Notes under the pieces: model-generated
The model's input: the letters and a program-made list of their open reading frames with translations, nothing else
The model's database searches: none
What the model was told of the DNA's origin: nothing
From: Bolinopsis microptera
Lineage: Eukaryota > Ctenophora > Tentaculata > Lobata > Bolinopsidae
DNA: 64,000 nucleotides
NCBI RefSeq assembly: GCF_026151205.1
Contig: NC_087079.1
Coordinates: forward strand, 11,708,635-11,772,634
Reading direction: 5' to 3'
Shown: positions 1-64,000 of the stretch, in pieces
Position numbering within the stretch: the stretch's first letter is position 1
Layout: the number at the start of each line of letters is the position of its first letter
Translations under genes and position numbers: made by a program

Positions 1-801
1 GGTACGTACTTTCCATCTTAGCACAGTGTTGGCAAGCATGACCGTCGCCGTTATACCTCCCATACTATTATACCCTCTTTACTGTTTTTCAGGCATTAAG
101 AATAAGGCTCATTAAAGGTCGTTCAGCAGGTTTATTTTTAGTTCAAAACATTTTAATTCGATGTCAAAGATGACAAGAATAAGAAATAGTTATGTGGAGG
201 TTTTCAAGAAATTTGCACAAAATACGCGTCAGCACTGTTAGTGTTATATGAAATTGGTAAAAACCCAAAATCGCCATATTCAGGTGTCTTAAAAAACCAT
301 GTTAAAATAGAGTTTGATGGGTAACCCGCTGGTTTACGTAATATATAAACGATCCAATAAAGCGTTGACGCAGGAAAGAAACTGTATTCGAGAACTGAAA
401 TTTATCTTTAAATATTAATACAACTTACAATAATTGCAACTATACTTTGATCATACAAGGCTAGGAGTGAGCCAAAAAGGAAGTGACACTAATTTGGGAG
501 GGGGTAGGGGGGACACTGAAGTGAAATCAATTAAAACATAAGAAGTGTTTTAGCAAAGTTAAGACTGTATTTATCACTAGTAATCGCTCATTAGCGATTG
601 CTAGCATATATATATAGAACTAATGTATCATTTTACTGGACTATAGAATTTATGTATCATTTTGCAGAATGTAGACATACACGGCGATTTTTTTTAAATG
701 AACTAATTCATCAAAATGTTTAAAAAATTGCATCTGTTATTTTAATTAGATAAAAATTAACTGATTCTCGTGGTTTGCTGTCAAGTCTTAATGTATGACT
801 A
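1..801. other. Gene-free 3' flank
   Basis: I see no coding exon, RNA gene or array here. The stretch is AT-rich, with a short TA run near 605-620. It lies downstream (in transcription terms) of the minus-strand methyltransferase gene and may contain part of its 3' region, but I could not identify a clear polyadenylation signal. Confidence 0.5.
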
Positions 802-1291
802 CAGTTTAACCCCGATTTACCGCGGAGTTTGGGGGAAAGGGGCGTGCCAACTAAATCGCTCGCATCAATTTTTTAAATTCTTGTGAAAAGGATCTAAGGG
901 TATGAAAGTAATCGAAATCGGTGTATTTTTTGACGCTGATTCCGAATCCCCCCATGATCATGACGTATGGTAAAATGCTTCCCCGGAGAGTTATGGGCAA
1001 CAAAACTGTTTTGGTCACGTGACAAGTGAGTGTTATGGAGGTTATGGTTATGGCTGAGATAAGGGTTTATGTAAAACCGTTTTGTTCGGCTGCAAAACCA
1101 TGAAAACCAAAGTCGCGTGATAATTTTAAGGCGAGCGAATTAGTAAGAGCCAGGAAAGGAGACATCCGCGGTAAATCGAGGTTTGTGGTAAATCGGATGT
1201 TTGTTTGTTTACATTATGCATGTTAAACCCTATTTGGGGAATGGAGATGGCTGCGGTAAATCGGGGTTTGCGGTAAATCGGGGTTTTACTG
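802..1291. mobile_element. pogo/Tc1-like MITE with TA target duplication
   Basis: A 490-bp element bounded by inverted ends. The left end reads CAGTTTAACCCCGATTTACC and the reverse complement of the right end reads CAGTAAAACCCCGATTTACC. A TA dinucleotide lies on each side (800-801 and 1292-1293). TA duplication and a CAGT...AACCCCG terminus fit pogo/Tigger-type DNA transposons. There is no transposase inside, so it is non-autonomous. Near the right end the motif GGTAAATCGGGGTTT is repeated. Family assignment is inference from the ends only. Confidence 0.75.
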
Positions 1292-1505
1292 TACCATCAA
1301 AGCTCAAACTTATAGCTTAGAGATATACTTGTAATTGTCTTCATACACTTTTAATACTAGAGCATTTTTACCGGGCGGCTCAGCCTGTCATTCCGCCGAA
1401 TCTCTATTTATGTTTATGAACATAATAGCCTGGGGTCCCCAGGTAAGAGCATTTAAACTAGAAACCCACACTTAGATCTAACATATTTAACCAGGCTGGC
1501 CCCCC

Positions 1506-2775
1506 TTAACCATGCAAATAGCGAACACACTTCTTGGTGCCACATCTGCACTCTACAGAGAGACGCTGCGCGGCACGGTTATCTTCCTCCACTATCCGAT
1601 CTATCTGGTAGTTGAATGTCAGCTCTTCTCCAGCCTGAATTAGAAAGGTTGTGAGTATAAAGTTAGTAGGTAAATATAATCAATAATAATCCTTGCGGGG
1701 GACACGGGGCTTGACGACAGCAAATAGATAAACAAGCTGGATAGACAGATTGAAGCTTCCCTAAGTCGAGTAAGTCGAATAAGAACATATGACTTTCCTA
1801 ACATAATTAACATTAATTAATATTTCAAAACATTTACTGTCAAATTTGAAAAAGCAGGTAACTAAAATGACGACACATTTGTGGGACTTACAGCGATACT
1901 TTTTACAGCAAACAAACAAATGTGCGGTAATCTGAGATCCAGATTGGAAATCCAGCAGGAGAACACCGCCAGATTAGGATCGCACTGAAAAGATAAATAA
2001 TTCATAATTAGTAAATAATTTAAACTTAATATACAGTAATACCACTATTTTAAATAGTGGTATTACTGTATATTAATATTATATTACATGTTTAATTTGT
2101 ATATAAAAGCACTAAAAGTATAGTTATATATGTGGTGAGCGTTAGCTGAGATTTGATGTGATATTGAAAAGTCAGTTATGATGGTATCCAGCCGCAGTCG
2201 CCTCAAGATAAACAATTGCATAATCTTAAGATTGATGGTGATCACTGATCAATCAAAAATACATAGTTATATACTACAAGTATAGCTCAACATCACCTAT
2301 CATGAAATAGAATATTCAAAATGAAATAGATTCAAAATGATGAAAGTAATAGAAGTAGAACAAAATACAATCAACTTAATAACACCAGAATGTGTGTGTG
2401 TGTCTGTGTGTCTGTCTGTCTGTCTGTGTGTAATTTCCGAGCGGTTATACAAAAAAAACGGTAATAGTTACGGGACTGGTTTTTTCGGTATAGTGCCGAC
2501 AAAACTCTGATGAAGCCCATAGGAAATTTTTTTAAAAATCGGCCGGTGGTAAGTGGTTTAATTGATGGTTTTGTACCACAAATGTTACATAAAATTGCTT
2601 GAGCAGAACGGCAAGAGTTACGGGGCTTGCTCTCTCTCTCATTACTGTGTAATGTGTTATAGCTGCATTTAAGTAGCGTCATAATTGGATTAGCCCGGAA
2701 GATTCGCTGTAATGTTATACCTTAAGCTTATTAGTAGGGGAGGGGGGACTGTTAGTGTTTGGGGTCTGTTTGGAC

Positions 2776-2823
<48 letters not shown>

Positions 2824-5800
2824 ATACGACAATGTTATGCGTGTTTTCAAATATAATATGCGGGTGTGGTGCGGAGTTAACAAGGGTTAATTTCTATAAC
2901 GATTTAAATAAAAATAGAAAGCGGTTCAAGACGGGAGTGATGAGGTGTAATACTCGGTGTTCAGACCTTATGATCATGGAGTGTGGTGCCTCATGGCTAA
3001 TAATGACTTAATTATCCACAAGAAATAACTGATTATGAGATTATTGTTTAAGAAACTATTGGGTCACCTAATGCGGGTTTTGACTCAGCGGGTAATTACT
3101 CCTACCCTTTTTAACTGCGGCAGTGAAATCCCGGCCGTAGGCCGGGTTACACTAGTTATATCATAATGTAAGGTTCACAATTCACACACAAACTTGTAAA
3201 ACTAACACTGTGATTTATAAAGCGACTTGTAAAACTAACACTGTGATTTATAAAGCGACTTGTAAAACTAACACTGTGATTTATAAAGTGACTTGTAAAA
3301 CTAACACTGTGATTTATAAAGTGACTTGTGTTGCCGTAGAAAGCCGCGTCAATAGTGAACATCCCCTCGTCCACCTCCGTTCCTTCAGTTGTCTGGTAAT
3401 CCAAATCGAACAGGTATGTTAGACCTTGCGCATCGTATTCTCTAGAAAATGGCTTTTTAAAGAAGACTAAAAGTATCACCAATACCTTAGTTGTTAACTT
3501 ATGTCACTTAGTTTTTATAATATATACAATATACATTATATAATAGAAAGTAAAAGTGTTTAATTACTTTATATTGTTGATTTATTAAAACTTACTTCCC
3601 ACGCTGTTCAGCCTCGTCAAATGTTATAACTTCCCCCACGTACTCTACTACAAAAGTCCCTTTCGGAATATTCTGCAGAGTCTGAAACATAGTGTATTAT
3701 ATAATATATAAATATAATAGGCAATAACAGTGTTAAATTACTTATCTTGTTGATTTATTAAAACTAACGATTTCTAATGATGCGACGTTTTATCATGTTT
3801 TATGAATTTTCATATATGTTACTGTACTTACACAAAGTGAAACAACGGTTTTACAAACTATAAGTCGATAAATCGTTATTTGACTTAGTATATTCAGCTC
3901 ACTCGGTACTTTGTCACTGGATAAATTCAACAACAACAAAAGTATATTACTGTCGTTACATTTATTGTAAAATCCGGATCATTATTTATGAGTCGCATAG
4001 TTGAAATGTTGTCGCATTGAAACGTTGAATAATTCCTTTCCCTGATAAGAGCCTTTTCCTTGTCACATCAAACGGGATCAATACAAATTTTACCCAAGAA
4101 GCGTTATATTTATTGTTATATTGATTTGCATATTTTACGTTTATGGTGCCATATTGCACAGTTTCTTTTCCATTAAAATAACAAATATAGAAGATATCCC
4201 TTCAGTTACCTTGAGCCCCCAGCCCTTGTCGGGTGTCTTGTAGATGGCTGTTTTCACTTGAGTACCTCTCTGTACGATTCTGTTTCCGCAGTCGGGTCCG
4301 CAGGAGCAGCGAGCGTTACACTCGTATATGGGGAACCCTTGCTTCAGGAGTAACTTCCCTTTCTAGGGACAATACAATTAGTTTCCAAAAAACGGATACA
4401 AAAAAGTTGTCAGAAAGCGACAACCTTTCAAAAATGACTCAGTTTTAGAAAAGGAAGTTGTTCAAGAAGAAACAGTGTGACAGTTTTAGTCACATTTGTA
4501 TTGTATTCAACGAAAATAATCTAACTTATACTTTCTATTTTAGATCAAGAATTAAACGAATATTTATATATTTCGTGTTTTGCATATTTTCGCGCGAAAA
4601 AGATCTTTATTCAAAAAAAGGTCTCCGCGCGTTCCACACCAGTAGAAAATTAAGCGAAAATTATAGCAGTAGATGTTTTGTTTTCAGAATTGTAAGCGAA
4701 TGTCGCCCCAGTTCAGATACAAATTGGCGCAAAAGTTAGGTCAGTGCGCAAATGTTACAATTTCGCAAGGACACCTCTCACCTGCAGTCTGATGACATTT
4801 TGGTGCTGATGAAAATGTTTCGGCAACCAAATATTGAACAGATAAACTTTCATAGTCCAGGCAAGCAATTTACCGACATGGATCAAATATGAGTAATTAG
4901 ATTTCTGCAATACATTGTTACAGTTCGGATGGAAAATAGTACTTGAAACCGAATACGAACCCGGACCCTCTGATGTGAGGCGATAATGTTGCCAATGGGG
5001 CGACATTTGCTTACAATTCTGAGAAGTAAACCGGTCGACATTCTTACAATTTCGCTTACAATTTTGCTAGAACACCTCCTCAAAAATAGTGTTTTATGCA
5101 ATTAAAAAGAATTATTCCTTCCATAACCTACAAAACGATTTCCTTCAAACTTTCCAGATAGTAAGATAAGTATGAGACTGACAATATATGCAAGTTTGGG
5201 TAAATTTCTAACGGGCCAAATTTGAGATATCATTTCCCATCATTTCAAACACAAGAACATATCCCAAATAGGTGGTTCGCTATAGAACGCAGGCGAGAGA
5301 TCTTACGATGTGATTTTCTTTAAACTTTCCAGATAGTAAGATGGTTATAATAATGATAATCTGATTCTCAAATTCTACACATGAAAAATCATTCACACTA
5401 ACATCACGTGATTGATAAACTTACATTGTTGTAGGGAAACTGATAAACTTACATTGTTGTAGGGAAACTGATAAACTTACATTGTTGTAGGGAAACTGAT
5501 AAACTTACATTGTTGTAGGGAAACTGATAAACTTACATTGTTGTAGGGAAACTGATAAACTTACATTGTTGTAGGGAAACTGATAAACTTACATTGTTGT
5601 AGGGAAACTGATAAACTTACATTGTTGTAGGGAAACTGATAAACTTACATTGTTGTAGGGAAACTGATAAACTTACATTGTTGTAGGGAAACTGATAAAC
5701 TTACATTGTTGTAGGGAAACTGATAAACTTACATTGTTGTAGGGAAACTGATAAACTTACATTGTTGTAGGGAAACTGATAAACTTACATTGTTGTAGGG

Positions 5801-8800
5801 AAACTGATAAACTTACATTGTTGTAGGGAAACTGATAAACTTACATTGTTGTAGGGAAACTGATAAACTTACATTGTTGTAGGGAAACTGATAAACTTAC
5901 ATTGTTGTAGGGAAACTGATAAACTTACATTGTTGTAGGGAAACTGATAAACTTACATTGTTGTAGGGAAACTGATAAACTTACATTGTTGTAGGGAAAC
6001 TGATAAACTTACATTGTTGTAGGGAAACTGATAAACTTACATTGTTGTAGGGAAACTGATAAACTTACATTGTTGTAGGGAAACTGATAAACTTACATTG
6101 TTGTAGGGAAACTGATAAACTTACATTGTTGTAGGGAAACTGATAAACTTACATTGTTGTAGGGAAACTGATAAACTTACATTGTTGTAGGGAAACTGAT
6201 AAACTTACATTGTTGTAGGGAAACTGATAAACTTACATTGTTGTAGGGAAACTGATAAACTTACATTGTTGTAGGGAAACTGATAAACTTACATTGTTGT
6301 AGGGAAACTGATAAACTTACATTGTTGTAGGGAAACTGATAAACTTACATTGTTGTAGGGAAACTGATAAACTTACATTGTTGTAGGGAAACTGATAAAC
6401 TTACATTGTTGTAGGGAAACTGATAAACTTACATTGTTGTAAGGAACTGATAAACTTACTTGTGTAGGAAACTGATAAACTTACATTGTTGTAGGGAAAC
6501 TGATAAACTTACATTGTTGTAGGGAACTGATAAACTTACATTGTTGTAGGAAACTGTATAACTTACATTGTTGTAGGGAAACTGGTAACCTTACATTGTT
6601 GTCAGGAAACTGATAAACTACATTGTGTAGGGAAAAACTGATAAACTTACATTGTTGTAAGGGAAACTGATAAACTTACATTGTTGTAGGAAACTGATAA
6701 ACTTACATTGTTGTAGGGAAACTGTAAACTTACATTGTTGTAGGGCAAAACTGATAAACTTACATTGATTGTAGGGAAACTGGATAAACCTTACATTGTA
6801 AGGGCAGGGACTGTTAACTACATTGTTGTAGGGAAACTGGTAAACTACATTGTAAGGGAGGGAAACTGACTAAACTTTACATTGCAGAGGGAAACTGATA
6901 AACTACATTGTTGTAGGGAAACTGTAAACTTACATTGTTGTAGGGAAACTGATAACTTACATTGTTGTAGGGAAAATGATAAACTTACATTGTTGTAGGG
7001 AAACTGATAAACTTACATTGTTGTAAACTGATAAACTTTCTTGTTTAGGGAAACTTTACAACTTATTTTGTTGTAATGATGATATTTACTTTTGTAATGG
7101 AAACTCATTAAAATACAATTGGTTTGTACGAACAGCTTTCGGTGTTGTAGGGGTTCACTGAGTACACTCTTACATTTGTTTCGCAGGGGGAACGATTAAC
7201 GTATATGGGGAACCTGCTTAAACTTCCTTTTAGGGACATACACATTAGTTTAAAAAAAACGTACAAGTTGTAGAAACGAAACTTAAATTGTTTTAGAAAA
7301 GAATTGTAAGAAGAAACAGTGTAGAATTATACTTTATTGTTTAGGAAAATATTAACTTACTTTATTTAGATCAGAATTAAACATTTAATTTGGTTTGTAG
7401 GGAAAGATCTTACAAAAGGTTGGCTTCAACCTAAAATTAAGGAAAATTATAACTTACATTTTGTTTTAGGTGGAATCGATAAAAAATTGCCACATTAGTG
7501 TGGCAAATGTTAAATTTCGAGGGAACTTCATGCATCTTACTTTTTGTAGAAGTGAACAATGAAGATAACTTATATCCAACAATTTGCATGGTAAATTGAT
7601 AAACTTACATTGTTCGTGGAGGAAATGATAAACTTACAGGTTGTGTAGGGAAATGTAAATTACATTGTTAAATTGGGAAACGGTGAATTAAATTCCTTAC
7701 ATTTTGCTAGAAACCTAAAATATGTTTTAGAATTAAAAATTATTCTTAAAACTAAAAAATTTCCTTAAATTTGTAGTAAATGATAAACTTACAAGTTTGG
7801 GAACAACGGGCAAACTTAGATTCATTTAGCATAAAACAGAACTTACAATGGTTGTATAGGAATGTTTAAATTTTCTTTATTTAGGAAGTGGTATAAATTA
7901 ATTGTTTAAATCACATGAAAATCATTAATACACGGATGATAAACTTACATTGTTGTAGGGAAACTGATAAACTTACATTGTTGTAGGGAAACTGATAAAC
8001 TTACATTGTTGTAGGGAAACTGATAAACTTACATTGTTGTAGGGAAACTGATAAACTTACATTGTTGTAGGGAAACTGATAAACTTACATTGTTGTAGGG
8101 AAACTGATAAACTTACATTGTTGTAGGGAAACTGATAAACTTACATTGTTGTAGGGAAACTGATAAACTTACATTGTTGTAGGGAAACTGATAAACTTAC
8201 ATTGTTGTAGGGAAACTGATAAACTTACATTGTTGTAGGGAAACTGATAAACTTACATTGTTGTAGGGAAACTGATAAACTTACATTGTTGTAGGGAAAC
8301 TGATAAACTTACATTGTTGTAGGGAAACTGATAAACTTACATTGTTGTAGGGAAACTGATAAACTTACATTGTTGTAGGGAAACTGATAAACTTACATTG
8401 TTGTAGGGAAACTGATAAACTTACATTGTTGTAGGGAAACTGATAAACTTACATTGTTGTAGGGAAACTGATAAACTTACATTGTTGTAGGGAAACTGAT
8501 AAACTTACATTGTTGTAGGGAAACTGATAAACTTACATTGTTGTAGGGAAACTGATAAACTTACATTGTTGTAGGGAAACTGATAAACTTACATTGTTGT
8601 AGGGAAACTGATAAACTTACATTGTTGTAGGGAAACTGATAAACTTACATTGTTGTAGGGAAACTGATAAACTTACATTGTTGTAGGGAAACTGATAAAC
8701 TTACATTGTTGTAGGGAAACTGATAAACTTACATTGTTGTAGGGAAACTGATAAACTTACATTGTTGTAGGGAAACTGATAAACTTACATTGTTGTAGGG

Positions 8801-11800
8801 AAACTGATAAACTTACATTGTTGTAGGGAAACTGATAAACTTACATTGTTGTAGGGAAACTGATAAACTTACATTGTTGTAGGGAAACTGATAAACTTAC
8901 ATTGTTGTAGGGAAACTGATAAACTTACATTGTTGTAGGGAAACTGATAAACTTACATTGTTGTAGGGAAACTGATAAACTTACATTGTTGTAGGGAAAC
9001 TGATAAACTTACATTGTTGTAGGGAAACTGATAAACTTACATTGTTGTAGGGAAACTGATAAACTTACATTGTTGTAGGGAAACTGATAAACTTACATTG
9101 TTGTAGGGAAACTGATAAACTTACATTGTTGTAGGGAAACTGATAAACTTACATTGTTGTAGGGAAACTGATAAACTTACATTGTTGTAGGGAAACTGAT
9201 AAACTTACATTGTTGTAGGGAAACTGATAAACTTACATTGTTGTAGGGAAACTGATAAACTTACATTGTTGTAGGGAAACTGATAAACTTACATTGTTGT
9301 AGGGAAACTGATAAACTTACATTGTTGTAGGGAAACTGATAAACTTACATTGTTGTAGGGAAACTGATAAACTTACATTGTTGTAGGGAAACTGATAAAC
9401 TTACATTGTTGTAGGGAAACTGATAAACTTACATTGTTGTAGGGAAACTGATAAACTTACATTGTTGTAGGGAAACTGATAAACTTACATTGTTGTAGGG
9501 AAACTGATAAACTTACATTGTTGTAGGAAACTGATAAACTTACATTGTTGTAGGGAAACTGATAAACTTACATTGTTGTAGGGAAACTGATAAACTTACA
9601 TTGTTGTAGGGAAACTGATAAACTTACATTGTTGTAGGGAAACTGATAAACTTACATTATTGTAGGGAAACTGATAAATTTACATTGTTGTAGGGAAACT
9701 GGTAAACCTACATTGTAGCAGGGAAACTGATAAACTTACATTGTTGTAGGGAAACTGATAAACTTACATTGTTGTAGGGAAACTGGTAAACTTACATTGT
9801 TGTAGGGAAACTGATAAACTTACATTGTTGTAGGGAAACTGATAAACTTACATTGTTGTAGGGAAACTGGTAAACTTACATTGTTGTAGGGAAACTGATA
9901 AATTTACATTGTTGTAGGGAAACTGGTAAACTTACATTGTTGTAGGGAAACTGGTAAACCTACATTGTAGCAGGGAAACTGATAAACTTACATTGTTGTA
10001 GGGAAACTGATAAACTTACATTGTTGTAGGGAAACTGATAAATTTACATTGTTGTAGGGAAACTGGTAAACTTACATTGTTGTAGGGAAACTGATAAACT
10101 TACATTGTTGTAGGGAAACTGGTAAACTTACATTGTTGTAGGGAAACTGATAAACTTACATTGTTGTAGGGAAACTGATAAACTTACATTATTGTAGGGA
10201 AACTGATAAACTTACATTATTGTAGGGAAACTGATAAACTTACATTGTTGTAGGGAAACTGATAAACTTACATTGTTGTAGGGAAACTGATAAACTTACA
10301 TTATTGTAGGGAAACTGATAAACTTACATTATTGTAGGGAAACTGATAAACTTACATTGTTGTAGGGAAACTGATAAACTTACATTGTTGTAGGGAAACT
10401 GATAAACTTACATTGTTGTAGGGAAACTGATAAACTTACATTGTTGTAGGGAAACTGATAAACTTACATTATTGTAGGGAAACTGATAAACTTACATTGT
10501 TGTAGGGCACTTTCAAAAACATCTGTCATGGAAAAAATGTTAAAATTTGTCAAAAATCAGTTTTTGTGGCATAATTTGGTGGATAATGTTTGGAATGGGA
10601 TGAAACTCCAGGATATGGTGTGCTATACCCTAACCTTTACTATCTGCCACTTTTTGTTTCGATTTAGGGCTAAATCTGGTGGATAAAAGTGAAACAGACC
10701 AATCCACTTCAGGTGGCCTTTAAAAATATTTAATTCCATCTAAACTCCTAAAATATGATTGAGACTTAACAATAATCGTTATAACTTCATAATTTCATAA
10801 GTAGGGCCGGGATTTTTCTTAAGGGCCAAATTTGGTGGATATATTTGTTTACCTCTTTTTTAAGACTGTTATTTGTTAGCTAACATCAATTTACTGGTCT
10901 TAGAATGATGCAAAGGCAATGTTAAATCTATGGCATCAACTATGAAGTACAAGATTCAAGTTAAAAGGCTATTTTTGGTGGATATAAGTCAATATTAATT
11001 AGTTAAACACGTAAATGTTACCAAAATATCAATAAATAAGACATCATCATGATTAGAAACAGTTGAAAAAGATGAAATATAAGATGTTGAACAATTATGC
11101 ATAAGGTACTATGGCATTTTAAGCATTCAGGGCCAATTTGGTGGATAATTAACTCAAAAATACTTAAAATATCGACCTGGATATTTTGATATCCATCAAT
11201 TTTGGCCTTAAAAGTCGGCTTGAGCTTATCACATTTTGTGCTGAACAAGAAAAAGGTCTAAACAAACCAATATCAGTGTATGATTTCATAATTGAGCAAA
11301 TCTAAGGCCAGAAATAGTGGATAAAAAAGCAAATTTAACCGTTTTTAAGCTAATTTCTTAGGCATTTATCCACCAAAAACGGCCCTAAATGGAGAATGTT
11401 TGGAACGTTTACTTGAAACTATAGCCCTTCTTTACGACCTCAGAGCAATGATTTTCAGCTCTTTCGACCTTAAGATATAATTATTGGGCTTTGAAAGTGG
11501 ATCACATACGTTATCAGTAAAGAAATCGTTATTTCAATCGCTGAGGTAGGTTATTCACATTTAATATCCACCAATTTTAACCTTAAAAGTCGTCTTGGAC
11601 TGAGAATTCTTTTGAACTGACTCAGCAAAGGGGATCTTCTATCTAGAAACAGTTGTAGTTTCATGATAGAACACATCTTGGGCCAAAAATAGTGGATAAA
11701 AATCAAATTTTCCAGTTTGTGTGCTTTTATCCATCAAAAACGGCTCTAAAGGCTGAAAGGAGACAGTTTGTTAAGTTCGTATGAAACTATATCCATTCGT

Positions 11801-14800
11801 TATGGCCCTAGAGCAATAATTGTATACATTTTCAGCTTCTAGACGAGATAATTGGGGTCTAACAATGGATAACCTGCATTATTGACACAGAATTTGACTT
11901 AAAAATAAAATCAATCTTGAAGCTCCAATATATCCACCAAAAATGGCCTAAAAATTAAATCATCTATGCTATCATAAACTTGAAACGATTTCCAACCTGA
12001 TCCGTTCACTGAGAAAAGCTGGTGAACTTGTTGACCAATATAATTTTTTCAGTTGAAAATTTTCGGTATTGAATTTTATTTCATCGTTTTATTATCCACC
12101 ATATGTAGCCTTAAAATTGAAATCTTTCTTTATTTTCGCCTTTTATCATAGAGGCATATCGATTTGCTACAATTCTATCTTTAAATAATCACCATAAATT
12201 AACCACACGTAAAGTTACAGGCCAACAAATGATATATCCACCAAACCCCTCTGAAAAGTATATCCACCATTATTAGCCTTGATTTAAATGCGTGTATCTC
12301 TGCTCATAGACATAGTGGACATTTTATTCTTTTTGTAAAAGTTGAACTATCGCAAATCCTATGCTGAAAAAAATTTTAATCAAAATATTGAGTATATCCA
12401 CCAAATGAGAGCTTCTAGAAGTTGAAATTTTTCCCGTGACAGATTCGTTAACATAGTTTTTGAAAGTGCCCTGTAGGGAAACTGATAAACTTACATTGTT
12501 GTAAGGAAACTGATAAACTTACATTGTTGTAGGGAAACTGATAAACTTACATTATTGTAGGGAAACTGATAAACTTACATTGTTGTAGGGAAACTGATAA
12601 ACTTACATTGTTGTAGGGAAACTGATAAACTTACATTGTTGTAGGGAAACTGATAAACTTACATTGTTGTAGGGAAACTGATAAACTTACATTGTTGTAG
12701 GGAAACTGATAAACTTACATTATTGTAGGGAAACTGATAAACTTACATTATTGTAGGGAAACTGATAAACTTACATTGTTGTAAGGAAACTGATAAACTT
12801 ACATTGTTGTAGGGAAACTGATAAACTTACATTGTTGTAAGGAAACTGATAAACTTACATTGTTGTAGGGAAACTGATAAACTTACATTATTGTAGGGAA
12901 ACTGATAAACTTACATTGTTGTAGGGAAACTGATAAACTTACATTGTTGTAGGGAAACTGATAAACTTACATTGTTGTAGGGAAACTGATAAACTTACAT
13001 TGTTGTAGGGAAACTGATAAACTTACATTGTTGTAAGGAAACTGATAAACTTACATTGTTGTAGGGAAACTGATAAACTTACATTGTTGTAAGGAAACTG
13101 ATAAACTTACATTGTTGTAGGGAAACTGATAAACTTACATTATTGTAGGGAAACTGATAAACTTACATTGTTGTAGGGAAACTGATAAACTTACATTGTT
13201 GTAGGGAAACTGGTAAACTTACATTGTAACAGGGAAACTGATAAACTTACATTGTTGTAGGGAAACTGATAAACTTACATTGTAACAGGGAAACTGATAA
13301 ACTTACATTGCAGCAGGGAAACTGATAAACTTACATTGTTGTAGGGAAACTGATAAACTTACATTGTTGTAGGGAAACTGATAAACTTACATTGTTGTAG
13401 GGAAACTGATAAACTTACATTGTTGTAGGGAAACTGATAAACTTACATTGTTGTAGGGAAACTGATAAACTTACATTGTTGTAGGGAAACTGATAAACTT
13501 ACATTGTTGTAGGGAAACTGATAAACTTACATTGTAACAGGGAAACTGATAAACTTACATTGTTGTAGGGAAGAGCTGCCCCGCCTAAATGTGGGCAGCA
13601 CTCCACGTGAGGAGACAAGCAGCAGTCCTTAACACCGTACTCTCCTGAACAGACACAACCTGAAACGGGAGTAGAATAAGGGGCCAACTAGTTAGTAACA
13701 CTGTTAGTTACCATAGTTACAACTAGTGACCATAAACATTAGTTACTTTTAGTTTGATTGTGGTATCAGTAAGTGACATGAATAGCAACATTAACTAAAT
13801 TTTAGCTACGGTTGCTAAGACTGACCTATGAGTGTATCGTCACTTATATGAACTCCTTTTCCAGCAAACCTATCTCGCACAAATGTGAAGTTCAGGGGCG
13901 GCAAGTTGAAGTCCACCGTATTCAGTATCTGCGTAAATAGGACCATTACTTTGATTAACCATATTCAGTATCTGAATCCAGCTAGTGTATATTACAGAAT
14001 CCAGCTAGTGTATATTACATAATCCAGCTGGTGTATATTACAGAATCCAGCTGGTGTATATTACAGAATCCAGCTGGTGTATATTACAGAATCCAGCTGG
14101 TGTATATTACAGAATCCAGCTGGTGTATATTACAGAATCCAGCTAGTGTATATTACAGAATCCAGCTGGTGTATATTACAGAATCCAGCTGGTGTATATT
14201 AGAGAATCAAGCTAGTGTATATTAGAGAATACAGCTAGTGTATACTGTATATTACAGAATCCAGCTGGTGTATATTACAGAATCCAGCTGGTGTATATTA
14301 CAGAATCCAACTGGTGTAATAATAATATATATATTATTCTTATTATTACCTCGACAGTGGGAAAAGAGGGGCCCAGTTCCTCTTGAACTTTATTTGCGTA
14401 CTGTTTTAACAATCTCCTGTATTGCACTTTAAGTGCCTGTGAAGACAATTCCGCATTTAGCTGCCACAGATGTACCTGAAGAAGAGGTACTACAAATAGT
14501 GCTCCACAAACCTTTTAACATGTTCTTTAAGAAACATTATCGAGAATAAATTTTAATGGTAATAATTTACGAATGAAGATACCTGTGATTTTATAGCGGA
14601 AATCTTCTGTGTTCGTTTCTTTAGTCGCGTTTTTATAGCTTTCAAATCCTCGCAAATAGCGCTGGGAAAGGTTGACAATCAAAAATTTTATATTATTTAA
14701 TATGTCAACTTATCTACCTTCAAAACTGAACGATTTTATCTGAAAATGTGTGGGAAGGAACCCATTTTGCCAGAAATGAATAAAAAACTTTTCTTAATGT

Positions 14801-16338
14801 GAAATAAAACTTGCATGATCATGATCTTATCACCCGTGAGAAAGAATTTTTGTGAAGTGTAAGTGAATTACAATTTAGAAGTGAAATAAAAACTAGTAAC
14901 CTGTTTTTGTCTACTGTTAGCAGGAGGTTGGTAATGTAATGGAGGAGCAAATGAGGAGAGCAGTTGAAATGCTCCTCAGGTTCCCAAGACGTGTACTTCT
15001 CACTGAAGTCAGACCATTTTACCAGGAACTTGTACTGCTTCTCTGACTGTACAAGACAAGTTTTATGTTAGAATTACGTGTGAATATGTTTCTAAAAATG
15101 AACAAGTTACAGCACAAAAAACACCACAATTACAATGATTACCACGTGTTAAATGAACAGAAAACTTCCTAAGATAATATTAATATGTCTACCTGAGAGC
15201 CCATTTTGTGAGTTAGAATCTTCTCGATCTCAAAGTAAACTGTCTGGTTCTGTTTGTTGCAAGCTCTTTTCATTACGACGTAGTTTTTCTGTCTGCTGTT
15301 GCTTATACTGTGTCTCAGGTTGTAGAACTCTGTAGAAAGTTAAATCAATTTTGGGATTGGTGGAGAGATGTCATTGAATTGCATCCCATATTATTACATA
15401 TGTATGTGTTCAGGTTTTATTTTACCCTTTTGTTAATGAATTGTATTGAACGAAAAGTTGCAAATAGTATGTTTAATCGAGATTCAGCATGTCATCTACC
15501 TTTATTTTTTAGAGGGTTTGCAAATGCTGAAGGAAGTTGCAGACAGGGTATCGTCAATTTCCTTGCTACCAACTTTAGTGAATGTGATTTGGCCCTAAAG
15601 TAAAATGTATATCATAGGCTGAAAACTTATACTTTAAGGGGGCCGGGGAAGGTCTTTATGTTTAACTTGCATATTGATACAACTCATACTTGACAAAGAG
15701 TAAATAAGTAAAAAAAAAACAGTGTCAACAAATACTTACACTGTGGGAGAGCTTGGAGATTCAGAAGCTGAGGAGCCCTTTCTTAGCCTCTTTTTAGGAT
15801 GAGTGGATTCAATATCAGAATCCTCTATAGGGTTGGCCCAGGAATTATTGACAGTTATTGAAAGTGCCTCATCAAAGGATGTGTCCATGGCATCTTTTTT
15901 TGATCTCGATAATAAACAGGTAACCTTTTGAGGGGTCCTTGAGGGAGATTTAATGTTGAAAGAAAACCTTCTAGTTCGGTTCGGTGTTGGGGATTTATCT
16001 TCAAGGATTTCGACTGCAGTCACTTTTGAATGATTCTGTTCAATACAAGATGATGTAGGCTTCCCAGAATTTTCTTCAGTTTCAGGGATTTTAGAATCAG
16101 TTACTTTGATAGCTGATGTTTGAGCAATTTCGTCTGCCTGTTCTTTTTCTTCATTGTGATCCAGATCCCCATTTAGTGTCTCAAAAAGCAAACCAGTGAT
16201 ATTCTCTACTTCATTGTCAACTATTTTCAAAAGACTGTCTTTGCTATTCTTTTTGATCTTACCAGTGTTTTTAGATAACGAAAAATCTGAATCATCCTCA
16301 TTCTTCTTAGGTGAGAAAAACTTTGTAATTGACTGCAT
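1506..16338 (-). CDS. SUV39H1: SUV39H-type histone H3K9 methyltransferase, 13 exons
   Basis: Expected role: trimethylation of histone H3 lysine 9 in constitutive heterochromatin. Coding exons in transcript order: 15740-16338, 15500-15594, 15193-15329, 14901-15046, 14583-14661, 14350-14475, 13826-13928, 13559-13659, 4210-4362, 3596-3681, 3306-3441, 1892-1984, 1506-1634. All junctions are GT-AG, phases agree, and they give 660 codons plus TAA. Visible domains: PIP-box-like start ([12 protein letters not shown]), acidic/serine-rich N-terminus to about residue 260, chromodomain about 265-320 ([23 protein letters not shown]), pre-SET cysteine cluster about 428-500 ([18 protein letters not shown]), SET about 505-630 (YLFDLDY, NHS|C split by an intron, EELTFNYQ) and post-[12 protein letters not shown] at the C-terminus. 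The human protein is about 412 residues, so the N-terminus is long. The start is the ATG opening exon 1. Two donors (exons 8 and 11) sit in tandem arrays. Paralogue identity (SUV39H1 versus H2) cannot be set. Confidence 0.93.
2141..2245. repeat. Dispersed repeat A, copy 1
   Basis: Shares a run of similar sequence with 60881-60985 in the same orientation. Common blocks include CAGTTATG, CAGCCGCAG, TCAAGATAA or CCAAGATAA, and GCATAATCTTAAG followed by TTGATGGT. It lies in the intron between exons 11 and 12 of the methyltransferase gene. The element type is unknown. Confidence 0.6.
2387..2432. repeat. TG/CTGT microsatellite
   Basis: Short run of TG and CTGT units in the intron between exons 11 and 12 of the methyltransferase gene. 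Confidence 0.8.
2779..2820. repeat. (AG)n microsatellite
   Basis: About 20 AG dinucleotides in a row within the same intron. An apparent reading frame across it is only low-complexity translation. Confidence 0.9.
3192..3323 (-). repeat. 33-bp minisatellite across the exon 11 splice donor
   Basis: Four near-identical 33-bp units (3192-3224, 3225-3257, 3258-3290, 3291-3323). The unit nearest 3323 encodes the last residues of exon 11 (HFINHS) and contains the donor AGT|GTTAGT at 3306/3305. The other three units carry the same donor 33, 66 and 99 bp further into the intron. Because 33 is a multiple of three and no stop occurs, each later donor would add 11 residues ending in NHS. The insertion would fall in the catalytic NHSC motif. 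Confidence 0.93.
4684..5022. repeat. Inverted repeat with 27-bp arms
   Basis: Arms at 4684-4710 and 4996-5022 are inverted complements with one mismatch; both contain GAATTGTAAGC and TGTCGCCCCA (or the complement). The element lies in the intron between exons 8 and 9 of the methyltransferase gene. No coding capacity was seen. It is probably a small palindromic transposon remnant. Confidence 0.6.
5085..5400. repeat. Dispersed repeat B, copy 1
   Basis: Similar to 44750-44990 in the same orientation. Shared blocks include TTCAAACACAAGAA, GGTGGTTCGCT, and GATTTTCTTTAAA followed by TTTCCA. The element type is unknown. Confidence 0.55.
5413..7040 (-). repeat. 28-bp satellite, block 1
   Basis: Tandem 28-bp units. 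On the minus strand each contains CTACAACAATGTAAGT and then TTTATCAG, that is, the exon 8 donor (AAT|GTAAGT) followed by an acceptor-like CAG. About 37 near-perfect units run to roughly 6440. From 6440 to 7040 the units carry many single-base deletions and insertions. The block lies inside the 9.2-kb intron between exons 8 and 9. Confidence 0.95.
7041..7936. other. Garbled copy of 4300-5412 mixed with satellite
   Basis: This stretch follows the order of 4320-5412 but is shortened and interlaced with 28-bp satellite fragments. Examples: 7201 GTATATGGGGAACC matches 4324; AAGAAGAAACAGTGT near 7307 matches about 4464; GATC(A)AGAATTAAAC near 7370 matches about 4542; and ACATGAAAATCATT near 7913 matches 5381, just before the satellite starts in both places. 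It looks more like a blended consensus than an evolved duplicate, but a decayed duplication cannot be excluded. Confidence 0.65.
7937..10504 (-). repeat. 28-bp satellite, block 2
   Basis: About 92 further 28-bp units. They are nearly identical from 7937 to about 9650. After that come recurrent variants (ATTGTAGCA, ATTATTGTA, GGTAAAC) arranged in higher-order groups. The block ends exactly at an inserted transposon whose TGTA target duplication is taken from the satellite unit. Confidence 0.95.
10505..12471. mobile_element. 1967-bp inverted-repeat transposon with TGTA target duplication
   Basis: Inserted in the 28-bp satellite. The ends are GGGCACTTTCAAAAAC at 10505 and its exact complement ending at 12471. 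TGTA flanks both sides (10501-10504 and 12472-12475), while unoccupied satellite units hold a single TGTA at that point. No open reading frame of useful length is present. The interior carries about 15 copies of a GGTGGATA-type motif, mostly in plus orientation on the left half and as TATCCACC on the right half, often next to GGCC or GCC. It is probably a non-autonomous element of unassigned family. Confidence 0.85.
12472..13571 (-). repeat. 28-bp satellite, block 3, reaching exon 8
   Basis: About 39 units with several variants (GTAAGG, ATTATTG, GTAACAG). The last unit runs into exon 8 of the methyltransferase: the exon ends ...CTTCCCTACAACAAT and is followed by GTAAGTTTATCAG. The exon end and the satellite unit are therefore the same sequence, and the authentic donor at 13559/13558 is the first of the whole array in transcription order. 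Confidence 0.95.
13974..14317. repeat. 23-bp minisatellite in intron 6
   Basis: About 14 units of a 23-bp sequence containing GAATCCAGCTGGTGTATATT, with minor variants and one interruption near 14230-14245. It lies between exon 6 (14350-14475) and exon 7 (13826-13928). On the minus strand the array ends in ATTCAG followed by ATACTGAATA, which duplicates the start of exon 7. Confidence 0.9.
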
Positions 16339-18299
16339 ATCTTCTAATCATTTTGATTCCATAATTAGGTATCTAAAATCAGACATATTTAGAAAAACAC
16401 AATTTTTTAGGAAAAAACAGTTTTAATATTCATCACCAATTTAACGAAAAGAGTTGAAACATCTTCAACAGCACTACATCTTAAGATGTTAGCATTTAAA
16501 TTAGCAAAATGAAAAGAAAATTTGTGTTGATATCCCACAAGATTTTATTTGTTTTCAAAAGTTATAAATATGCGCAAACCAATAAGGGCCGCATCACATA
16601 ATGTTTCTCGCAACCACAGATATGAGCTAGTTGCCAACGAAAACTTTAATTAAATTATTTCGTGGGATATCAAATACTGAAGAATTGACGGAATATACTG
16701 GTACTAAATTCAATGACTAATTGTTCAAGTGTCAATCCAACTGTACGTTACAAGCAGCGAACAAATTATGTGTTGTATGCCCCAAATCTCACTTTTGAAG
16801 GTGTCACAAGGGTGAGACATGGTGAATTTGAGATCCATGTACGTTTGTAAGAGCGATGACCTTACTATGAATAAACCGCATCACAAAAATTGTCTTGATA
16901 TTCATTGTAAAACATATAAGTGATACGAATAATTTGTTTTAGCAGGGGCTTTCAAAATACATGTGTAAATCGTCTTGAGCTTTATTGTATACCTCTTGTA
17001 TACCAGCTTCATTGTACATACCTCTTTCTGAGCACTCCGCCATCAAGGTGACGAAAAGCAAAAGTAACTTTGTTCACAAATGTAACTCTGCGCTACGTAA
17101 AACACTCAATTTTACCAGGACATGGCCATGAACTTTCCAGACATGTCTAGACACTACAACATGCACCCAGGTATAACGAGTTGTGTGCATTAGACTAATA
17201 AATTACTGTAATAAAAACTAGTGTGACTGTACTGACTAAACGAACATAGTGAAGTTCTCATTATTCCATTTTATTACACATCCACTTTCCTGAGCTTTGA
17301 GGATGGACCATTTTAAATGAGACTTTACACATGCGATAAAATTATCCTTCCACTGATTAATTTGCAGCAAAGGTTACTCTGTTCAACAAACTTATTCCAC
17401 AGAGAGTGACCATCAAAGAGAAGTCAAAATATAGCAACTTAAATAAAAATGACCAATGAAGGGTGAGGGTGATGAAATCTTGGACCTCAAAAAAATTGAC
17501 AAAAAACGAGGTCAAAACCGAATAAAGACTTTTTAAGGCCTATTTCGAAATTCTGTCTATGTTCTAGGAATAATTCATCTGTTCTAAATGATCCCTAGAA
17601 CATAACCTGAAGCTGTTTTAGGGTGATTGGTCAAAAAATGTAAAAGAAGATAGATTGTTGGACTCGATTTTCAGGACTCGCGATTTAAAATCGCTCGCTT
17701 AATACAATTACACATAAGCACTAACCTTTGACCGGCAATAATTTCGGCTAGGAACAATGTTTTCCCGTGGGACCAAAAGTATTTGATAGATATCACTCCC
17801 CTCTATCAGAAACAACTATAAAGTCAATTTCGAACGAATTTTGATAAAATTCTTTAGAATGTCTACATTTAAAATTGTCTCAGAGCTCCTATTTAATGAG
17901 TCTGGGTTCTTAAGTAGTGGAGTATTCAGATTGTTTGTATATTTGGAGTCTATAGAATTTCTATAGAATTTTTATAGAATTTTTAATATTTTAGGGAATT
18001 TCATTTTTATTATCCTGATTTTTACATTTGATAGGCTGATGAGTTTCATAATGTGATTTCTTGCAGTCATCATCCTTTCCTCAAGTCCTATGTTAGAAAA
18101 CCTGCTAAGCCTGCTTGTTAGGTGCATCTGCCTTATTTAGTCACGATTTTATTAACAGTTTTTAACGTCTGTTTTCTGAACAGTTTCTTGTTTCACCTAA
18201 GGCAAAGATGCACACTCTCGTTAACTTAAGTATCATTTACAGCTGAGCATAAGGGTTAAATTTAAATTATTTAACCTTTTGGTGCTGTATAAAAATAAC
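16339..18299. other. Gene-free region, presumed promoter side of the methyltransferase
   Basis: No exon or RNA gene was recognised. It lies upstream of exon 1 of the minus-strand methyltransferase gene, so the promoter and any 5' untranslated exon should be in the first part. I could not identify a convincing TATA box, initiator or CpG island by eye. Confidence 0.4.
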
Positions 18300-19340
18300 A
18301 TTAATTTATTATTATTATAAAGGGTCTCAATAAGAGGTCTCGACTGCCTAGGCGTCAGACCTTGGCAGTCGGTAGTTTTCCTCTGGCCCGGGATCAGCTG
18401 ACCCTAGGGACCAGAGGATAAAGGTGTAGAAACTATATGTATCTACAAAACTTTCAAGGTTGTTTTTACAAGAGACAGGGCTTGCTGCGCAAGGGAAGAA
18501 AAGCGGGAGAAACACTCACAAATTATACAAATAAATATTATAAAACATAGCAAAAAGAAATTCAAACAATCCTACACTACTACAAATGTTTATTACATAC
18601 TACAATGTGATACATGATAATTATATGCTGTATAGACAAGAAACAGGGCTTGCAGGGCAAGAGATGGATCAAAGGGACTAGTCACAGAGTGTAATATACA
18701 GTGATTCAGCAAGAACCCATTGCTGAATCTGGCACACAAAATACCACAATCAATACAAAAATATACAATATTATATCAAACAATATGTTTATACAAGAAT
18801 CAGGGCTTGCAGAGCAAGAGAAGAAAAATAAGAGAAAACTACCATCAACTGTATATACCGTAGTCCATCAGATAGGTAATCATTACTAATACACAAATCA
18901 GCAGGGCTAACAACAATATAAAATCCATAATAAATACTCAATCTACCCAATATACGAGTTAAAAATTGTATAAACAAGAGACAGGGCTTGCATAGCAAGG
19001 GAAGAAAAATAAGAGGACCAGGTAAAAAGTGTTTATTAGAGTACCCAGTGAAAATTAAACTTTAAAAAAAGAGTATTTACAGTGTATTATACACTCAAAT
19101 ATATTATATGTCTAAGACCATCCTGAGAATCCTGGCTGATCCAAGCAGAGCTGTCTTCTGGAGATTAGAGATGCTCAGATTGCAGTGGACTGCGTCGAGG
19201 TGTTTACGAAAGTTTATGGTGATAGTTCCTAATGCGCCTATCACCACAGGGACGATTGTGACCTTTCGTAAATTCCAGTTCTTCTTAATTTCTCTTTTCA
19301 GGTCTTGATATTTCAGAATCTTTTCTTGTTCTCTATTATT
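18300..19340 (-). mobile_element. 3' end of a LINE-type retrotransposon
   Basis: The coding remnant at 19104-19335 is followed (minus strand) by a repetitive tail. Four degenerate copies of a block containing CAGGGCTTGC and GCAAG lie near 18475, 18650, 18803 and 18981, spaced about 155-180 bp. The left limit near 18300 is only approximate; a GGTCTC- and CCTAGGC-containing block at 18323-18420 may belong to the same element. Confidence 0.6.
19104..19335 (-). pseudogene. C-terminal fragment of a retrotransposon polyprotein
   Basis: The minus strand encodes about 76 residues ending in a TAA at 19104-19106. The end includes VPVVIGALG, LQKTALLGSARILRMVLDI and an upstream KYQDLKREIKKNWNLRKV. This resembles the C-terminal tail commonly found in invertebrate reverse-transcriptase ORFs. 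It is a 5'-truncated relic; nothing upstream of 19340 continues the frame. Confidence 0.65.
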
Positions 19341-21544
19341 ATTATTATTATTAAGTATGTGCAGCTTATCATCTAAGCAGAGGCCCCGCCACTGCCGTAT
19401 AACTATTTGATCTGGTGATGACTATATTAGTGAAACAAATTTTTAGTGAAACAAATTTAAAATTTTATACTTTATTTTACAATCATAATATAATAATATT
19501 TATAAGCCTCCGTTTTGAAAGGTTTAAATTTTAAGATATTCACATTTCTATTTAAAAATTCAATTTAAAATATAAGTTAATAACTGGCCGCTAAAGCCGC
19601 GCATTCATGAAAACAGGATTAACTTGTTTATAATTATACAACAAATAAAAATGAATTTAAAACTATCCGTGGTTTTTAAAATAAATTATATCTTACCTAA
19701 ATCCAAAGCCAGCTTTGTAATAAAATTTACTATTAGTATTAGATCATGATATATCGTCAATACTTTTTTTTTTTTTTTAATTTTTTTTTTTTATAAAATT
19801 ATTCAAACAATATACACATAATATAGCAATGACCCTATATAAAAACAAACCTTTAAGAATATAAAAAATTCCCTAAACACTCAAAAATTACCCTTGGCCT
19901 TGTGGCTCCAAATTAAGATCTAGACTATCGTCAATACTCGATGTTTTTCTCCTTAAAGTCCCAAATTTATTTTGAAGGTTTTGTACCCAAGGATACAAGG
20001 ATACAAGGATACAAGGATACAAGGATACAAAAGTGATAATTACTTTATTGAGTACACAATAGTTGTAATTCTGAAATAATTTAAGTTACACAATTCTAAT
20101 TATTTACAAGTGTGTAGGGATAATTTAGAAATGTTATATAATGCTAGTTTTAGAAAAATAGATAAATCGAGTTAGTATGGTTCAATCTTATTTTAGGGTC
20201 CTATAGCATTATGCACATGCCAGTATTTGAGTGGAAATCTGGGCTCTTATAGTAGGCTGTATAATTTTCGTTCACAGAGAGAATTGAATGGATTGCTCTT
20301 GCTGTGGCAGTGAGTGTGGTAGGATCTAGAGTTTTGTTGGAGAGCAAACCGACTAGGTCAGTAATGTTTAGGGGATGGAAATTGAATTTTTCCCTAACTG
20401 AGGAGTAGAGCAAACCCAATCAGTACATATATTTAGGGATTTTAAAACTCTGGCAATAATTTTCACATAGCCATGTGTCGACGCATACTGCGCGCGTGAC
20501 GCGGCGGTCGCGCGCTACTGCAAGCGAGAGGGCTCTGCATTCTGGTTAGAGCAAGCACAAAGCAATGATTATACCATCGTGTTTTGAAATTTGTCTCTGT
20601 TAACCATTAATGATTAAGGCATTATAACCGTACCTCATATATGAGAGCACCAAATTGCTTCATTTTCATTACTGTGTCTACTCCGATATCGACTAAGTTT
20701 TTTTGAAAAGTTTTAAAATTCCAATCAGAAAGTGTTTACAAATTTTTTGCTCAATTACGGAAGCTACAAAAGCCGTCCATTTGCATTAAATACGGCACCT
20801 AGGCAAAACTTGCTGATCATTCCAAAAAGTTATGCATATGAACAATTTGGTATAATTGTGAAATTGTTGTTGCATGTTGACCTGGTGCGCACGAGTGCGC
20901 GGCTGTATTGTCACTGCTGCGCGCAGTGTTGTGACCCCTCTTCGTCGTATTTTACACATATTTGGACATTGGCAATTTATTCAATTGATAATTTTAAAGT
21001 TTTAACATTTTTTATATTAAATTCTTTTTTAATATAGTTCTAAAACGATTAGGCTTGCTTTCTGTAAAAATTTAATGTACTTTCGTAAAATAATTTTGAT
21101 GTGGCAGCGATTTGAAAAAGAAATTAGTTAAAAATGATACAAAAAAATTGGACATTTTTTGATATTAAAACATGTATAACTTGGGCTGTGTTGACAGTAG
21201 AAAAATAATTTAACCCTTGTCCGAAAGGTTTACAAAAGTTTTACGCGCCGCGCATAATTGCCGCGCAATTTCGCGTGTCAAATCCGTCTAAGAGTGAACA
21301 TAATTGATGAAGGAGCACTTTGAGCTTTACACCTCGTGCGTTCACTGTTCGCGCCTTAATTGCGCCCAGTTCACTGTTGCCTCGCGTTATTCCATCATCC
21401 ATATTTCTGCTCTTAGTTCTTTACTCTTTAGTTGCTTTATAATGTGTCAGCAGTAATCAGCCCTGCTGTATTATATTTATATATTGTACTTGATTGTTGA
21501 TACCTAATTAATTAACTGTTTACGATGGCAGTTATGGCGGATGA
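19341..21544. other. Gene-free AT-rich region
   Basis: Contains an imperfect poly(T) tract at about 19768-19792, a short 10-bp tandem (AAGGATACAA) near 19989-20030, and a GC-rich patch with CGCGCG motifs at 20480-20530. A 73-codon minus-strand open frame at 20201-20419 has no ATG at its apparent start and I do not recognise it. No gene is supported. Confidence 0.45.
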
Positions 21545-21800
21545 TGATTAATCACTCTACAATCGCCTGTCACGTGACTTCTTCAACCCGTTCTGTAGAT
21601 GGCCCTAAACAACTATATTCGAACCCCGGAAACCATAACCCTCTAATCAGATCCCAATCCTAACGGCCTAACCCTAACCAAATCCTTTACAAAAGCATAT
21701 ACTGAAACACTATAGAGAAATTATACGGTCATATCACGTGATCGAGACAGTTTTTCGCCAATATCTCGTTAGGGGAGAATTTTAACCTTATGTCATGGGG
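21545..21800. repeat. Dispersed repeat C, copy 1
   Basis: Inverted relative to 27360-27765. Shared blocks include GATGATTAATCACTCTAC, TCACGTGATCGA, and TTTTTCGCCAATATCTCG together with their complements. It contains several CCCTAA/CCCTAACC motifs and CACGTGA boxes. A weaker relative is visible at 960-1140. Element type unknown. Confidence 0.6.
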
Positions 21801-22525
21801 GTAATAGGTAAGTGCTTAGTAACCTCTTTGCTTTTATTCGAGCCTTTTATTAAATCGAAGTTACAGTTCACGAGGTTGATCCTTTGGGAGATATTAAATC
21901 CTGTTTTACTATTATTTATAAATTCTAACGTTTAACTTTAATATTAATAAGTAAGTTTGGACGCAGACTAGAAACGAGTTTAATCGACTAAGTTTTTGAT
22001 TTTGTGTACCTTTTAATTTTTATCATACAACTTTTTAATTTCAGCAAATTTTAGTTAAAGAGTAAATCAAAGTTAGCAATCATTGAACTCAATAGTTAAA
22101 AAGGTGACTGTAAAAATAGAACTAAGATTTCGATACTTTTAAATGAACTTCTAGTTCTAATGATATAATTTTAAATTATTAGATGTTTAAATTTTCCTTA
22201 TAGCTGGATCATAGTCATGTAGAAATTAGGTTAAACATTGTCATGCAGAAATTAGGTTCCATAGAAAACACAGTCACGCCTTACATTATTACAAGCTTTA
22301 AAGGGCTCGTGAGTCGTGTTAGTGTTACTAAGTTACTAGATCAACATGCTTAGCCAATCAGTCTTGTTATATTAAACTATTACTTTTGAGCTTGAAAGCA
22401 GACAAAACTTTGCTTATTTGTTTGTTTATTATTTTGTTTGTTATTAGAGAAAGAAGACAATATTACCTCTCGATTATTTCAGGAGAAGCTAAAAGCGCTG
22501 AAAGACCAAGAATCATCTCCCGCAG

Positions 22526-24066
22526 GAGCTGTTGGATCAGCACGCTGAAGAAGTACAGAGACTGGCGAACAAGCTGATAAACTCAGACAGCAGCAAAAAC
22601 TTCAAGTTAGCTTCGTGACGTCATTGACATTACCGTCGTTGTGACGTCATTTTCGATGTTGATCAAATGAATTTATTTGTATTCTAGAGATTCTATTTTA
22701 GCATTTGACAAGTAACAACTTTGGCTCTGTTTACTGTGCTGTAATGCAGTGAACGACCGGGATTCCCGGCGCCGGGGGAGGTGTTTATTCCCGGCCCCGG
22801 CCAATTTTGAGTTTTTGGCCGGGAATTATAGATTAAAAAGTCACATAAGAACATAAAAACTACTGTCTTATTTGACCCACAATTCATACTTACATTTACA
22901 ACTTATCTTATATTGGTAAGGGATCAATTAGCCGAAGTTAAAATGGAAAGTGCCAGTTTTACTTTAAGGTCTGAAGCACTGAGCGTGAAAAGTGATATTA
23001 AAATGGACTCTAAAAGTGCCTGTGTCTTCATACTATGGTGTTCCGCCTCACTTCTATACTACTATAATCGAGCACAGGACCGGACTTGACAAGCCCACTA
23101 AAACAAGTTGTGTAAAAAATACCACCAGTTCACGGCCCAACCACATTGTTTATTTGTACACCCAGTGAATTATTCCTTATATGGCGCGGAACATTCCTGG
23201 CCTAACGTGTGTGCCGTGTTTCTCCGCACTATCAGTTGACTGGCAGTCAACTACATGAATGGTACTGTACTCGCATTTATGTGTTACTTGTTTTTACGTG
23301 TTTGATTTAAATTGCTCGTGATTAGACACACGTTCGGTGAAAGGGGAGGGGGTAGTTTTCACTTTTCAGACTAGGGAAGGGGCAAGGAAACGTGTGATTA
23401 CTTGATTATTGATTTTTCACGTTTTAAGTTAATCTCGACACGTGTTCAGTAATTATATGTTTTATAAATACCCTACTGTTTACACTTTTTAAATCCCTTT
23501 AAAGCCAACAATATAATCCACAAAACAGACTCCTGGCACTAATTTCAGGATCTAACGGCCAAATAATGTGTTTTATAAATACCCTACTATTTAAACTTTT
23601 TAAAACCACTTTAAAGCCAGCAATATAATCCACAAAACTGACTCTTGGCACTCATTTCAGTAGTTATGGTAGGCGATGCACCAGTTGACATAATTCTAAG
23701 AATGACTGTAACTGCGTACTGATCTCAAACTCGAAGTAACATCCCCAAGATGAACTACTATTTTTTAATCGTGCATGAGAAACTAAAGTATTATGATAGG
23801 GGGCTTTTTAAAAAGTTACTGACATGACGCTGGTCCTCACTTTTTGGAGTCTCTACTCCCTCATTTCCAGGTTAGTGCACTATTAGTGGGGAGGAGGTGT
23901 ATTAACTTTATCAGTCACGTAACCTCATAACACTCCCCATCACGGGTAACTTGTAATGGTAAAGTTGTCATGGTAACAGAAATGTGTTTTCAGGCTGAAC
24001 AGGAAGCTGTACAACAACCGGTCTGACAAGTTACAAGTGGTGGACCTACATCATCTAGATGTACAG
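22526..24066 (+). CDS. Two candidate coiled-coil exons of an unrecognised gene
   Basis: Exon 22526-22605 follows CTCCCGCAG and encodes ELLDQHAEEVQRLANKLINS and then DSSKNF; it ends with a GTTAGC donor in phase 2. Exon 23994-24066 follows a pyrimidine-rich TTTTCAG and continues in the matching phase with LNRKLYNNRSDKLQVVDLHH and LDVQ, then GTTCG. The matching phases and heptad-like leucines support coding sequence. Upstream, 22483-22525 encodes EKLKALKDQ in a frame offset by one base, so either a second exon or a single-base error lies near 22520. I recognise no family, and no start or end exon was found. Could also be a decayed gene. Confidence 0.35.
22606..23458. other. Intron or intergenic sequence
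   Basis: Nothing coding was recognised. Near 22750-22820 there is a short GC-rich palindromic block (GGGATTCCCGG and CCCGGCCCCGG), possibly a small repeat element. Confidence 0.4.
23459..23663. repeat. Imperfect tandem duplication, period 111 bp
   Basis: Two copies of a block beginning GTTTTATAAATACCCTACT at 23459 and 23570. Both continue through TTTAAAGCCA, CAATATAATCCACAAAAC and TTGGCACT or CTGGCACT to ATTTCAG. Confidence 0.8.
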
Positions 24067-24359
24067 GTTCGTTCATTTACTGATTGATAGCTATTTTAAT
24101 GAACTTATTTGTTTAGATTTATGACGTGTTTCTCAATTGACAATTTTATACCCTCGAGATAATACAAAATTCTATGAAGGATACATTTTTAATGTTCAAT
24201 TACATAAATGACAAACTTAAGTTGACTAAATCGCTGCCTGTATTTAGATTATTTAAAAAAATCAATTTGGTGTGACCACAGTACCATAAGTCGCACTGAG
24301 CATAAAACCTGTGAGCGAATCACCATACTTAAAGAGTGTGTGCCAGCTCATGTCCGTCT

Positions 24360-25035
24360 TCATAACCTCTTCCCTCCACGGCCCCATCTTGACTGCATCT
24401 CAAGAGAGCCGCATTGAACTTCCCTTTCATGCTCGAGGTTTCTTTTAACTCTCTGAAGGACCTCAGCTTGTTGTTCCCGGGCGTTCATCTTCTTCCACGG
24501 TTTCTTCCATTCTCCAAAACCAATCCTTGCCCTGCTGTACGGCTGGACCATTCCTCTCACCTCTTCACAGACTAAGTCCCTCTCAGCACAATCTAGTTCC
24601 TTGTCTGGTCTCCAAACTCTCCCTGACCTGACTTGCGGTTGAATCGCCCTTATCATGTCATCATAAAACTGCTGGTAGGACTAATGGAGTCGACATTTCT
24701 CCAGCTTCCAAGTATCGGACAGGCTGCCGATGGGCAAGGCCACACTAGATGTTTGACTAAATAAGCAGATGTTACTCAGTGTATGGCATACACCCTGCCA
24801 CTTCGTCAGAAAACTGTTGGTGTGCTGCCTCTGCTCTAATCCACCGACCCAGGAACTTGATTGGCTTTTCCGCTACGTTTGGAATCACATCTCCCCCTAG
24901 ACTCAGACGTTCTTCGACGCCTCCACTTCCACTGTTCTCTTCATACCATTTTACTACTACCCCCCTCTTCATAACCAGGGCTCTTGACTTGGAGGATTTC
25001 AACTGGATTCTGGAAACGTGACCAGTCCACATATC
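24360..25035 (-). pseudogene. Degenerate retrotransposon reverse-transcriptase fragment
   Basis: Two minus-strand segments. The upstream one (24772-25032) contains KSRALVMKRGVVVKW, GGDVIPNVAEKPIKFLGRWI and then RAEAAHQQF. The downstream one (24360-24656) contains ERDLVCEEVRGMVQ and NAREQQAEVLQRVKRNLE. This order and wording match a widespread invertebrate retrotransposon ORF. The two parts are separated by about 115 bp without a continuous frame, so the copy is broken. It is truncated on both sides. Confidence 0.65.
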
Positions 25036-27189
25036 TCTTAAATATATTGAGCAGGGTTTTCATATCCTTCATCCGGGCACATGTCAAACAACTGGATGGA
25101 TAACATCATTAATCATACGGCACTAATTGTTGATATAATCTGACCCCCTAATAATTGGGGTTCCCCTTTGTCGTGCTAGCCCTTAAATGGGTCATAACTT
25201 GGCCAAATTGTGTAATCAACTTGAAATTTGCTGGCCTTAGGAACGATCCTTCGGCTTCTTGTAAAGCTCTTCCTTGAAAGTGCTGGTTTACATTGTAATG
25301 CAGGTAATGCCGAAGTAAAATAACAAAGGTGGTCGACTCATTCGATGGCCTTATTGCGTCGCAACGAATCCTCATAAGATAAGATAAGATAAGAAGAAAT
25401 GTGTCTGTCAACTTTGGAGTTCCTAGTATAACGTGTTGTCATTTTATGGCGACAATAATTAAAACTAAAAGGAGAGTGACGTGCCACACCCTCTGAAATC
25501 AATGAAATTTGGCGAAACTTTCAGAAATACTAAGTTTGACCCACATGTGAAGGTCGCTAAACTAAATGTAATATTTCAGGTATAAATTCTACTAGTACGA
25601 TTCGATGCTGTGGAAGAGGTTGAAGTTGACGTTTAAGCAGTCACCCTGCCGAACAAGAAATCAGTCAGGCAAAGAGGCTAGGTTGACTAGAAACTCAATC
25701 ACTGTATCCGTGAAACTTGCTGGAAGCTATGTGAGTTATTTTACCTCCTTATTTCAAATGACCTCCAAACCAATTACATTGAAGAGGTGAAGAAACCATT
25801 AATATTTACTGAATTAAATGCGACTATAAAACCGAAATAGTAATACACTACTGACTACAAAGAAACATCTTACATGGGGCCAGGCTCATATAAGTGTTCA
25901 TATGTTAGTGTTCATAGCCGTTGAAAATATGGCGGAATGACAGGCTGAATGTGGCCCAGTAGAAGAAAAAAACATTATAATTCTTTCCGACCATAATAGA
26001 AATACAATTAAACTAGAATGAAACAAAGAGTATTAAATTTTTAAATTAGTCGAGTCAACCAAATTTCACAGAGAAGCTGGACATTTATACGACAATTTAA
26101 ACGCAATGTGTATGCGCCGTGATCAATGGTCACGGCGCATAACCATTGCGCCGTGACCGTTGATCACGGCGCATAACCCGTAAGATGCTGCGCACATTTT
26201 TGATTTTAAAATGGCGGGAACACATTTCAACTGCCATTGTTATACGATACATTGAAGTGCATAGTGAAGTGTGTGGTCTGATAGTAGACAGAGGATTTAT
26301 TTGGAACATTTCCGGTGCCTTAAACTGTTCTCCACTGTGCACTGCACACGGACTATTTGATCGCTTAAACGAAGCGCACACATATTCATTATTGTTTTCT
26401 TTTTACATAATTGATAATATCTCTAATATATTTTCAGGAGTATCGGTCATCAGACACTAAAGAGGACCAATTATTCTATGTTCTACATCTTCAATGATTA
26501 ATAAAGATCTCGGATTGCTCCTACTAATGCATGATGTGTTAAAATGAAAGAGAAAGAGAAACCACTCATTTATGATTTACTTTTAGTATTATGTCTGAAC
26601 AATGATGAATGATATTGAAGTTGATCTTAAAAACTGTCTATGAACCCTTGCTAAATGATTTTGGAAGGTGTTAGGGCTAAATATACCTGTAGACATCACT
26701 TTCAGTGATTTTTATGAAATTAATGATTTGTATATATTTTGGGACTAAAATAAGCGCAAGACCTTCGACGTTCCTACTCCTATTGTTATTTTAATCAAGC
26801 AAATATTCAAAAAAAATTTATACTGTCGTATAAATAAAATACTTAGTAATCGGATAGGGCTTTGAAAAATTGAGTATTACAATTACCAAGCTAAAATATA
26901 TAATGTTGAACTCAAAAATGTTCATGCGTTGGTGGAGAAATATTCAATTCTGTGCGTAGTTTTTTGTCACATCTATGGCAAATTTTAACCAATTTTGTTC
27001 ATTCTTTCATAATACTATTTAGTAGACAAATTACTTTCGAACTGTGTCCATATTATTTATTCAAATCTAAAACAAATTCCTTAATTTGGCTTCAAAATTG
27101 TTTAAATCTGAATACGAGCTAATTACGACGCATACCGGTCACGGCACTGCGCGCGGCAGTGATTGTGGCTTTCGCTTGATGGATATTAC
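25036..27189. other. Gene-free region
   Basis: Apart from the hairpin at 26112-26174, I see no recognisable gene. Short open frames at 25148-25411 and 26130-26460 overlap on both strands and show no family resemblance. Confidence 0.4.
26112..26174. repeat. Near-perfect 28-bp hairpin
   Basis: Arms 26112-26139 and 26147-26174 are complementary except for one position, with a 7-base loop. Each arm itself contains the palindrome-like pair GCGCCGTGATCA and GTCACGGCGC, so smaller stems can also form. Confidence 0.9.
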
Positions 27190-28140
27190 TTTGCAGGTTT
27201 ACAACCTACCAGGACGCGCGCCGAGTTGTATACATTGTCGTTTCACTACGTATCGTGGCGAAAGTTAACCGAGCGTGCTAAATCACTCTACAGTCGATCT
27301 TCGAGATTGTTCTAAAAGGGCCCCCGACAGTTGAAACCAACTTCATTCGATGTATTTTCGGACGCTGATTCCGAATCACCCCCCATGACATAGGGTTAAA
27401 ATTTGTAGCGCGATGCACTACTGGGTCGCGCGCGCATCCAATAATGCTTCTCGCAACCACAGATCTTAAGCATATCGGCGAGATGCGAAGGATTGACACC
27501 GTCAATCAAGGTTAAAATGCTCCTGTGACGAGATATTGGCGAAAAACTGTTTCGATCACGTGATATGACCGTATAAGGAAGTTAGTCTAATATCTAGTTA
27601 GGGTTAGGGTATCAGCATATGCTTTTGTTAAGGATTGGGTTAGGTGTTAGGGTTGAGATCAGATTAGAGGGTTAGGGTTTCGAATAATCGTTCAGGACCA
27701 GCTAGAGAAGGGGTTGAAAAAGTCACGTGACAGTCGAGTGTAGAGTGATTAATCATCATCCTAAGTTAACGGGTGATATTCGCATTTCGTAAAATATTTG
27801 TTTAAAGACCGTCAAAGAGTCCAACTCGGCACGCGTCTTGGTAGGTTATATAAACCTACACGGCGAAAGCCACGATACAGCCGCGTACTCATTGCTCGTG
27901 CGCGACATGCAGGTCCAAGGTCTACAACGTGTGACAAGCATATTTTCACGCTACGTCTTGTGGTGATTCGGAATCAGCGTCCAAAATACACCGATTTAAA
28001 TTACTTCCATACCCTCACTAGTCTATGTTAAATAAGCCTGAGGGTAGGTAGTTTGTAGGTTTACAACCTACCAGGACGCGCGCCGAGTTGGACTCGTCGA
28101 CGGTCCTGTATATGGAACAGATATTTTACGAGTATCACCC
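27190..28140. repeat. Mosaic of dispersed repeats, including repeat C copy 2
   Basis: The block GGTTTACAACCTACCAGGAC followed by GCGCGCCGAGTTG occurs at 27197 and 28058, with a divergent inverted relative at about 27815-27860. Between them, 27360-27765 is an inverted copy of 21545-21800, including TTAGGGTT-type runs and CACGTGA. No coding sequence is supported. It looks like nested small elements. Confidence 0.6.
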
Positions 28141-28693
28141 GTTAAGACTTTTACAGCTACTTTTGCTCCAAAAGCCGCGCACCATCAAATATGGCACCTA
28201 GGCGAATCTCACTGATCTTTCCAAAAAGGTATGACAAATTTGGTACTGTGAAAATTCTCACAGTCTCTAGAAAACAGTGGTACAAAAATTTTTAAAATCC
28301 GAGCAAGTTTATTTTTATCGTGCACCCCCTACTGAGTGAGGGTCATAGACTGTAGCCTGCCACGTGACCATTAATGCGATATAACAGATAATTAATGCTA
28401 ATTAGATGATTTTCGGAAAAATCATGAGCAAGCGATTATGTAGTACGGAAACAACACCATACGTGTTGCATGTTGCATGTTGAGACCATTAACAAAGTAG
28501 ACAAGAAATCGAAAATCATACAACAAAATAGTGGGTGGATCAGAATTGTATTACAAAATCTCTCAAATAAATACTATACTCGGCACAGTGTTTCAGTGGC
28601 TGAAGGACTAACACAAGCTACCAATGGAGGTTTAATATGCTTCAGGTTGCATCACTACATAAGTACTACATCACTATTGACTATGATAAATAA
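28141..28693. other. Gene-free stretch
   Basis: No recognisable feature up to the poly(G) tract. Confidence 0.4.
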
Positions 28694-28695
28694 TA

Positions 28696-28730
<35 letters not shown>
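28694..28730. repeat. Poly(G) tract, 37 bases
   Basis: Uninterrupted run of G. A second uninterrupted run of 23 G lies at 28998-29020. The intervening segment ends in CCCCCTCCCCCC, so the pair may mark the ends of a small inverted-repeat element, but I could not find a target duplication. Confidence 0.9.
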
Positions 28731-28731
<1 letters not shown>

Positions 28732-29207
28732 GACTACGTGATATGTGAACCTTGTATAAGAACCTGTCGAGTGACAAAAACTTGTTTTCTTAATTTATGT
28801 GACGTTGCTTGCTATTTAACATTCCGAATCAAATGTTATCCTTATAATAAATTAACAGACTGAATAGAAGATATTATAGATAGTCTTATGACAACAATAT
28901 TAGAATTACAAAATTCACTTTGTGAATAAACTTAAAATAGTACAAAATTACAATCTCATGACATCAGTTAAGTGGGACCCCCTCCCCCCATCAGTAAGGG
29001 GGGGGGGGGGGGGGGGGGGGCAACCCCATCAGTTATTAGACATCCCCGGTCCGACAACAAATCCACCGTAAAATAAAGGAAACCAGTCTTTCTCATCCAT
29101 ACCACTTAATAATGTCACTGATAGTGATTTGACTTGACGATAACATTATACACTCATCTCGTCGACTGAAATGGAGATGAGTTAAATAGAGACAGTTTTA
29201 ACAACGG

Positions 29208-29347
29208 ATAGTAGTAGTGTAGTAGTGTAGTAGTGTAGTAGTGTAGTAGTGTAGTAGTGTAGTAGTGTAGTAGTGTAGTAGTGTAGTAGTGTAGTAGTGT
29301 AGTAGTGTAGTAGTGTAGTAGTGTAGTAGTGTAGTAGTGTAGTAGTG
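29208..29347. repeat. 8-bp tandem array (TAGTAGTG)
   Basis: About 17 units of TAGTAGTG, ending in a G-rich junction with the next satellite block. Confidence 0.95.
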
Positions 29348-29373
29348 GGGGGTACACTACCTCCAGGGGTGGG

Positions 29374-30418
29374 CGACAATTGACCCCCCGACAATTGACC
29401 CCCCGACAATTGACCCCCGACAATTGACCCCCCGACAATTGACCCCCCGACAATTGACCCCCGAAAATATAATTTAATACAATTAACCCTGACCCTGACC
29501 CTGACCCTGACCCTGACCCTGACCCATGACCCTGACCCAGGAACAGCTGTCCCTGACCCTAACCCTAACCCCAACCCTAACCCTAACGTTAACCCTAACC
29601 CTAACCCTAACCCTAACCCTAACCCTAACCCTAACCCTAACCCTAACCCTAACCCGATTAATTTACCCCAGTTTAATTACAATTGTCGGGGGTCAATTGT
29701 CGGGGGGTCAATTGTCGGGGGGTCAATTGTCGGGGGGTCAATTGTCGGGGGGTCAATTGTCGTACTAAGCCCTAGATTTCGCGACAATTGACCCCAGTGT
29801 AATTACATAGAGGGTCAATTGTCGGGGGGTCAATTGTCGGGGGGTTAATTGTCGGGGGGTCAATTGTCGGGGGGTCAATTGTCGTACTAAACCCTAGATT
29901 TCGCGACAATTGACCCCAGTGTAATTACATAGGGGGTCAATTGTCGGGGGGTCAATTGTCGGGGGGTCAATTGTCGGGGGGTCAATTGACCCCCCGACAA
30001 TTGACCCCCCGACAATTGACCCCCCGACAATTGACCCCCGACAATTGACCCCCCGACAATTGACCCCCCGACAATTGACCCCCGAAAATATAATTTAATA
30101 CAATTAACCCTGACCCTGACCCTGACCCTGACCCTGACCCTGACCCTGACCCTGACCCTGACCCTGGCCCTGACCCTGACCCTGACCCTGACCCTGACCC
30201 TGACCCATGACCCTGACCCAGGAACAGCTGTCCCTGACCCTAACCCTAACCCCAACCCTAACCCTAAGCCTAACCCTAACCCTAACCCTAACCCTAACGT
30301 TAACCCTAACCCTAACCCTAACCCTAACCCTAACCCTAACCCTAACCCTAACCCTAACCCTAACCCTAACCCTAACCCTAACCCGATTAATTTACCCCAG
30401 TTTAATTACAATTGTCGG
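29374..30418. repeat. CAATTGTCGGGGGG satellite with interstitial telomeric repeats
   Basis: Blocks of a 15-bp unit (GGGGTCAATTGTCGG) occur in both orientations at 29374-29465, 29680-29765, 29815-29885 and 29935-30085. They are joined by a recurring spacer containing CCCTAGATTTCGCGACAATT. Embedded are (CCCTGA)n at about 29487-29540 and 30104-30235, and (CCCTAA)n at about 29566-29655 and 30236-30384. The telomere-like runs are internal, flanked on both sides by other sequence, and appear twice in the same CCCTGA-then-CCCTAA order. Confidence 0.93.
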
Positions 30419-30507
30419 GGGTACCTACCTTGGGTACCTTGGGTTCGTTTCGGGCCAGCACGCCCAGGCCAAGACATCTTGCGTCTCCACCACCGGTGTC
30501 TCCGTTA

Positions 30508-33471
30508 TCATGTCTTGCTCACAGCCCATTCCAAGATTGAATTGCCGTTAGCCGCTGTATATCCAGGGGTAGGAGGGGTGTCGGGGACGGTATGAAGAAA
30601 GCGATCAAGTGCTGCCTTGAATTTTGGCAAGGTTGGGATAGACTTGATGTCGTGAGGCACAGCGTTATACAAAGCAGAAGCCACTGAAGGGAAAGAGTGG
30701 AACCTCATGGTATTGGTGCTTTTGTATTTTGATCCGCCAAGAGGACGAAGACATGTAACTCCTCTTCTTTGAGAGTGCTGGAAAGTAATGTTTACACTGT
30801 TGGGAATCTCACCGTAGTAAATTTTCCAGACAAGGATGATCATGTACCTCTCGCGGCGGCGCTGTAGGGAGTAGAGATCAAGCTGCTTCAGGCGCTCCCA
30901 GTAGCTAAGATGCTTGTATCCTGCTATTTTTGCAGTGAATGAGCGTTGGATCGACTCAATCATGATTATGTCACACTGCAGGTGAGGCGACCAGAGAGCA
31001 CAGCAATACTCGGTAATTGAGCGGACGTATGTCTTGAAGAGCATCATCATCGTGTCTTTGTCTCTGGTAGAGAAAGTTCTCAGTACCCATCCAGCTTTGC
31101 TCGCTGCCTCAGAGGACTTTCTTGTGATGTGTTGACGCCAGGAGAGATCACTGTCAACATACACACCGAGATCTTTCACGACATCATCAGAAGATATCGA
31201 TGCACCAGATGGTAAAATGTAGGGTTTCTTTAGCTCAGGGTTCTTACCATGCTGGAGAAGTTGGAACTTACTTTCGTTTAGCTCCATGTTGTTTGCTACT
31301 GCCCATTGCACTACTGCACAGAGATCTTCCTGGAGACATTTGCAGTCGGACGGGGAGCTGATGTTTTTGTGGAGCTTGGAGTCATCAGCGAACACTTTTA
31401 CTTTGCAATGTTTTACAACTTGGAACAGGTCGTTGATATACAAAATAAATAGCAGTGGGCCTAACACAGTGCCCTGTGGTACCCCACTTAGCACCATTAT
31501 GACGAGAGATTCAATACCATCTACAACGACATGTTGGGTTCTTCCACTGAGGAAACTCTCCAGCCAACGGTGGGCGTTGCCCTGGATGCCGTACATATGG
31601 AGCTTCTTCAAAAGTATAGCGTGATCTACCTTATCGAAGGCTTTGCTGAAATCAAGATACAGAATATCAGCATTTTCGTCACCGTCTAAGTCATCCATGA
31701 TGTCTTGGACGTGGTGAAGAAGTTGAGTAAGACAGCTTCTTCCAGCTTGAAAGCCGTGTTGATCGTGATTGATTATGTCTTGAGCTACAATGTAGTCAAC
31801 CAGCTTAGCGCGGACGACCCTCTCGAACATCTTTATGAGGTTGGATGTTAGAGATACCGGTCGATAGTTGGCAGCAATCGACCTTTTCCCCTTTTTAAAA
31901 AGGGGGATAATACTCTGTTTCTTGAATTTTGTAGCTATTTCACCAGAGCTTACCGAAGCTTTCCAAAGCTTGGTTATCACAGGAGCTAGGACAATTCCGC
32001 ATTCCTTGAGGATTAGGACTGGGAACTTGTCAGGTCCGACTGCTGAGAAACGATTCATCGCTTTGATGGCGTCGAGGATATCTTGCTCATTAAAGTCGAT
32101 GTCTGTGATAGAATGAGGTTGCTCAATGACCTTGGACGTCCGGACTTCGGCTAGATTTGCCTTTTTGGGGTCACTGAAAGCACTCGCATATTGATCCTGT
32201 AAGATATTACCCATAGTGGCTGGATCAGACTGGAGCTTGTCATCACTATCCAATAGGGGTCCGACAGATGCAGCAGGGGTTTTAAACCTCTTTGCGAAGG
32301 TATAAAACGCCTTAGGATTAGTCTTGATCTTACTAAGAGCAACAAGTTCTTCTCTGGCTCGCTGCTGTTTAATGTCCGCTTTAAGGAGCATCTCGACAGC
32401 AGCCCTCTCTTCATCCAGCTTGCGAAGCTTGACATTGTTGCGAGGCGGAGAAGGGCCACAAAATCTGTATTTGATACAGTTGATCCTGGCATTAAGGCGC
32501 TTTTTCTTTCTAAGGAGAGCCACCCTTGACCTCGGGATTTTTGAAGATGCTGCGGCTTGACGATTGTGGCTATGTGAAGGTGCGTGTTTCTTGCAGATCT
32601 GCACAAGGATCCCTTCAAACATATCCCATGCAGCATCTTGGCTAGTTGAAGGGTTGGTTACTGTCGACCAGTCTACAGTAGTGAGTTCCTTGTTGATCAA
32701 GGCCCAGTCAGCAGCATTGAAGTTGATGTCATCAAGTGCTGTGGCAGGACTACTGTTTCCTTGCTGGTTGCTCAAGTAGGAACTGCGGGTGGAGGAGAGT
32801 ACAGGTCACTATGTCGTGGTCTGATTTCTCCGTCTTTGACACTGATAGACCGTGGATTAAGTCGGTGTTGTTGGAGAGGATCAGGTCAAGGATGTTTTGG
32901 TCCTTCCTAGTGGGTTCGTCGACTAGCTGCTCTAGGAAGTTTGAAGATATGAACTCCATAAAGGCTAGTCCCGAGTTCGTGTCGGAAGCCGATTTGCTGG
33001 AGTTTGGTTTGATCGACTTACTGGACCAGTCTACAAACGGCAAATTAAAGTCACCTGCAATGTAGAGTTCAGGAGAACCAGGGAGGTGGTCTATAAAGTC
33101 TTGAATCGCACTCAGACAGTCATCAAATTTGTCGAATGGTGCCTGTGGTGGGCGGTACACGCCAACAAGGAGAAAGTTACTGCTAGCGATGTGAACCATT
33201 GCAACTTCACAATAGGAGTTAGAGTATACTTTTATCGTGTCAGCAGGTAAAGAGTGGTGTAGGTAGATAGCTACACCGCCTTGAGCACGTTTGTCTCGGT
33301 CAGCTCTGATGGTACTGTAGCCAGGGCCGGGATACACGTCTCTGCTTCAACATGGTATGGCTTCAGATGAGTCTCCGTCAGAATAAAGAAGGGAGTGTGG
33401 AGCGGGCTGGTTGCTAAATTCTCGTGGAGAGATTTTAATTTCCATTGCTGGTTCTTTATCCCAGGATTCAT
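30508..33471 (-). pseudogene. LINE ORF2: endonuclease and reverse transcriptase, two frameshifts
   Basis: Target-primed retrotransposition enzyme. The endonuclease part (33471 to about 32790) shows TETHLKP, GGVAIYLHHSLPAD, VGVYRPPQ, AGDFNLPFVDW and SDHDIV. The reverse transcriptase part (about 32790-30508, roughly 755 residues) shows YRPVSLTS, FLDFSKAFDKVDH, SGVPQGTVLGPLLFILYIND, and the catalytic FADD. The frame shifts by one base near 33340 and again near 32790; apart from those the frame is open. The endonuclease type and motif spacing fit the CR1/L2 group. No RNase H domain is visible. Confidence 0.88.
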
Positions 33472-33531
33472 TCCTTGTATGTTAAGATTTAAGAAGAAAT
33501 GTTGAGGAGATCGGGAGTATTGATTTGAGGT

Positions 33532-34896
33532 CTACTTTCCCAGCAGCGGTTGGTAGAGAGCAGGCTGTTGCAGGTGCTGTGCAGGGTAGCCCTGGGGAAG
33601 ATGAGGGGCTTGTTGATAGGGTTGCTGAACTGCAGTTGAGTACTGAACACCCGGACGAAGATATAACTGGGGGTTCGGGTTTGTTTGCGGAGGTAGATGA
33701 GAGGCCATCATTGATTCGAGTGATTTCTGAATCATGCACGACATCTCTTTCGACCAATCCGCTTTCAACTGGTCCAAATGCTGGAGAAAATCCTTGTTGC
33801 TAAAAAATTTCGAAGCATTTTTATCTTGAGGCGGCTTCAAAGTTGATGTATTCTTCCTGCTGCGCTTATGATTGTCTTGAGCAGGAGGGACATCCCCTTT
33901 CTTTCCTGTTAGAACAGGTTTAGTGGGTGGTTTGTCGCTGCTGATACGCTTTACACCTCTAATATGAATGAGCTTGCATTCATTGTTTAGGCACAAGTTA
34001 GAGACAAGACCATTTTGGCAAAGTTGGGTATGGAAGTAGCGGCAGCTATCTCCACGATTGCAACCGCGGCGACGATCTTTGCCTCCGGGACCGTTCCGCA
34101 TAAATCGCTTGCACCACGTGGGATGGTAGTGTTGGCACTTGCCATCAGTAAGTCCAGTAATGCCATGCGGGCATTCCTGTTTCAAGAGTAAAGGACAAAC
34201 TGGTATGCTGCGATCGTAAACTTCGTTGATTGGAGTCTTGATCTCTTTGTCCTCCGTGTTAGTTTTCAGATCGTTAGCAGTGGTTTCTGCATTAATGGTA
34301 GAATCAGATTCAGCCTGCACATCGGACTTAACAGATATGTTGTTGCTTATCACATCCTTCTGGTCAGTAACAGGGAGAATTTGCTCCGTTTGCTGTGGTG
34401 ACGGTTGACTCCAGCTGGAGAGACACTCGCCGCACAGAAATACAACTCCTATTTCCTCGTCAACATGCGTGTCAGTATAACAACCACGGTGACCGGGTCT
34501 CTTACAACGACAGCATATTACTTCGCTGGGCGAGTTGTCCGAGGAGTAAGGAGTAAAGTCGGCCTTGCACTTCAGACAGCGAATTGCACGTGCGTCTTGG
34601 ATAAACTGCACAATCGCCGTAGCAGCTACCGCCTTGGTTAGGTGGTTTCCGCTTTTTAGGGTAGAAATTCGTTCCGCAAGAACTGGATAGTCGCTATCCA
34701 TAGACTGGAGAAGCTTTACCGCATTAGCTAGGTGTTTCTGAAGGATGGTTCTAGAGTTACCTAGCAGGTCCACATTTTGCTCAAGGGACTTGTTGCTTTG
34801 GTATGCATCTAAGAGGACCTTAATCTCAGTTTCTGGAGTTAAAGCTTTTATCTTCCCGATGAGCAGTTCATCGCTAGAGAAGTCGTGTACACTCAT
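33532..34896 (-). CDS. LINE ORF1 with PHD-like and CCCH zinc motifs
   Basis: Intact 454-residue frame starting at the ATG at 34894-34896 (an in-frame upstream extension lacks ATG). Residues about 107-158 form a PHD-like C4HC3 pattern (CLKC, CCRC, GHRGC, CGEC). Residues about 235-315 contain C- and H-rich segments like CCCH fingers (CPHG, CQHYHPTWC, CNRGDSCRYFH, CKLIH). The C-terminus is Q/P-rich. PHD-bearing ORF1 proteins are known in CR1-group elements and are thought to bind nucleic acid or chromatin; the added CCCH block is less familiar to me. Confidence 0.8.
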   Translation of the reverse strand: MSVHDFSSDELLIGKIKALTPETEIKVLLDAYQSNKSLEQNVDLLGNSRTILQKHLANAVKLLQSMDSDYPVLAERISTLKSGNHLTKAVAATAIVQFIQDARAIRCLKCKADFTPYSSDNSPSEVICCRCKRPGHRGCYTDTHVDEEIGVVFLCGECLSSWSQPSPQQTEQILPVTDQKDVISNNISVKSDVQAESDSTINAETTANDLKTNTEDKEIKTPINEVYDRSIPVCPLLLKQECPHGITGLTDGKCQHYHPTWCKRFMRNGPGGKDRRRGCNRGDSCRYFHTQLCQNGLVSNLCLNNECKLIHIRGVKRISSDKPPTKPVLTGKKGDVPPAQDNHKRSRKNTSTLKPPQDKNASKFFSNKDFLQHLDQLKADWSKEMSCMIQKSLESMMASHLPPQTNPNPQLYLRPGVQYSTAVQQPYQQAPHLPQGYPAQHLQQPALYQPLLGK

Positions 34897-35081
34897 CGAT
34901 CCAGTAATATGTATAATCCTTCGAAAACAACTGTGTTGCACACTTGTATACACACTGTGTATAACAGGTGTAATAAGAAGGTTAAGCTCTTACACACGTT
35001 ACACGCAAATATTGCTTATATCGGTAGATATATCAGAGCTATTAAAATCGTTGCAAAATGTAAACGTACTACTAACTTCAA

Positions 35082-35440
35082 TTTGTCGGGGGGTCAATTG
35101 TCGGGGGGTCAATTGTCGGGGGGTCAATTGTCGGGGGGTCAATTGTCGTACTAAGCCCTAGATTTCGCGACAATTGACCCCAGTGTAATAACATAGAGGG
35201 TCAATTGTCGGGGGGTCAATTGTCGGGGGGTTAATTGTCGGGGGGTCAATTTTCGGGGGGTCAATTGTCGTACTAAACCCTAGATTTCGCGACAATTGAC
35301 CCCAGTGTAATTACATAGGGGGTCAATTGTCGGGGGGTCAATTGTCGGGGGGTCAATTGTCGGGGGGTCAATTGTCGGGGGGTCAATTGTCGGGGGGTCA
35401 ATTGTCGGGGGGTCAATTGTCGGGGGGTCAATTGTCGCGG
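35082..35440. repeat. CAATTGTCGGGGGG satellite, right block
   Basis: Continuation of the satellite interrupted by the LINE. It has the same 15-bp units and the same spacer with CCCTAGATTTCGCGACAATT. The whole satellite region is bracketed by similar sequences: GGTACACTACCTCCAG at about 29351 and GGTACCTACCTCCAG at about 35439. Confidence 0.92.
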
Positions 35441-35640
35441 TACCTACCTCCAGACCCATAGCATAAGGGAAAAGCACACAAAATAAATAATATGATCTGA
35501 AACTTTCTGCAAGACTTAAAATCAGATTTCTAATTGCTATTGTTCGAAATTTCTTGTGCAACTGTTACACTGATATAGTGTGTACTGTGTATGGTGCTGG
35601 GTTTCTCATGGAAGACATTATTTGGATTTCCCCAACTTAC

Positions 35641-38600
35641 CAATGCGTTATTTACACAGGAGTCGAAGGACTGAGCAATCTGGTTACACCGTAACACTTG
35701 GTCGGGGTTAGCTCTGTAACATTCCGCTAGATCTGATACGTTACTGCTGCACATCTCCTTCTTCTCTGGAATCCTGATATGGTGTGCTAGTTATTACATC
35801 TACACTCTGCTACTAAAGTACAGCGCGCGAACGTATTTCAGCTGTATTACCAGGCGACAGCTCTGAGTGCGCTAATAGCAGTCGAGGGAGGGTTGGCGCG
35901 AAATGTCGACAAATGACCGCAATTAAACATCGCCCTGCTGTAATGTTCATAAACATAGAGATTCGGCGGAATGACAGGCTGAGCGCCGCCCAGTAACACC
36001 CTATAACAGAACGGAATGGAATTAAACTTGTTTTTATTCCATTCCAAAACCGGGCTTCAGGGGAAAAACGAAAAGTGTACGGTATAGAAAAAAGAACCCG
36101 GTATGGCGGTATAGAAACGTTAAAATTATCCCAATCCCCAGTATCTGTGGCCTCTCAATTAATCTTTCAAGCGTCTCACATGCTCAATATGTGTATTCTA
36201 TGTACGTATTGTGTAATTGTGATGGAATACTGTTGGGGGGGGGGGGGGGGGGGGGGAAGGGGGGGGGGGCAACCATATTAAAGTACATTAAATTTTAAAA
36301 TGTAGGTTTTTTTTTTCAATTTTGACCCGGGGATAGACTTTAATATACTTTAATATACCTATATTATCTCGATTCAAAATTTGGCCGCTTAATTTATTTA
36401 AAGGCCTCCAATGTATAGATTAGATTTAACTTTCATGTTAAGTTAGTCTTGTTCAAAGATATTGATACTTGACCAATTTATGAGTTCAGGGGACTAACAA
36501 CTGCCTCATCTTGTAAATCTTAACGAAGAATATAAATCTACTAATTGTAAGTATATTAAAAAATATTAAAATGTAGTGTTTTTCCGATTTTGACCCGGGG
36601 ATATACGTTAATATGGTTGCCCCTCCCTCCCCCCCCCCCCCACTGTTCGATATCACGCAGTCACATCACCACGAAATGTGAGGTCACGCAGGTGTGATCC
36701 AATGCAGGATATACGAACCCTTGACACACGTGCACGAAAGAGGTATACAACGTGTAGCAAACGAACCCGCACAATCAATATGAGTAATATGTATAAATGC
36801 TAAATTGGAAATACATTTACGACTCTTCAAACCTATAGATCACAGCAATAACAAGAATTGCGCCCGTTTGTTCGGCTGTCGGCGGACGCTAAATTTCCAT
36901 CCACTTGCACCAACTCTTCAAATTTTATCATGCCTTGGCCTTCAATTAATTTTTCGTTTCTTGTGTCACGTGAATTGGCTTAATTGACTAGCTGAATAGT
37001 GAATAGTTACATTAAACCAAAGTAAAAGTTGATCGTTGTACCTCAGCTGAGCAGGTCAGCCAATGCAATTAAAGTGGGCCGGACCAGCTTAATGTAATTG
37101 TTGATTAGCTCAAGTTTGGAGGTGCCGCGAGTTTGGTTGTCTGTAATAAAATACTTGTGCATCGAAGAAAATAAATGTTGTTCAGACACAGCGCGCGCGT
37201 TAAGGCAATTTAATTAATTTTACTGATAAGCCGCGCGACTGTATTCTGAAATATCGCGTGTAGATTTAATTTGAATGTTCCTCCGCAAACGTTAAGATAA
37301 GATAACCTATAGATCACAGCAATAAAAATGGTTGGTGTAAAGTATTTCTACCTAAGGGACTTCGTTGTTTTTCTGACACTTGACAGGACTAGAAGGTTCA
37401 AATGATCTGTGAAACTTTCTGGAAAACTATCAACCATCTGGAACGAGCCGTAACTAATAAATTATACTATACTGGCGCGGCTCGGCCGGGCGGCCAGCCG
37501 GCTGTTCTAGCGTGGATTCTAATCCGATAGGATAACGCCATTCCTGGTTGGACGACGTTCGCTGTCCTAGGGCGATCCGATCGCATTTCAGATTGTCGTC
37601 CGATCGCTCTTGATCGCTAGGCGCTCGGATTTTATTTTTGAGAGGCGATAGGATAGAAAAATCCGAGAGCCTAGCTCTAGGATTTTACGTCTCCGAGAGG
37701 TGTGCTCTCGGATTTATCATTTCCGGGAGATAAAATGCGTGTTGCGCGTTTCCGAACTCAAATAAAATTCCATCGAGATCGAAAACATGAAAAAAAATTT
37801 AAAATATTAACTTTTAGTATGTTTTCATTCTTCCGTAAAATTAATGAGAAAATATAGAGAAGCAAAATTCATCATCATTGGATACGGCCATACTCGGTTG
37901 AATACACCCCATCTCGTTCGATCTCGGAAGTTAAGCAACTGCAGGCCGGGTTAGTACTTGGATGGGTGACCGCCTGGGAATTCCCGGTGCTGTATCCTTT
38001 TGTTATATTTCCGAAGAACAATAGTGCAGACATCTTCGCACTATTTTGAATATAAAGTACCCAGGAGTCATCTCCAACAAAAACTTGTATAAACGCTGCA
38101 ATGCTGAACCATTGTCAGAAAAAGTGGCCCGTAGTCGGTGGAGAATGTTAGGACATGTTTTGCGGGGTCCTTTTGACGGACCAGCGTTTTCTTCCCTCAT
38201 TTTTGCCATCAATACACTGGACTTACCAGGGAGAAGAGGAAGACCCCAAAGCAATCTATTCTCGCTGATTGTGCATGATTTATGTAAAAGAAATATTTAT
38301 TTGAATAATATCTTTGACCTGCATTATCTCTGTAATTTAGCGTATGACAAGAGATATTGGCGGGAATTGCAATGAAGTTTTTGATTTTTAGTTTTTATTT
38401 TAGGGAAAGATTAGACTTGGGCGTTGTTTTTTAAACTATCCCTTGTTTAGAACTTTGATTTAATAATTTAATAATGTTTTACTGAACAGAAGAAATTGTG
38501 AATGGCTTTTTCAGAATTGCAGTGGTTATTAAGAGTAGCATTTTATCCTCAGAAATATAGTCTATGTTCAAACGCAAGGAAATGTTTCCAAATGTCAGAA

Positions 38601-41600
38601 TAACATGGCTTAGAATAGCTACAAAGTTTTGTCTGAAAGGGCTTTGTTGTCTCATTCTAAGATCTATCTGAAACATTCTTATCTGCTCAAAATTGATTAG
38701 AATATATTCTTAAGTTAACTTGAAGAGTACTACAAGGTATCCTGAAGTTAACTTGAAGGGTACTACAAGGTATCCTAGAGTTAACTCAAAAAGTACTACA
38801 AGGTATCCTGAAGTTAACTTGAAGAGTACTACAAGGTATCCTGAAGTTAACTTGAAGAGTACTACAAGGTATCCTAGAGTTTACTCAAAAAGTACTTCAA
38901 GGTATCCTGAAGTTAACTTGAAGAGTACTACAAGTTATCCTGAAGTTGACTTGAAGAGTACTACAAGTTATCCTAGAGTTAACTCAAAAAGTACTACAAG
39001 GTATCCTGAAGTTAACTTGAAGAGTACTACAAGGTATCCTGAAGTTAACTTGAAGAGTACTACAAGGTATCCTAGAGTTTACTCAAAAAGTACTTCAAGG
39101 TATCCTGAAGTTAACTTGAAGAGTACTACAAGTTATCCTGAAGTTGACTTGAAGAGTACTACAAGTTATCCTAGAGTTAACTCAAAAAGTGCTACAAGGT
39201 TTTATCCTGAAGTTAACTTGAAGAGTACTACAAGTTATCCTGAAGTTGACTTGAAGAGTACTACAAGGTATCCTAGAGTTAACTCAAAAAGTACTACAAG
39301 GTATCCTGAAGTTAACTTGAAGAGTACTACAAGGTATCCTAGAGTTAACTCAAAAAGTACTACAAGTTATCCTGAAGTTGACTTGAAGAGTACTACAAGG
39401 TATCCTAGAGTTAACTCAAAAAGTACTACAAGAGGCATCATGTAGCCTCCAGGCTCGACAAACCCCGACAAACCCCGACACACCCCGACAAACCCCGACA
39501 AACCCCGACATATCCTGACAAACCCCGACAAACCCCGACAGACCCCGACAAACCCCGACATATCCCGACAAACCCCGACAAACCCCGACATATCCCGACG
39601 TGTCGAGATATGTCAGGGTATGTCGGATTATGTCAGTTTGCCCAATAATTTCGGTATCAAATTGACGAAAATAATACTCTGGAGCTCTCATAATACAATT
39701 TTTTCCGTTCGCACTCTTTTGTAGAAAGACAATAGTGAAAGGTTACGAATGGACGTTTTAGCAGAAAAACGTGGATTTTGGAGAACGAGGTAAGTGGCTA
39801 TAAATATGTCGTCAGTCCTTCCTTCCTTCCGTAAGTTACCATGACAACTAGCGTGCAGTGCAGCGCGCGAGTATTGCTTGCGGAGATTTAATGTATATTA
39901 TATAGCTAGCATGTCAATGAATGCGCGGCGCGAGTGTATTTTAATGTATGCTATGTTATGTACAGTATTAGGTAATAAGCCCAATTTGTACATGGCATGC
40001 GTAGTATAATGTACTCTGTGTATATTATTATTATAAAGTGAGCTGATTAGAGCTTATATTTATAGTTATAGTGAATGGAAATCTAGCGTCCGCCAAAACG
40101 AAACAACGGGCGCAATTATTGTTAAAACTGTGCACTCAGTATAATAATAATCTAATACGCACTATGAAGCTATGAGCACGAGAGAAGAGTACTACACCGG
40201 ACGGGACTGCAAGATTGTGAGAAAGCAAGAGCGCAGCGCAAGAGACCAAAAGAGCAAGAGTGGGAGACAGTAAGAGCCACAGGATGAAAAGAAAGGAGTG
40301 TTGCGTCAGGCTTTGCTTCGCCGCATCGGTTCATTTCCTTACCAATACATACATGCTACATAAAGAGGTCTCCTCCTAGTCGTTGGAGTGGCCTGCATCA
40401 CACACATCTCTTCTACGGCGTAACATGTTCCTCCATTCCACTCGCTTTAGAGCCAACTGTTTTACTTCATCTCTGCTGATGTTATCGACACCTGTAAATT
40501 CAGCCGCATCCTCGAGTACACAGGCCATCCAGCCTTTGCGGGGTCGTCCTCTCAGTCTCTTTCCATAGTTTGGTTTCCAATCCAGTAAGAAATTGGGGAA
40601 CCGCGTCTCTGGCATTCTGACAACATGTCCGTACCACCTTAGTCTAGCCGCACCGATGAAAGTTTCGATAGACTTAATTCCAGCACGCCTGAGAACTTCT
40701 TCATTGGAGACATGGAAGAACCACTTTATCTTCAAGATTCTTCTCAGGGAGGTCAGATGGAAGACCTCAAACCGTTTCATCTGCTTTTTTGTTGTGTTCC
40801 ACACTTCAGCTCCATATAACAGAATAGTAATAACAGCAGCCTTGTAGATACGGATCTTGGTGGGCGTTCTTATAGTTCGACTGTTCCATATCTTCCAAAG
40901 CTGATGGAACGCACCATTAGCACGCTGGATCCTGATGTCAAGATCTCGGTCAATGGTACCATCCCCACTGATGTTGGCACCAAGATAAACAAAGTTGCTG
41001 ACCTGTTCAACAGGTTCTCCCTCCACTGTTAGCTTTATACTGTCTCTTTTGGTGTAAGGTCGCTGGGACGCACACTTGCTGATCGCCATGTATTGTGTCT
41101 TTTTAGCGTTGATCTTCAACCCAGCATAAGAGGTGTAATAAGCTATAAGATCAGTGGACTCTTGCAGCCCTTCTTCAGTATTGTCCATCACTGCCAGATC
41201 ATCAGCGTAGTCACTATCCATGATAACTTTTTCATCTGCACCCTTTAGTTCCTTTTGCAGTACAGCACCATGACTGATTGCCTTGTGAACCTCGGCCAAA
41301 AAGATTCCAAAGTTCAGACAGAAATTAAATACAGGAGGGCCCTGGATATCACCCTGTCCAGTGCCCGAATTAACAGAGAACCAATCAGACATTTCACCAT
41401 TAACCCTGACAGCACTCATGGTTCCGTTGAAGAATGCCTGAAAGATTCTAACATATTTCTCAGGAAGTCCATAGTGTCTCATGCTTGACCAAATAAACTC
41501 TCTTCTGATGGAATCAAACGCTGCCTTAAAATCAATGAAATTAACATAAAGTGGAATGTTAAACTCAATGCAGTTGTGAATAATGGTGCGGATGGAATAA

Positions 41601-44600
41601 ATCTGATCAATACATGAGCGGTTCCGTCTGAACCCACACTGATTTTCCCTAACTCCCTAAGAAGACACTCCATTCCAACATCCAGCCTCTTAAGAAGAAC
41701 CATTTGAAGAACCTTAGAAGACGTTGCCCTAAGAGTTATACCCCTATTATTGCAGCAGTATATACTACCCTAATATATACTTATATATACTTACCAATAC
41801 TTGCCTAAATCCAATTCAATGAAACAAGCGATGCTGAATAAAAACAACAAAATTTGTATCATGTATTTTAAATAACATACATACGTATATAAGTTATTGA
41901 AAGTTTCAAAAGTATTACTAATACTAAGAGTAACTTTTAAAATGTACTTTACAAGGCATTATACAACTTAGAAGTACACGTATCCCAAAGGCCAAAATAT
42001 CATGCAATTTGTAAAATTTAAACAAATATTCTTAATTATCATTGATAATTTTCTACATGTGTCGAACTCTAAAAACTACAACCCATTGTAAGAAGATTTA
42101 ACGTGTAGCCTTTTTGTTATTGTTAAAATAATAAAAAACAATGTAATATCTATTATATAGTGCTGGCACTATATACATGATGCTCATCACAATTATAATG
42201 ATATCAAAATATGATAATTGGTAATGTACTGGCCAGTATATTAACATAGATCCGCTCATTACGTACCGAAGTGAACATTCACTAAGCACCGTTGATCGTC
42301 GTAATCAGAGAGCGCGGTAAAGGAGTAAAGGGCGGGAAGGAGTGGAGATTGGACAGTTAAGACAAGTTTGGAACTTTTGGGATCCATCGTTCAAAAAATT
42401 TCAAAACAAAACTTACATGAAAATTATGAAGCTTATTATAACCATTGATACAAAGGCCATAATCTTTCGCCAGCTCTTTAATATCCACCTTGAAGCTACA
42501 TTTTATATCCTTGAACTACACAATATAAACTAAAGCATGTTTTAGTGTAGGCTTTTTGTCACAACAAGACTGCAACCTATAGTATCAACTATAAACAGAA
42601 CCCCTAATGTCTACTAAAAAATTTCTTCTAGTCCTAATATGAGCCTTGTCTCTAAAAACCTAACTGAACTAGCGTTTCGGTGTGTGCAAAAGCTTTCAGG
42701 CATGCGCATTCCTTGCCCCGTTAGTTACCTGTCCTTACAAAACCAAACTAGCAGTCAAGGACAAAAAGTCATACACCAAATGGGCATTATATTTTATGAA
42801 TTGTTTTACATCTTTTTATTCTGTAAAATGTGCTAAAATTAAATTTCTTGTTTCATTGAATTTCTTGTTTCATTGATGAAACCTCACAAAAATCTCCAAA
42901 TCAATCACAATGCCTTCTAAAGTACAATGAATCAATGTCCAAAAAAGATCAATTCGAGAGAAATCTTAGTTCCCAAAACAAGAACTTTATGTTTTTAGAA
43001 ATAAAATAACAATATTTCAGCATCAAAGTATCAAACAGTTCCCAGGTAATTTGACACTACTACATAATTCAATGTACTAAATAATTCAATATTTTAAAAA
43101 CAACTTTAAAAACTTTATCAACTACTGCCCGACGTGACTCGTGTGCCACATTGTACCAACTCTTGCTCTTCGTCCAAGCTTTTTCGTCTACTTGGCGTAG
43201 GGCGCGGTAAGATTTTATGTAATCACGCGCGTACTTATCGCGCGCTGTAGTAACACGTACACATGGTCTTGTGGCTTCCAATGACCCCTGTAATCCATGT
43301 GCGGGGCAGGAGGGTCAAGCACTCTTTTTCTGGAATGAGCCTCCTGATCCATGTGTGGGGCAGGAGGGTCAAGCACTGTTTTTTTCAGGTTGACCCTCCT
43401 GCGCCATTATACTGCCATTGATCAATCTTCTTTAGGCAACTTCCAATCACTTTTCATCCATTATTAACGAATCCTGACAAACCCCGACAAACCCCGACAA
43501 ACCCCGACAAACCCCGACAAACCCCGACACACCCCGACAAACCCCGACAAACCCTGACAAACCCCGACAAACCCCGACAAACCCCGACAAACCCTGACAA
43601 ACCCCGACAAACCCCGACAAAACCCCGACAAAACCCCGACGTGTCGAGGTGTGTCGTATCAAGTCGGGCCCACCGGCTACATGATGCCTTACAAGGTATC
43701 CTGAAGTTAACTTGAAGAGTACTACAAGATATCCTGGATTAACTTGAAGAGTACTACAAGTTATCCTGAAGTTGACTTGAAGAGTACTACAAGGTATCCT
43801 AGAGTTAACTCAAAAAGTACTACAAGTTATCCTGAAGTTAACTTGAAGAGTACTACAATCGAGGTAAACTATAGGTAAAAATATAATATTAATCATAAAA
43901 AGAAGAAAGCTATATGGCGGCTTTGTAGATGTTATCCTGAAGTTGACTTGAAGAGTACTACAAGGTATCCTAGAGTTAACTCAAAAAGTACTACAAGGTA
44001 TCCTGAAGTTAACTTGAAGAGTACTACAAGGTATTCTGAAGTTAACTTGAAGAGTACTACAAGGTATCCTGAAGTTAACTTGAAGAGTACTACAAGGTAT
44101 CCTAGAGTTAACTCTTATAGAGAACTACAAGTTAGCTTCAAGTTATCATTTATCTACTTAATTTAACCTAAACAACCTCCATGTTGTTGTAGCCTGCAGG
44201 CAACCGTGGATCAACTTAAGATAAAGCGATGATATGATCCTGAAGTTAACTGACAGAAAGCATGAAGTTTCAACCTACAGTTAGATATGCGTCGTCTTCC
44301 AATTATATCGGTCCTGATATTTGAAATTTTATCGCCTCTCGGATTTGCTCTCGGATTTGCTCTCGGATCCTATAGGATTTGAGTATCCTATCGGGTCCGA
44401 GAGCAAATCCTATCGGCACTCGGAATTGTTAAATCCTATCTCCGCTAGGATTAGCGCTCGGATCCGATAGGTTTATAATTTCCTATCGGGTCCGAGAGCA
44501 AATCCTATCGCCTCTCGGAACTTACACATCCTATCGCCGCTCGGCGATAGGAATTCATCGGAGGTATCCTGGGGGGACTGGATCGGCGTTAGGATTGATA

Positions 44601-47600
44601 AAATCCGAGATATCTCGGACGCGCTAGAATAAATCCTAGGGTAATCCTGTCTAATTAGAATCGCAGAAATCGACGTTCTGAACAGCCGTGAGCCGGCGCG
44701 CGCAATGATTGATTGTTGAATGCCCCAAAGTTTCTACACAACGGTGAATTCGCGGCTTACGTAAAATTGAAATCGAATAGTGATTCCAGAAGGATTTACG
44801 ACAAAACTTTTCCAAATAAAACTGTAAGGCCTACAAAATGAATTGTTTTAAATTTAAGGTAACCCTTCAAACACAAGAAAATATTCCCAAATCGGTGGTT
44901 CGCTGCGGAACACAGGCATCTAGAGATACAGAGATATAGAGATCCTACTATACGATTTTCTTTAAATTTCCAAGATAATATTTGACAAAAATCAGTGTTA
45001 GTACTAATAAGACTAAATTAGAAGTTACTGGTGTTTTATGAAAAGTTTGAATGAAACTTACTGGAGCTTTGAAGTGACAAGGCCGAATCCTTCTTCGTGA
45101 GCACAACTTATGTCCTGTTTTCGTTTTTGCAACTGAAAAACCATCGTTTAAATTGACAATTTTCATCAGACCAAAAGAACCATTAGACAAAGAATATGAG
45201 AATGTTTAACTAGATTGTTGCGATACAGTCAGTGGGGTGGGGGGGGGGGGGGAGGGGAGGAGTACTATACTCCCCCCCCCCCCCCCTTGGGGTGGGGTAC
45301 TATACTCTCACCACTCACATTGCTTTCAATAACACTAAATCTATTCCGCCACCGTGACCGCTCTGTATTCAAAGCATTAGACATCACACCAGCGTCTATT
45401 CTAGCTTGGTCCCTTGCTCCTTCTACCTTGGCTTCTGTTATAATCTTCTGTACCTGAACAATATTGCTCTAGAAAAGTACGATCAGACAAACGGTCAATT
45501 GAAAATATTCACGGCTATTTTAAAAGGTTTTAAACACTGATTGAAATTAATCCGACGAAAATAAGGTCGTTAATCGGGATACACACCTCTTGTTTTTTGT
45601 ACTCTCCAAATAATGACTGAGCGAGATTGTCTGACGGTGGAAGCTCATTTATTTCATCAGGGATTGATACCGCAACCACAGGCTCGATAACCGGCTTAAT
45701 TTGAGTTAACTCTACAGCTGGTCCAACCTCTACTTCTACCACTGGCTCAACGACTGGCTCAACGACTGGCTCAACGACTGGCTCAACGACTGGCTCAACG
45801 ACTGGCTCAACGACTGGCTCAACGACTGGTTCAACGACTGGTTCAACGACTGGCTCACTCTCAGTAGATTCAGGCTCTACTGGTTTAGCGATTTTATCAG
45901 TCTCTGGTTCCGAATTGGCTATTTCATTTCTAGCCGAGATGAAGTATGGTTCGATGGCTTTCTGTATTAAACCGAATAAGCTATGAGACTCTGAAGAATC
46001 AGATGAGGTCTTAACAATCTCTGATTGAACAATAGCTTCTGGTGTCATTACAACAGACTCTGGTATTTCAACAGGTTCTGGCAATAAATGAACTGGCTCT
46101 GATGCCGTTTCAATAGACTCTAGGACCGGTTCAATAGACTCTATGACCGGTTCAACAGGCTCTGGTAATGTTTCGACAGGCTCTGACACCGTTTCAATTG
46201 ACTCTAGGACCGGTTCAACAGGCTCTGGTACCGTTTCAACAGACTCTGGCATCGTTTCAATAGACTCTAGGACCGGTTCAACAGGCTCTAGTACCGTTTC
46301 AACAGGCTCTATTACCGTTTCAACAGGCTCTAGTACCGTTTCAACAGGCTCTGACACCGTTTCAATAGACTCCAAGACCGGTTCAACAGGCTCTGGTACA
46401 GTTTCGACAGGCTCTGACACTGTTTCAATAGACTCTAGGTCCGATTCAACAGGCTCTGGTACAGTTTCGACAGACTCTGGCACCGTTTCAATGGACTCTA
46501 GTGCCGGTTCAACAGGCTCTGGTACAGTTTCGACAGACTCTGGCACCGTTTCAATGGACTCTAGTGCCGGTTCGACAGGCTCTGGTACAGTTTCGACAGA
46601 CTCTGGCACCGTTTCAATGGACTCTAGTGCCGGTTCAACAGGCTCTGGTACAGTTTCGACAGACTCTGGAACCGTTTCAATGGACTCTAGTGCCGTTTCG
46701 ACAGGCTCTGACACTGTTTCAATAGACTCTAGGACCGATTCAACAGGCTCTGGTACAGTTTCGACAGACTCTGGCACCGTTTCAATGGACTCTAGTGCCG
46801 TTTCGACAGGCTCTGGTACAGTTTCGACAGACTCTGGCACCGTTTCGATAGACTCTAGTGCCGTTCCGACATGCTCTGGTATAGTTTCATCTACCTCTGA
46901 AGGTATTTCAACAGGTTCGGTCACTGATTCAACTGCTTCAACAGACTCAGATAACACAGGTTCAAGCTCCACATCTTCTTGGTTGAGTATTTCAACATGT
47001 TCCACTACTGGTGTGTCAGGTGATTGCTCGATAATATGATCTTGAGCTGGGTCTGCTTCTAATTCAGTTGCAGGAGCCTCTAAAACTGCTTCTAATTCAG
47101 TTGCAGGAGCCTTTGAATCTTCTACAATTTCCTGTTCGATGGGTAACGATTCAACTATTGCGTTAGTCTCCAAGATGAGTAGTTCCACAACTGGTTCCTC
47201 TATTGTAGATACATGAGCCCCAGGTTCTACATTACACTGCTCCTCTGCTGAAGGATCTGAAATGGCAGGTTCCAGAATAGCTTTCGTTTCAGCTGCCAAT
47301 GTCTCCGATATTAATTCTAGTTCATCAGTGACAGGGAGTATAAAGATTGGTGCTTCTACTTGATCACCATCCAGTGGTCGCATTTCTTCCGCTGTTTCCA
47401 TACAATCAAGTGATTTAACTTCTTCTTTGGGAGTAGTTGTAGGCTCAGATAATTCTTCTTCTTCTTCTTGTATAACGTTGTCATTCAGATTAGATGAAGC
47501 TGATTTGTCCTCTTGAACGGGTTCGTCTGAAAAGAGTGTAAATTAGAATACAATATTACATTCAAATGTAATTTACCTTAGTCATATGCGGTTTAAAGAG

Positions 47601-50600
47601 AATAAGTTTTAACCACAACTGCTTAATAGCAAATCTTACAACTATACATATATCGGAACAAAATCGTTATTACATATTATATTTAAACCACTACTGGAAC
47701 ATCCAAAATTCATATATTCCATTATATTCATATAAAAAGCATTGCGCGTAAATAAATATCAATATATAATATAAAATATCAATATAAATAGCTGTGTGTA
47801 AGATGGGAACAAAATCACATATTTAAGATGATTTAAATCAGAACACGCATTTTGAGTTGAACCGATTTGAATTTGATAAGAATCGATTTGAAATTGATAA
47901 AAGTAGCTTTGCGACAGAATTTATGCAATGTTTTCAGAGAAAAATAATGCTGGATTTGAAATGAAGAGAATCAACAAACACAAAAGCGCAGAACAGCATG
48001 CTGATTAACAGGGACAATGAACCTTTACCAGCTTGTTCTTCTCCGCACATTTCTTCAATACTTTCTTCTTTCAAATTATCCGTAAAAGCAGGTACTTCAG
48101 CTGGGTCGTTACCAATCATTAATACCTCCTCCTTTGGCGCATCATAAGATACCAATCCCTCTCGCTGGATTTCATCAGCTACAATAGCCGATATTTCTTG
48201 GTCAGATTTCTCAGGCACAGCCTGTTCTTGTGGTGCGGTAATTCCAATGTAAGGAGCTGTGGTATCTTCTTCTTCGGTACATTCCTTATCTGTGTCTGTG
48301 GTTGGAATAAGCTCTTCTTCTTCGGTACATTCCTTATCTGTCTCTGTGTGTGGAATGAGCTCTTCTTCTTTGGTACATTCCTTATTTGTCTCTGTGTGTG
48401 GATTAAGCTCTTCTTCTACTATACATTCCTTATCTGTCTCTGTGTGTAGATTGAGCTCTTCTTCTTCGGTACATTCCTTATCTGTCTCTGTGTGTGGAAT
48501 GAGCTCTTCTTCTTCGGTACATTCCTTATCTGTCTCTGTGTGTGGAATGAGCTCTTCTTCTACTATACATTCCTCTACAGGTAGAGAGTCTGCAAATATT
48601 TTACCAGGTGAGCTAGGTTCAGTGTCTTGAATAGAACTATCAAAGTTTGACGTCATAACATCTTCTATTTCTTCATCATTGTCGGATAAAACGACAGACT
48701 CCAATTGGGGGGCATCATTTAACGGCTCCAATTCGATGATATCCTTTAGCGGCTCCAGGAGTGGAACCTCACTACCCTCTACACATCCCTCCCTGCACAT
48801 TTCATCACCACTGTCGCTACTATTATCCTCGCTATCTGATAGCTCTATCTCACTATCAGTATCACTTAGATCTGTAGTGGGAACTAGCACGTTCTCTGTT
48901 GTACAGACTGTCTCACTTTCTCTATCATTAACATCTAATTCAAGAGCTTGATCAGATTCAGCAATCGCTGGTTCAATCTGTATCTGTTCAACCGTAGGAT
49001 CCGTCACAATGTTAGGTTGATTATCAGCTGTAATTATCGTTTATTATTACAGTTATTCTTTTACAAAACAAATTTTTTTTTAATAAAACAAAAATATTAC
49101 CGTATTAATAAAACAAAAATATTATTACGCCATTTATTGAAAATCCGGATAAGATATCGTACCTGCCATGTTCAGTTTTCAATTTAAAGCTATTTAAGTA
49201 CTTATCAAACAATATTCGCAATATTTTGGCCTATAGCTCCCAATTTAGATTTATAGACTCAAAATGTAATAAACTGCTGCACTGCAGCTTGGTATTTTGG
49301 GCTACTAAGCCTCCTATGTCCACCCGAAAGATTGAATATGGTTCTTACATATATATAATGGGACGTATTGAATCCTCCTATTATTATAATATATTATTAT
49401 TAAATATAAATAGTGAATTACTTGGTTGTAGTCCAGGGTATAAATATAGCGGGGGGAGCTCCAAAGCATTTACGGATCCAATTTGATTCCCCACCATTCC
49501 AGACATCACGGGAAAGTTACCTGGGTGAGAAACAGGTTAGACAAACCAGCTCCGTACCTGGGGTCACAATGAGCTCTACCAGCTCCCTACCTGGGGTCTC
49601 AATGAGCTCTACCAGCTCCCTACCTGGGGTCTCAATGGGCTCTACCAGCTCCCTAACTGGGGTCTCAATGAGCTCTACCAGCTCCGTACCTGGGGTTCTC
49701 AATGAGCTCTACCAGCTCCCTACCTGGGGTCTCAATGGGCTCTACCAGCTCCCTACCTGGGGTCTCAATGGGCTATACCAGCTCCCTACCTGGGGTCACA
49801 ATGGGCTCTACCAGCTCATAAGGCTCGATGTCCTCATAGTATTCTTCTTCATCGTCCTCCTCCTCATCGTCTTCAAAGTCTAAACCCAAATCAGCTCCTA
49901 TTGATTTATACAGCTCCATGTCAACCGTCTGAAGTAAGTTATGGTGTGAAATTATGAAATATAAAGGTTATGCAGCCCTGGTAGTATACTTCGTTGGAAT
50001 CAAATGACGATTTAAAATAAAAGGGGGGGGGGGGGGGGGGGGGGGGGGCGAAACAGCTGCCGAAATGGAAACTCGTTGCTGGATTGAGGGGAATGAAGGC
50101 AGCGACCTCCGGGTGGTCAGCAACTCTTATGATGAACTGATAAAGTATCTACTATCTATGAAGCACACCAAATTAACCAGAGTACATTGGGGCTTATTTC
50201 TCAGTCACTGATTAAAATAATTCTTTCTGATATCGCTCATTCGAGGAAAATAACCATGTTAATTTTTCCGAATGCACGTTCACTTTCAGATATTTTGACT
50301 GACTGGATAGAGTTAAATAACAATGTATTGTGTTCGTCCTTACAAAATAAACATGTCCTGAAAAAATGGGAACTGTAGCTACTCAGATGACCGAGATATC
50401 AAGGATTTAAAAGAGTTTATTCATTACGTGGTATCAGGTGATTGGGTTGAAACTAGATCCACATTATGGGAAATGTGCAGAAAGCCTTATTACGGTGTCG
50501 TACCACGTTATCACATGATTAGCCAATCAATTTCGCTTTAAACGAGAAAATAATAATGATAATAACTAGAAATGTATACATCGCTTTATATCCAAAAAGA

Positions 50601-51139
50601 ACTCAAAATCCAAGATTCAGTTCAAGCCATCTAAAGCGAACAAATTGCATGAACACTTTGTTAATTTGTATCCGTTTTGCGTCATCTTTCAGATCATATT
50701 CCTCATTTAAAGATTTAATGACCTATTGCAATATGTTAAAATGGTGTTTATATCATGTTCGCAAACAGTATAAGCAATTCAACGTTGATTTGGTGTGGCC
50801 AAAATCGAATTTTCAAATTTTGGCGACAGAATCCTCGATTGAGTAGTTACACTATACCTTCTGCAATCTGCAAAGTTACATGTTTCAAATATGAAACATG
50901 GCTATGCTATAAGAACCAATGTGTGTGTACTGATTGCCCCTCTCTCCCCCCCCCGGCCCCCCCTGTGACAATACACTCACCACATTTTTATCTGTAAGAT
51001 TTTCGAGCTCCTCTGATAAACTATTTAGCTCCTCTTTTGATAACCGCCTCTTTGAAATCCTGACCTCCCCGTCATCATCACTCTCTAGCACTACTTGAGT
51101 AGTGTCTGTCTCGTTCGATGTAGATTGGGAAGAACCCAT
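35641..51139 (-). CDS. CHCHD3: MIC19/CHCHD3-like MICOS subunit with giant acidic repeat insert
   Basis: Expected role: a peripheral inner-membrane subunit of MICOS, which shapes mitochondrial cristae. Exons in transcript order: 50981-51139, 49790-49928, 48029-49027, 45587-47526, 45319-45453, 45062-45132, 35641-35773. All are GT-AG with matching phases, 1192 codons so far. The start MGSSQSTS fits N-myristoylation, followed by VRISKRRLS as in MIC19 N-termini. The C-terminal exon encodes a twin CX9C domain (CSSNVSDLAEC, then CNQIAQSFDSC, then VNNAL), the expected MIA40 substrate. Exons 3 and 4 (about 980 codons) are acidic repeats; human MIC19 is only about 227 residues. Exons 5-6 look helical. 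The last exon is not certain: a short candidate at 35516 and below, after TCTTGCAG, would end at a TAG near 35454. MIC25 is an alternative name; the repeat exons might be under weak constraint. Confidence 0.75.
35774..36234. other. Intron sequence
   Basis: Start of the long intron between the CHCH exon and the previous exon. No internal gene was recognised. Confidence 0.5.
36235..36641. mobile_element. 407-bp element with poly(G) tips and 6-bp target duplication
   Basis: The left end is 22 G, AA, then about 11 G and CAACCATATTAA. The right end is TTAATATGGTTGCCCC followed by C-rich sequence, the inverted complement. ACTGTT flanks both sides (36229-36234 and 36642-36647). The interior has two related blocks with TTTTAAAATGTAG or ATTAAAATGTAG and GACCCGGGGATA. 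No coding capacity. Confidence 0.75.
37475..37760. repeat. Palindrome-rich CTCGGAT/CCTATCG element, left block
   Basis: Dense in CGATAGGAT, CCGATCG and CCGAGAG motifs. A similar block in opposite overall orientation lies at 44330-44705; both outer edges contain CGGCTGTTC and GATTCTAAT (or complement). They may be the two ends of one large inserted element, but similarity is patchy. Confidence 0.5.
37880..37997 (+). rRNA. 5S: 5S ribosomal RNA gene
   Basis: 118-nt sequence with the conserved 5S blocks in order: GGATACGGCCATAC, ATCTCGTTCGATCTCGGAAG, TTAAGCAACTGCAGG, GTTAGTACTTGGATGGGTGA and CCGCCTGGGAAT, ending GGTGCTGTATCC. The 5' GGATAC and 3' GTATCC can pair as helix I. The internal control region (A box, C box) is present and the gene is followed directly by TTTT, the RNA polymerase III terminator. 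Only one copy is in the window, inside an intron of the MIC19-like gene on the opposite strand. A recent pseudogene cannot be excluded. Confidence 0.9.
38025..38375 (+). pseudogene. C-terminal LINE fragment next to the 5S gene
   Basis: The open frame starts about 28 bp after the 5S gene and encodes CRHLRTILNIKYPGVISNKN and then LYKRCNAEPLSE, with RWRMLGHVLRG and LPGRRGRPQ further on. This is the usual C-terminal wording of non-LTR reverse transcriptases. It is strongly 5'-truncated, ends at a normal stop, and is on the same strand as the 5S gene. Confidence 0.75.
38711..39432 (+). repeat. 33-bp minisatellite, left part
   Basis: About 22 units of a 33-bp sequence containing AGTACTACAAGGTATCCTG and then AAGTTAACTTGAAG, with alternating variants (TCCTAGAGTTAACTC; TTATCC). 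The plus strand stays open for 241 codons, but this is repeat translation, not a gene. The array is interrupted at 39433 by an inserted element and resumes at 43696. Confidence 0.95.
40376..41757 (-). pseudogene. 5'-truncated LINE reverse transcriptase
   Basis: Non-LTR retrotransposon remnant inside the inverted-terminus element. From about 41757 downward: CNNRGITLRATSSKVLQ, then one frameshift near 41650, NQCGFRRNRSC, YVNFIDFKAAFDSIRREF, GTGQGDIQGPPVFNFCL, catalytic YADD, FVYLGANISGDG, LLYGAEVW and a C-terminal RLRWYGHVVRMPE. The endonuclease half is missing. The motif wording suggests an RTE/L1-like invertebrate family distinct from the LINE at 30419-35081. The main frame is open for 368 codons to its stop at 40376. 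Confidence 0.85.
41758..43284. other. Unassigned interior of the inverted-terminus element
   Basis: AT-rich sequence without a recognisable gene. Short frames at 42342-42533 and 42639-42876 have no family resemblance. Confidence 0.4.
43285..43400. repeat. Tandem duplication with GGGGCAGGAGGGTCAAGCACT
   Basis: Two copies of a block with ATCCATGTG, GGGGCAGGAGGGTCAAGCAC and a T-rich tail begin near 43293 and 43350. A complementary GACCCTCCTGC follows near 43391, so part of the block can also pair with it. Confidence 0.75.
43696..44114 (+). repeat. 33-bp minisatellite, right part
   Basis: Continuation of the array at 38711-39432 beyond the inserted element, with a non-repeat interruption at about 43857-43930. 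Confidence 0.93.
44330..44705. repeat. Palindrome-rich CTCGGAT/CCTATCG element, right block
   Basis: Repeated TCGGATTTGCTCTCGGAT, CCTATCGGGTCCGAGAGCAA and related motifs in both orientations, so the whole block can fold on itself. Partner of 37475-37760. Confidence 0.55.
44750..44990. repeat. Dispersed repeat B, copy 2
   Basis: Related to 5085-5400 in the same orientation (GGTGGTTCGCT, GATTTTCTTTAAA). It lies just downstream of exon 6 of the MIC19-like gene. Confidence 0.55.
45232..45300. repeat. Poly(G)/poly(C) inverted repeat
   Basis: A G-rich run with AGGAGTACTATACTCC and then a run of 15 C, followed by GGGGTGGGGTACTATACTC. GAGTATAGTAC-type palindromes pair across the tract. It lies a few bases inside the intron after the donor of exon 5 of the MIC19-like gene. 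Confidence 0.8.
45739..45855 (-). repeat. 12-bp coding repeat (VEPV)
   Basis: About ten units encoding V-E-P-V in exon 4 of the MIC19-like gene. Nearly identical codons point to recent expansion. Confidence 0.92.
46050..46900 (-). repeat. Coding repeat of the ESIETVPESVETVPEPVE type
   Basis: Acidic 6-residue subrepeats (ESxETV or EPVETV) grouped into higher-order units within exon 4. The opposite strand shows a long serine/threonine/glycine frame that is only the shadow of this repeat. Confidence 0.92.
47527..48028. other. Intron between exons 3 and 4 of the MIC19-like gene
   Basis: AT-rich intron with no recognisable insert. Donor GTAAAG at the 48028 side, acceptor TTTTCAG at the 47527 side. 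Confidence 0.7.
48240..48560 (-). repeat. 48-bp coding repeat (16 residues)
   Basis: About seven units encoding variants of ECTEEEELIPHTETDK in exon 3 of the MIC19-like gene. Confidence 0.92.
49028..49551. other. Intron between exons 2 and 3 of the MIC19-like gene
   Basis: AT-rich intron sequence without a recognised insert; its upstream part is the 33-bp donor array. Confidence 0.6.
49552..49817 (-). repeat. 33-bp minisatellite across the exon 2 splice donor
   Basis: About eight units of 33 bp. On the minus strand each reads GAGCTGGTAGAGC, then ATTGAGACCCCAG and GTAGGG or GTACGG. The unit nearest 49817 is coding (ELVEPIVTPG) and contains the authentic donor CCCCAG|GTAGGG at 49790/49789. 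Later units repeat the donor every 33 bp. The first intronic copy has a TAG stop (GAGCTGGTATAGCCC), so in-frame extension is possible for less than one unit from the authentic donor. Confidence 0.92.
49929..50980. other. Intron 1 of the MIC19-like gene, with a poly(G) tract
   Basis: Contains 26 consecutive G at 50023-50048 and a C-rich run near 50946-50962. No other gene was recognised. Confidence 0.6.
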
Positions 51140-51601
51140 AGCTCCTTCTAACTCCTCTCACATTCAAAGCACCACCTTTTTGCTTTTTTAACGATAAATT
51201 GATTATTATATAATGCACAGCGAATTCTGTAACAAAAATTATAGAATGCAGTTCTAAATTTTGAATTTTGAGGAAAGAGGCATTAATTAATGATTTAACA
51301 CACGCTAGTCGCTATCACAGTTTCCAAACAATCATGATTTGATATTATGGAGTTAAACAAAATTACAAAATTCATATGTAACATTCTCATATTATAAATA
51401 CATGGTTCTAAAGGTGCCCTTTAGCTATAAAGCAACGAAGAAATGCTTAGTACGTAATTTAAAACCGAGAAATTACAAGAAAACCAACAAAAATGCAAAA
51501 ATAATGCAACAAAACTTAGTCGACTAAGATTGAGAAACAAGGTTAGATTATATCAAACACAGAAACTTATTGCATAACATAGAGAAGCGAGAATTCCTGA
51601 T
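51140..51601. other. Intergenic spacer between two minus-strand genes
   Basis: AT-rich. It should contain the promoter of the MIC19-like gene and the 3' untranslated region of the next gene. Confidence 0.5.
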
Positions 51602-52789
51602 TCAGGACAATAACTCAAATTCACTTGACTCTTCATCTTCAGACATTACGTCAGGGAACTGCAAAGAGTCCGTAACACAAGCATGGGTCTGAGCTTTATA
51701 AGTCTGACTGGATAGAAAAAAGAGATTTTGTGACGGAGAAGTAACGGGTGATTTGTACTCTGCATCAGATAAAGACAAAGCATCTTGATTTGGTGATTGG
51801 GTTGGGTCAAAGTAATGAGAGCTAGAGCTTGTATTGCAATTGGAAGGTTGGGAATCATCTTCAAGACGGTTGCCGGGCGAACTGACGCACATAGCATTTT
51901 CAGTAGCTTCACTTTCACTTTCACTTATCAATCTAGAATTTTCCTGACCTTCGTTACTGAATTCACAAACAGTTTCTTGCGAATCATTATTTTCAATCAG
52001 TTGTTTGTTGCAATGAGAAGCATTATCCGAATTCCCATCGATTTGAGACTGGCTTAATAGACGTTCCACTCCAACACTAAAACTCGTGGTTGCAGCTTCA
52101 ACATTAGTATTATGACTGGTCACAGAGTCAACACAAGGAATAACAGCAGTATTGTGGCTTAATTCCTGATATGAGTTAGCCATGGAATTGAAAAGTTCAA
52201 AATCAGCAACATCATTACTTGGGGCACTGTTGAAGTTGATTTTGTTGAGTGTCGATTCTAAATTTTTTAGCTGAGAGACTTTGGAGAAAAGAGTGTACGA
52301 ATCAGCCATTTGTTGACTTAAGTTCAACCTTTGTTGCCAGAAATCAATATCAATCTTGTTTTCCAGTGAGTTCGATATGGTTAAATCAAAATCATCTGAA
52401 GACCCCAAGATTAAAGGTGATGATTGGTTATTGTCAAAATTGTTTTCAATTTGATGTTCAAAATCGTCTGTTCCAACAGATGCATTTTTGGATGAGCTTA
52501 ATAAATCTCTTGTGACAAAAAGATGATAATCATACACCCAATCATTGACAGCTTTCTCCTTACTTATGAAGGGTCGAACTACATATGTTTCATCTCCATA
52601 TTTACAACGATACGATTTAAGAACTTCCGGAATGAGTAGCATCTCCACAAATCTTTTTGAGATGGCCTCCGATACGAGAGTACATTCCGAACTTTCTATT
52701 TCAGTGTAAGTAAGATAGAGCTGGAATTGGTACGGGCCAAGTTTGACCGATAGTTCAAGCTTAACTATTCCGTCTGAATAATTTACCAT
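51602..52789 (-). CDS. Unrecognised 395-residue intronless protein
   Basis: Single open frame from an ATG (MVNYSDGIV) to a stop. The first 100 residues look folded, with alternating strand-like and helical segments (KLELSVKLGPYQFQLYLTY, FVEMLLIPEVLKSYRC, WVYDYHLFVTRDLL). The rest is S/N/E/D-rich and probably disordered, ending in an acidic patch (SEDEESSEFELLS). No transmembrane segment or zinc motif was seen. There is a faint resemblance of the RDLL segment to the SLX4IP N-terminus, too weak to name. Codon use is ordinary and no repeats interrupt it, which supports a real gene. Confidence 0.7.
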   Translation of the reverse strand: MVNYSDGIVKLELSVKLGPYQFQLYLTYTEIESSECTLVSEAISKRFVEMLLIPEVLKSYRCKYGDETYVVRPFISKEKAVNDWVYDYHLFVTRDLLSSSKNASVGTDDFEHQIENNFDNNQSSPLILGSSDDFDLTISNSLENKIDIDFWQQRLNLSQQMADSYTLFSKVSQLKNLESTLNKINFNSAPSNDVADFELFNSMANSYQELSHNTAVIPCVDSVTSHNTNVEAATTSFSVGVERLLSQSQIDGNSDNASHCNKQLIENNDSQETVCEFSNEGQENSRLISESESEATENAMCVSSPGNRLEDDSQPSNCNTSSSSHYFDPTQSPNQDALSLSDAEYKSPVTSPSQNLFFLSSQTYKAQTHACVTDSLQFPDVMSEDEESSEFELLS

Positions 52790-54243
52790 TTTCCAGAAAT
52801 GTGATGATTACCACTACATAACCTAGAAAGAATAGAATGTTCAGCTCAAATGCTACAGTGAGATTGGGGCTACAGTGTAAATAAACCAAATAGTAGACCT
52901 AGATTCTGATGATGACTAAAAAGTCAGATTTTTTGAACAAATCAACTTCCAGTAGCGTACAATTAAAGGTCATAGACTTGAATCCTGGCAGAACATAACC
53001 ATATCATAACCATGTCATAACCATGTCATAACCATGTCATAACCTTGCCATAACCATGTCATGCATAACCGCTTTTTAGTTGTGACATGGTTATGACGTT
53101 TGTCTGACATGGATATGACATACATGGTTGTGAGTTGTGACATGGTTATAAGATGGTTGTGACATGGTTATGCTGTCGGGAATCTAGTCTATGACCCAAT
53201 TGAATCCTCGAATTGATGCCATATGTAAAAGCATATGCAAGTCTGGTCACCTTGCCACCAGTAATCAATATCCAAGTCTATAAATTATTATAAATTTTTG
53301 CAAAATAATCGCTCATATCATGAGACAGCTGGTATTGAACTAACAACAGTAAAACCCATAAAATTGTTCATTAAAATCTTTAATTTTTTATCATAATACA
53401 CTCAATGTAATAAAGCTGCCCTTTAATCAACTTCATTAGAAGTAGTATTTCATGTACTTGCACATCAGACATACAATGTACCGTAATTCAAGATTTGGCT
53501 TAAGTATAAACCTAACTATCAAATTAAATCTTTGGACAACATAAAGTTAAACTCTATTCGATTCTGACCTCATTGGTCAGTATCAGCACTCAGTTCCGCT
53601 TTCCAACTTTTCACGGCAGATCAACTACTTTACAAATTTTTTTCCAATATATTTTCCAAATTTGGAACATATACAGAAGAGCTTTTACATAGCAAATTGA
53701 TTTTGATAAAGTTTAATTATGCAACGATTCTTGTGAATATGAAACCTTTAGGTCAGCTTTATATGTAACACCACACAGGCATTAAAATTAAAAATACTTA
53801 AGTGCAATGAGTGAAGGTCAAAACTTATCAAAGTAAACCAATAAAAAACATGAAGCTTATACCAGACATAGTTGAAAGTCAATTGATGGAATTTGATTTT
53901 TAAGGGGTCTCACGAAATCAGTCTGACATAAGCAATTCATTAATAATAAGATTAATCATATCATGATTTTTCATTGTTGTAACATGTAAAGATGTTTGCG
54001 CAAATCGTGAATAGAAATTCAATATGATCAAGTAAGATTATACCAAAACACTGATATTTATGAAATTGTGAATAAATAAATATAAAAAATAGCCACGTTG
54101 CAGAAGTCTTATTCAAATGCAAAGGGAATCGTTAAACATGAAACATCATTTCATTTATGATTTCACAGTCCAAGACAGGTCAAGTACTACTCCCTGTGTC
54201 GCAAAGAATAAGAATTCCAGCCTCTAATCAGAAAATAGAAAAT
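52790..54243. other. Intergenic region
   Basis: Apart from the foldback at 52968-53196, I recognise nothing. It should include the promoter of the 51602-52789 gene and the 3' end of the zinc-finger gene. Confidence 0.5.
52968..53196. mobile_element. 229-bp foldback element of CATAACCATGT units
   Basis: The left end is GGTCATAGACTTGAATCCTG and the right end is the approximate complement (TCTAGTCTATGACC). Inside are 11-bp units (CATAACCATGT) on the left and their complement (ACATGGTTATG) on the right, so the whole element folds into one hairpin. I could not settle the target duplication. Confidence 0.75.
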
Positions 54244-55869
54244 TTACACTTGTTTACGAAGGATATGTTTTGGAGACTTTAAGTGTTCAATTATTAAATT
54301 CTTAGTGGAGTAAATATTTTCACAAATTTTACAAAAGTACTGAAGATTTTTCTGGGCTGTTATTAATTTGACATTTTGATTGTAATCTTTTATAAGTGCC
54401 TCATCTACAATTCCTTCTAATTTAGGCAGGACAGTTTTACTTTGTGCTATGATCTTTTCTTTCTTTTGCCTATAGTACTGATGAAGATCAATATTAAAAT
54501 GACTGATATTTAAGGCCATAGCATGAGTGGCAATCAGATGACTTTCAAATTTCAATTCCTCCTTAAACTTCATACTACAGGTTTTGCAAACATATGGGTT
54601 AGTGGAAGGTTCCTTACAGTAATACTGAAAGTCAAAAGTTACAATTGATTTTTTCTTATTCGCCTCACCAATGCCTTTCTTAACCTCAGACTCTGGTGTG
54701 TCAGGAGACAAAGTACTTGGATTCGAGGATTTGTTATTTTCAACAGGTTTTCTTTCTTTATTGTTGATTGCACTTCCGACAGTTAACGGTTCTGATGATT
54801 GTCTAAAGCGTTTCAAAGCTGGTTCTTGCTCATCAGACAGTGATGGAGTTCTTTTATTCTTAGAAACTGCTTGGTGGTAACTTTTTATATTATCAACAGG
54901 CAAAGCCCTTTTAGACGGAACAGCATCAATGGAACCACATAAACCAAGTGGTTCATCATGCTTGGTATCATTAAAATTCTCAGAAGAATTTGCTGATGCT
55001 GCATTAAAATTATCAGTTTTTGACTGACCAGTAGATTCCTCTAAACTATCAATAACTGTTAGATGGCTGTCATCTTCTGCCTTACTTTCACTAAGTTCTC
55101 CTCCCAGCACATTCAATACACTATTATCTGGCTCAAAATTCTTCAGAGTGCTCGCAATTTCTTTGTCATCTGCTTGAACTGCTAGTTCTGACTTTAAACT
55201 TTTGCTAACTTTGGCACAAACTGTTCCAACACTGCCTTGAGTCGCATCATTAACTTCTGATTTTGACACAAGTTCTTTATCTTCTGTCTGATTTTTACTG
55301 AGGTAACTCTCATTTAAGGAAACTGTTGGCACTAGCATTGAACTGCTATCAGAATTCCCATTGTTTTCAATAATCTTAAGTCCAACATTAGCATTTGATT
55401 CTGTATTATCATGAAACAAAGTAGTGTCTTCAACTAAAGAGGACTCAAGGGCATCACGGGTATTCAATGTCACATTCAGGTCAACAAATTCATCAGTAAG
55501 CGTAGTCTCAAGCGCCTCCTCAGAATTTTGAGAATTTTCGACATAATTGATAATATCCTCATTCATAGGACTGTTTAAGAGAGTCGAATTCCCATCCTCA
55601 GAGATTTTGCAAGGTGCTGCCGGTTCATTTGATTCCACAAGTTTTGATATTTCAAATGTATCTTTTTCTGCATTGGCACAGTCAATCACTTTTTCATACG
55701 TTTTACAAGTGTCATCCTTTTTCAAGGTTGGCTCCAAACTAATCGGCTCACTAAGTAACATTTCTTCATCAAGTGGATCAATGTTTTCGTGATCACCATC
55801 CTCATCATCTGTCCATAAGAGACTAGCCTCAATCTCTTCGTCGTCAAGATCATCGAGTTGAGTTGACAT
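54244..55869 (-). CDS. Acidic protein with two C-terminal C2H2 fingers
   Basis: 541-residue single-exon frame. I chose the ATG at 55867-55869 (MSTQLDDLDDEEIEASLLW); the frame extends 27 codons upstream, but that part is hydrophobic and unlike the rest. The N-terminus is very acidic (DDEDGDHENIDP) and the middle is S/N/E-rich with a KR-rich patch (SKNKRTP). The C-terminus has two fingers: CKTCSMKF...H(x4)H and CKICENIY...H(x5)H, the second close to the U1-type spacing. Zinc fingers of this type bind RNA or DNA. I do not recognise the family. Confidence 0.72.
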   Translation of the reverse strand: MSTQLDDLDDEEIEASLLWTDDEDGDHENIDPLDEEMLLSEPISLEPTLKKDDTCKTYEKVIDCANAEKDTFEISKLVESNEPAAPCKISEDGNSTLLNSPMNEDIINYVENSQNSEEALETTLTDEFVDLNVTLNTRDALESSLVEDTTLFHDNTESNANVGLKIIENNGNSDSSSMLVPTVSLNESYLSKNQTEDKELVSKSEVNDATQGSVGTVCAKVSKSLKSELAVQADDKEIASTLKNFEPDNSVLNVLGGELSESKAEDDSHLTVIDSLEESTGQSKTDNFNAASANSSENFNDTKHDEPLGLCGSIDAVPSKRALPVDNIKSYHQAVSKNKRTPSLSDEQEPALKRFRQSSEPLTVGSAINNKERKPVENNKSSNPSTLSPDTPESEVKKGIGEANKKKSIVTFDFQYYCKEPSTNPYVCKTCSMKFKEELKFESHLIATHAMALNISHFNIDLHQYYRQKKEKIIAQSKTVLPKLEGIVDEALIKDYNQNVKLITAQKNLQYFCKICENIYSTKNLIIEHLKSPKHILRKQV

Positions 55870-57339
55870 AATATGCAGACTAAACACTGAAACATTTGAT
55901 GGTTTATGGATAAAGAATAGTAGATAATAATAAGTTTTCGAGTGATACAAATTTACATTTTACAACCTTTAGTATAGTATGGTATATTAGTATAGTACTA
56001 TGTTTACAGTATGCTACATGTATATGTGCTGAATACCAGGGGTATCCGAAAGAGATTCTTGATCTTTTGGCAGAGCCCCTCCTCATTTAACCCTCAATCA
56101 TGTTTCCGATCACTCATATGGCATGGCCTGGGTTGACCGAGGAGACATTACACAGATCTGTGTTAATTTGCATAGATCCAATGAGTCTTTAGCTACTTTG
56201 AAATCGATACAAAATTAACAAAGATATACAGGGTTGGCCAATATTGACTGCCCACCTAAACCTATGAATAATTCATGTAACTCCTATCAGAAAGGCCAAC
56301 ATAAACTAAGCACACCCCTCTCAACAACCCATGGATAACGGATGGTATTGCAGAAGCAGTTGATAAAAGACATACCCTACACAAAGATTGGACTGAATCC
56401 ATTGCTAGCAGCGTTAACAAAGCTGGTGATGAATTATTGATTGAAATAAATTTTCGTGCACATACAGAATGAATGGTTAATAATTTAATATATATGTAGA
56501 CCAAGGTCTGTGCACGGGATGCTTCCTGGAAGAATCCAGTTCTTTTAGCGGGGCACCCTACCTAAAGCCAAATTGAGATATAATAATCATATTCCTAGAG
56601 AAATAATCAGAAATCGAATACCAATCAAATAATATGATATATAGGAGTAGTAACCATATTTACTATGCAAAATGCCCCAACCACATAGTGTAAATTTATA
56701 TAGAATTCAAATTCCATATCATCATTAAACCTCAATAGTCAATATAATAGCCCAAGCAAAATTAAATAACTTCTTATATACCTTACTGTCATACTACAAA
56801 TTAATTGAACATTTGAAATCTGTTAACCAGAGAAAAATTTCTAAACCTTATGCAAGTGAAATAATTTAGATGCAATAATGAATGCCTAATGTGAGTATCA
56901 TCTGTCAATGTCCTTGTAAAAAAGTCTGTAAAAGAGATATGAGTAACTAATATAGAAGAAAAAACAGGAAGTTGTCGTCTGTTGAAAAATAAATAAAATA
57001 TCTAGAATATAAATTAGAATATAAAATAACATTCAGTCAATGTGTCGTCAATAAACTGTACAATTATCAAATGTTAAAACTGGGTGATACAGTCACCAAA
57101 AATAAATATCAAGTATAATAAGTAAATAAATTAAATGTGGTCTATAAAACTACCACTAGGTATAATAGGTCAATAAATTAAAAGTGGTTTATAAAACTAC
57201 CACTGTGCGAACCCTTCCTCCAGTTAAAACATGTCAGTCATGTGCAAAATCAATCAAAATGGTAAGGTGGTAAAAAAAGGGAAAATCCTTTCGATACATC
57301 AATTATATATGCCTCAGATTTAAAAGAATTAGAAGATAC
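55870..57339. other. Gene-free region
   Basis: AT-rich. The right part (57000-57339) is probably the 3' untranslated tail of the LINE that follows on the minus strand. A near-duplicate pair (GTGGTCTATAAAACTACCAC and GTGGTTTATAAAACTACCAC) occurs at 57137 and 57183. Confidence 0.5.
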
Positions 57340-59040
57340 TTAGTTATCGTCGACTATGATTGCAGTGTAAAATTTGTCATATGAATTGTCGACGGTATAA
57401 TTAGGGTCTGTTGTTATAGATGAGAGTAGCTGTTTCTTATACGAATCACTTAAGCTTTTAACATCGGGCAGATTTCGTAGATCTGTTGGAACATTATTCC
57501 AACATTTTGCCCCCAAGTATTGAAAGTTTTTATGTGATGTTGATCTATTAACATATAGGTTGCAGCTTTCGCCGCTCCTACTACCTCCTGATATGTAACT
57601 AAATTTGTTCATAAAGTTTGTAGGACAATTGTCATGGATGATTCTAAACATATAATTTGACAGATGGAGTTGTCGTCTAAGATGGAGTGGTAACCATTTC
57701 ATGTCTCTATAAACATTAAGGCTGCTCTCTGTTTGTGGAACGTTGAGAGCTATTTTGGCTACCTTTTTGTACAGAGTGTCAAGTTCAGCAAGTTTTGTCT
57801 TGCCAGCTCTACAATAGATCGTGTCTAAATAATCGAATTGTGGCAACATGAGTGCATTGGCAAACATTTTCCTATATTTAATGGGTAGCAGTGCTTTACT
57901 TCTATACATGGCACCAATTCTCTTCATGACCTTCTTAATAATATAATCTACATGGCTTTTGAAGTTTAATTTACTATCTAGAATGAGGCCAAGATATTTT
58001 GTCTCTTTGCACTCCTTGATTGTGAAAGTTACCTCATTACATTCAATGGTTAATTCATCATGTTGATCAACAGAATCAAACAATAGGAATTCAGTCTTCG
58101 TTTCATTGAGTGATAATTTATTTACACTGAGCCATTTAAAGATTGTCATAAGTTCTATTTTCATGTTTATAAATGTGCTTCTGCAGGTTTGATCAAAGAA
58201 TAGTGCACCATCATCTGCAAATAGAAAGGGCTTAGATAGGTTACAGGCATAAATGATGTCATTTATGAAGATACTAAATAATATAGGCCCAATGATGCTT
58301 CCTTGTGGTACACCACTCAGAACTTCTAAAAATGAGCTTATTTTGCCATTGATCCTTGTGCATTGATATCTACAAGATAAGAAGTTCTTAAACCAGGTTA
58401 AAGCAATGCCACCAATTCCATAATATGCCAATTTTTGAAGCAATATTTCATGATTCACTGTGTCAAAGGCCTTCTTAAGATCAAGAAAGATGATTCCTGG
58501 TTTATAAGACTTAGATTTACTCATATATATTTCGTCCATCAGATCGTACATCAAATAAGTTGTGGAGTGATTTTTCCGAAAGCCATATTGATGCCGGATG
58601 AAAAGTTTGTTCTCTTCCATGTAATCAGTGAGTTGCTTGCCGACAAAGTATTCTATAAGTTTTCCTACAAGTGGAAGGATGGATATTGGCCTGTAATTAT
58701 TAGGATCATCTTTCATTCCTGCCTTATGGATGGGAGTTACTCTAGCTTTTTTACAAAGGGTTGGTACAACACCTGTATTAAGGCTCAAATTGACAATATG
58801 GGTCAGTGGCTCAACTATGTGTGGTACAGCTTGCTTAAGTAAAAATAGAGGCACATCGTCATATGAGGCCTTGTCATTCTTGAGTGTTTCGACATACATT
58901 AGGATATCAGTTTCGTTTATTTCTTGGAATCTATCAAATGAGATGTTAGAAGTTCTAGGAGGTAAAAAATCAGTAAAACTAACTCTTTCAATATTGGGGG
59001 CCTGATTTTGTAATCTTGATCCAACATGACTACCGTAAAC
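57340..59040 (-). pseudogene. 5'-truncated LINE reverse transcriptase with an intact C-terminal frame
   Basis: The frame is open from about 59040 down to the stop at 57340, about 565 codons. It shows GSRLQNQAPN at the truncated start, then DVPLFLLKQ, NNYRPISILPLVGK, IIFLDLKKAFDTVNHEI, LSGVPQGSIIGPILFSIFIN, catalytic FADDGALF and a typical C-terminal GAKCWNNVPTDLR. No endonuclease precedes it: a stop lies just upstream. The wording places it in the CR1/Jockey-like group and it differs from the other LINEs in the window. The lack of frameshifts suggests a recent insertion. Confidence 0.85.
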
Positions 59041-59284
59041 TACTTAAGCATATTATTAACACAGCAGTGTAAGGTACAACGGTGGAGGTACGTGTATGAC
59101 TGTGCGTGAGAAGATTTACAAATTAAGGTCACGGTTGACCAGGTGTTCACGTTAAGCATCAAATCTCTATACAGTGAATGTCATTCACACACTAGAACAC
59201 CCATGCAGCACACACTAGAACACCATTAGCATGCAATTGCTTGTGCAAATTATGTAGTACATAACCCTGCCCCTACGATGTATG
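59041..59284. other. Intergenic sequence
   Basis: Contains a short near-duplication around CACACACTAGAACACCCAT and CACACACTAGAACACCATT near 59190-59225. Nothing else recognised. Confidence 0.5.
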
Positions 59285-59574
59285 CAGTGGCGTAACGTTG
59301 CCTGTTGGCGCCCCCCTGCCGAAAAAAGCGCCCCCCTGTTGGCGCCCCCTCCCTTTTTGGTGCCCCTCCCTAAAATTGAACAAATTAGGTGATTTTAAAG
59401 AATACGCCGGTAAAATCTCTAAAAAAGTGTGTATCTAGAGCAAAACGCGCAGTTTTGCTAGTACTTTAGTTAAGTTTTCGAAATTGTCCCACATTCAAAC
59501 GACGATTTGGCGCACCCCCTAAGACGGCGCCCCCCTGCACAGCGGGGTCAGCAGGGCCTTTCGTTACGCCACTG
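59285..59574. mobile_element. hAT-type MITE with 8-bp target duplication
   Basis: 290 bp bounded by CAGTGGCGTAACG and its exact complement CGTTACGCCACTG. GATGTATG lies on both sides (59277-59284 and 59575-59582). The CAGTGGCGTA terminus and 8-bp duplication are typical of hAT transposons. The interior has several GGCGCCCCCCTG blocks. No transposase. Confidence 0.92.
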
Positions 59575-59582
59575 GATGTATG

Positions 59583-61835
59583 ATGGAGTAGATCATGTGC
59601 TTTTAAAAAATTGTGTGAGTAAATTTGATTGTTGATATTTCAAAAAATATTGGTAGCAATGGACCATTTCTGGTACCTGTGTATTGTGCTCTGCCGATCG
59701 TATATTTTATTTCAAATTCCAATTATGTCAAAACTCATCAATTTAAAGGTAATTTTAAAAATATCTTGAAATTTTTAATAAAACAATTTTCAGTTTTCAT
59801 AATTTAGACCGTGAAAATTCATTTAATCTTACTATATATAAAGTGAGACGATATATATTTGTGCCATTTTACTGACACCACGGCATCAACTTTAACGCGA
59901 CTTTCTGCAAAAACCGTAAAAGATATACAACTGAAACTTTTTTGGCTGGGTCAAATGCTTTAATAGCCTCCAAATCAGCATGAACAAATAAAGAATTGGC
60001 CAAGGAATAATGATTTTAGAGCCGAAAATTTGGATCCCCAAGTGGTGTCAAAAACGCCAATTAAATAGATAATAATTATTTTAGTCTTTTGAGTCTTGAC
60101 AACGTTTAGGATTATATTATACTGTTCCTGCTAGTATGTAGTATAATATAATGTATGACATTGATGTTGCCATCATTTTTAAGCGTCAAAATGGTCTAGA
60201 AACCAGCTTTACTTAGTACATAATCAAGAAAGTTATATAGACATATTTCATACGTATTAAATTGAATGTGCCTTTGGCAGAGATATAACCTGCGCCAATA
60301 AAAAACATAAAAATTAGGCCCGCCCTAGCAGTTTTTTCTGATTTAACACTGAAAATTAACTTTATCAAATTATCAACTCATTTTTAATTCCTTCAGCGGT
60401 CAAAATACTTCTAGTCACTAGTAAGATTGTATCAGGTGGTGACCCCCACTGTCGCTTCACTATAGAGTTTTTTATAGGGTAAATTTTTACCCCCCCCCCC
60501 CCAATCAGTTTTACACATAGCTATTGTGTCAAATTACACTAGCGTTATCATTTGGAAATCCCCCTCAGCTGCATGAGTACGTAATACGTGAACGACCCCT
60601 TATTATATATATTAGTAAAAGCTGTGGAAACGATTTAATTAATTGCACGCATGGATTGTAGCGCGCGCGTGCGCTGCGCTAGCTAGCTGCCCGTTTTTAC
60701 AAAACCGCGCACGTGTGTTCAAAAGTTTGACATCGCCGCTTACAACTTCGTATTTTATGATGGCATTAATCGGGGCATGTCCACGTATGCACAAATTAGG
60801 GTTTCAATTTTGCCAGCTACGCTCTGGTTCATTAGATCTAAATATGTAATTAGTTTTCGCTTCATATTAAGCATGGGTTATGAGACCTTTGATATGAAAT
60901 CGACAATTCAGTTATGGCGGTATTCAGCCGCAGCCGCCCCAAGATAACAAGTGCATAATCTTAAGGTTGATGGTAGCCATGTACACATGAAAACGACGCA
61001 TCTAAAGACGACTTGTGACTCAAATAGTTTCGGCTTTTTAACTCCATCCACAAGGGAGTATCACCTCAATAAATGTAATAGATTTGTATTTTATAAACTA
61101 GTTTATAAACTAGTTACAACACAACAAATCTATTACATTTGTTGAGGGTGAACAGAAAATTAAAAAAATAAAACTCGTCATTTATGAAAATAATTTAAGT
61201 ACTTATAAACTGATATATTACAATATGCTGTATTACCAACAATCCAAATTGGTGTACAATGTACATTTAACCTAAAAAGCAAGCAATGAAAGAAATTATC
61301 TCAGATGACCATGTATAATAATATATAGATGACAAAATATCTGGTATTTGAAATTTTAACCATATCAAATAGACAATTTTCAAGGCATAATCAAAAAAGG
61401 TCGTTCTCTGACTTGAAATATTGACAGCTCTAATCTTAATTATATAAAAAAGAAAACAATTGACCAGACACATAAAAAGATGATATTCTCTGCTATTATA
61501 CACAATATTACACTAGAAATGTAACCATCCCCTCTCTGAACCATAATAATGATGCATCTACAAATTTGAGTTGTGATAAAAACATTTATGAAGTGCTAGA
61601 AGTATCAATAATTTTAACATTCTAACATTCTTACACATAAACCCAAAATGAAATAAGTAATTAAATCAGCTCCTTAGAAAAAGAAAATGATATTGTTGTT
61701 TTGAGTGTTTAATAATTCTTATTATTCACATATCACATTGTTTAATTGAATGCGAAACAAAAGAAAAGAATCTAGAATATAAATTTATCCCAAATGAGTA
61801 CTTTAAGATAAGTACTCAGTACTTATGTTTCTCGT
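59583..61835. other. Gene-free region downstream of the p24 gene
   Basis: Contains a run of 13 C near 60491-60502, a CGCGCG-rich patch near 60660, dispersed repeat A copy 2 (60881-60985) and the hairpin at 61064-61147. No coding sequence was recognised. Confidence 0.45.
61064..61147. repeat. 24-bp hairpin with palindromic core
   Basis: Arms 61064-61087 and 61124-61147 are complementary with one mismatch (CCTCAATAAATGTAATAG and its partner). The centre is itself palindromic (TTTATAAACTAGTTTATAAA). It sits next to dispersed repeat A. Confidence 0.85.
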
Positions 61836-64000
61836 TTAAATTTTGGCTTGCCTTTTGGCTGTCTTGTCCTCTTTAAATAACTGCTTCAGCAAATACACCT
61901 GAAAAAAATAACCCACAATTATTTCATGTCTTAGATAAGAAGGGGTTTTATAATCCATTAAGTTACTGTGGTAACAGTGTAGTATTGATTATAATCCATT
62001 AAGTTACTGTGGTAACAGTGTAGTATTGATTATAATCCATTAAGTTACCGTGGTAACAGTGTAGTATTGATTATAATCCATTAAGTTACTGTGGTAACAG
62101 TGTAGTATTGATTATAACCCATTAAGTAGCTAAGAAGTTTAGCTTGGTATAATTAATTAATTAAGACTGCACTACTACACTGTTACCATAGTAACAGTGT
62201 AGTATTGTTCGTATAGTGACCAGGTGTTTAAACTCCACGTGTCCTAATGGCTAATACGCAGGAACTATTTAAGATGGTCACTGTGTGAGCCTATCAGTGT
62301 AGGTATTGTGTTCAGTTGAAATAATAATCCAGGGTTTCAGAAACTTGTTGACTATTTTATAGAGTGTTGAGATTATGATTGTGAAATTGATGGTGTACCC
62401 AATTACAAAAAATACAATAAATCTATCAGTATCTGGAAAGAAAATTAAAGAAGAGTTTTGTCCTAATTGTCAATGACCTGGACAGTTATAGCCATGAGTA
62501 CCATGAAGGCACACTACTATTACTACTGACCTGAACAGTAGCAATGAGTACCATGAAGGCACACTACTATCACTACTGACCTGGACAGTAGCCATGAGTA
62601 CCATGAAGGCACACTACTATCACTACTGACCTGGATCGGACAGTAGCCATGAGTACCATGAAGGCACACTACTATTACTACTGACCTGGACTGTAGCCAT
62701 GAGTACCATGAAGGCACACTACTATCACTACTGACCTGGACTGTAGCCATGAGTACCATGAAGGCACACTACTATCACTACTGACCTGGACAGTAGCCAT
62801 GAGTACCATGAAGGCACACTACTATTACTACTGACCTGGACAGTAGCCATGAGTACCATGAAGGCACACTACTATTACTACTGACCTGGACAGTAGCCAT
62901 GAGTACCATGAAGGCACACTACTATTACTACTGACCTGGACAGTAGCCATGAGTACCATGAAGGCACACTACTATCACTACTGACCTGGACAGTAGCCAT
63001 GAGTACCATGAAGGCACACTACTATCACTACTGACCTGGACAGTAGCCATGAGTACCATGAAGGCACACTGTACCATACTCCACCGGTCCACCCTTATCT
63101 TATTACTGTTCTGTATCTTCTGGTCTTTGTTTCTCTGAGCTTTACTGAGTTGGAGTTGAACTTGAGTCTTGAAAAGCTGACTCTTTATGTTATCTACTTG
63201 TTTCTGAAGGGATAAAAGCGTATTGGTAAATCATTTACAACGTTTGAAAATTAAGTTACTAACATGGAGAGATGTGAAAATCGCGTAAAGTGAAGCAAGT
63301 TACTAACATGGAGAGATGCGAATCCCGCGTGAAGTGAAGCAAGTTACTAACATGGAGAGATGTGAATCCCGCGTGAAGTGAAGCAAGTTACTAACATGGA
63401 GAGATGTGAATCCCGCGTGAAGTGAAGCAAGTTATTAACATGGAGAGATGTGAATCCCGCTTGAAGTGAAGCAAGTTACTTACATGGAGAGATGTGAATC
63501 CCGCGTGAAGTGAAGCAAGTTATTAACATGGAGAGATGTGAATCCCGAGTGAAGTGAAGCAAGTTACTAACATGGAGAGATGTGAATCCCGCGTGAAGTG
63601 AAGCAAGTTATTAACATGGAGAGATGTGAATCCCGAGTGAAGTGAAGCAAGTTACTAACATGGAGAGATGTGAATCCCGCGTGAAATGAAGCAAGTTACT
63701 TACATGGAGAGATGTGAATCCCGTGTAAAGTGAAGCAAGTTATTAACATGGAGAGATGTGAATCCCGAGTGAAGTGAAGCAAGTTACTAACATGGAGAGA
63801 TGTGAATCCCGCGTGAAGTAAAGCAAGTTATTAACATGGAGAGATGTGAATCCCGAGTGAAGTGAAGCAAGTTACTAACATGGAGAGATGTGAATGCCGT
63901 GTAAAGTGAAGCAAGTTATTAACATGGAGAGATGTGAATCCCGAGTGAAGTGAAGCAAGTTACTTACATGGAGAGATGTGAATCCCGTGTAAAGTGAAGC
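61836..64000 (-). CDS. TMED5: p24/TMED cargo receptor, C-terminal exons (partial)
   Basis: Expected role: a type I membrane protein of early secretory vesicles, acting in cargo selection and COPI/COPII traffic. Last exon 61836-61898 (VYLLKQLFKEDKTAKRQAKI and stop) after TTTTTTCAG. The preceding exon, 63036-63203 (56 codons, phase 0 at both ends), encodes KQVDNIKSQLFKTQVQLQLS and more, IRVDRWSMVQCAF and VLMATVQ, ending CCAG|GTCAGT. Coiled coil, then the membrane segment split across the exon junction, then a short cytosolic tail is the p24 plan; WSMV and QVYLLKQLF match the gamma subfamily (TMED1/5/7) best. The GOLD-domain exons lie beyond 64000. The tail has basic residues but no terminal KKxx. 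The donor is embedded in a 50-bp array. Confidence 0.78.
61949..62128. repeat. 41-bp minisatellite in the p24 intron
   Basis: Four units of 41 bp containing TTATAATCCATTAAGTTACT and GTGGTAACAGTGTAGTATT. A palindromic relative (ACACTGTTACCATAGTAACAGTGT-like) follows near 62178-62202. It is not adjacent to an exon. Confidence 0.9.
62470..63070 (-). repeat. 50-bp minisatellite across the p24 splice donor
   Basis: About 12 units of about 50 bp. On the minus strand each has TGCCTTCATGGTACTCATGG, then CTACTGTCCAG|GTCAGT. The unit nearest 63070 is the end of the coding exon (CAFMVLMATVQ) and holds the authentic donor at 63036/63035. The other units repeat the same donor through the intron. A 5-bp insertion near 62635 breaks periodicity once. 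Confidence 0.93.
63245..64000 (-). repeat. 44-bp minisatellite running off the window edge
   Basis: About 17 units of 44 bp. On the minus strand each contains CATCTCTCCAT followed by GTTAGTAAC, GTAAGTAAC or GTTAATAAC. GTAAGT and GTTAGT are donor-like, and the array lies in the intron upstream of the 63036-63203 exon, so it may begin at an exon outside the window. That exon cannot be seen. Confidence 0.9.

Follow-up and report, generated by a model that had tools for sequence, protein, structure and literature searches.

The human CBS gene carries a 31-bp VNTR at exon 13/intron 13 that was reportedly first described by Lievers in 2001. By its notation, c.1444_1467+7(16_21), with 16–21 copies (PMC2630376), the unit comprises 24 exonic (1444–1467) and 7 intronic nucleotides, and the tandem array crosses the donor. 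A minisatellite in human IFI6 (6-16) likewise contains a donor, and there downstream units are used as donors, yielding three mRNA species (Turri et al. 1995). CBS and IFI6 show that the donor-array architecture arises elsewhere and is not new. The duplication CBS 844ins68 also covers a splice junction and still allows normal mRNA to be made (PMC2630376); it differs in being single, at intron 7/exon 8, in our reading an acceptor junction, where the text of that paper has donor. Intron gain by tandem duplication similarly duplicates an exon-intron boundary and copies splice signals. There, however, a new intron forms at the intron-exon (acceptor-side) boundary, whereas the arrays described here appear to lengthen an existing intron across its donor; each sits within a single intron, and the joined gene models contain no extra one.

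The window, i.e., the whole 64,000-nucleotide stretch of Bolinopsis microptera DNA analysed here, differs from CBS in scale. The CBS VNTR is a polymorphism of one human gene, whereas the arrays in this region occupy five introns, spread over three neighbours, with unrelated units of 28–50 bp in 4 to perhaps 200 head-to-tail copies. It also differs from IFI6, since use of 75 of the 78 downstream donor copies examined here is predicted to give a premature stop.

Arrays that start in an exon and cross its donor

Arrays were called by TRF and are named by gene and unit length (SUV28, SUV33, B33, TMED50, TMED44). The exon models of a gene for a SUV39H2-like methyltransferase, an acidic-protein gene (gene B) and a gene for a TMED5-like p24 protein gave joined open frames with GT-AG sites, and all three genes lie on the minus strand, as do the coordinates below. 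Exon ends 13559, 3306, 49790 and 63036 fell inside the first unit of 28-, 33-, 33- and 50-bp arrays, respectively. The first-pass annotation had proposed these four ends, units of 33, 28, 33 and about 50 bp, and a copy of the gene's own donor in each unit; TRF and the exon models reproduced all of this to the base.

In the SUV39H2-like gene, an exon encoding part of the pre-SET region (13559–13659; last base 13559, donor AACAAT/GTAAGT) enters the exon-proximal part of SUV28 (12472–13572, 39.3 copies by TRF). A 1967-bp element without assigned strand (10505–12471), with inverted ends GGGCACTTTCAAAAAC and TGTA on either side, interrupts SUV28, a single array that TRF called in two parts; the distal part lies at 5413–10507 (181.9 copies; the stretch 6421–7940 is degenerate and suspect). 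The next exon lies at 4210–4362 (acceptor ttgtccctag/AAAGGG). Further along, a SET exon ending in SHFINHS (3306–3441, donor CACAGT/GTTAGT) leads into SUV33 (3192–3329, 4.2 copies), with a unit of 24 exonic and 9 intronic nucleotides, and is followed by a SET exon beginning with CDPNL (1892–1984). The gene B exon (49790–49928, donor CCCCAG/GTAGGG) enters B33 (49545–49817, 8.2 copies). No Pfam match was found in the 204 residues of gene B tested, and its donor was assigned from an open frame and matching phase only. In the TMED5-like gene, an exon ending in MATVQ (63036–63203, donor GTCCAG/GTCAGT) enters TMED50 (62474–63070, 11.8 copies), and the last exon, VYLLKQLFKEDKTAKRQAKI, lies at 61839–61898. 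Following a 44-bp array past the right edge of the window revealed a fifth exon-anchored case in the preceding TMED intron: TMED44 (63253–64000 and beyond, 20 units in all), whose exon and first donor (CTCCAT/GTAAGT; extended coordinate 64100, L001:235) lie outside, the donor by 100 bp.

In each of the five arrays the unit combines the exonic and the intronic side of a single 5' splice site, as in the CBS VNTR. All five began in the exon, carried the donor and ran downstream of the first donor into the intron, as had been claimed for the original four; for gene B this follows from open frame and phase. Joined at the first donor, the exons on either side of the SUV39H and TMED arrays give gap-free alignments to SUV39H2 and TMED5 chains of solved structures. 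The annotation's assignment of the first donor as the authentic one is thus supported by frame in all cases and by homology at the SUV39H and TMED donors, and from this protein-level evidence we infer that the first donor is used in all three genes.

Comparing the exon with the following unit upstream from the donor, identity was exact over 24 (SUV33), 35 (TMED50) and 21 nt (TMED44), and over 5 (SUV28) and 8 nt (B33); in these last two a few bases distinguish the first intronic copy from the exon. Read by eye, the array ends share 6 nt of microhomology (ACAAGT) at SUV33 and 8 nt (GAGCTGGT) at B33; none was clear at SUV28, at most 1 nt was present at TMED44, and TMED50 was ambiguous.

Probable tandem duplication across the donor

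Of the splice sites modelled in these genes, arrays held 5 of 22 donors but none of 21 acceptors (one-sided Fisher, 0.027; post hoc, in a window chosen for the pattern), in line with the annotation's claim that arrays do not start at acceptors. Two further intronic arrays contained no splice site, one (13974–14318) beginning 32 nt past donor 14350 and the other (61948–62127) stopping 50 nt before acceptor 61898.

We believe these observations probably reflect ordinary tandem duplication across the donor, tolerated since the first donor is used. Such an array would start when a 28–50 bp segment around a single 5' splice site is duplicated in tandem, and would then expand as a minisatellite by slippage or unequal exchange; the 6–8 bp ends shared at SUV33 and B33 are what microhomology-mediated duplication is expected to leave. 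The array would survive as long as the donor still attached to the exon is the one spliced, since every added copy then becomes intron. The mirror event at an acceptor would presumably be tolerated less well, as copies placed upstream would present an AG ahead of the authentic one. This route, the use of the first donor and the cause of the contrast between donors and acceptors are the likely elements of the account, which, even on this ordinary reading, suggests that introns tolerate repeat expansion next to an exon differently at their 5' and 3' ends. Counting against it, the opening bases of modelled acceptor 13928 recur by eye, in diverged form, about 43 nt upstream, indicating that acceptor duplication does occur.

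Counted against tolerance is the number of donors in arrays, which is greater than scattering over the window predicts: with terminal units covering 3.1%, at least 5 of 22 donors has P = 0.0005, again post hoc and in a window chosen for the pattern. Arrays might instead be seeded preferentially at donors, for example where breaks, R-loops or stalled forks affect the ends of transcribed exons or where the donor motif is itself unstable, and donor arrays would then form more often than other intronic ones. We regard this as possible but doubtful. The contrast between donors and acceptors agrees with it, as does the fact that the fifth case came from following an array absent from the original finding. 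The annotation took the pattern to imply a shared seeding process, or else tolerance of or selection for donor arrays; that it implies seeding or selection is not established. Tolerance, combined with use of the first donor, would be expected to produce arrays of this direction and the contrast between donors and acceptors as well.

Donor-like arrays beyond the window

Donor-biased seeding was not favoured by a random 230-kb sample, in which 1 of 36 arrays had a donor-like unit (score of at least 7.5, best of either strand) compared to 2.2 among letter shuffles of each unit and 2 when reversed; no donor excess appeared in these 36 arrays. The scoring matrix was a generic metazoan one. For the window region, the count was 3 donor-like arrays of 13 versus 0.8 shuffled, which misses the gene B array (best TRF period there, 133); the low scores of the SUV33 and TMED44 units come from their consensus donor, GTTAGT. 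When the flanks of 49 random-sample arrays (at least 3 copies, period at least 9) were inspected by eye, one adjoined a recognisable exon, that of an ABC transporter (C5). The repeat in this intron starts at about +3 of the donor, and another in a myosin intron at about +2, as seeding near donors might leave them, but neither unit contains the donor GT. The array at C9:13371 is a possible further exon-adjoining case, and that at C11:24943 carries strong donors (score 11.3), with no upstream exon seen.

Donor words gave a different picture. Among the matches listed, distinct arrays numbered 7 in ~28.9 Mb for AGGTAAGT and 9 in ~17.7 Mb for AGGTGAGT, compared to 1 in 23.3 Mb for control GATGGATA and at most 11 in 265 Mb for reversed AGGTAAGT; the acceptor word TTTTGCAG gave 7 in roughly 160 Mb. 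These arrays were hand-counted from about 100 matches listed per word, over a stretch that varied by word and, for one donor word, at plus-strand places only. AGGTRAGT arrays thus look several-fold denser genome-wide than those of the few control words counted. This excess points to more than chance, within the limits of few controls and of arrays that could not be placed relative to exons, and tolerance alone need not give it. Two of the AGGTRAGT arrays have a 32-bp unit in common, and some may copy one unit, which, with their lack of placement at exon ends, weakens them as evidence for seeding. The control word ATAGGTAG had 1252 total matches, equal to those of the donor words, and its distinct arrays could overturn the contrast; for this reason total matches were dropped as a measure of enrichment. 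A coding-potential model (26 long ORFs) proved too weak on short exons and served only to size the candidate list. Myosin exons, with ~13 donors and ~13 acceptors taken by eye and chosen for long open frames, were rejected as a control set, and no rate is claimed from them.

We consider it rather unlikely that these arrays belong to a large genomic class in which donor minisatellites anchored in exons arise by preference at 5' splice sites, while splicing keeps faithfully to the leading donor among as many as ~200 near-identical ones. If such a class exists, donor choice would follow order of synthesis or exon attachment rather than acceptor proximity, and exon ends would be mutational hot spots for tandem duplication. 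A donor bias that held genome-wide would identify one origin of minisatellites and one way in which introns grow.

Donor choice among near-identical copies

The three downstream donors whose use is not predicted to give a premature stop are all in SUV33, where each added unit would insert 11 aa between NHS and CDPNL. Of 83 units, counting those with the first donors, one had lost its GT. The downstream donors are thus not disabled, and donor choice must rest on position, not on the GT. If the downstream donors are silent, these introns would be a natural multi-copy version of the classic duplicated-splice-site experiment, in which the most intron-distal site must beat many equal intron-proximal rivals, and would directly test first-come and exon-definition models. 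The clustering in three neighbouring genes makes it possible to ask how cells settle on the leading one among many equivalent splice sites; the human cases are single.

That the extra donors are selected, either for regulated choice among 5' splice sites, in the manner of IFI6, or as U1 sites repeated within the intron, we find improbable. Donor columns varied less than other columns in proximal SUV28 (0/349 vs 27/741), TMED50 (0/103 vs 9/451) and SUV28 9000–10506 (5/486 vs 18/1022), as selection would have it, but as much or more in B33 (3/69 vs 5/175) and TMED44 (10/177 vs 22/670), and the predicted premature stops also argue against it. SUV33 (0/33 vs 1/81) and SUV28 5413–6420 and 7945–9000, without any variation, were uninformative, and in all these counts the units are not independent of one another.

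An assembly artefact or wrong exon ends are very improbable sources of the arrays: the degraded stretch 6421–7940 speaks for an artefact, and the perfect identity between units at 5413–6420 and 7945–9000 makes the assembled length of the 28-bp array uncertain, but gap-free alignment to solved chains fixes four of the five exon ends, and SUV33, B33 and TMED50 each span less than 0.7 kb, flanked by exon on one side and intron on the other. Within the degraded mixture at 6421–7940, positions ~7200–7382 resemble window positions 4323–4557 (71% over 236 columns).

Donor arrays in three adjacent genes

The exon ends that the first-pass annotation had placed inside tandem repeats were all exact, and TRF recovered all four arrays: those of the SUV39H2-like methyltransferase gene at 13559 (28-bp unit, SUV28) and 3306 (33-bp, SUV33), of gene B at 49790 (33-bp, B33) and of the TMED5-like p24 gene at 63036 (50-bp, TMED50). 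Reading into the adjoining stretch of the assembly (264.65 Mb, 232 contigs) revealed that another array, at 63253-64000, continues past the window edge and also starts within an exon (44-bp, TMED44; first donor CTCCAT|GTAAGT, minus strand, extended coordinate 64100, L001:235). The total is three genes, all on the minus strand, with five donor arrays. Gene content and the presence of introns in the window (C8:11708635-11772634) point to a eukaryotic genome, probably that of an animal.

Eight joined exons (14475 to 1506) gave the open frame of the SUV39H2-like gene. Its protein matched the pre-SET and SET Pfam models and PDB SUV39H2 chains (E = 3e-76), with gap-free alignment to the latter at the array junctions LPYNN|KGKLLL and NHS|CDPNL; a putative chromodomain farther upstream was recognised by eye. 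The TMED5-like gene yielded a 219-aa p24 protein from five exons, with an EMP24_GP25L Pfam match and a TMED5 chain as its closest match (E = 5.5e-32). Its junctions SLH|KQV and ATVQ|VYLLK were gap-free, with gaps present within ~20 residues before SLH|KQV. The gene B donor was placed by open frame and phase match, and the product is an acidic protein, rich in repeats, with zero Pfam matches over the 204 residues tested. Gene B exons also hold coding repeats at 45741-45857, 46105-46871 and 48265-48574; exonic repeats and a donor array thus occur together in one gene.

Two further features concern the 28-bp array. A 1967-bp element within it (10505-12471) has inverted ends GGGCACTTTCAAAAAC, TGTA at either side, and internal copies of ATCCACCA (seven) and TGGTGGAT (five). 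At 6421-7940 the 28-bp unit is degraded and mixed with other sequence, one portion being 71% like 4323-4557; this mixture has the look of an artefact, either of the consensus or of the assembly.

Choice among donors

When the first donor was taken, the frame stayed open across the following exon in every array; this, together with the four gap-free SUV39H2/TMED5-like junctions, supports the proposal that the authentic donor is the first in each array. Premature stops would follow from 75 of 78 downstream copies (the 28-bp array being represented by its 39 exon-proximal units only), either within the added units or in the next exon after a frameshift. The remaining three, all in SUV33, would instead lengthen the SET domain between NHS and CDPNL, by 11 residues for each unit. 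GT was lost in only one of 83 units, first donors included (39, 4, 8, 12 and 20 units across the five arrays); the downstream donors have thus not been disarmed. Since they keep their GT, we infer that, if the gene products match the homology expectation, donor choice is set by position and not by donor sequence.

Donors and acceptors in the window and in a genome sample

Five of 22 modelled donors lay inside arrays, versus none of 21 modelled acceptors (one-sided Fisher, 0.027). Terminal units, counted at both ends of 26 arrays of at least 2.5 copies each, cover 3.1% of the window, and the probability of at least five of 22 donors falling in them is 0.0005. Both values are optimistic, because the window was chosen for its donor-array pattern. 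The first-pass claim that no comparable array starts at an acceptor held for the modelled acceptors, with one observation speaking against it as a strict rule: at acceptor 13928 of a SUV39H-like exon, a diverged second copy of the first exon bases lies ~43 nt upstream (13928-13970), on which TRF made no call.

Among 36 arrays (15-60 bp, at least 2.5 copies) in 230 kb from seven other genome places, donor-like units (score at least 7.5) were not in excess: there was 1, compared with 2.2 when the units were shuffled and 2 when they were reversed. By eye, a recognisable exon end was found at one of 49 sampled arrays, in an ABC transporter on contig C5, where a 15-bp array begins at about +3 of the donor and the GT is not within it. 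In a myosin set chosen by long open frames, with exon ends placed by eye (~13 donors, ~13 acceptors), one donor had a 48-bp, 2.0-copy duplication from +2 (L031:284-381; C3:9157283) and a second was followed, starting near +7, by a 21-bp repeat with 80% matches. None of the ~13 myosin acceptors lay inside an array; a 19-bp repeat stops ~14 nt ahead of one. One myosin exon is present in two tandem versions (L026:1-560; C3:9153950) that resemble mutually exclusive alternative exons.

Donor words across the genome

Words occurring three times at gaps of 11-41 were searched in the whole genome. The donor words AGGTAAGT and AGGTGAGT gave 1354 and 1254 triple matches (reversed, 11 and 185), the acceptor word TTTTGCAG 202 (reversed, 12) and the permuted word GATGGATA 205. 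These totals carry little meaning, because the reverse of the permuted control, ATAGGTAG, reached 1252. Distinct arrays, counted by hand from the places listed, numbered 7 per ~28.9 Mb for AGGTAAGT (two of the seven sharing one unit) and 9 per ~17.7 Mb for AGGTGAGT, versus 1 per 23.3 Mb for GATGGATA, at most 11 per 265 Mb for reversed AGGTAAGT, and 7 per roughly 160 Mb for TTTTGCAG. Donor words were favoured several-fold in distinct arrays, with few control words counted and ATAGGTAG and TGAGTGGA left out. These counts take in arrays whatever their place relative to exons, and neither strict donor word would detect the five arrays of the window. As a single word, AGGTAAGT occurred 10,758 times and its reverse 7,965 times; a good part of this excess is therefore arrays. 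On contig C1, AGGTAAGT occurs 44 times in a 54-bp array (428574-430927), and a second group of five copies, at ~55 bp spacing, lies at 885211-885466.

Origin of the arrays

Upstream from the donor, the exon was identical to the next unit over 24 nt in SUV33, 35 nt in TMED50 and 21 nt in TMED44; the exact match was shorter in SUV28 (5 nt) and B33 (8 nt), with differences of a few bases in the first intronic copy. The exonic portion of the SUV33 unit encodes the conserved SHFINHS, so copying there ran from exon to intron, not the reverse. By eye, exon start and distal array end shared ACAAGT in SUV33 and GAGCTGGT in B33; at the array ends, SUV28 had no clear microhomology, no more than 1 nt was shared in TMED44, and the reading for TMED50 was ambiguous.

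The account that needs the fewest assumptions is that tandem duplications would arise anywhere in the genome and a filter would then clear the harmful ones. The donor side would tolerate duplication because the first, exon-attached donor goes on working; at the acceptor side, duplication would place a new AG before the old AG. A bias towards donors in array formation itself is rather unlikely, and the genome-wide word result and the array density in the window leave some room for it.

The array type itself is already known in human genes. The CBS 31-bp VNTR, described as c.1444_1467+7(16_21), combines 24 exonic and 7 intronic nt in 16-21 copies (PMC2630376), an anatomy that the arrays here share. 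The IFI6 minisatellite is described as supplying multiple splice donors, with two downstream units in use (Turri et al. 1995). What is unusual here is that such arrays recur within three adjacent genes, in five introns in all, and that there may be a genome-wide class, of which searches of an open-licence library showed us no report.

Other repeats in the window

Telomere-like TAACCC arrays lie at 29484-29655 and 30105-30384, distant from the contig ends. Fifteen-bp repeats CAATTGTCGGGGGGT, in both orientations, surround them (29374-30384) and recur at 35078-35437. The sequence at ~37880-38000 appears, by eye, to be a 5S rRNA gene or a copy of one.
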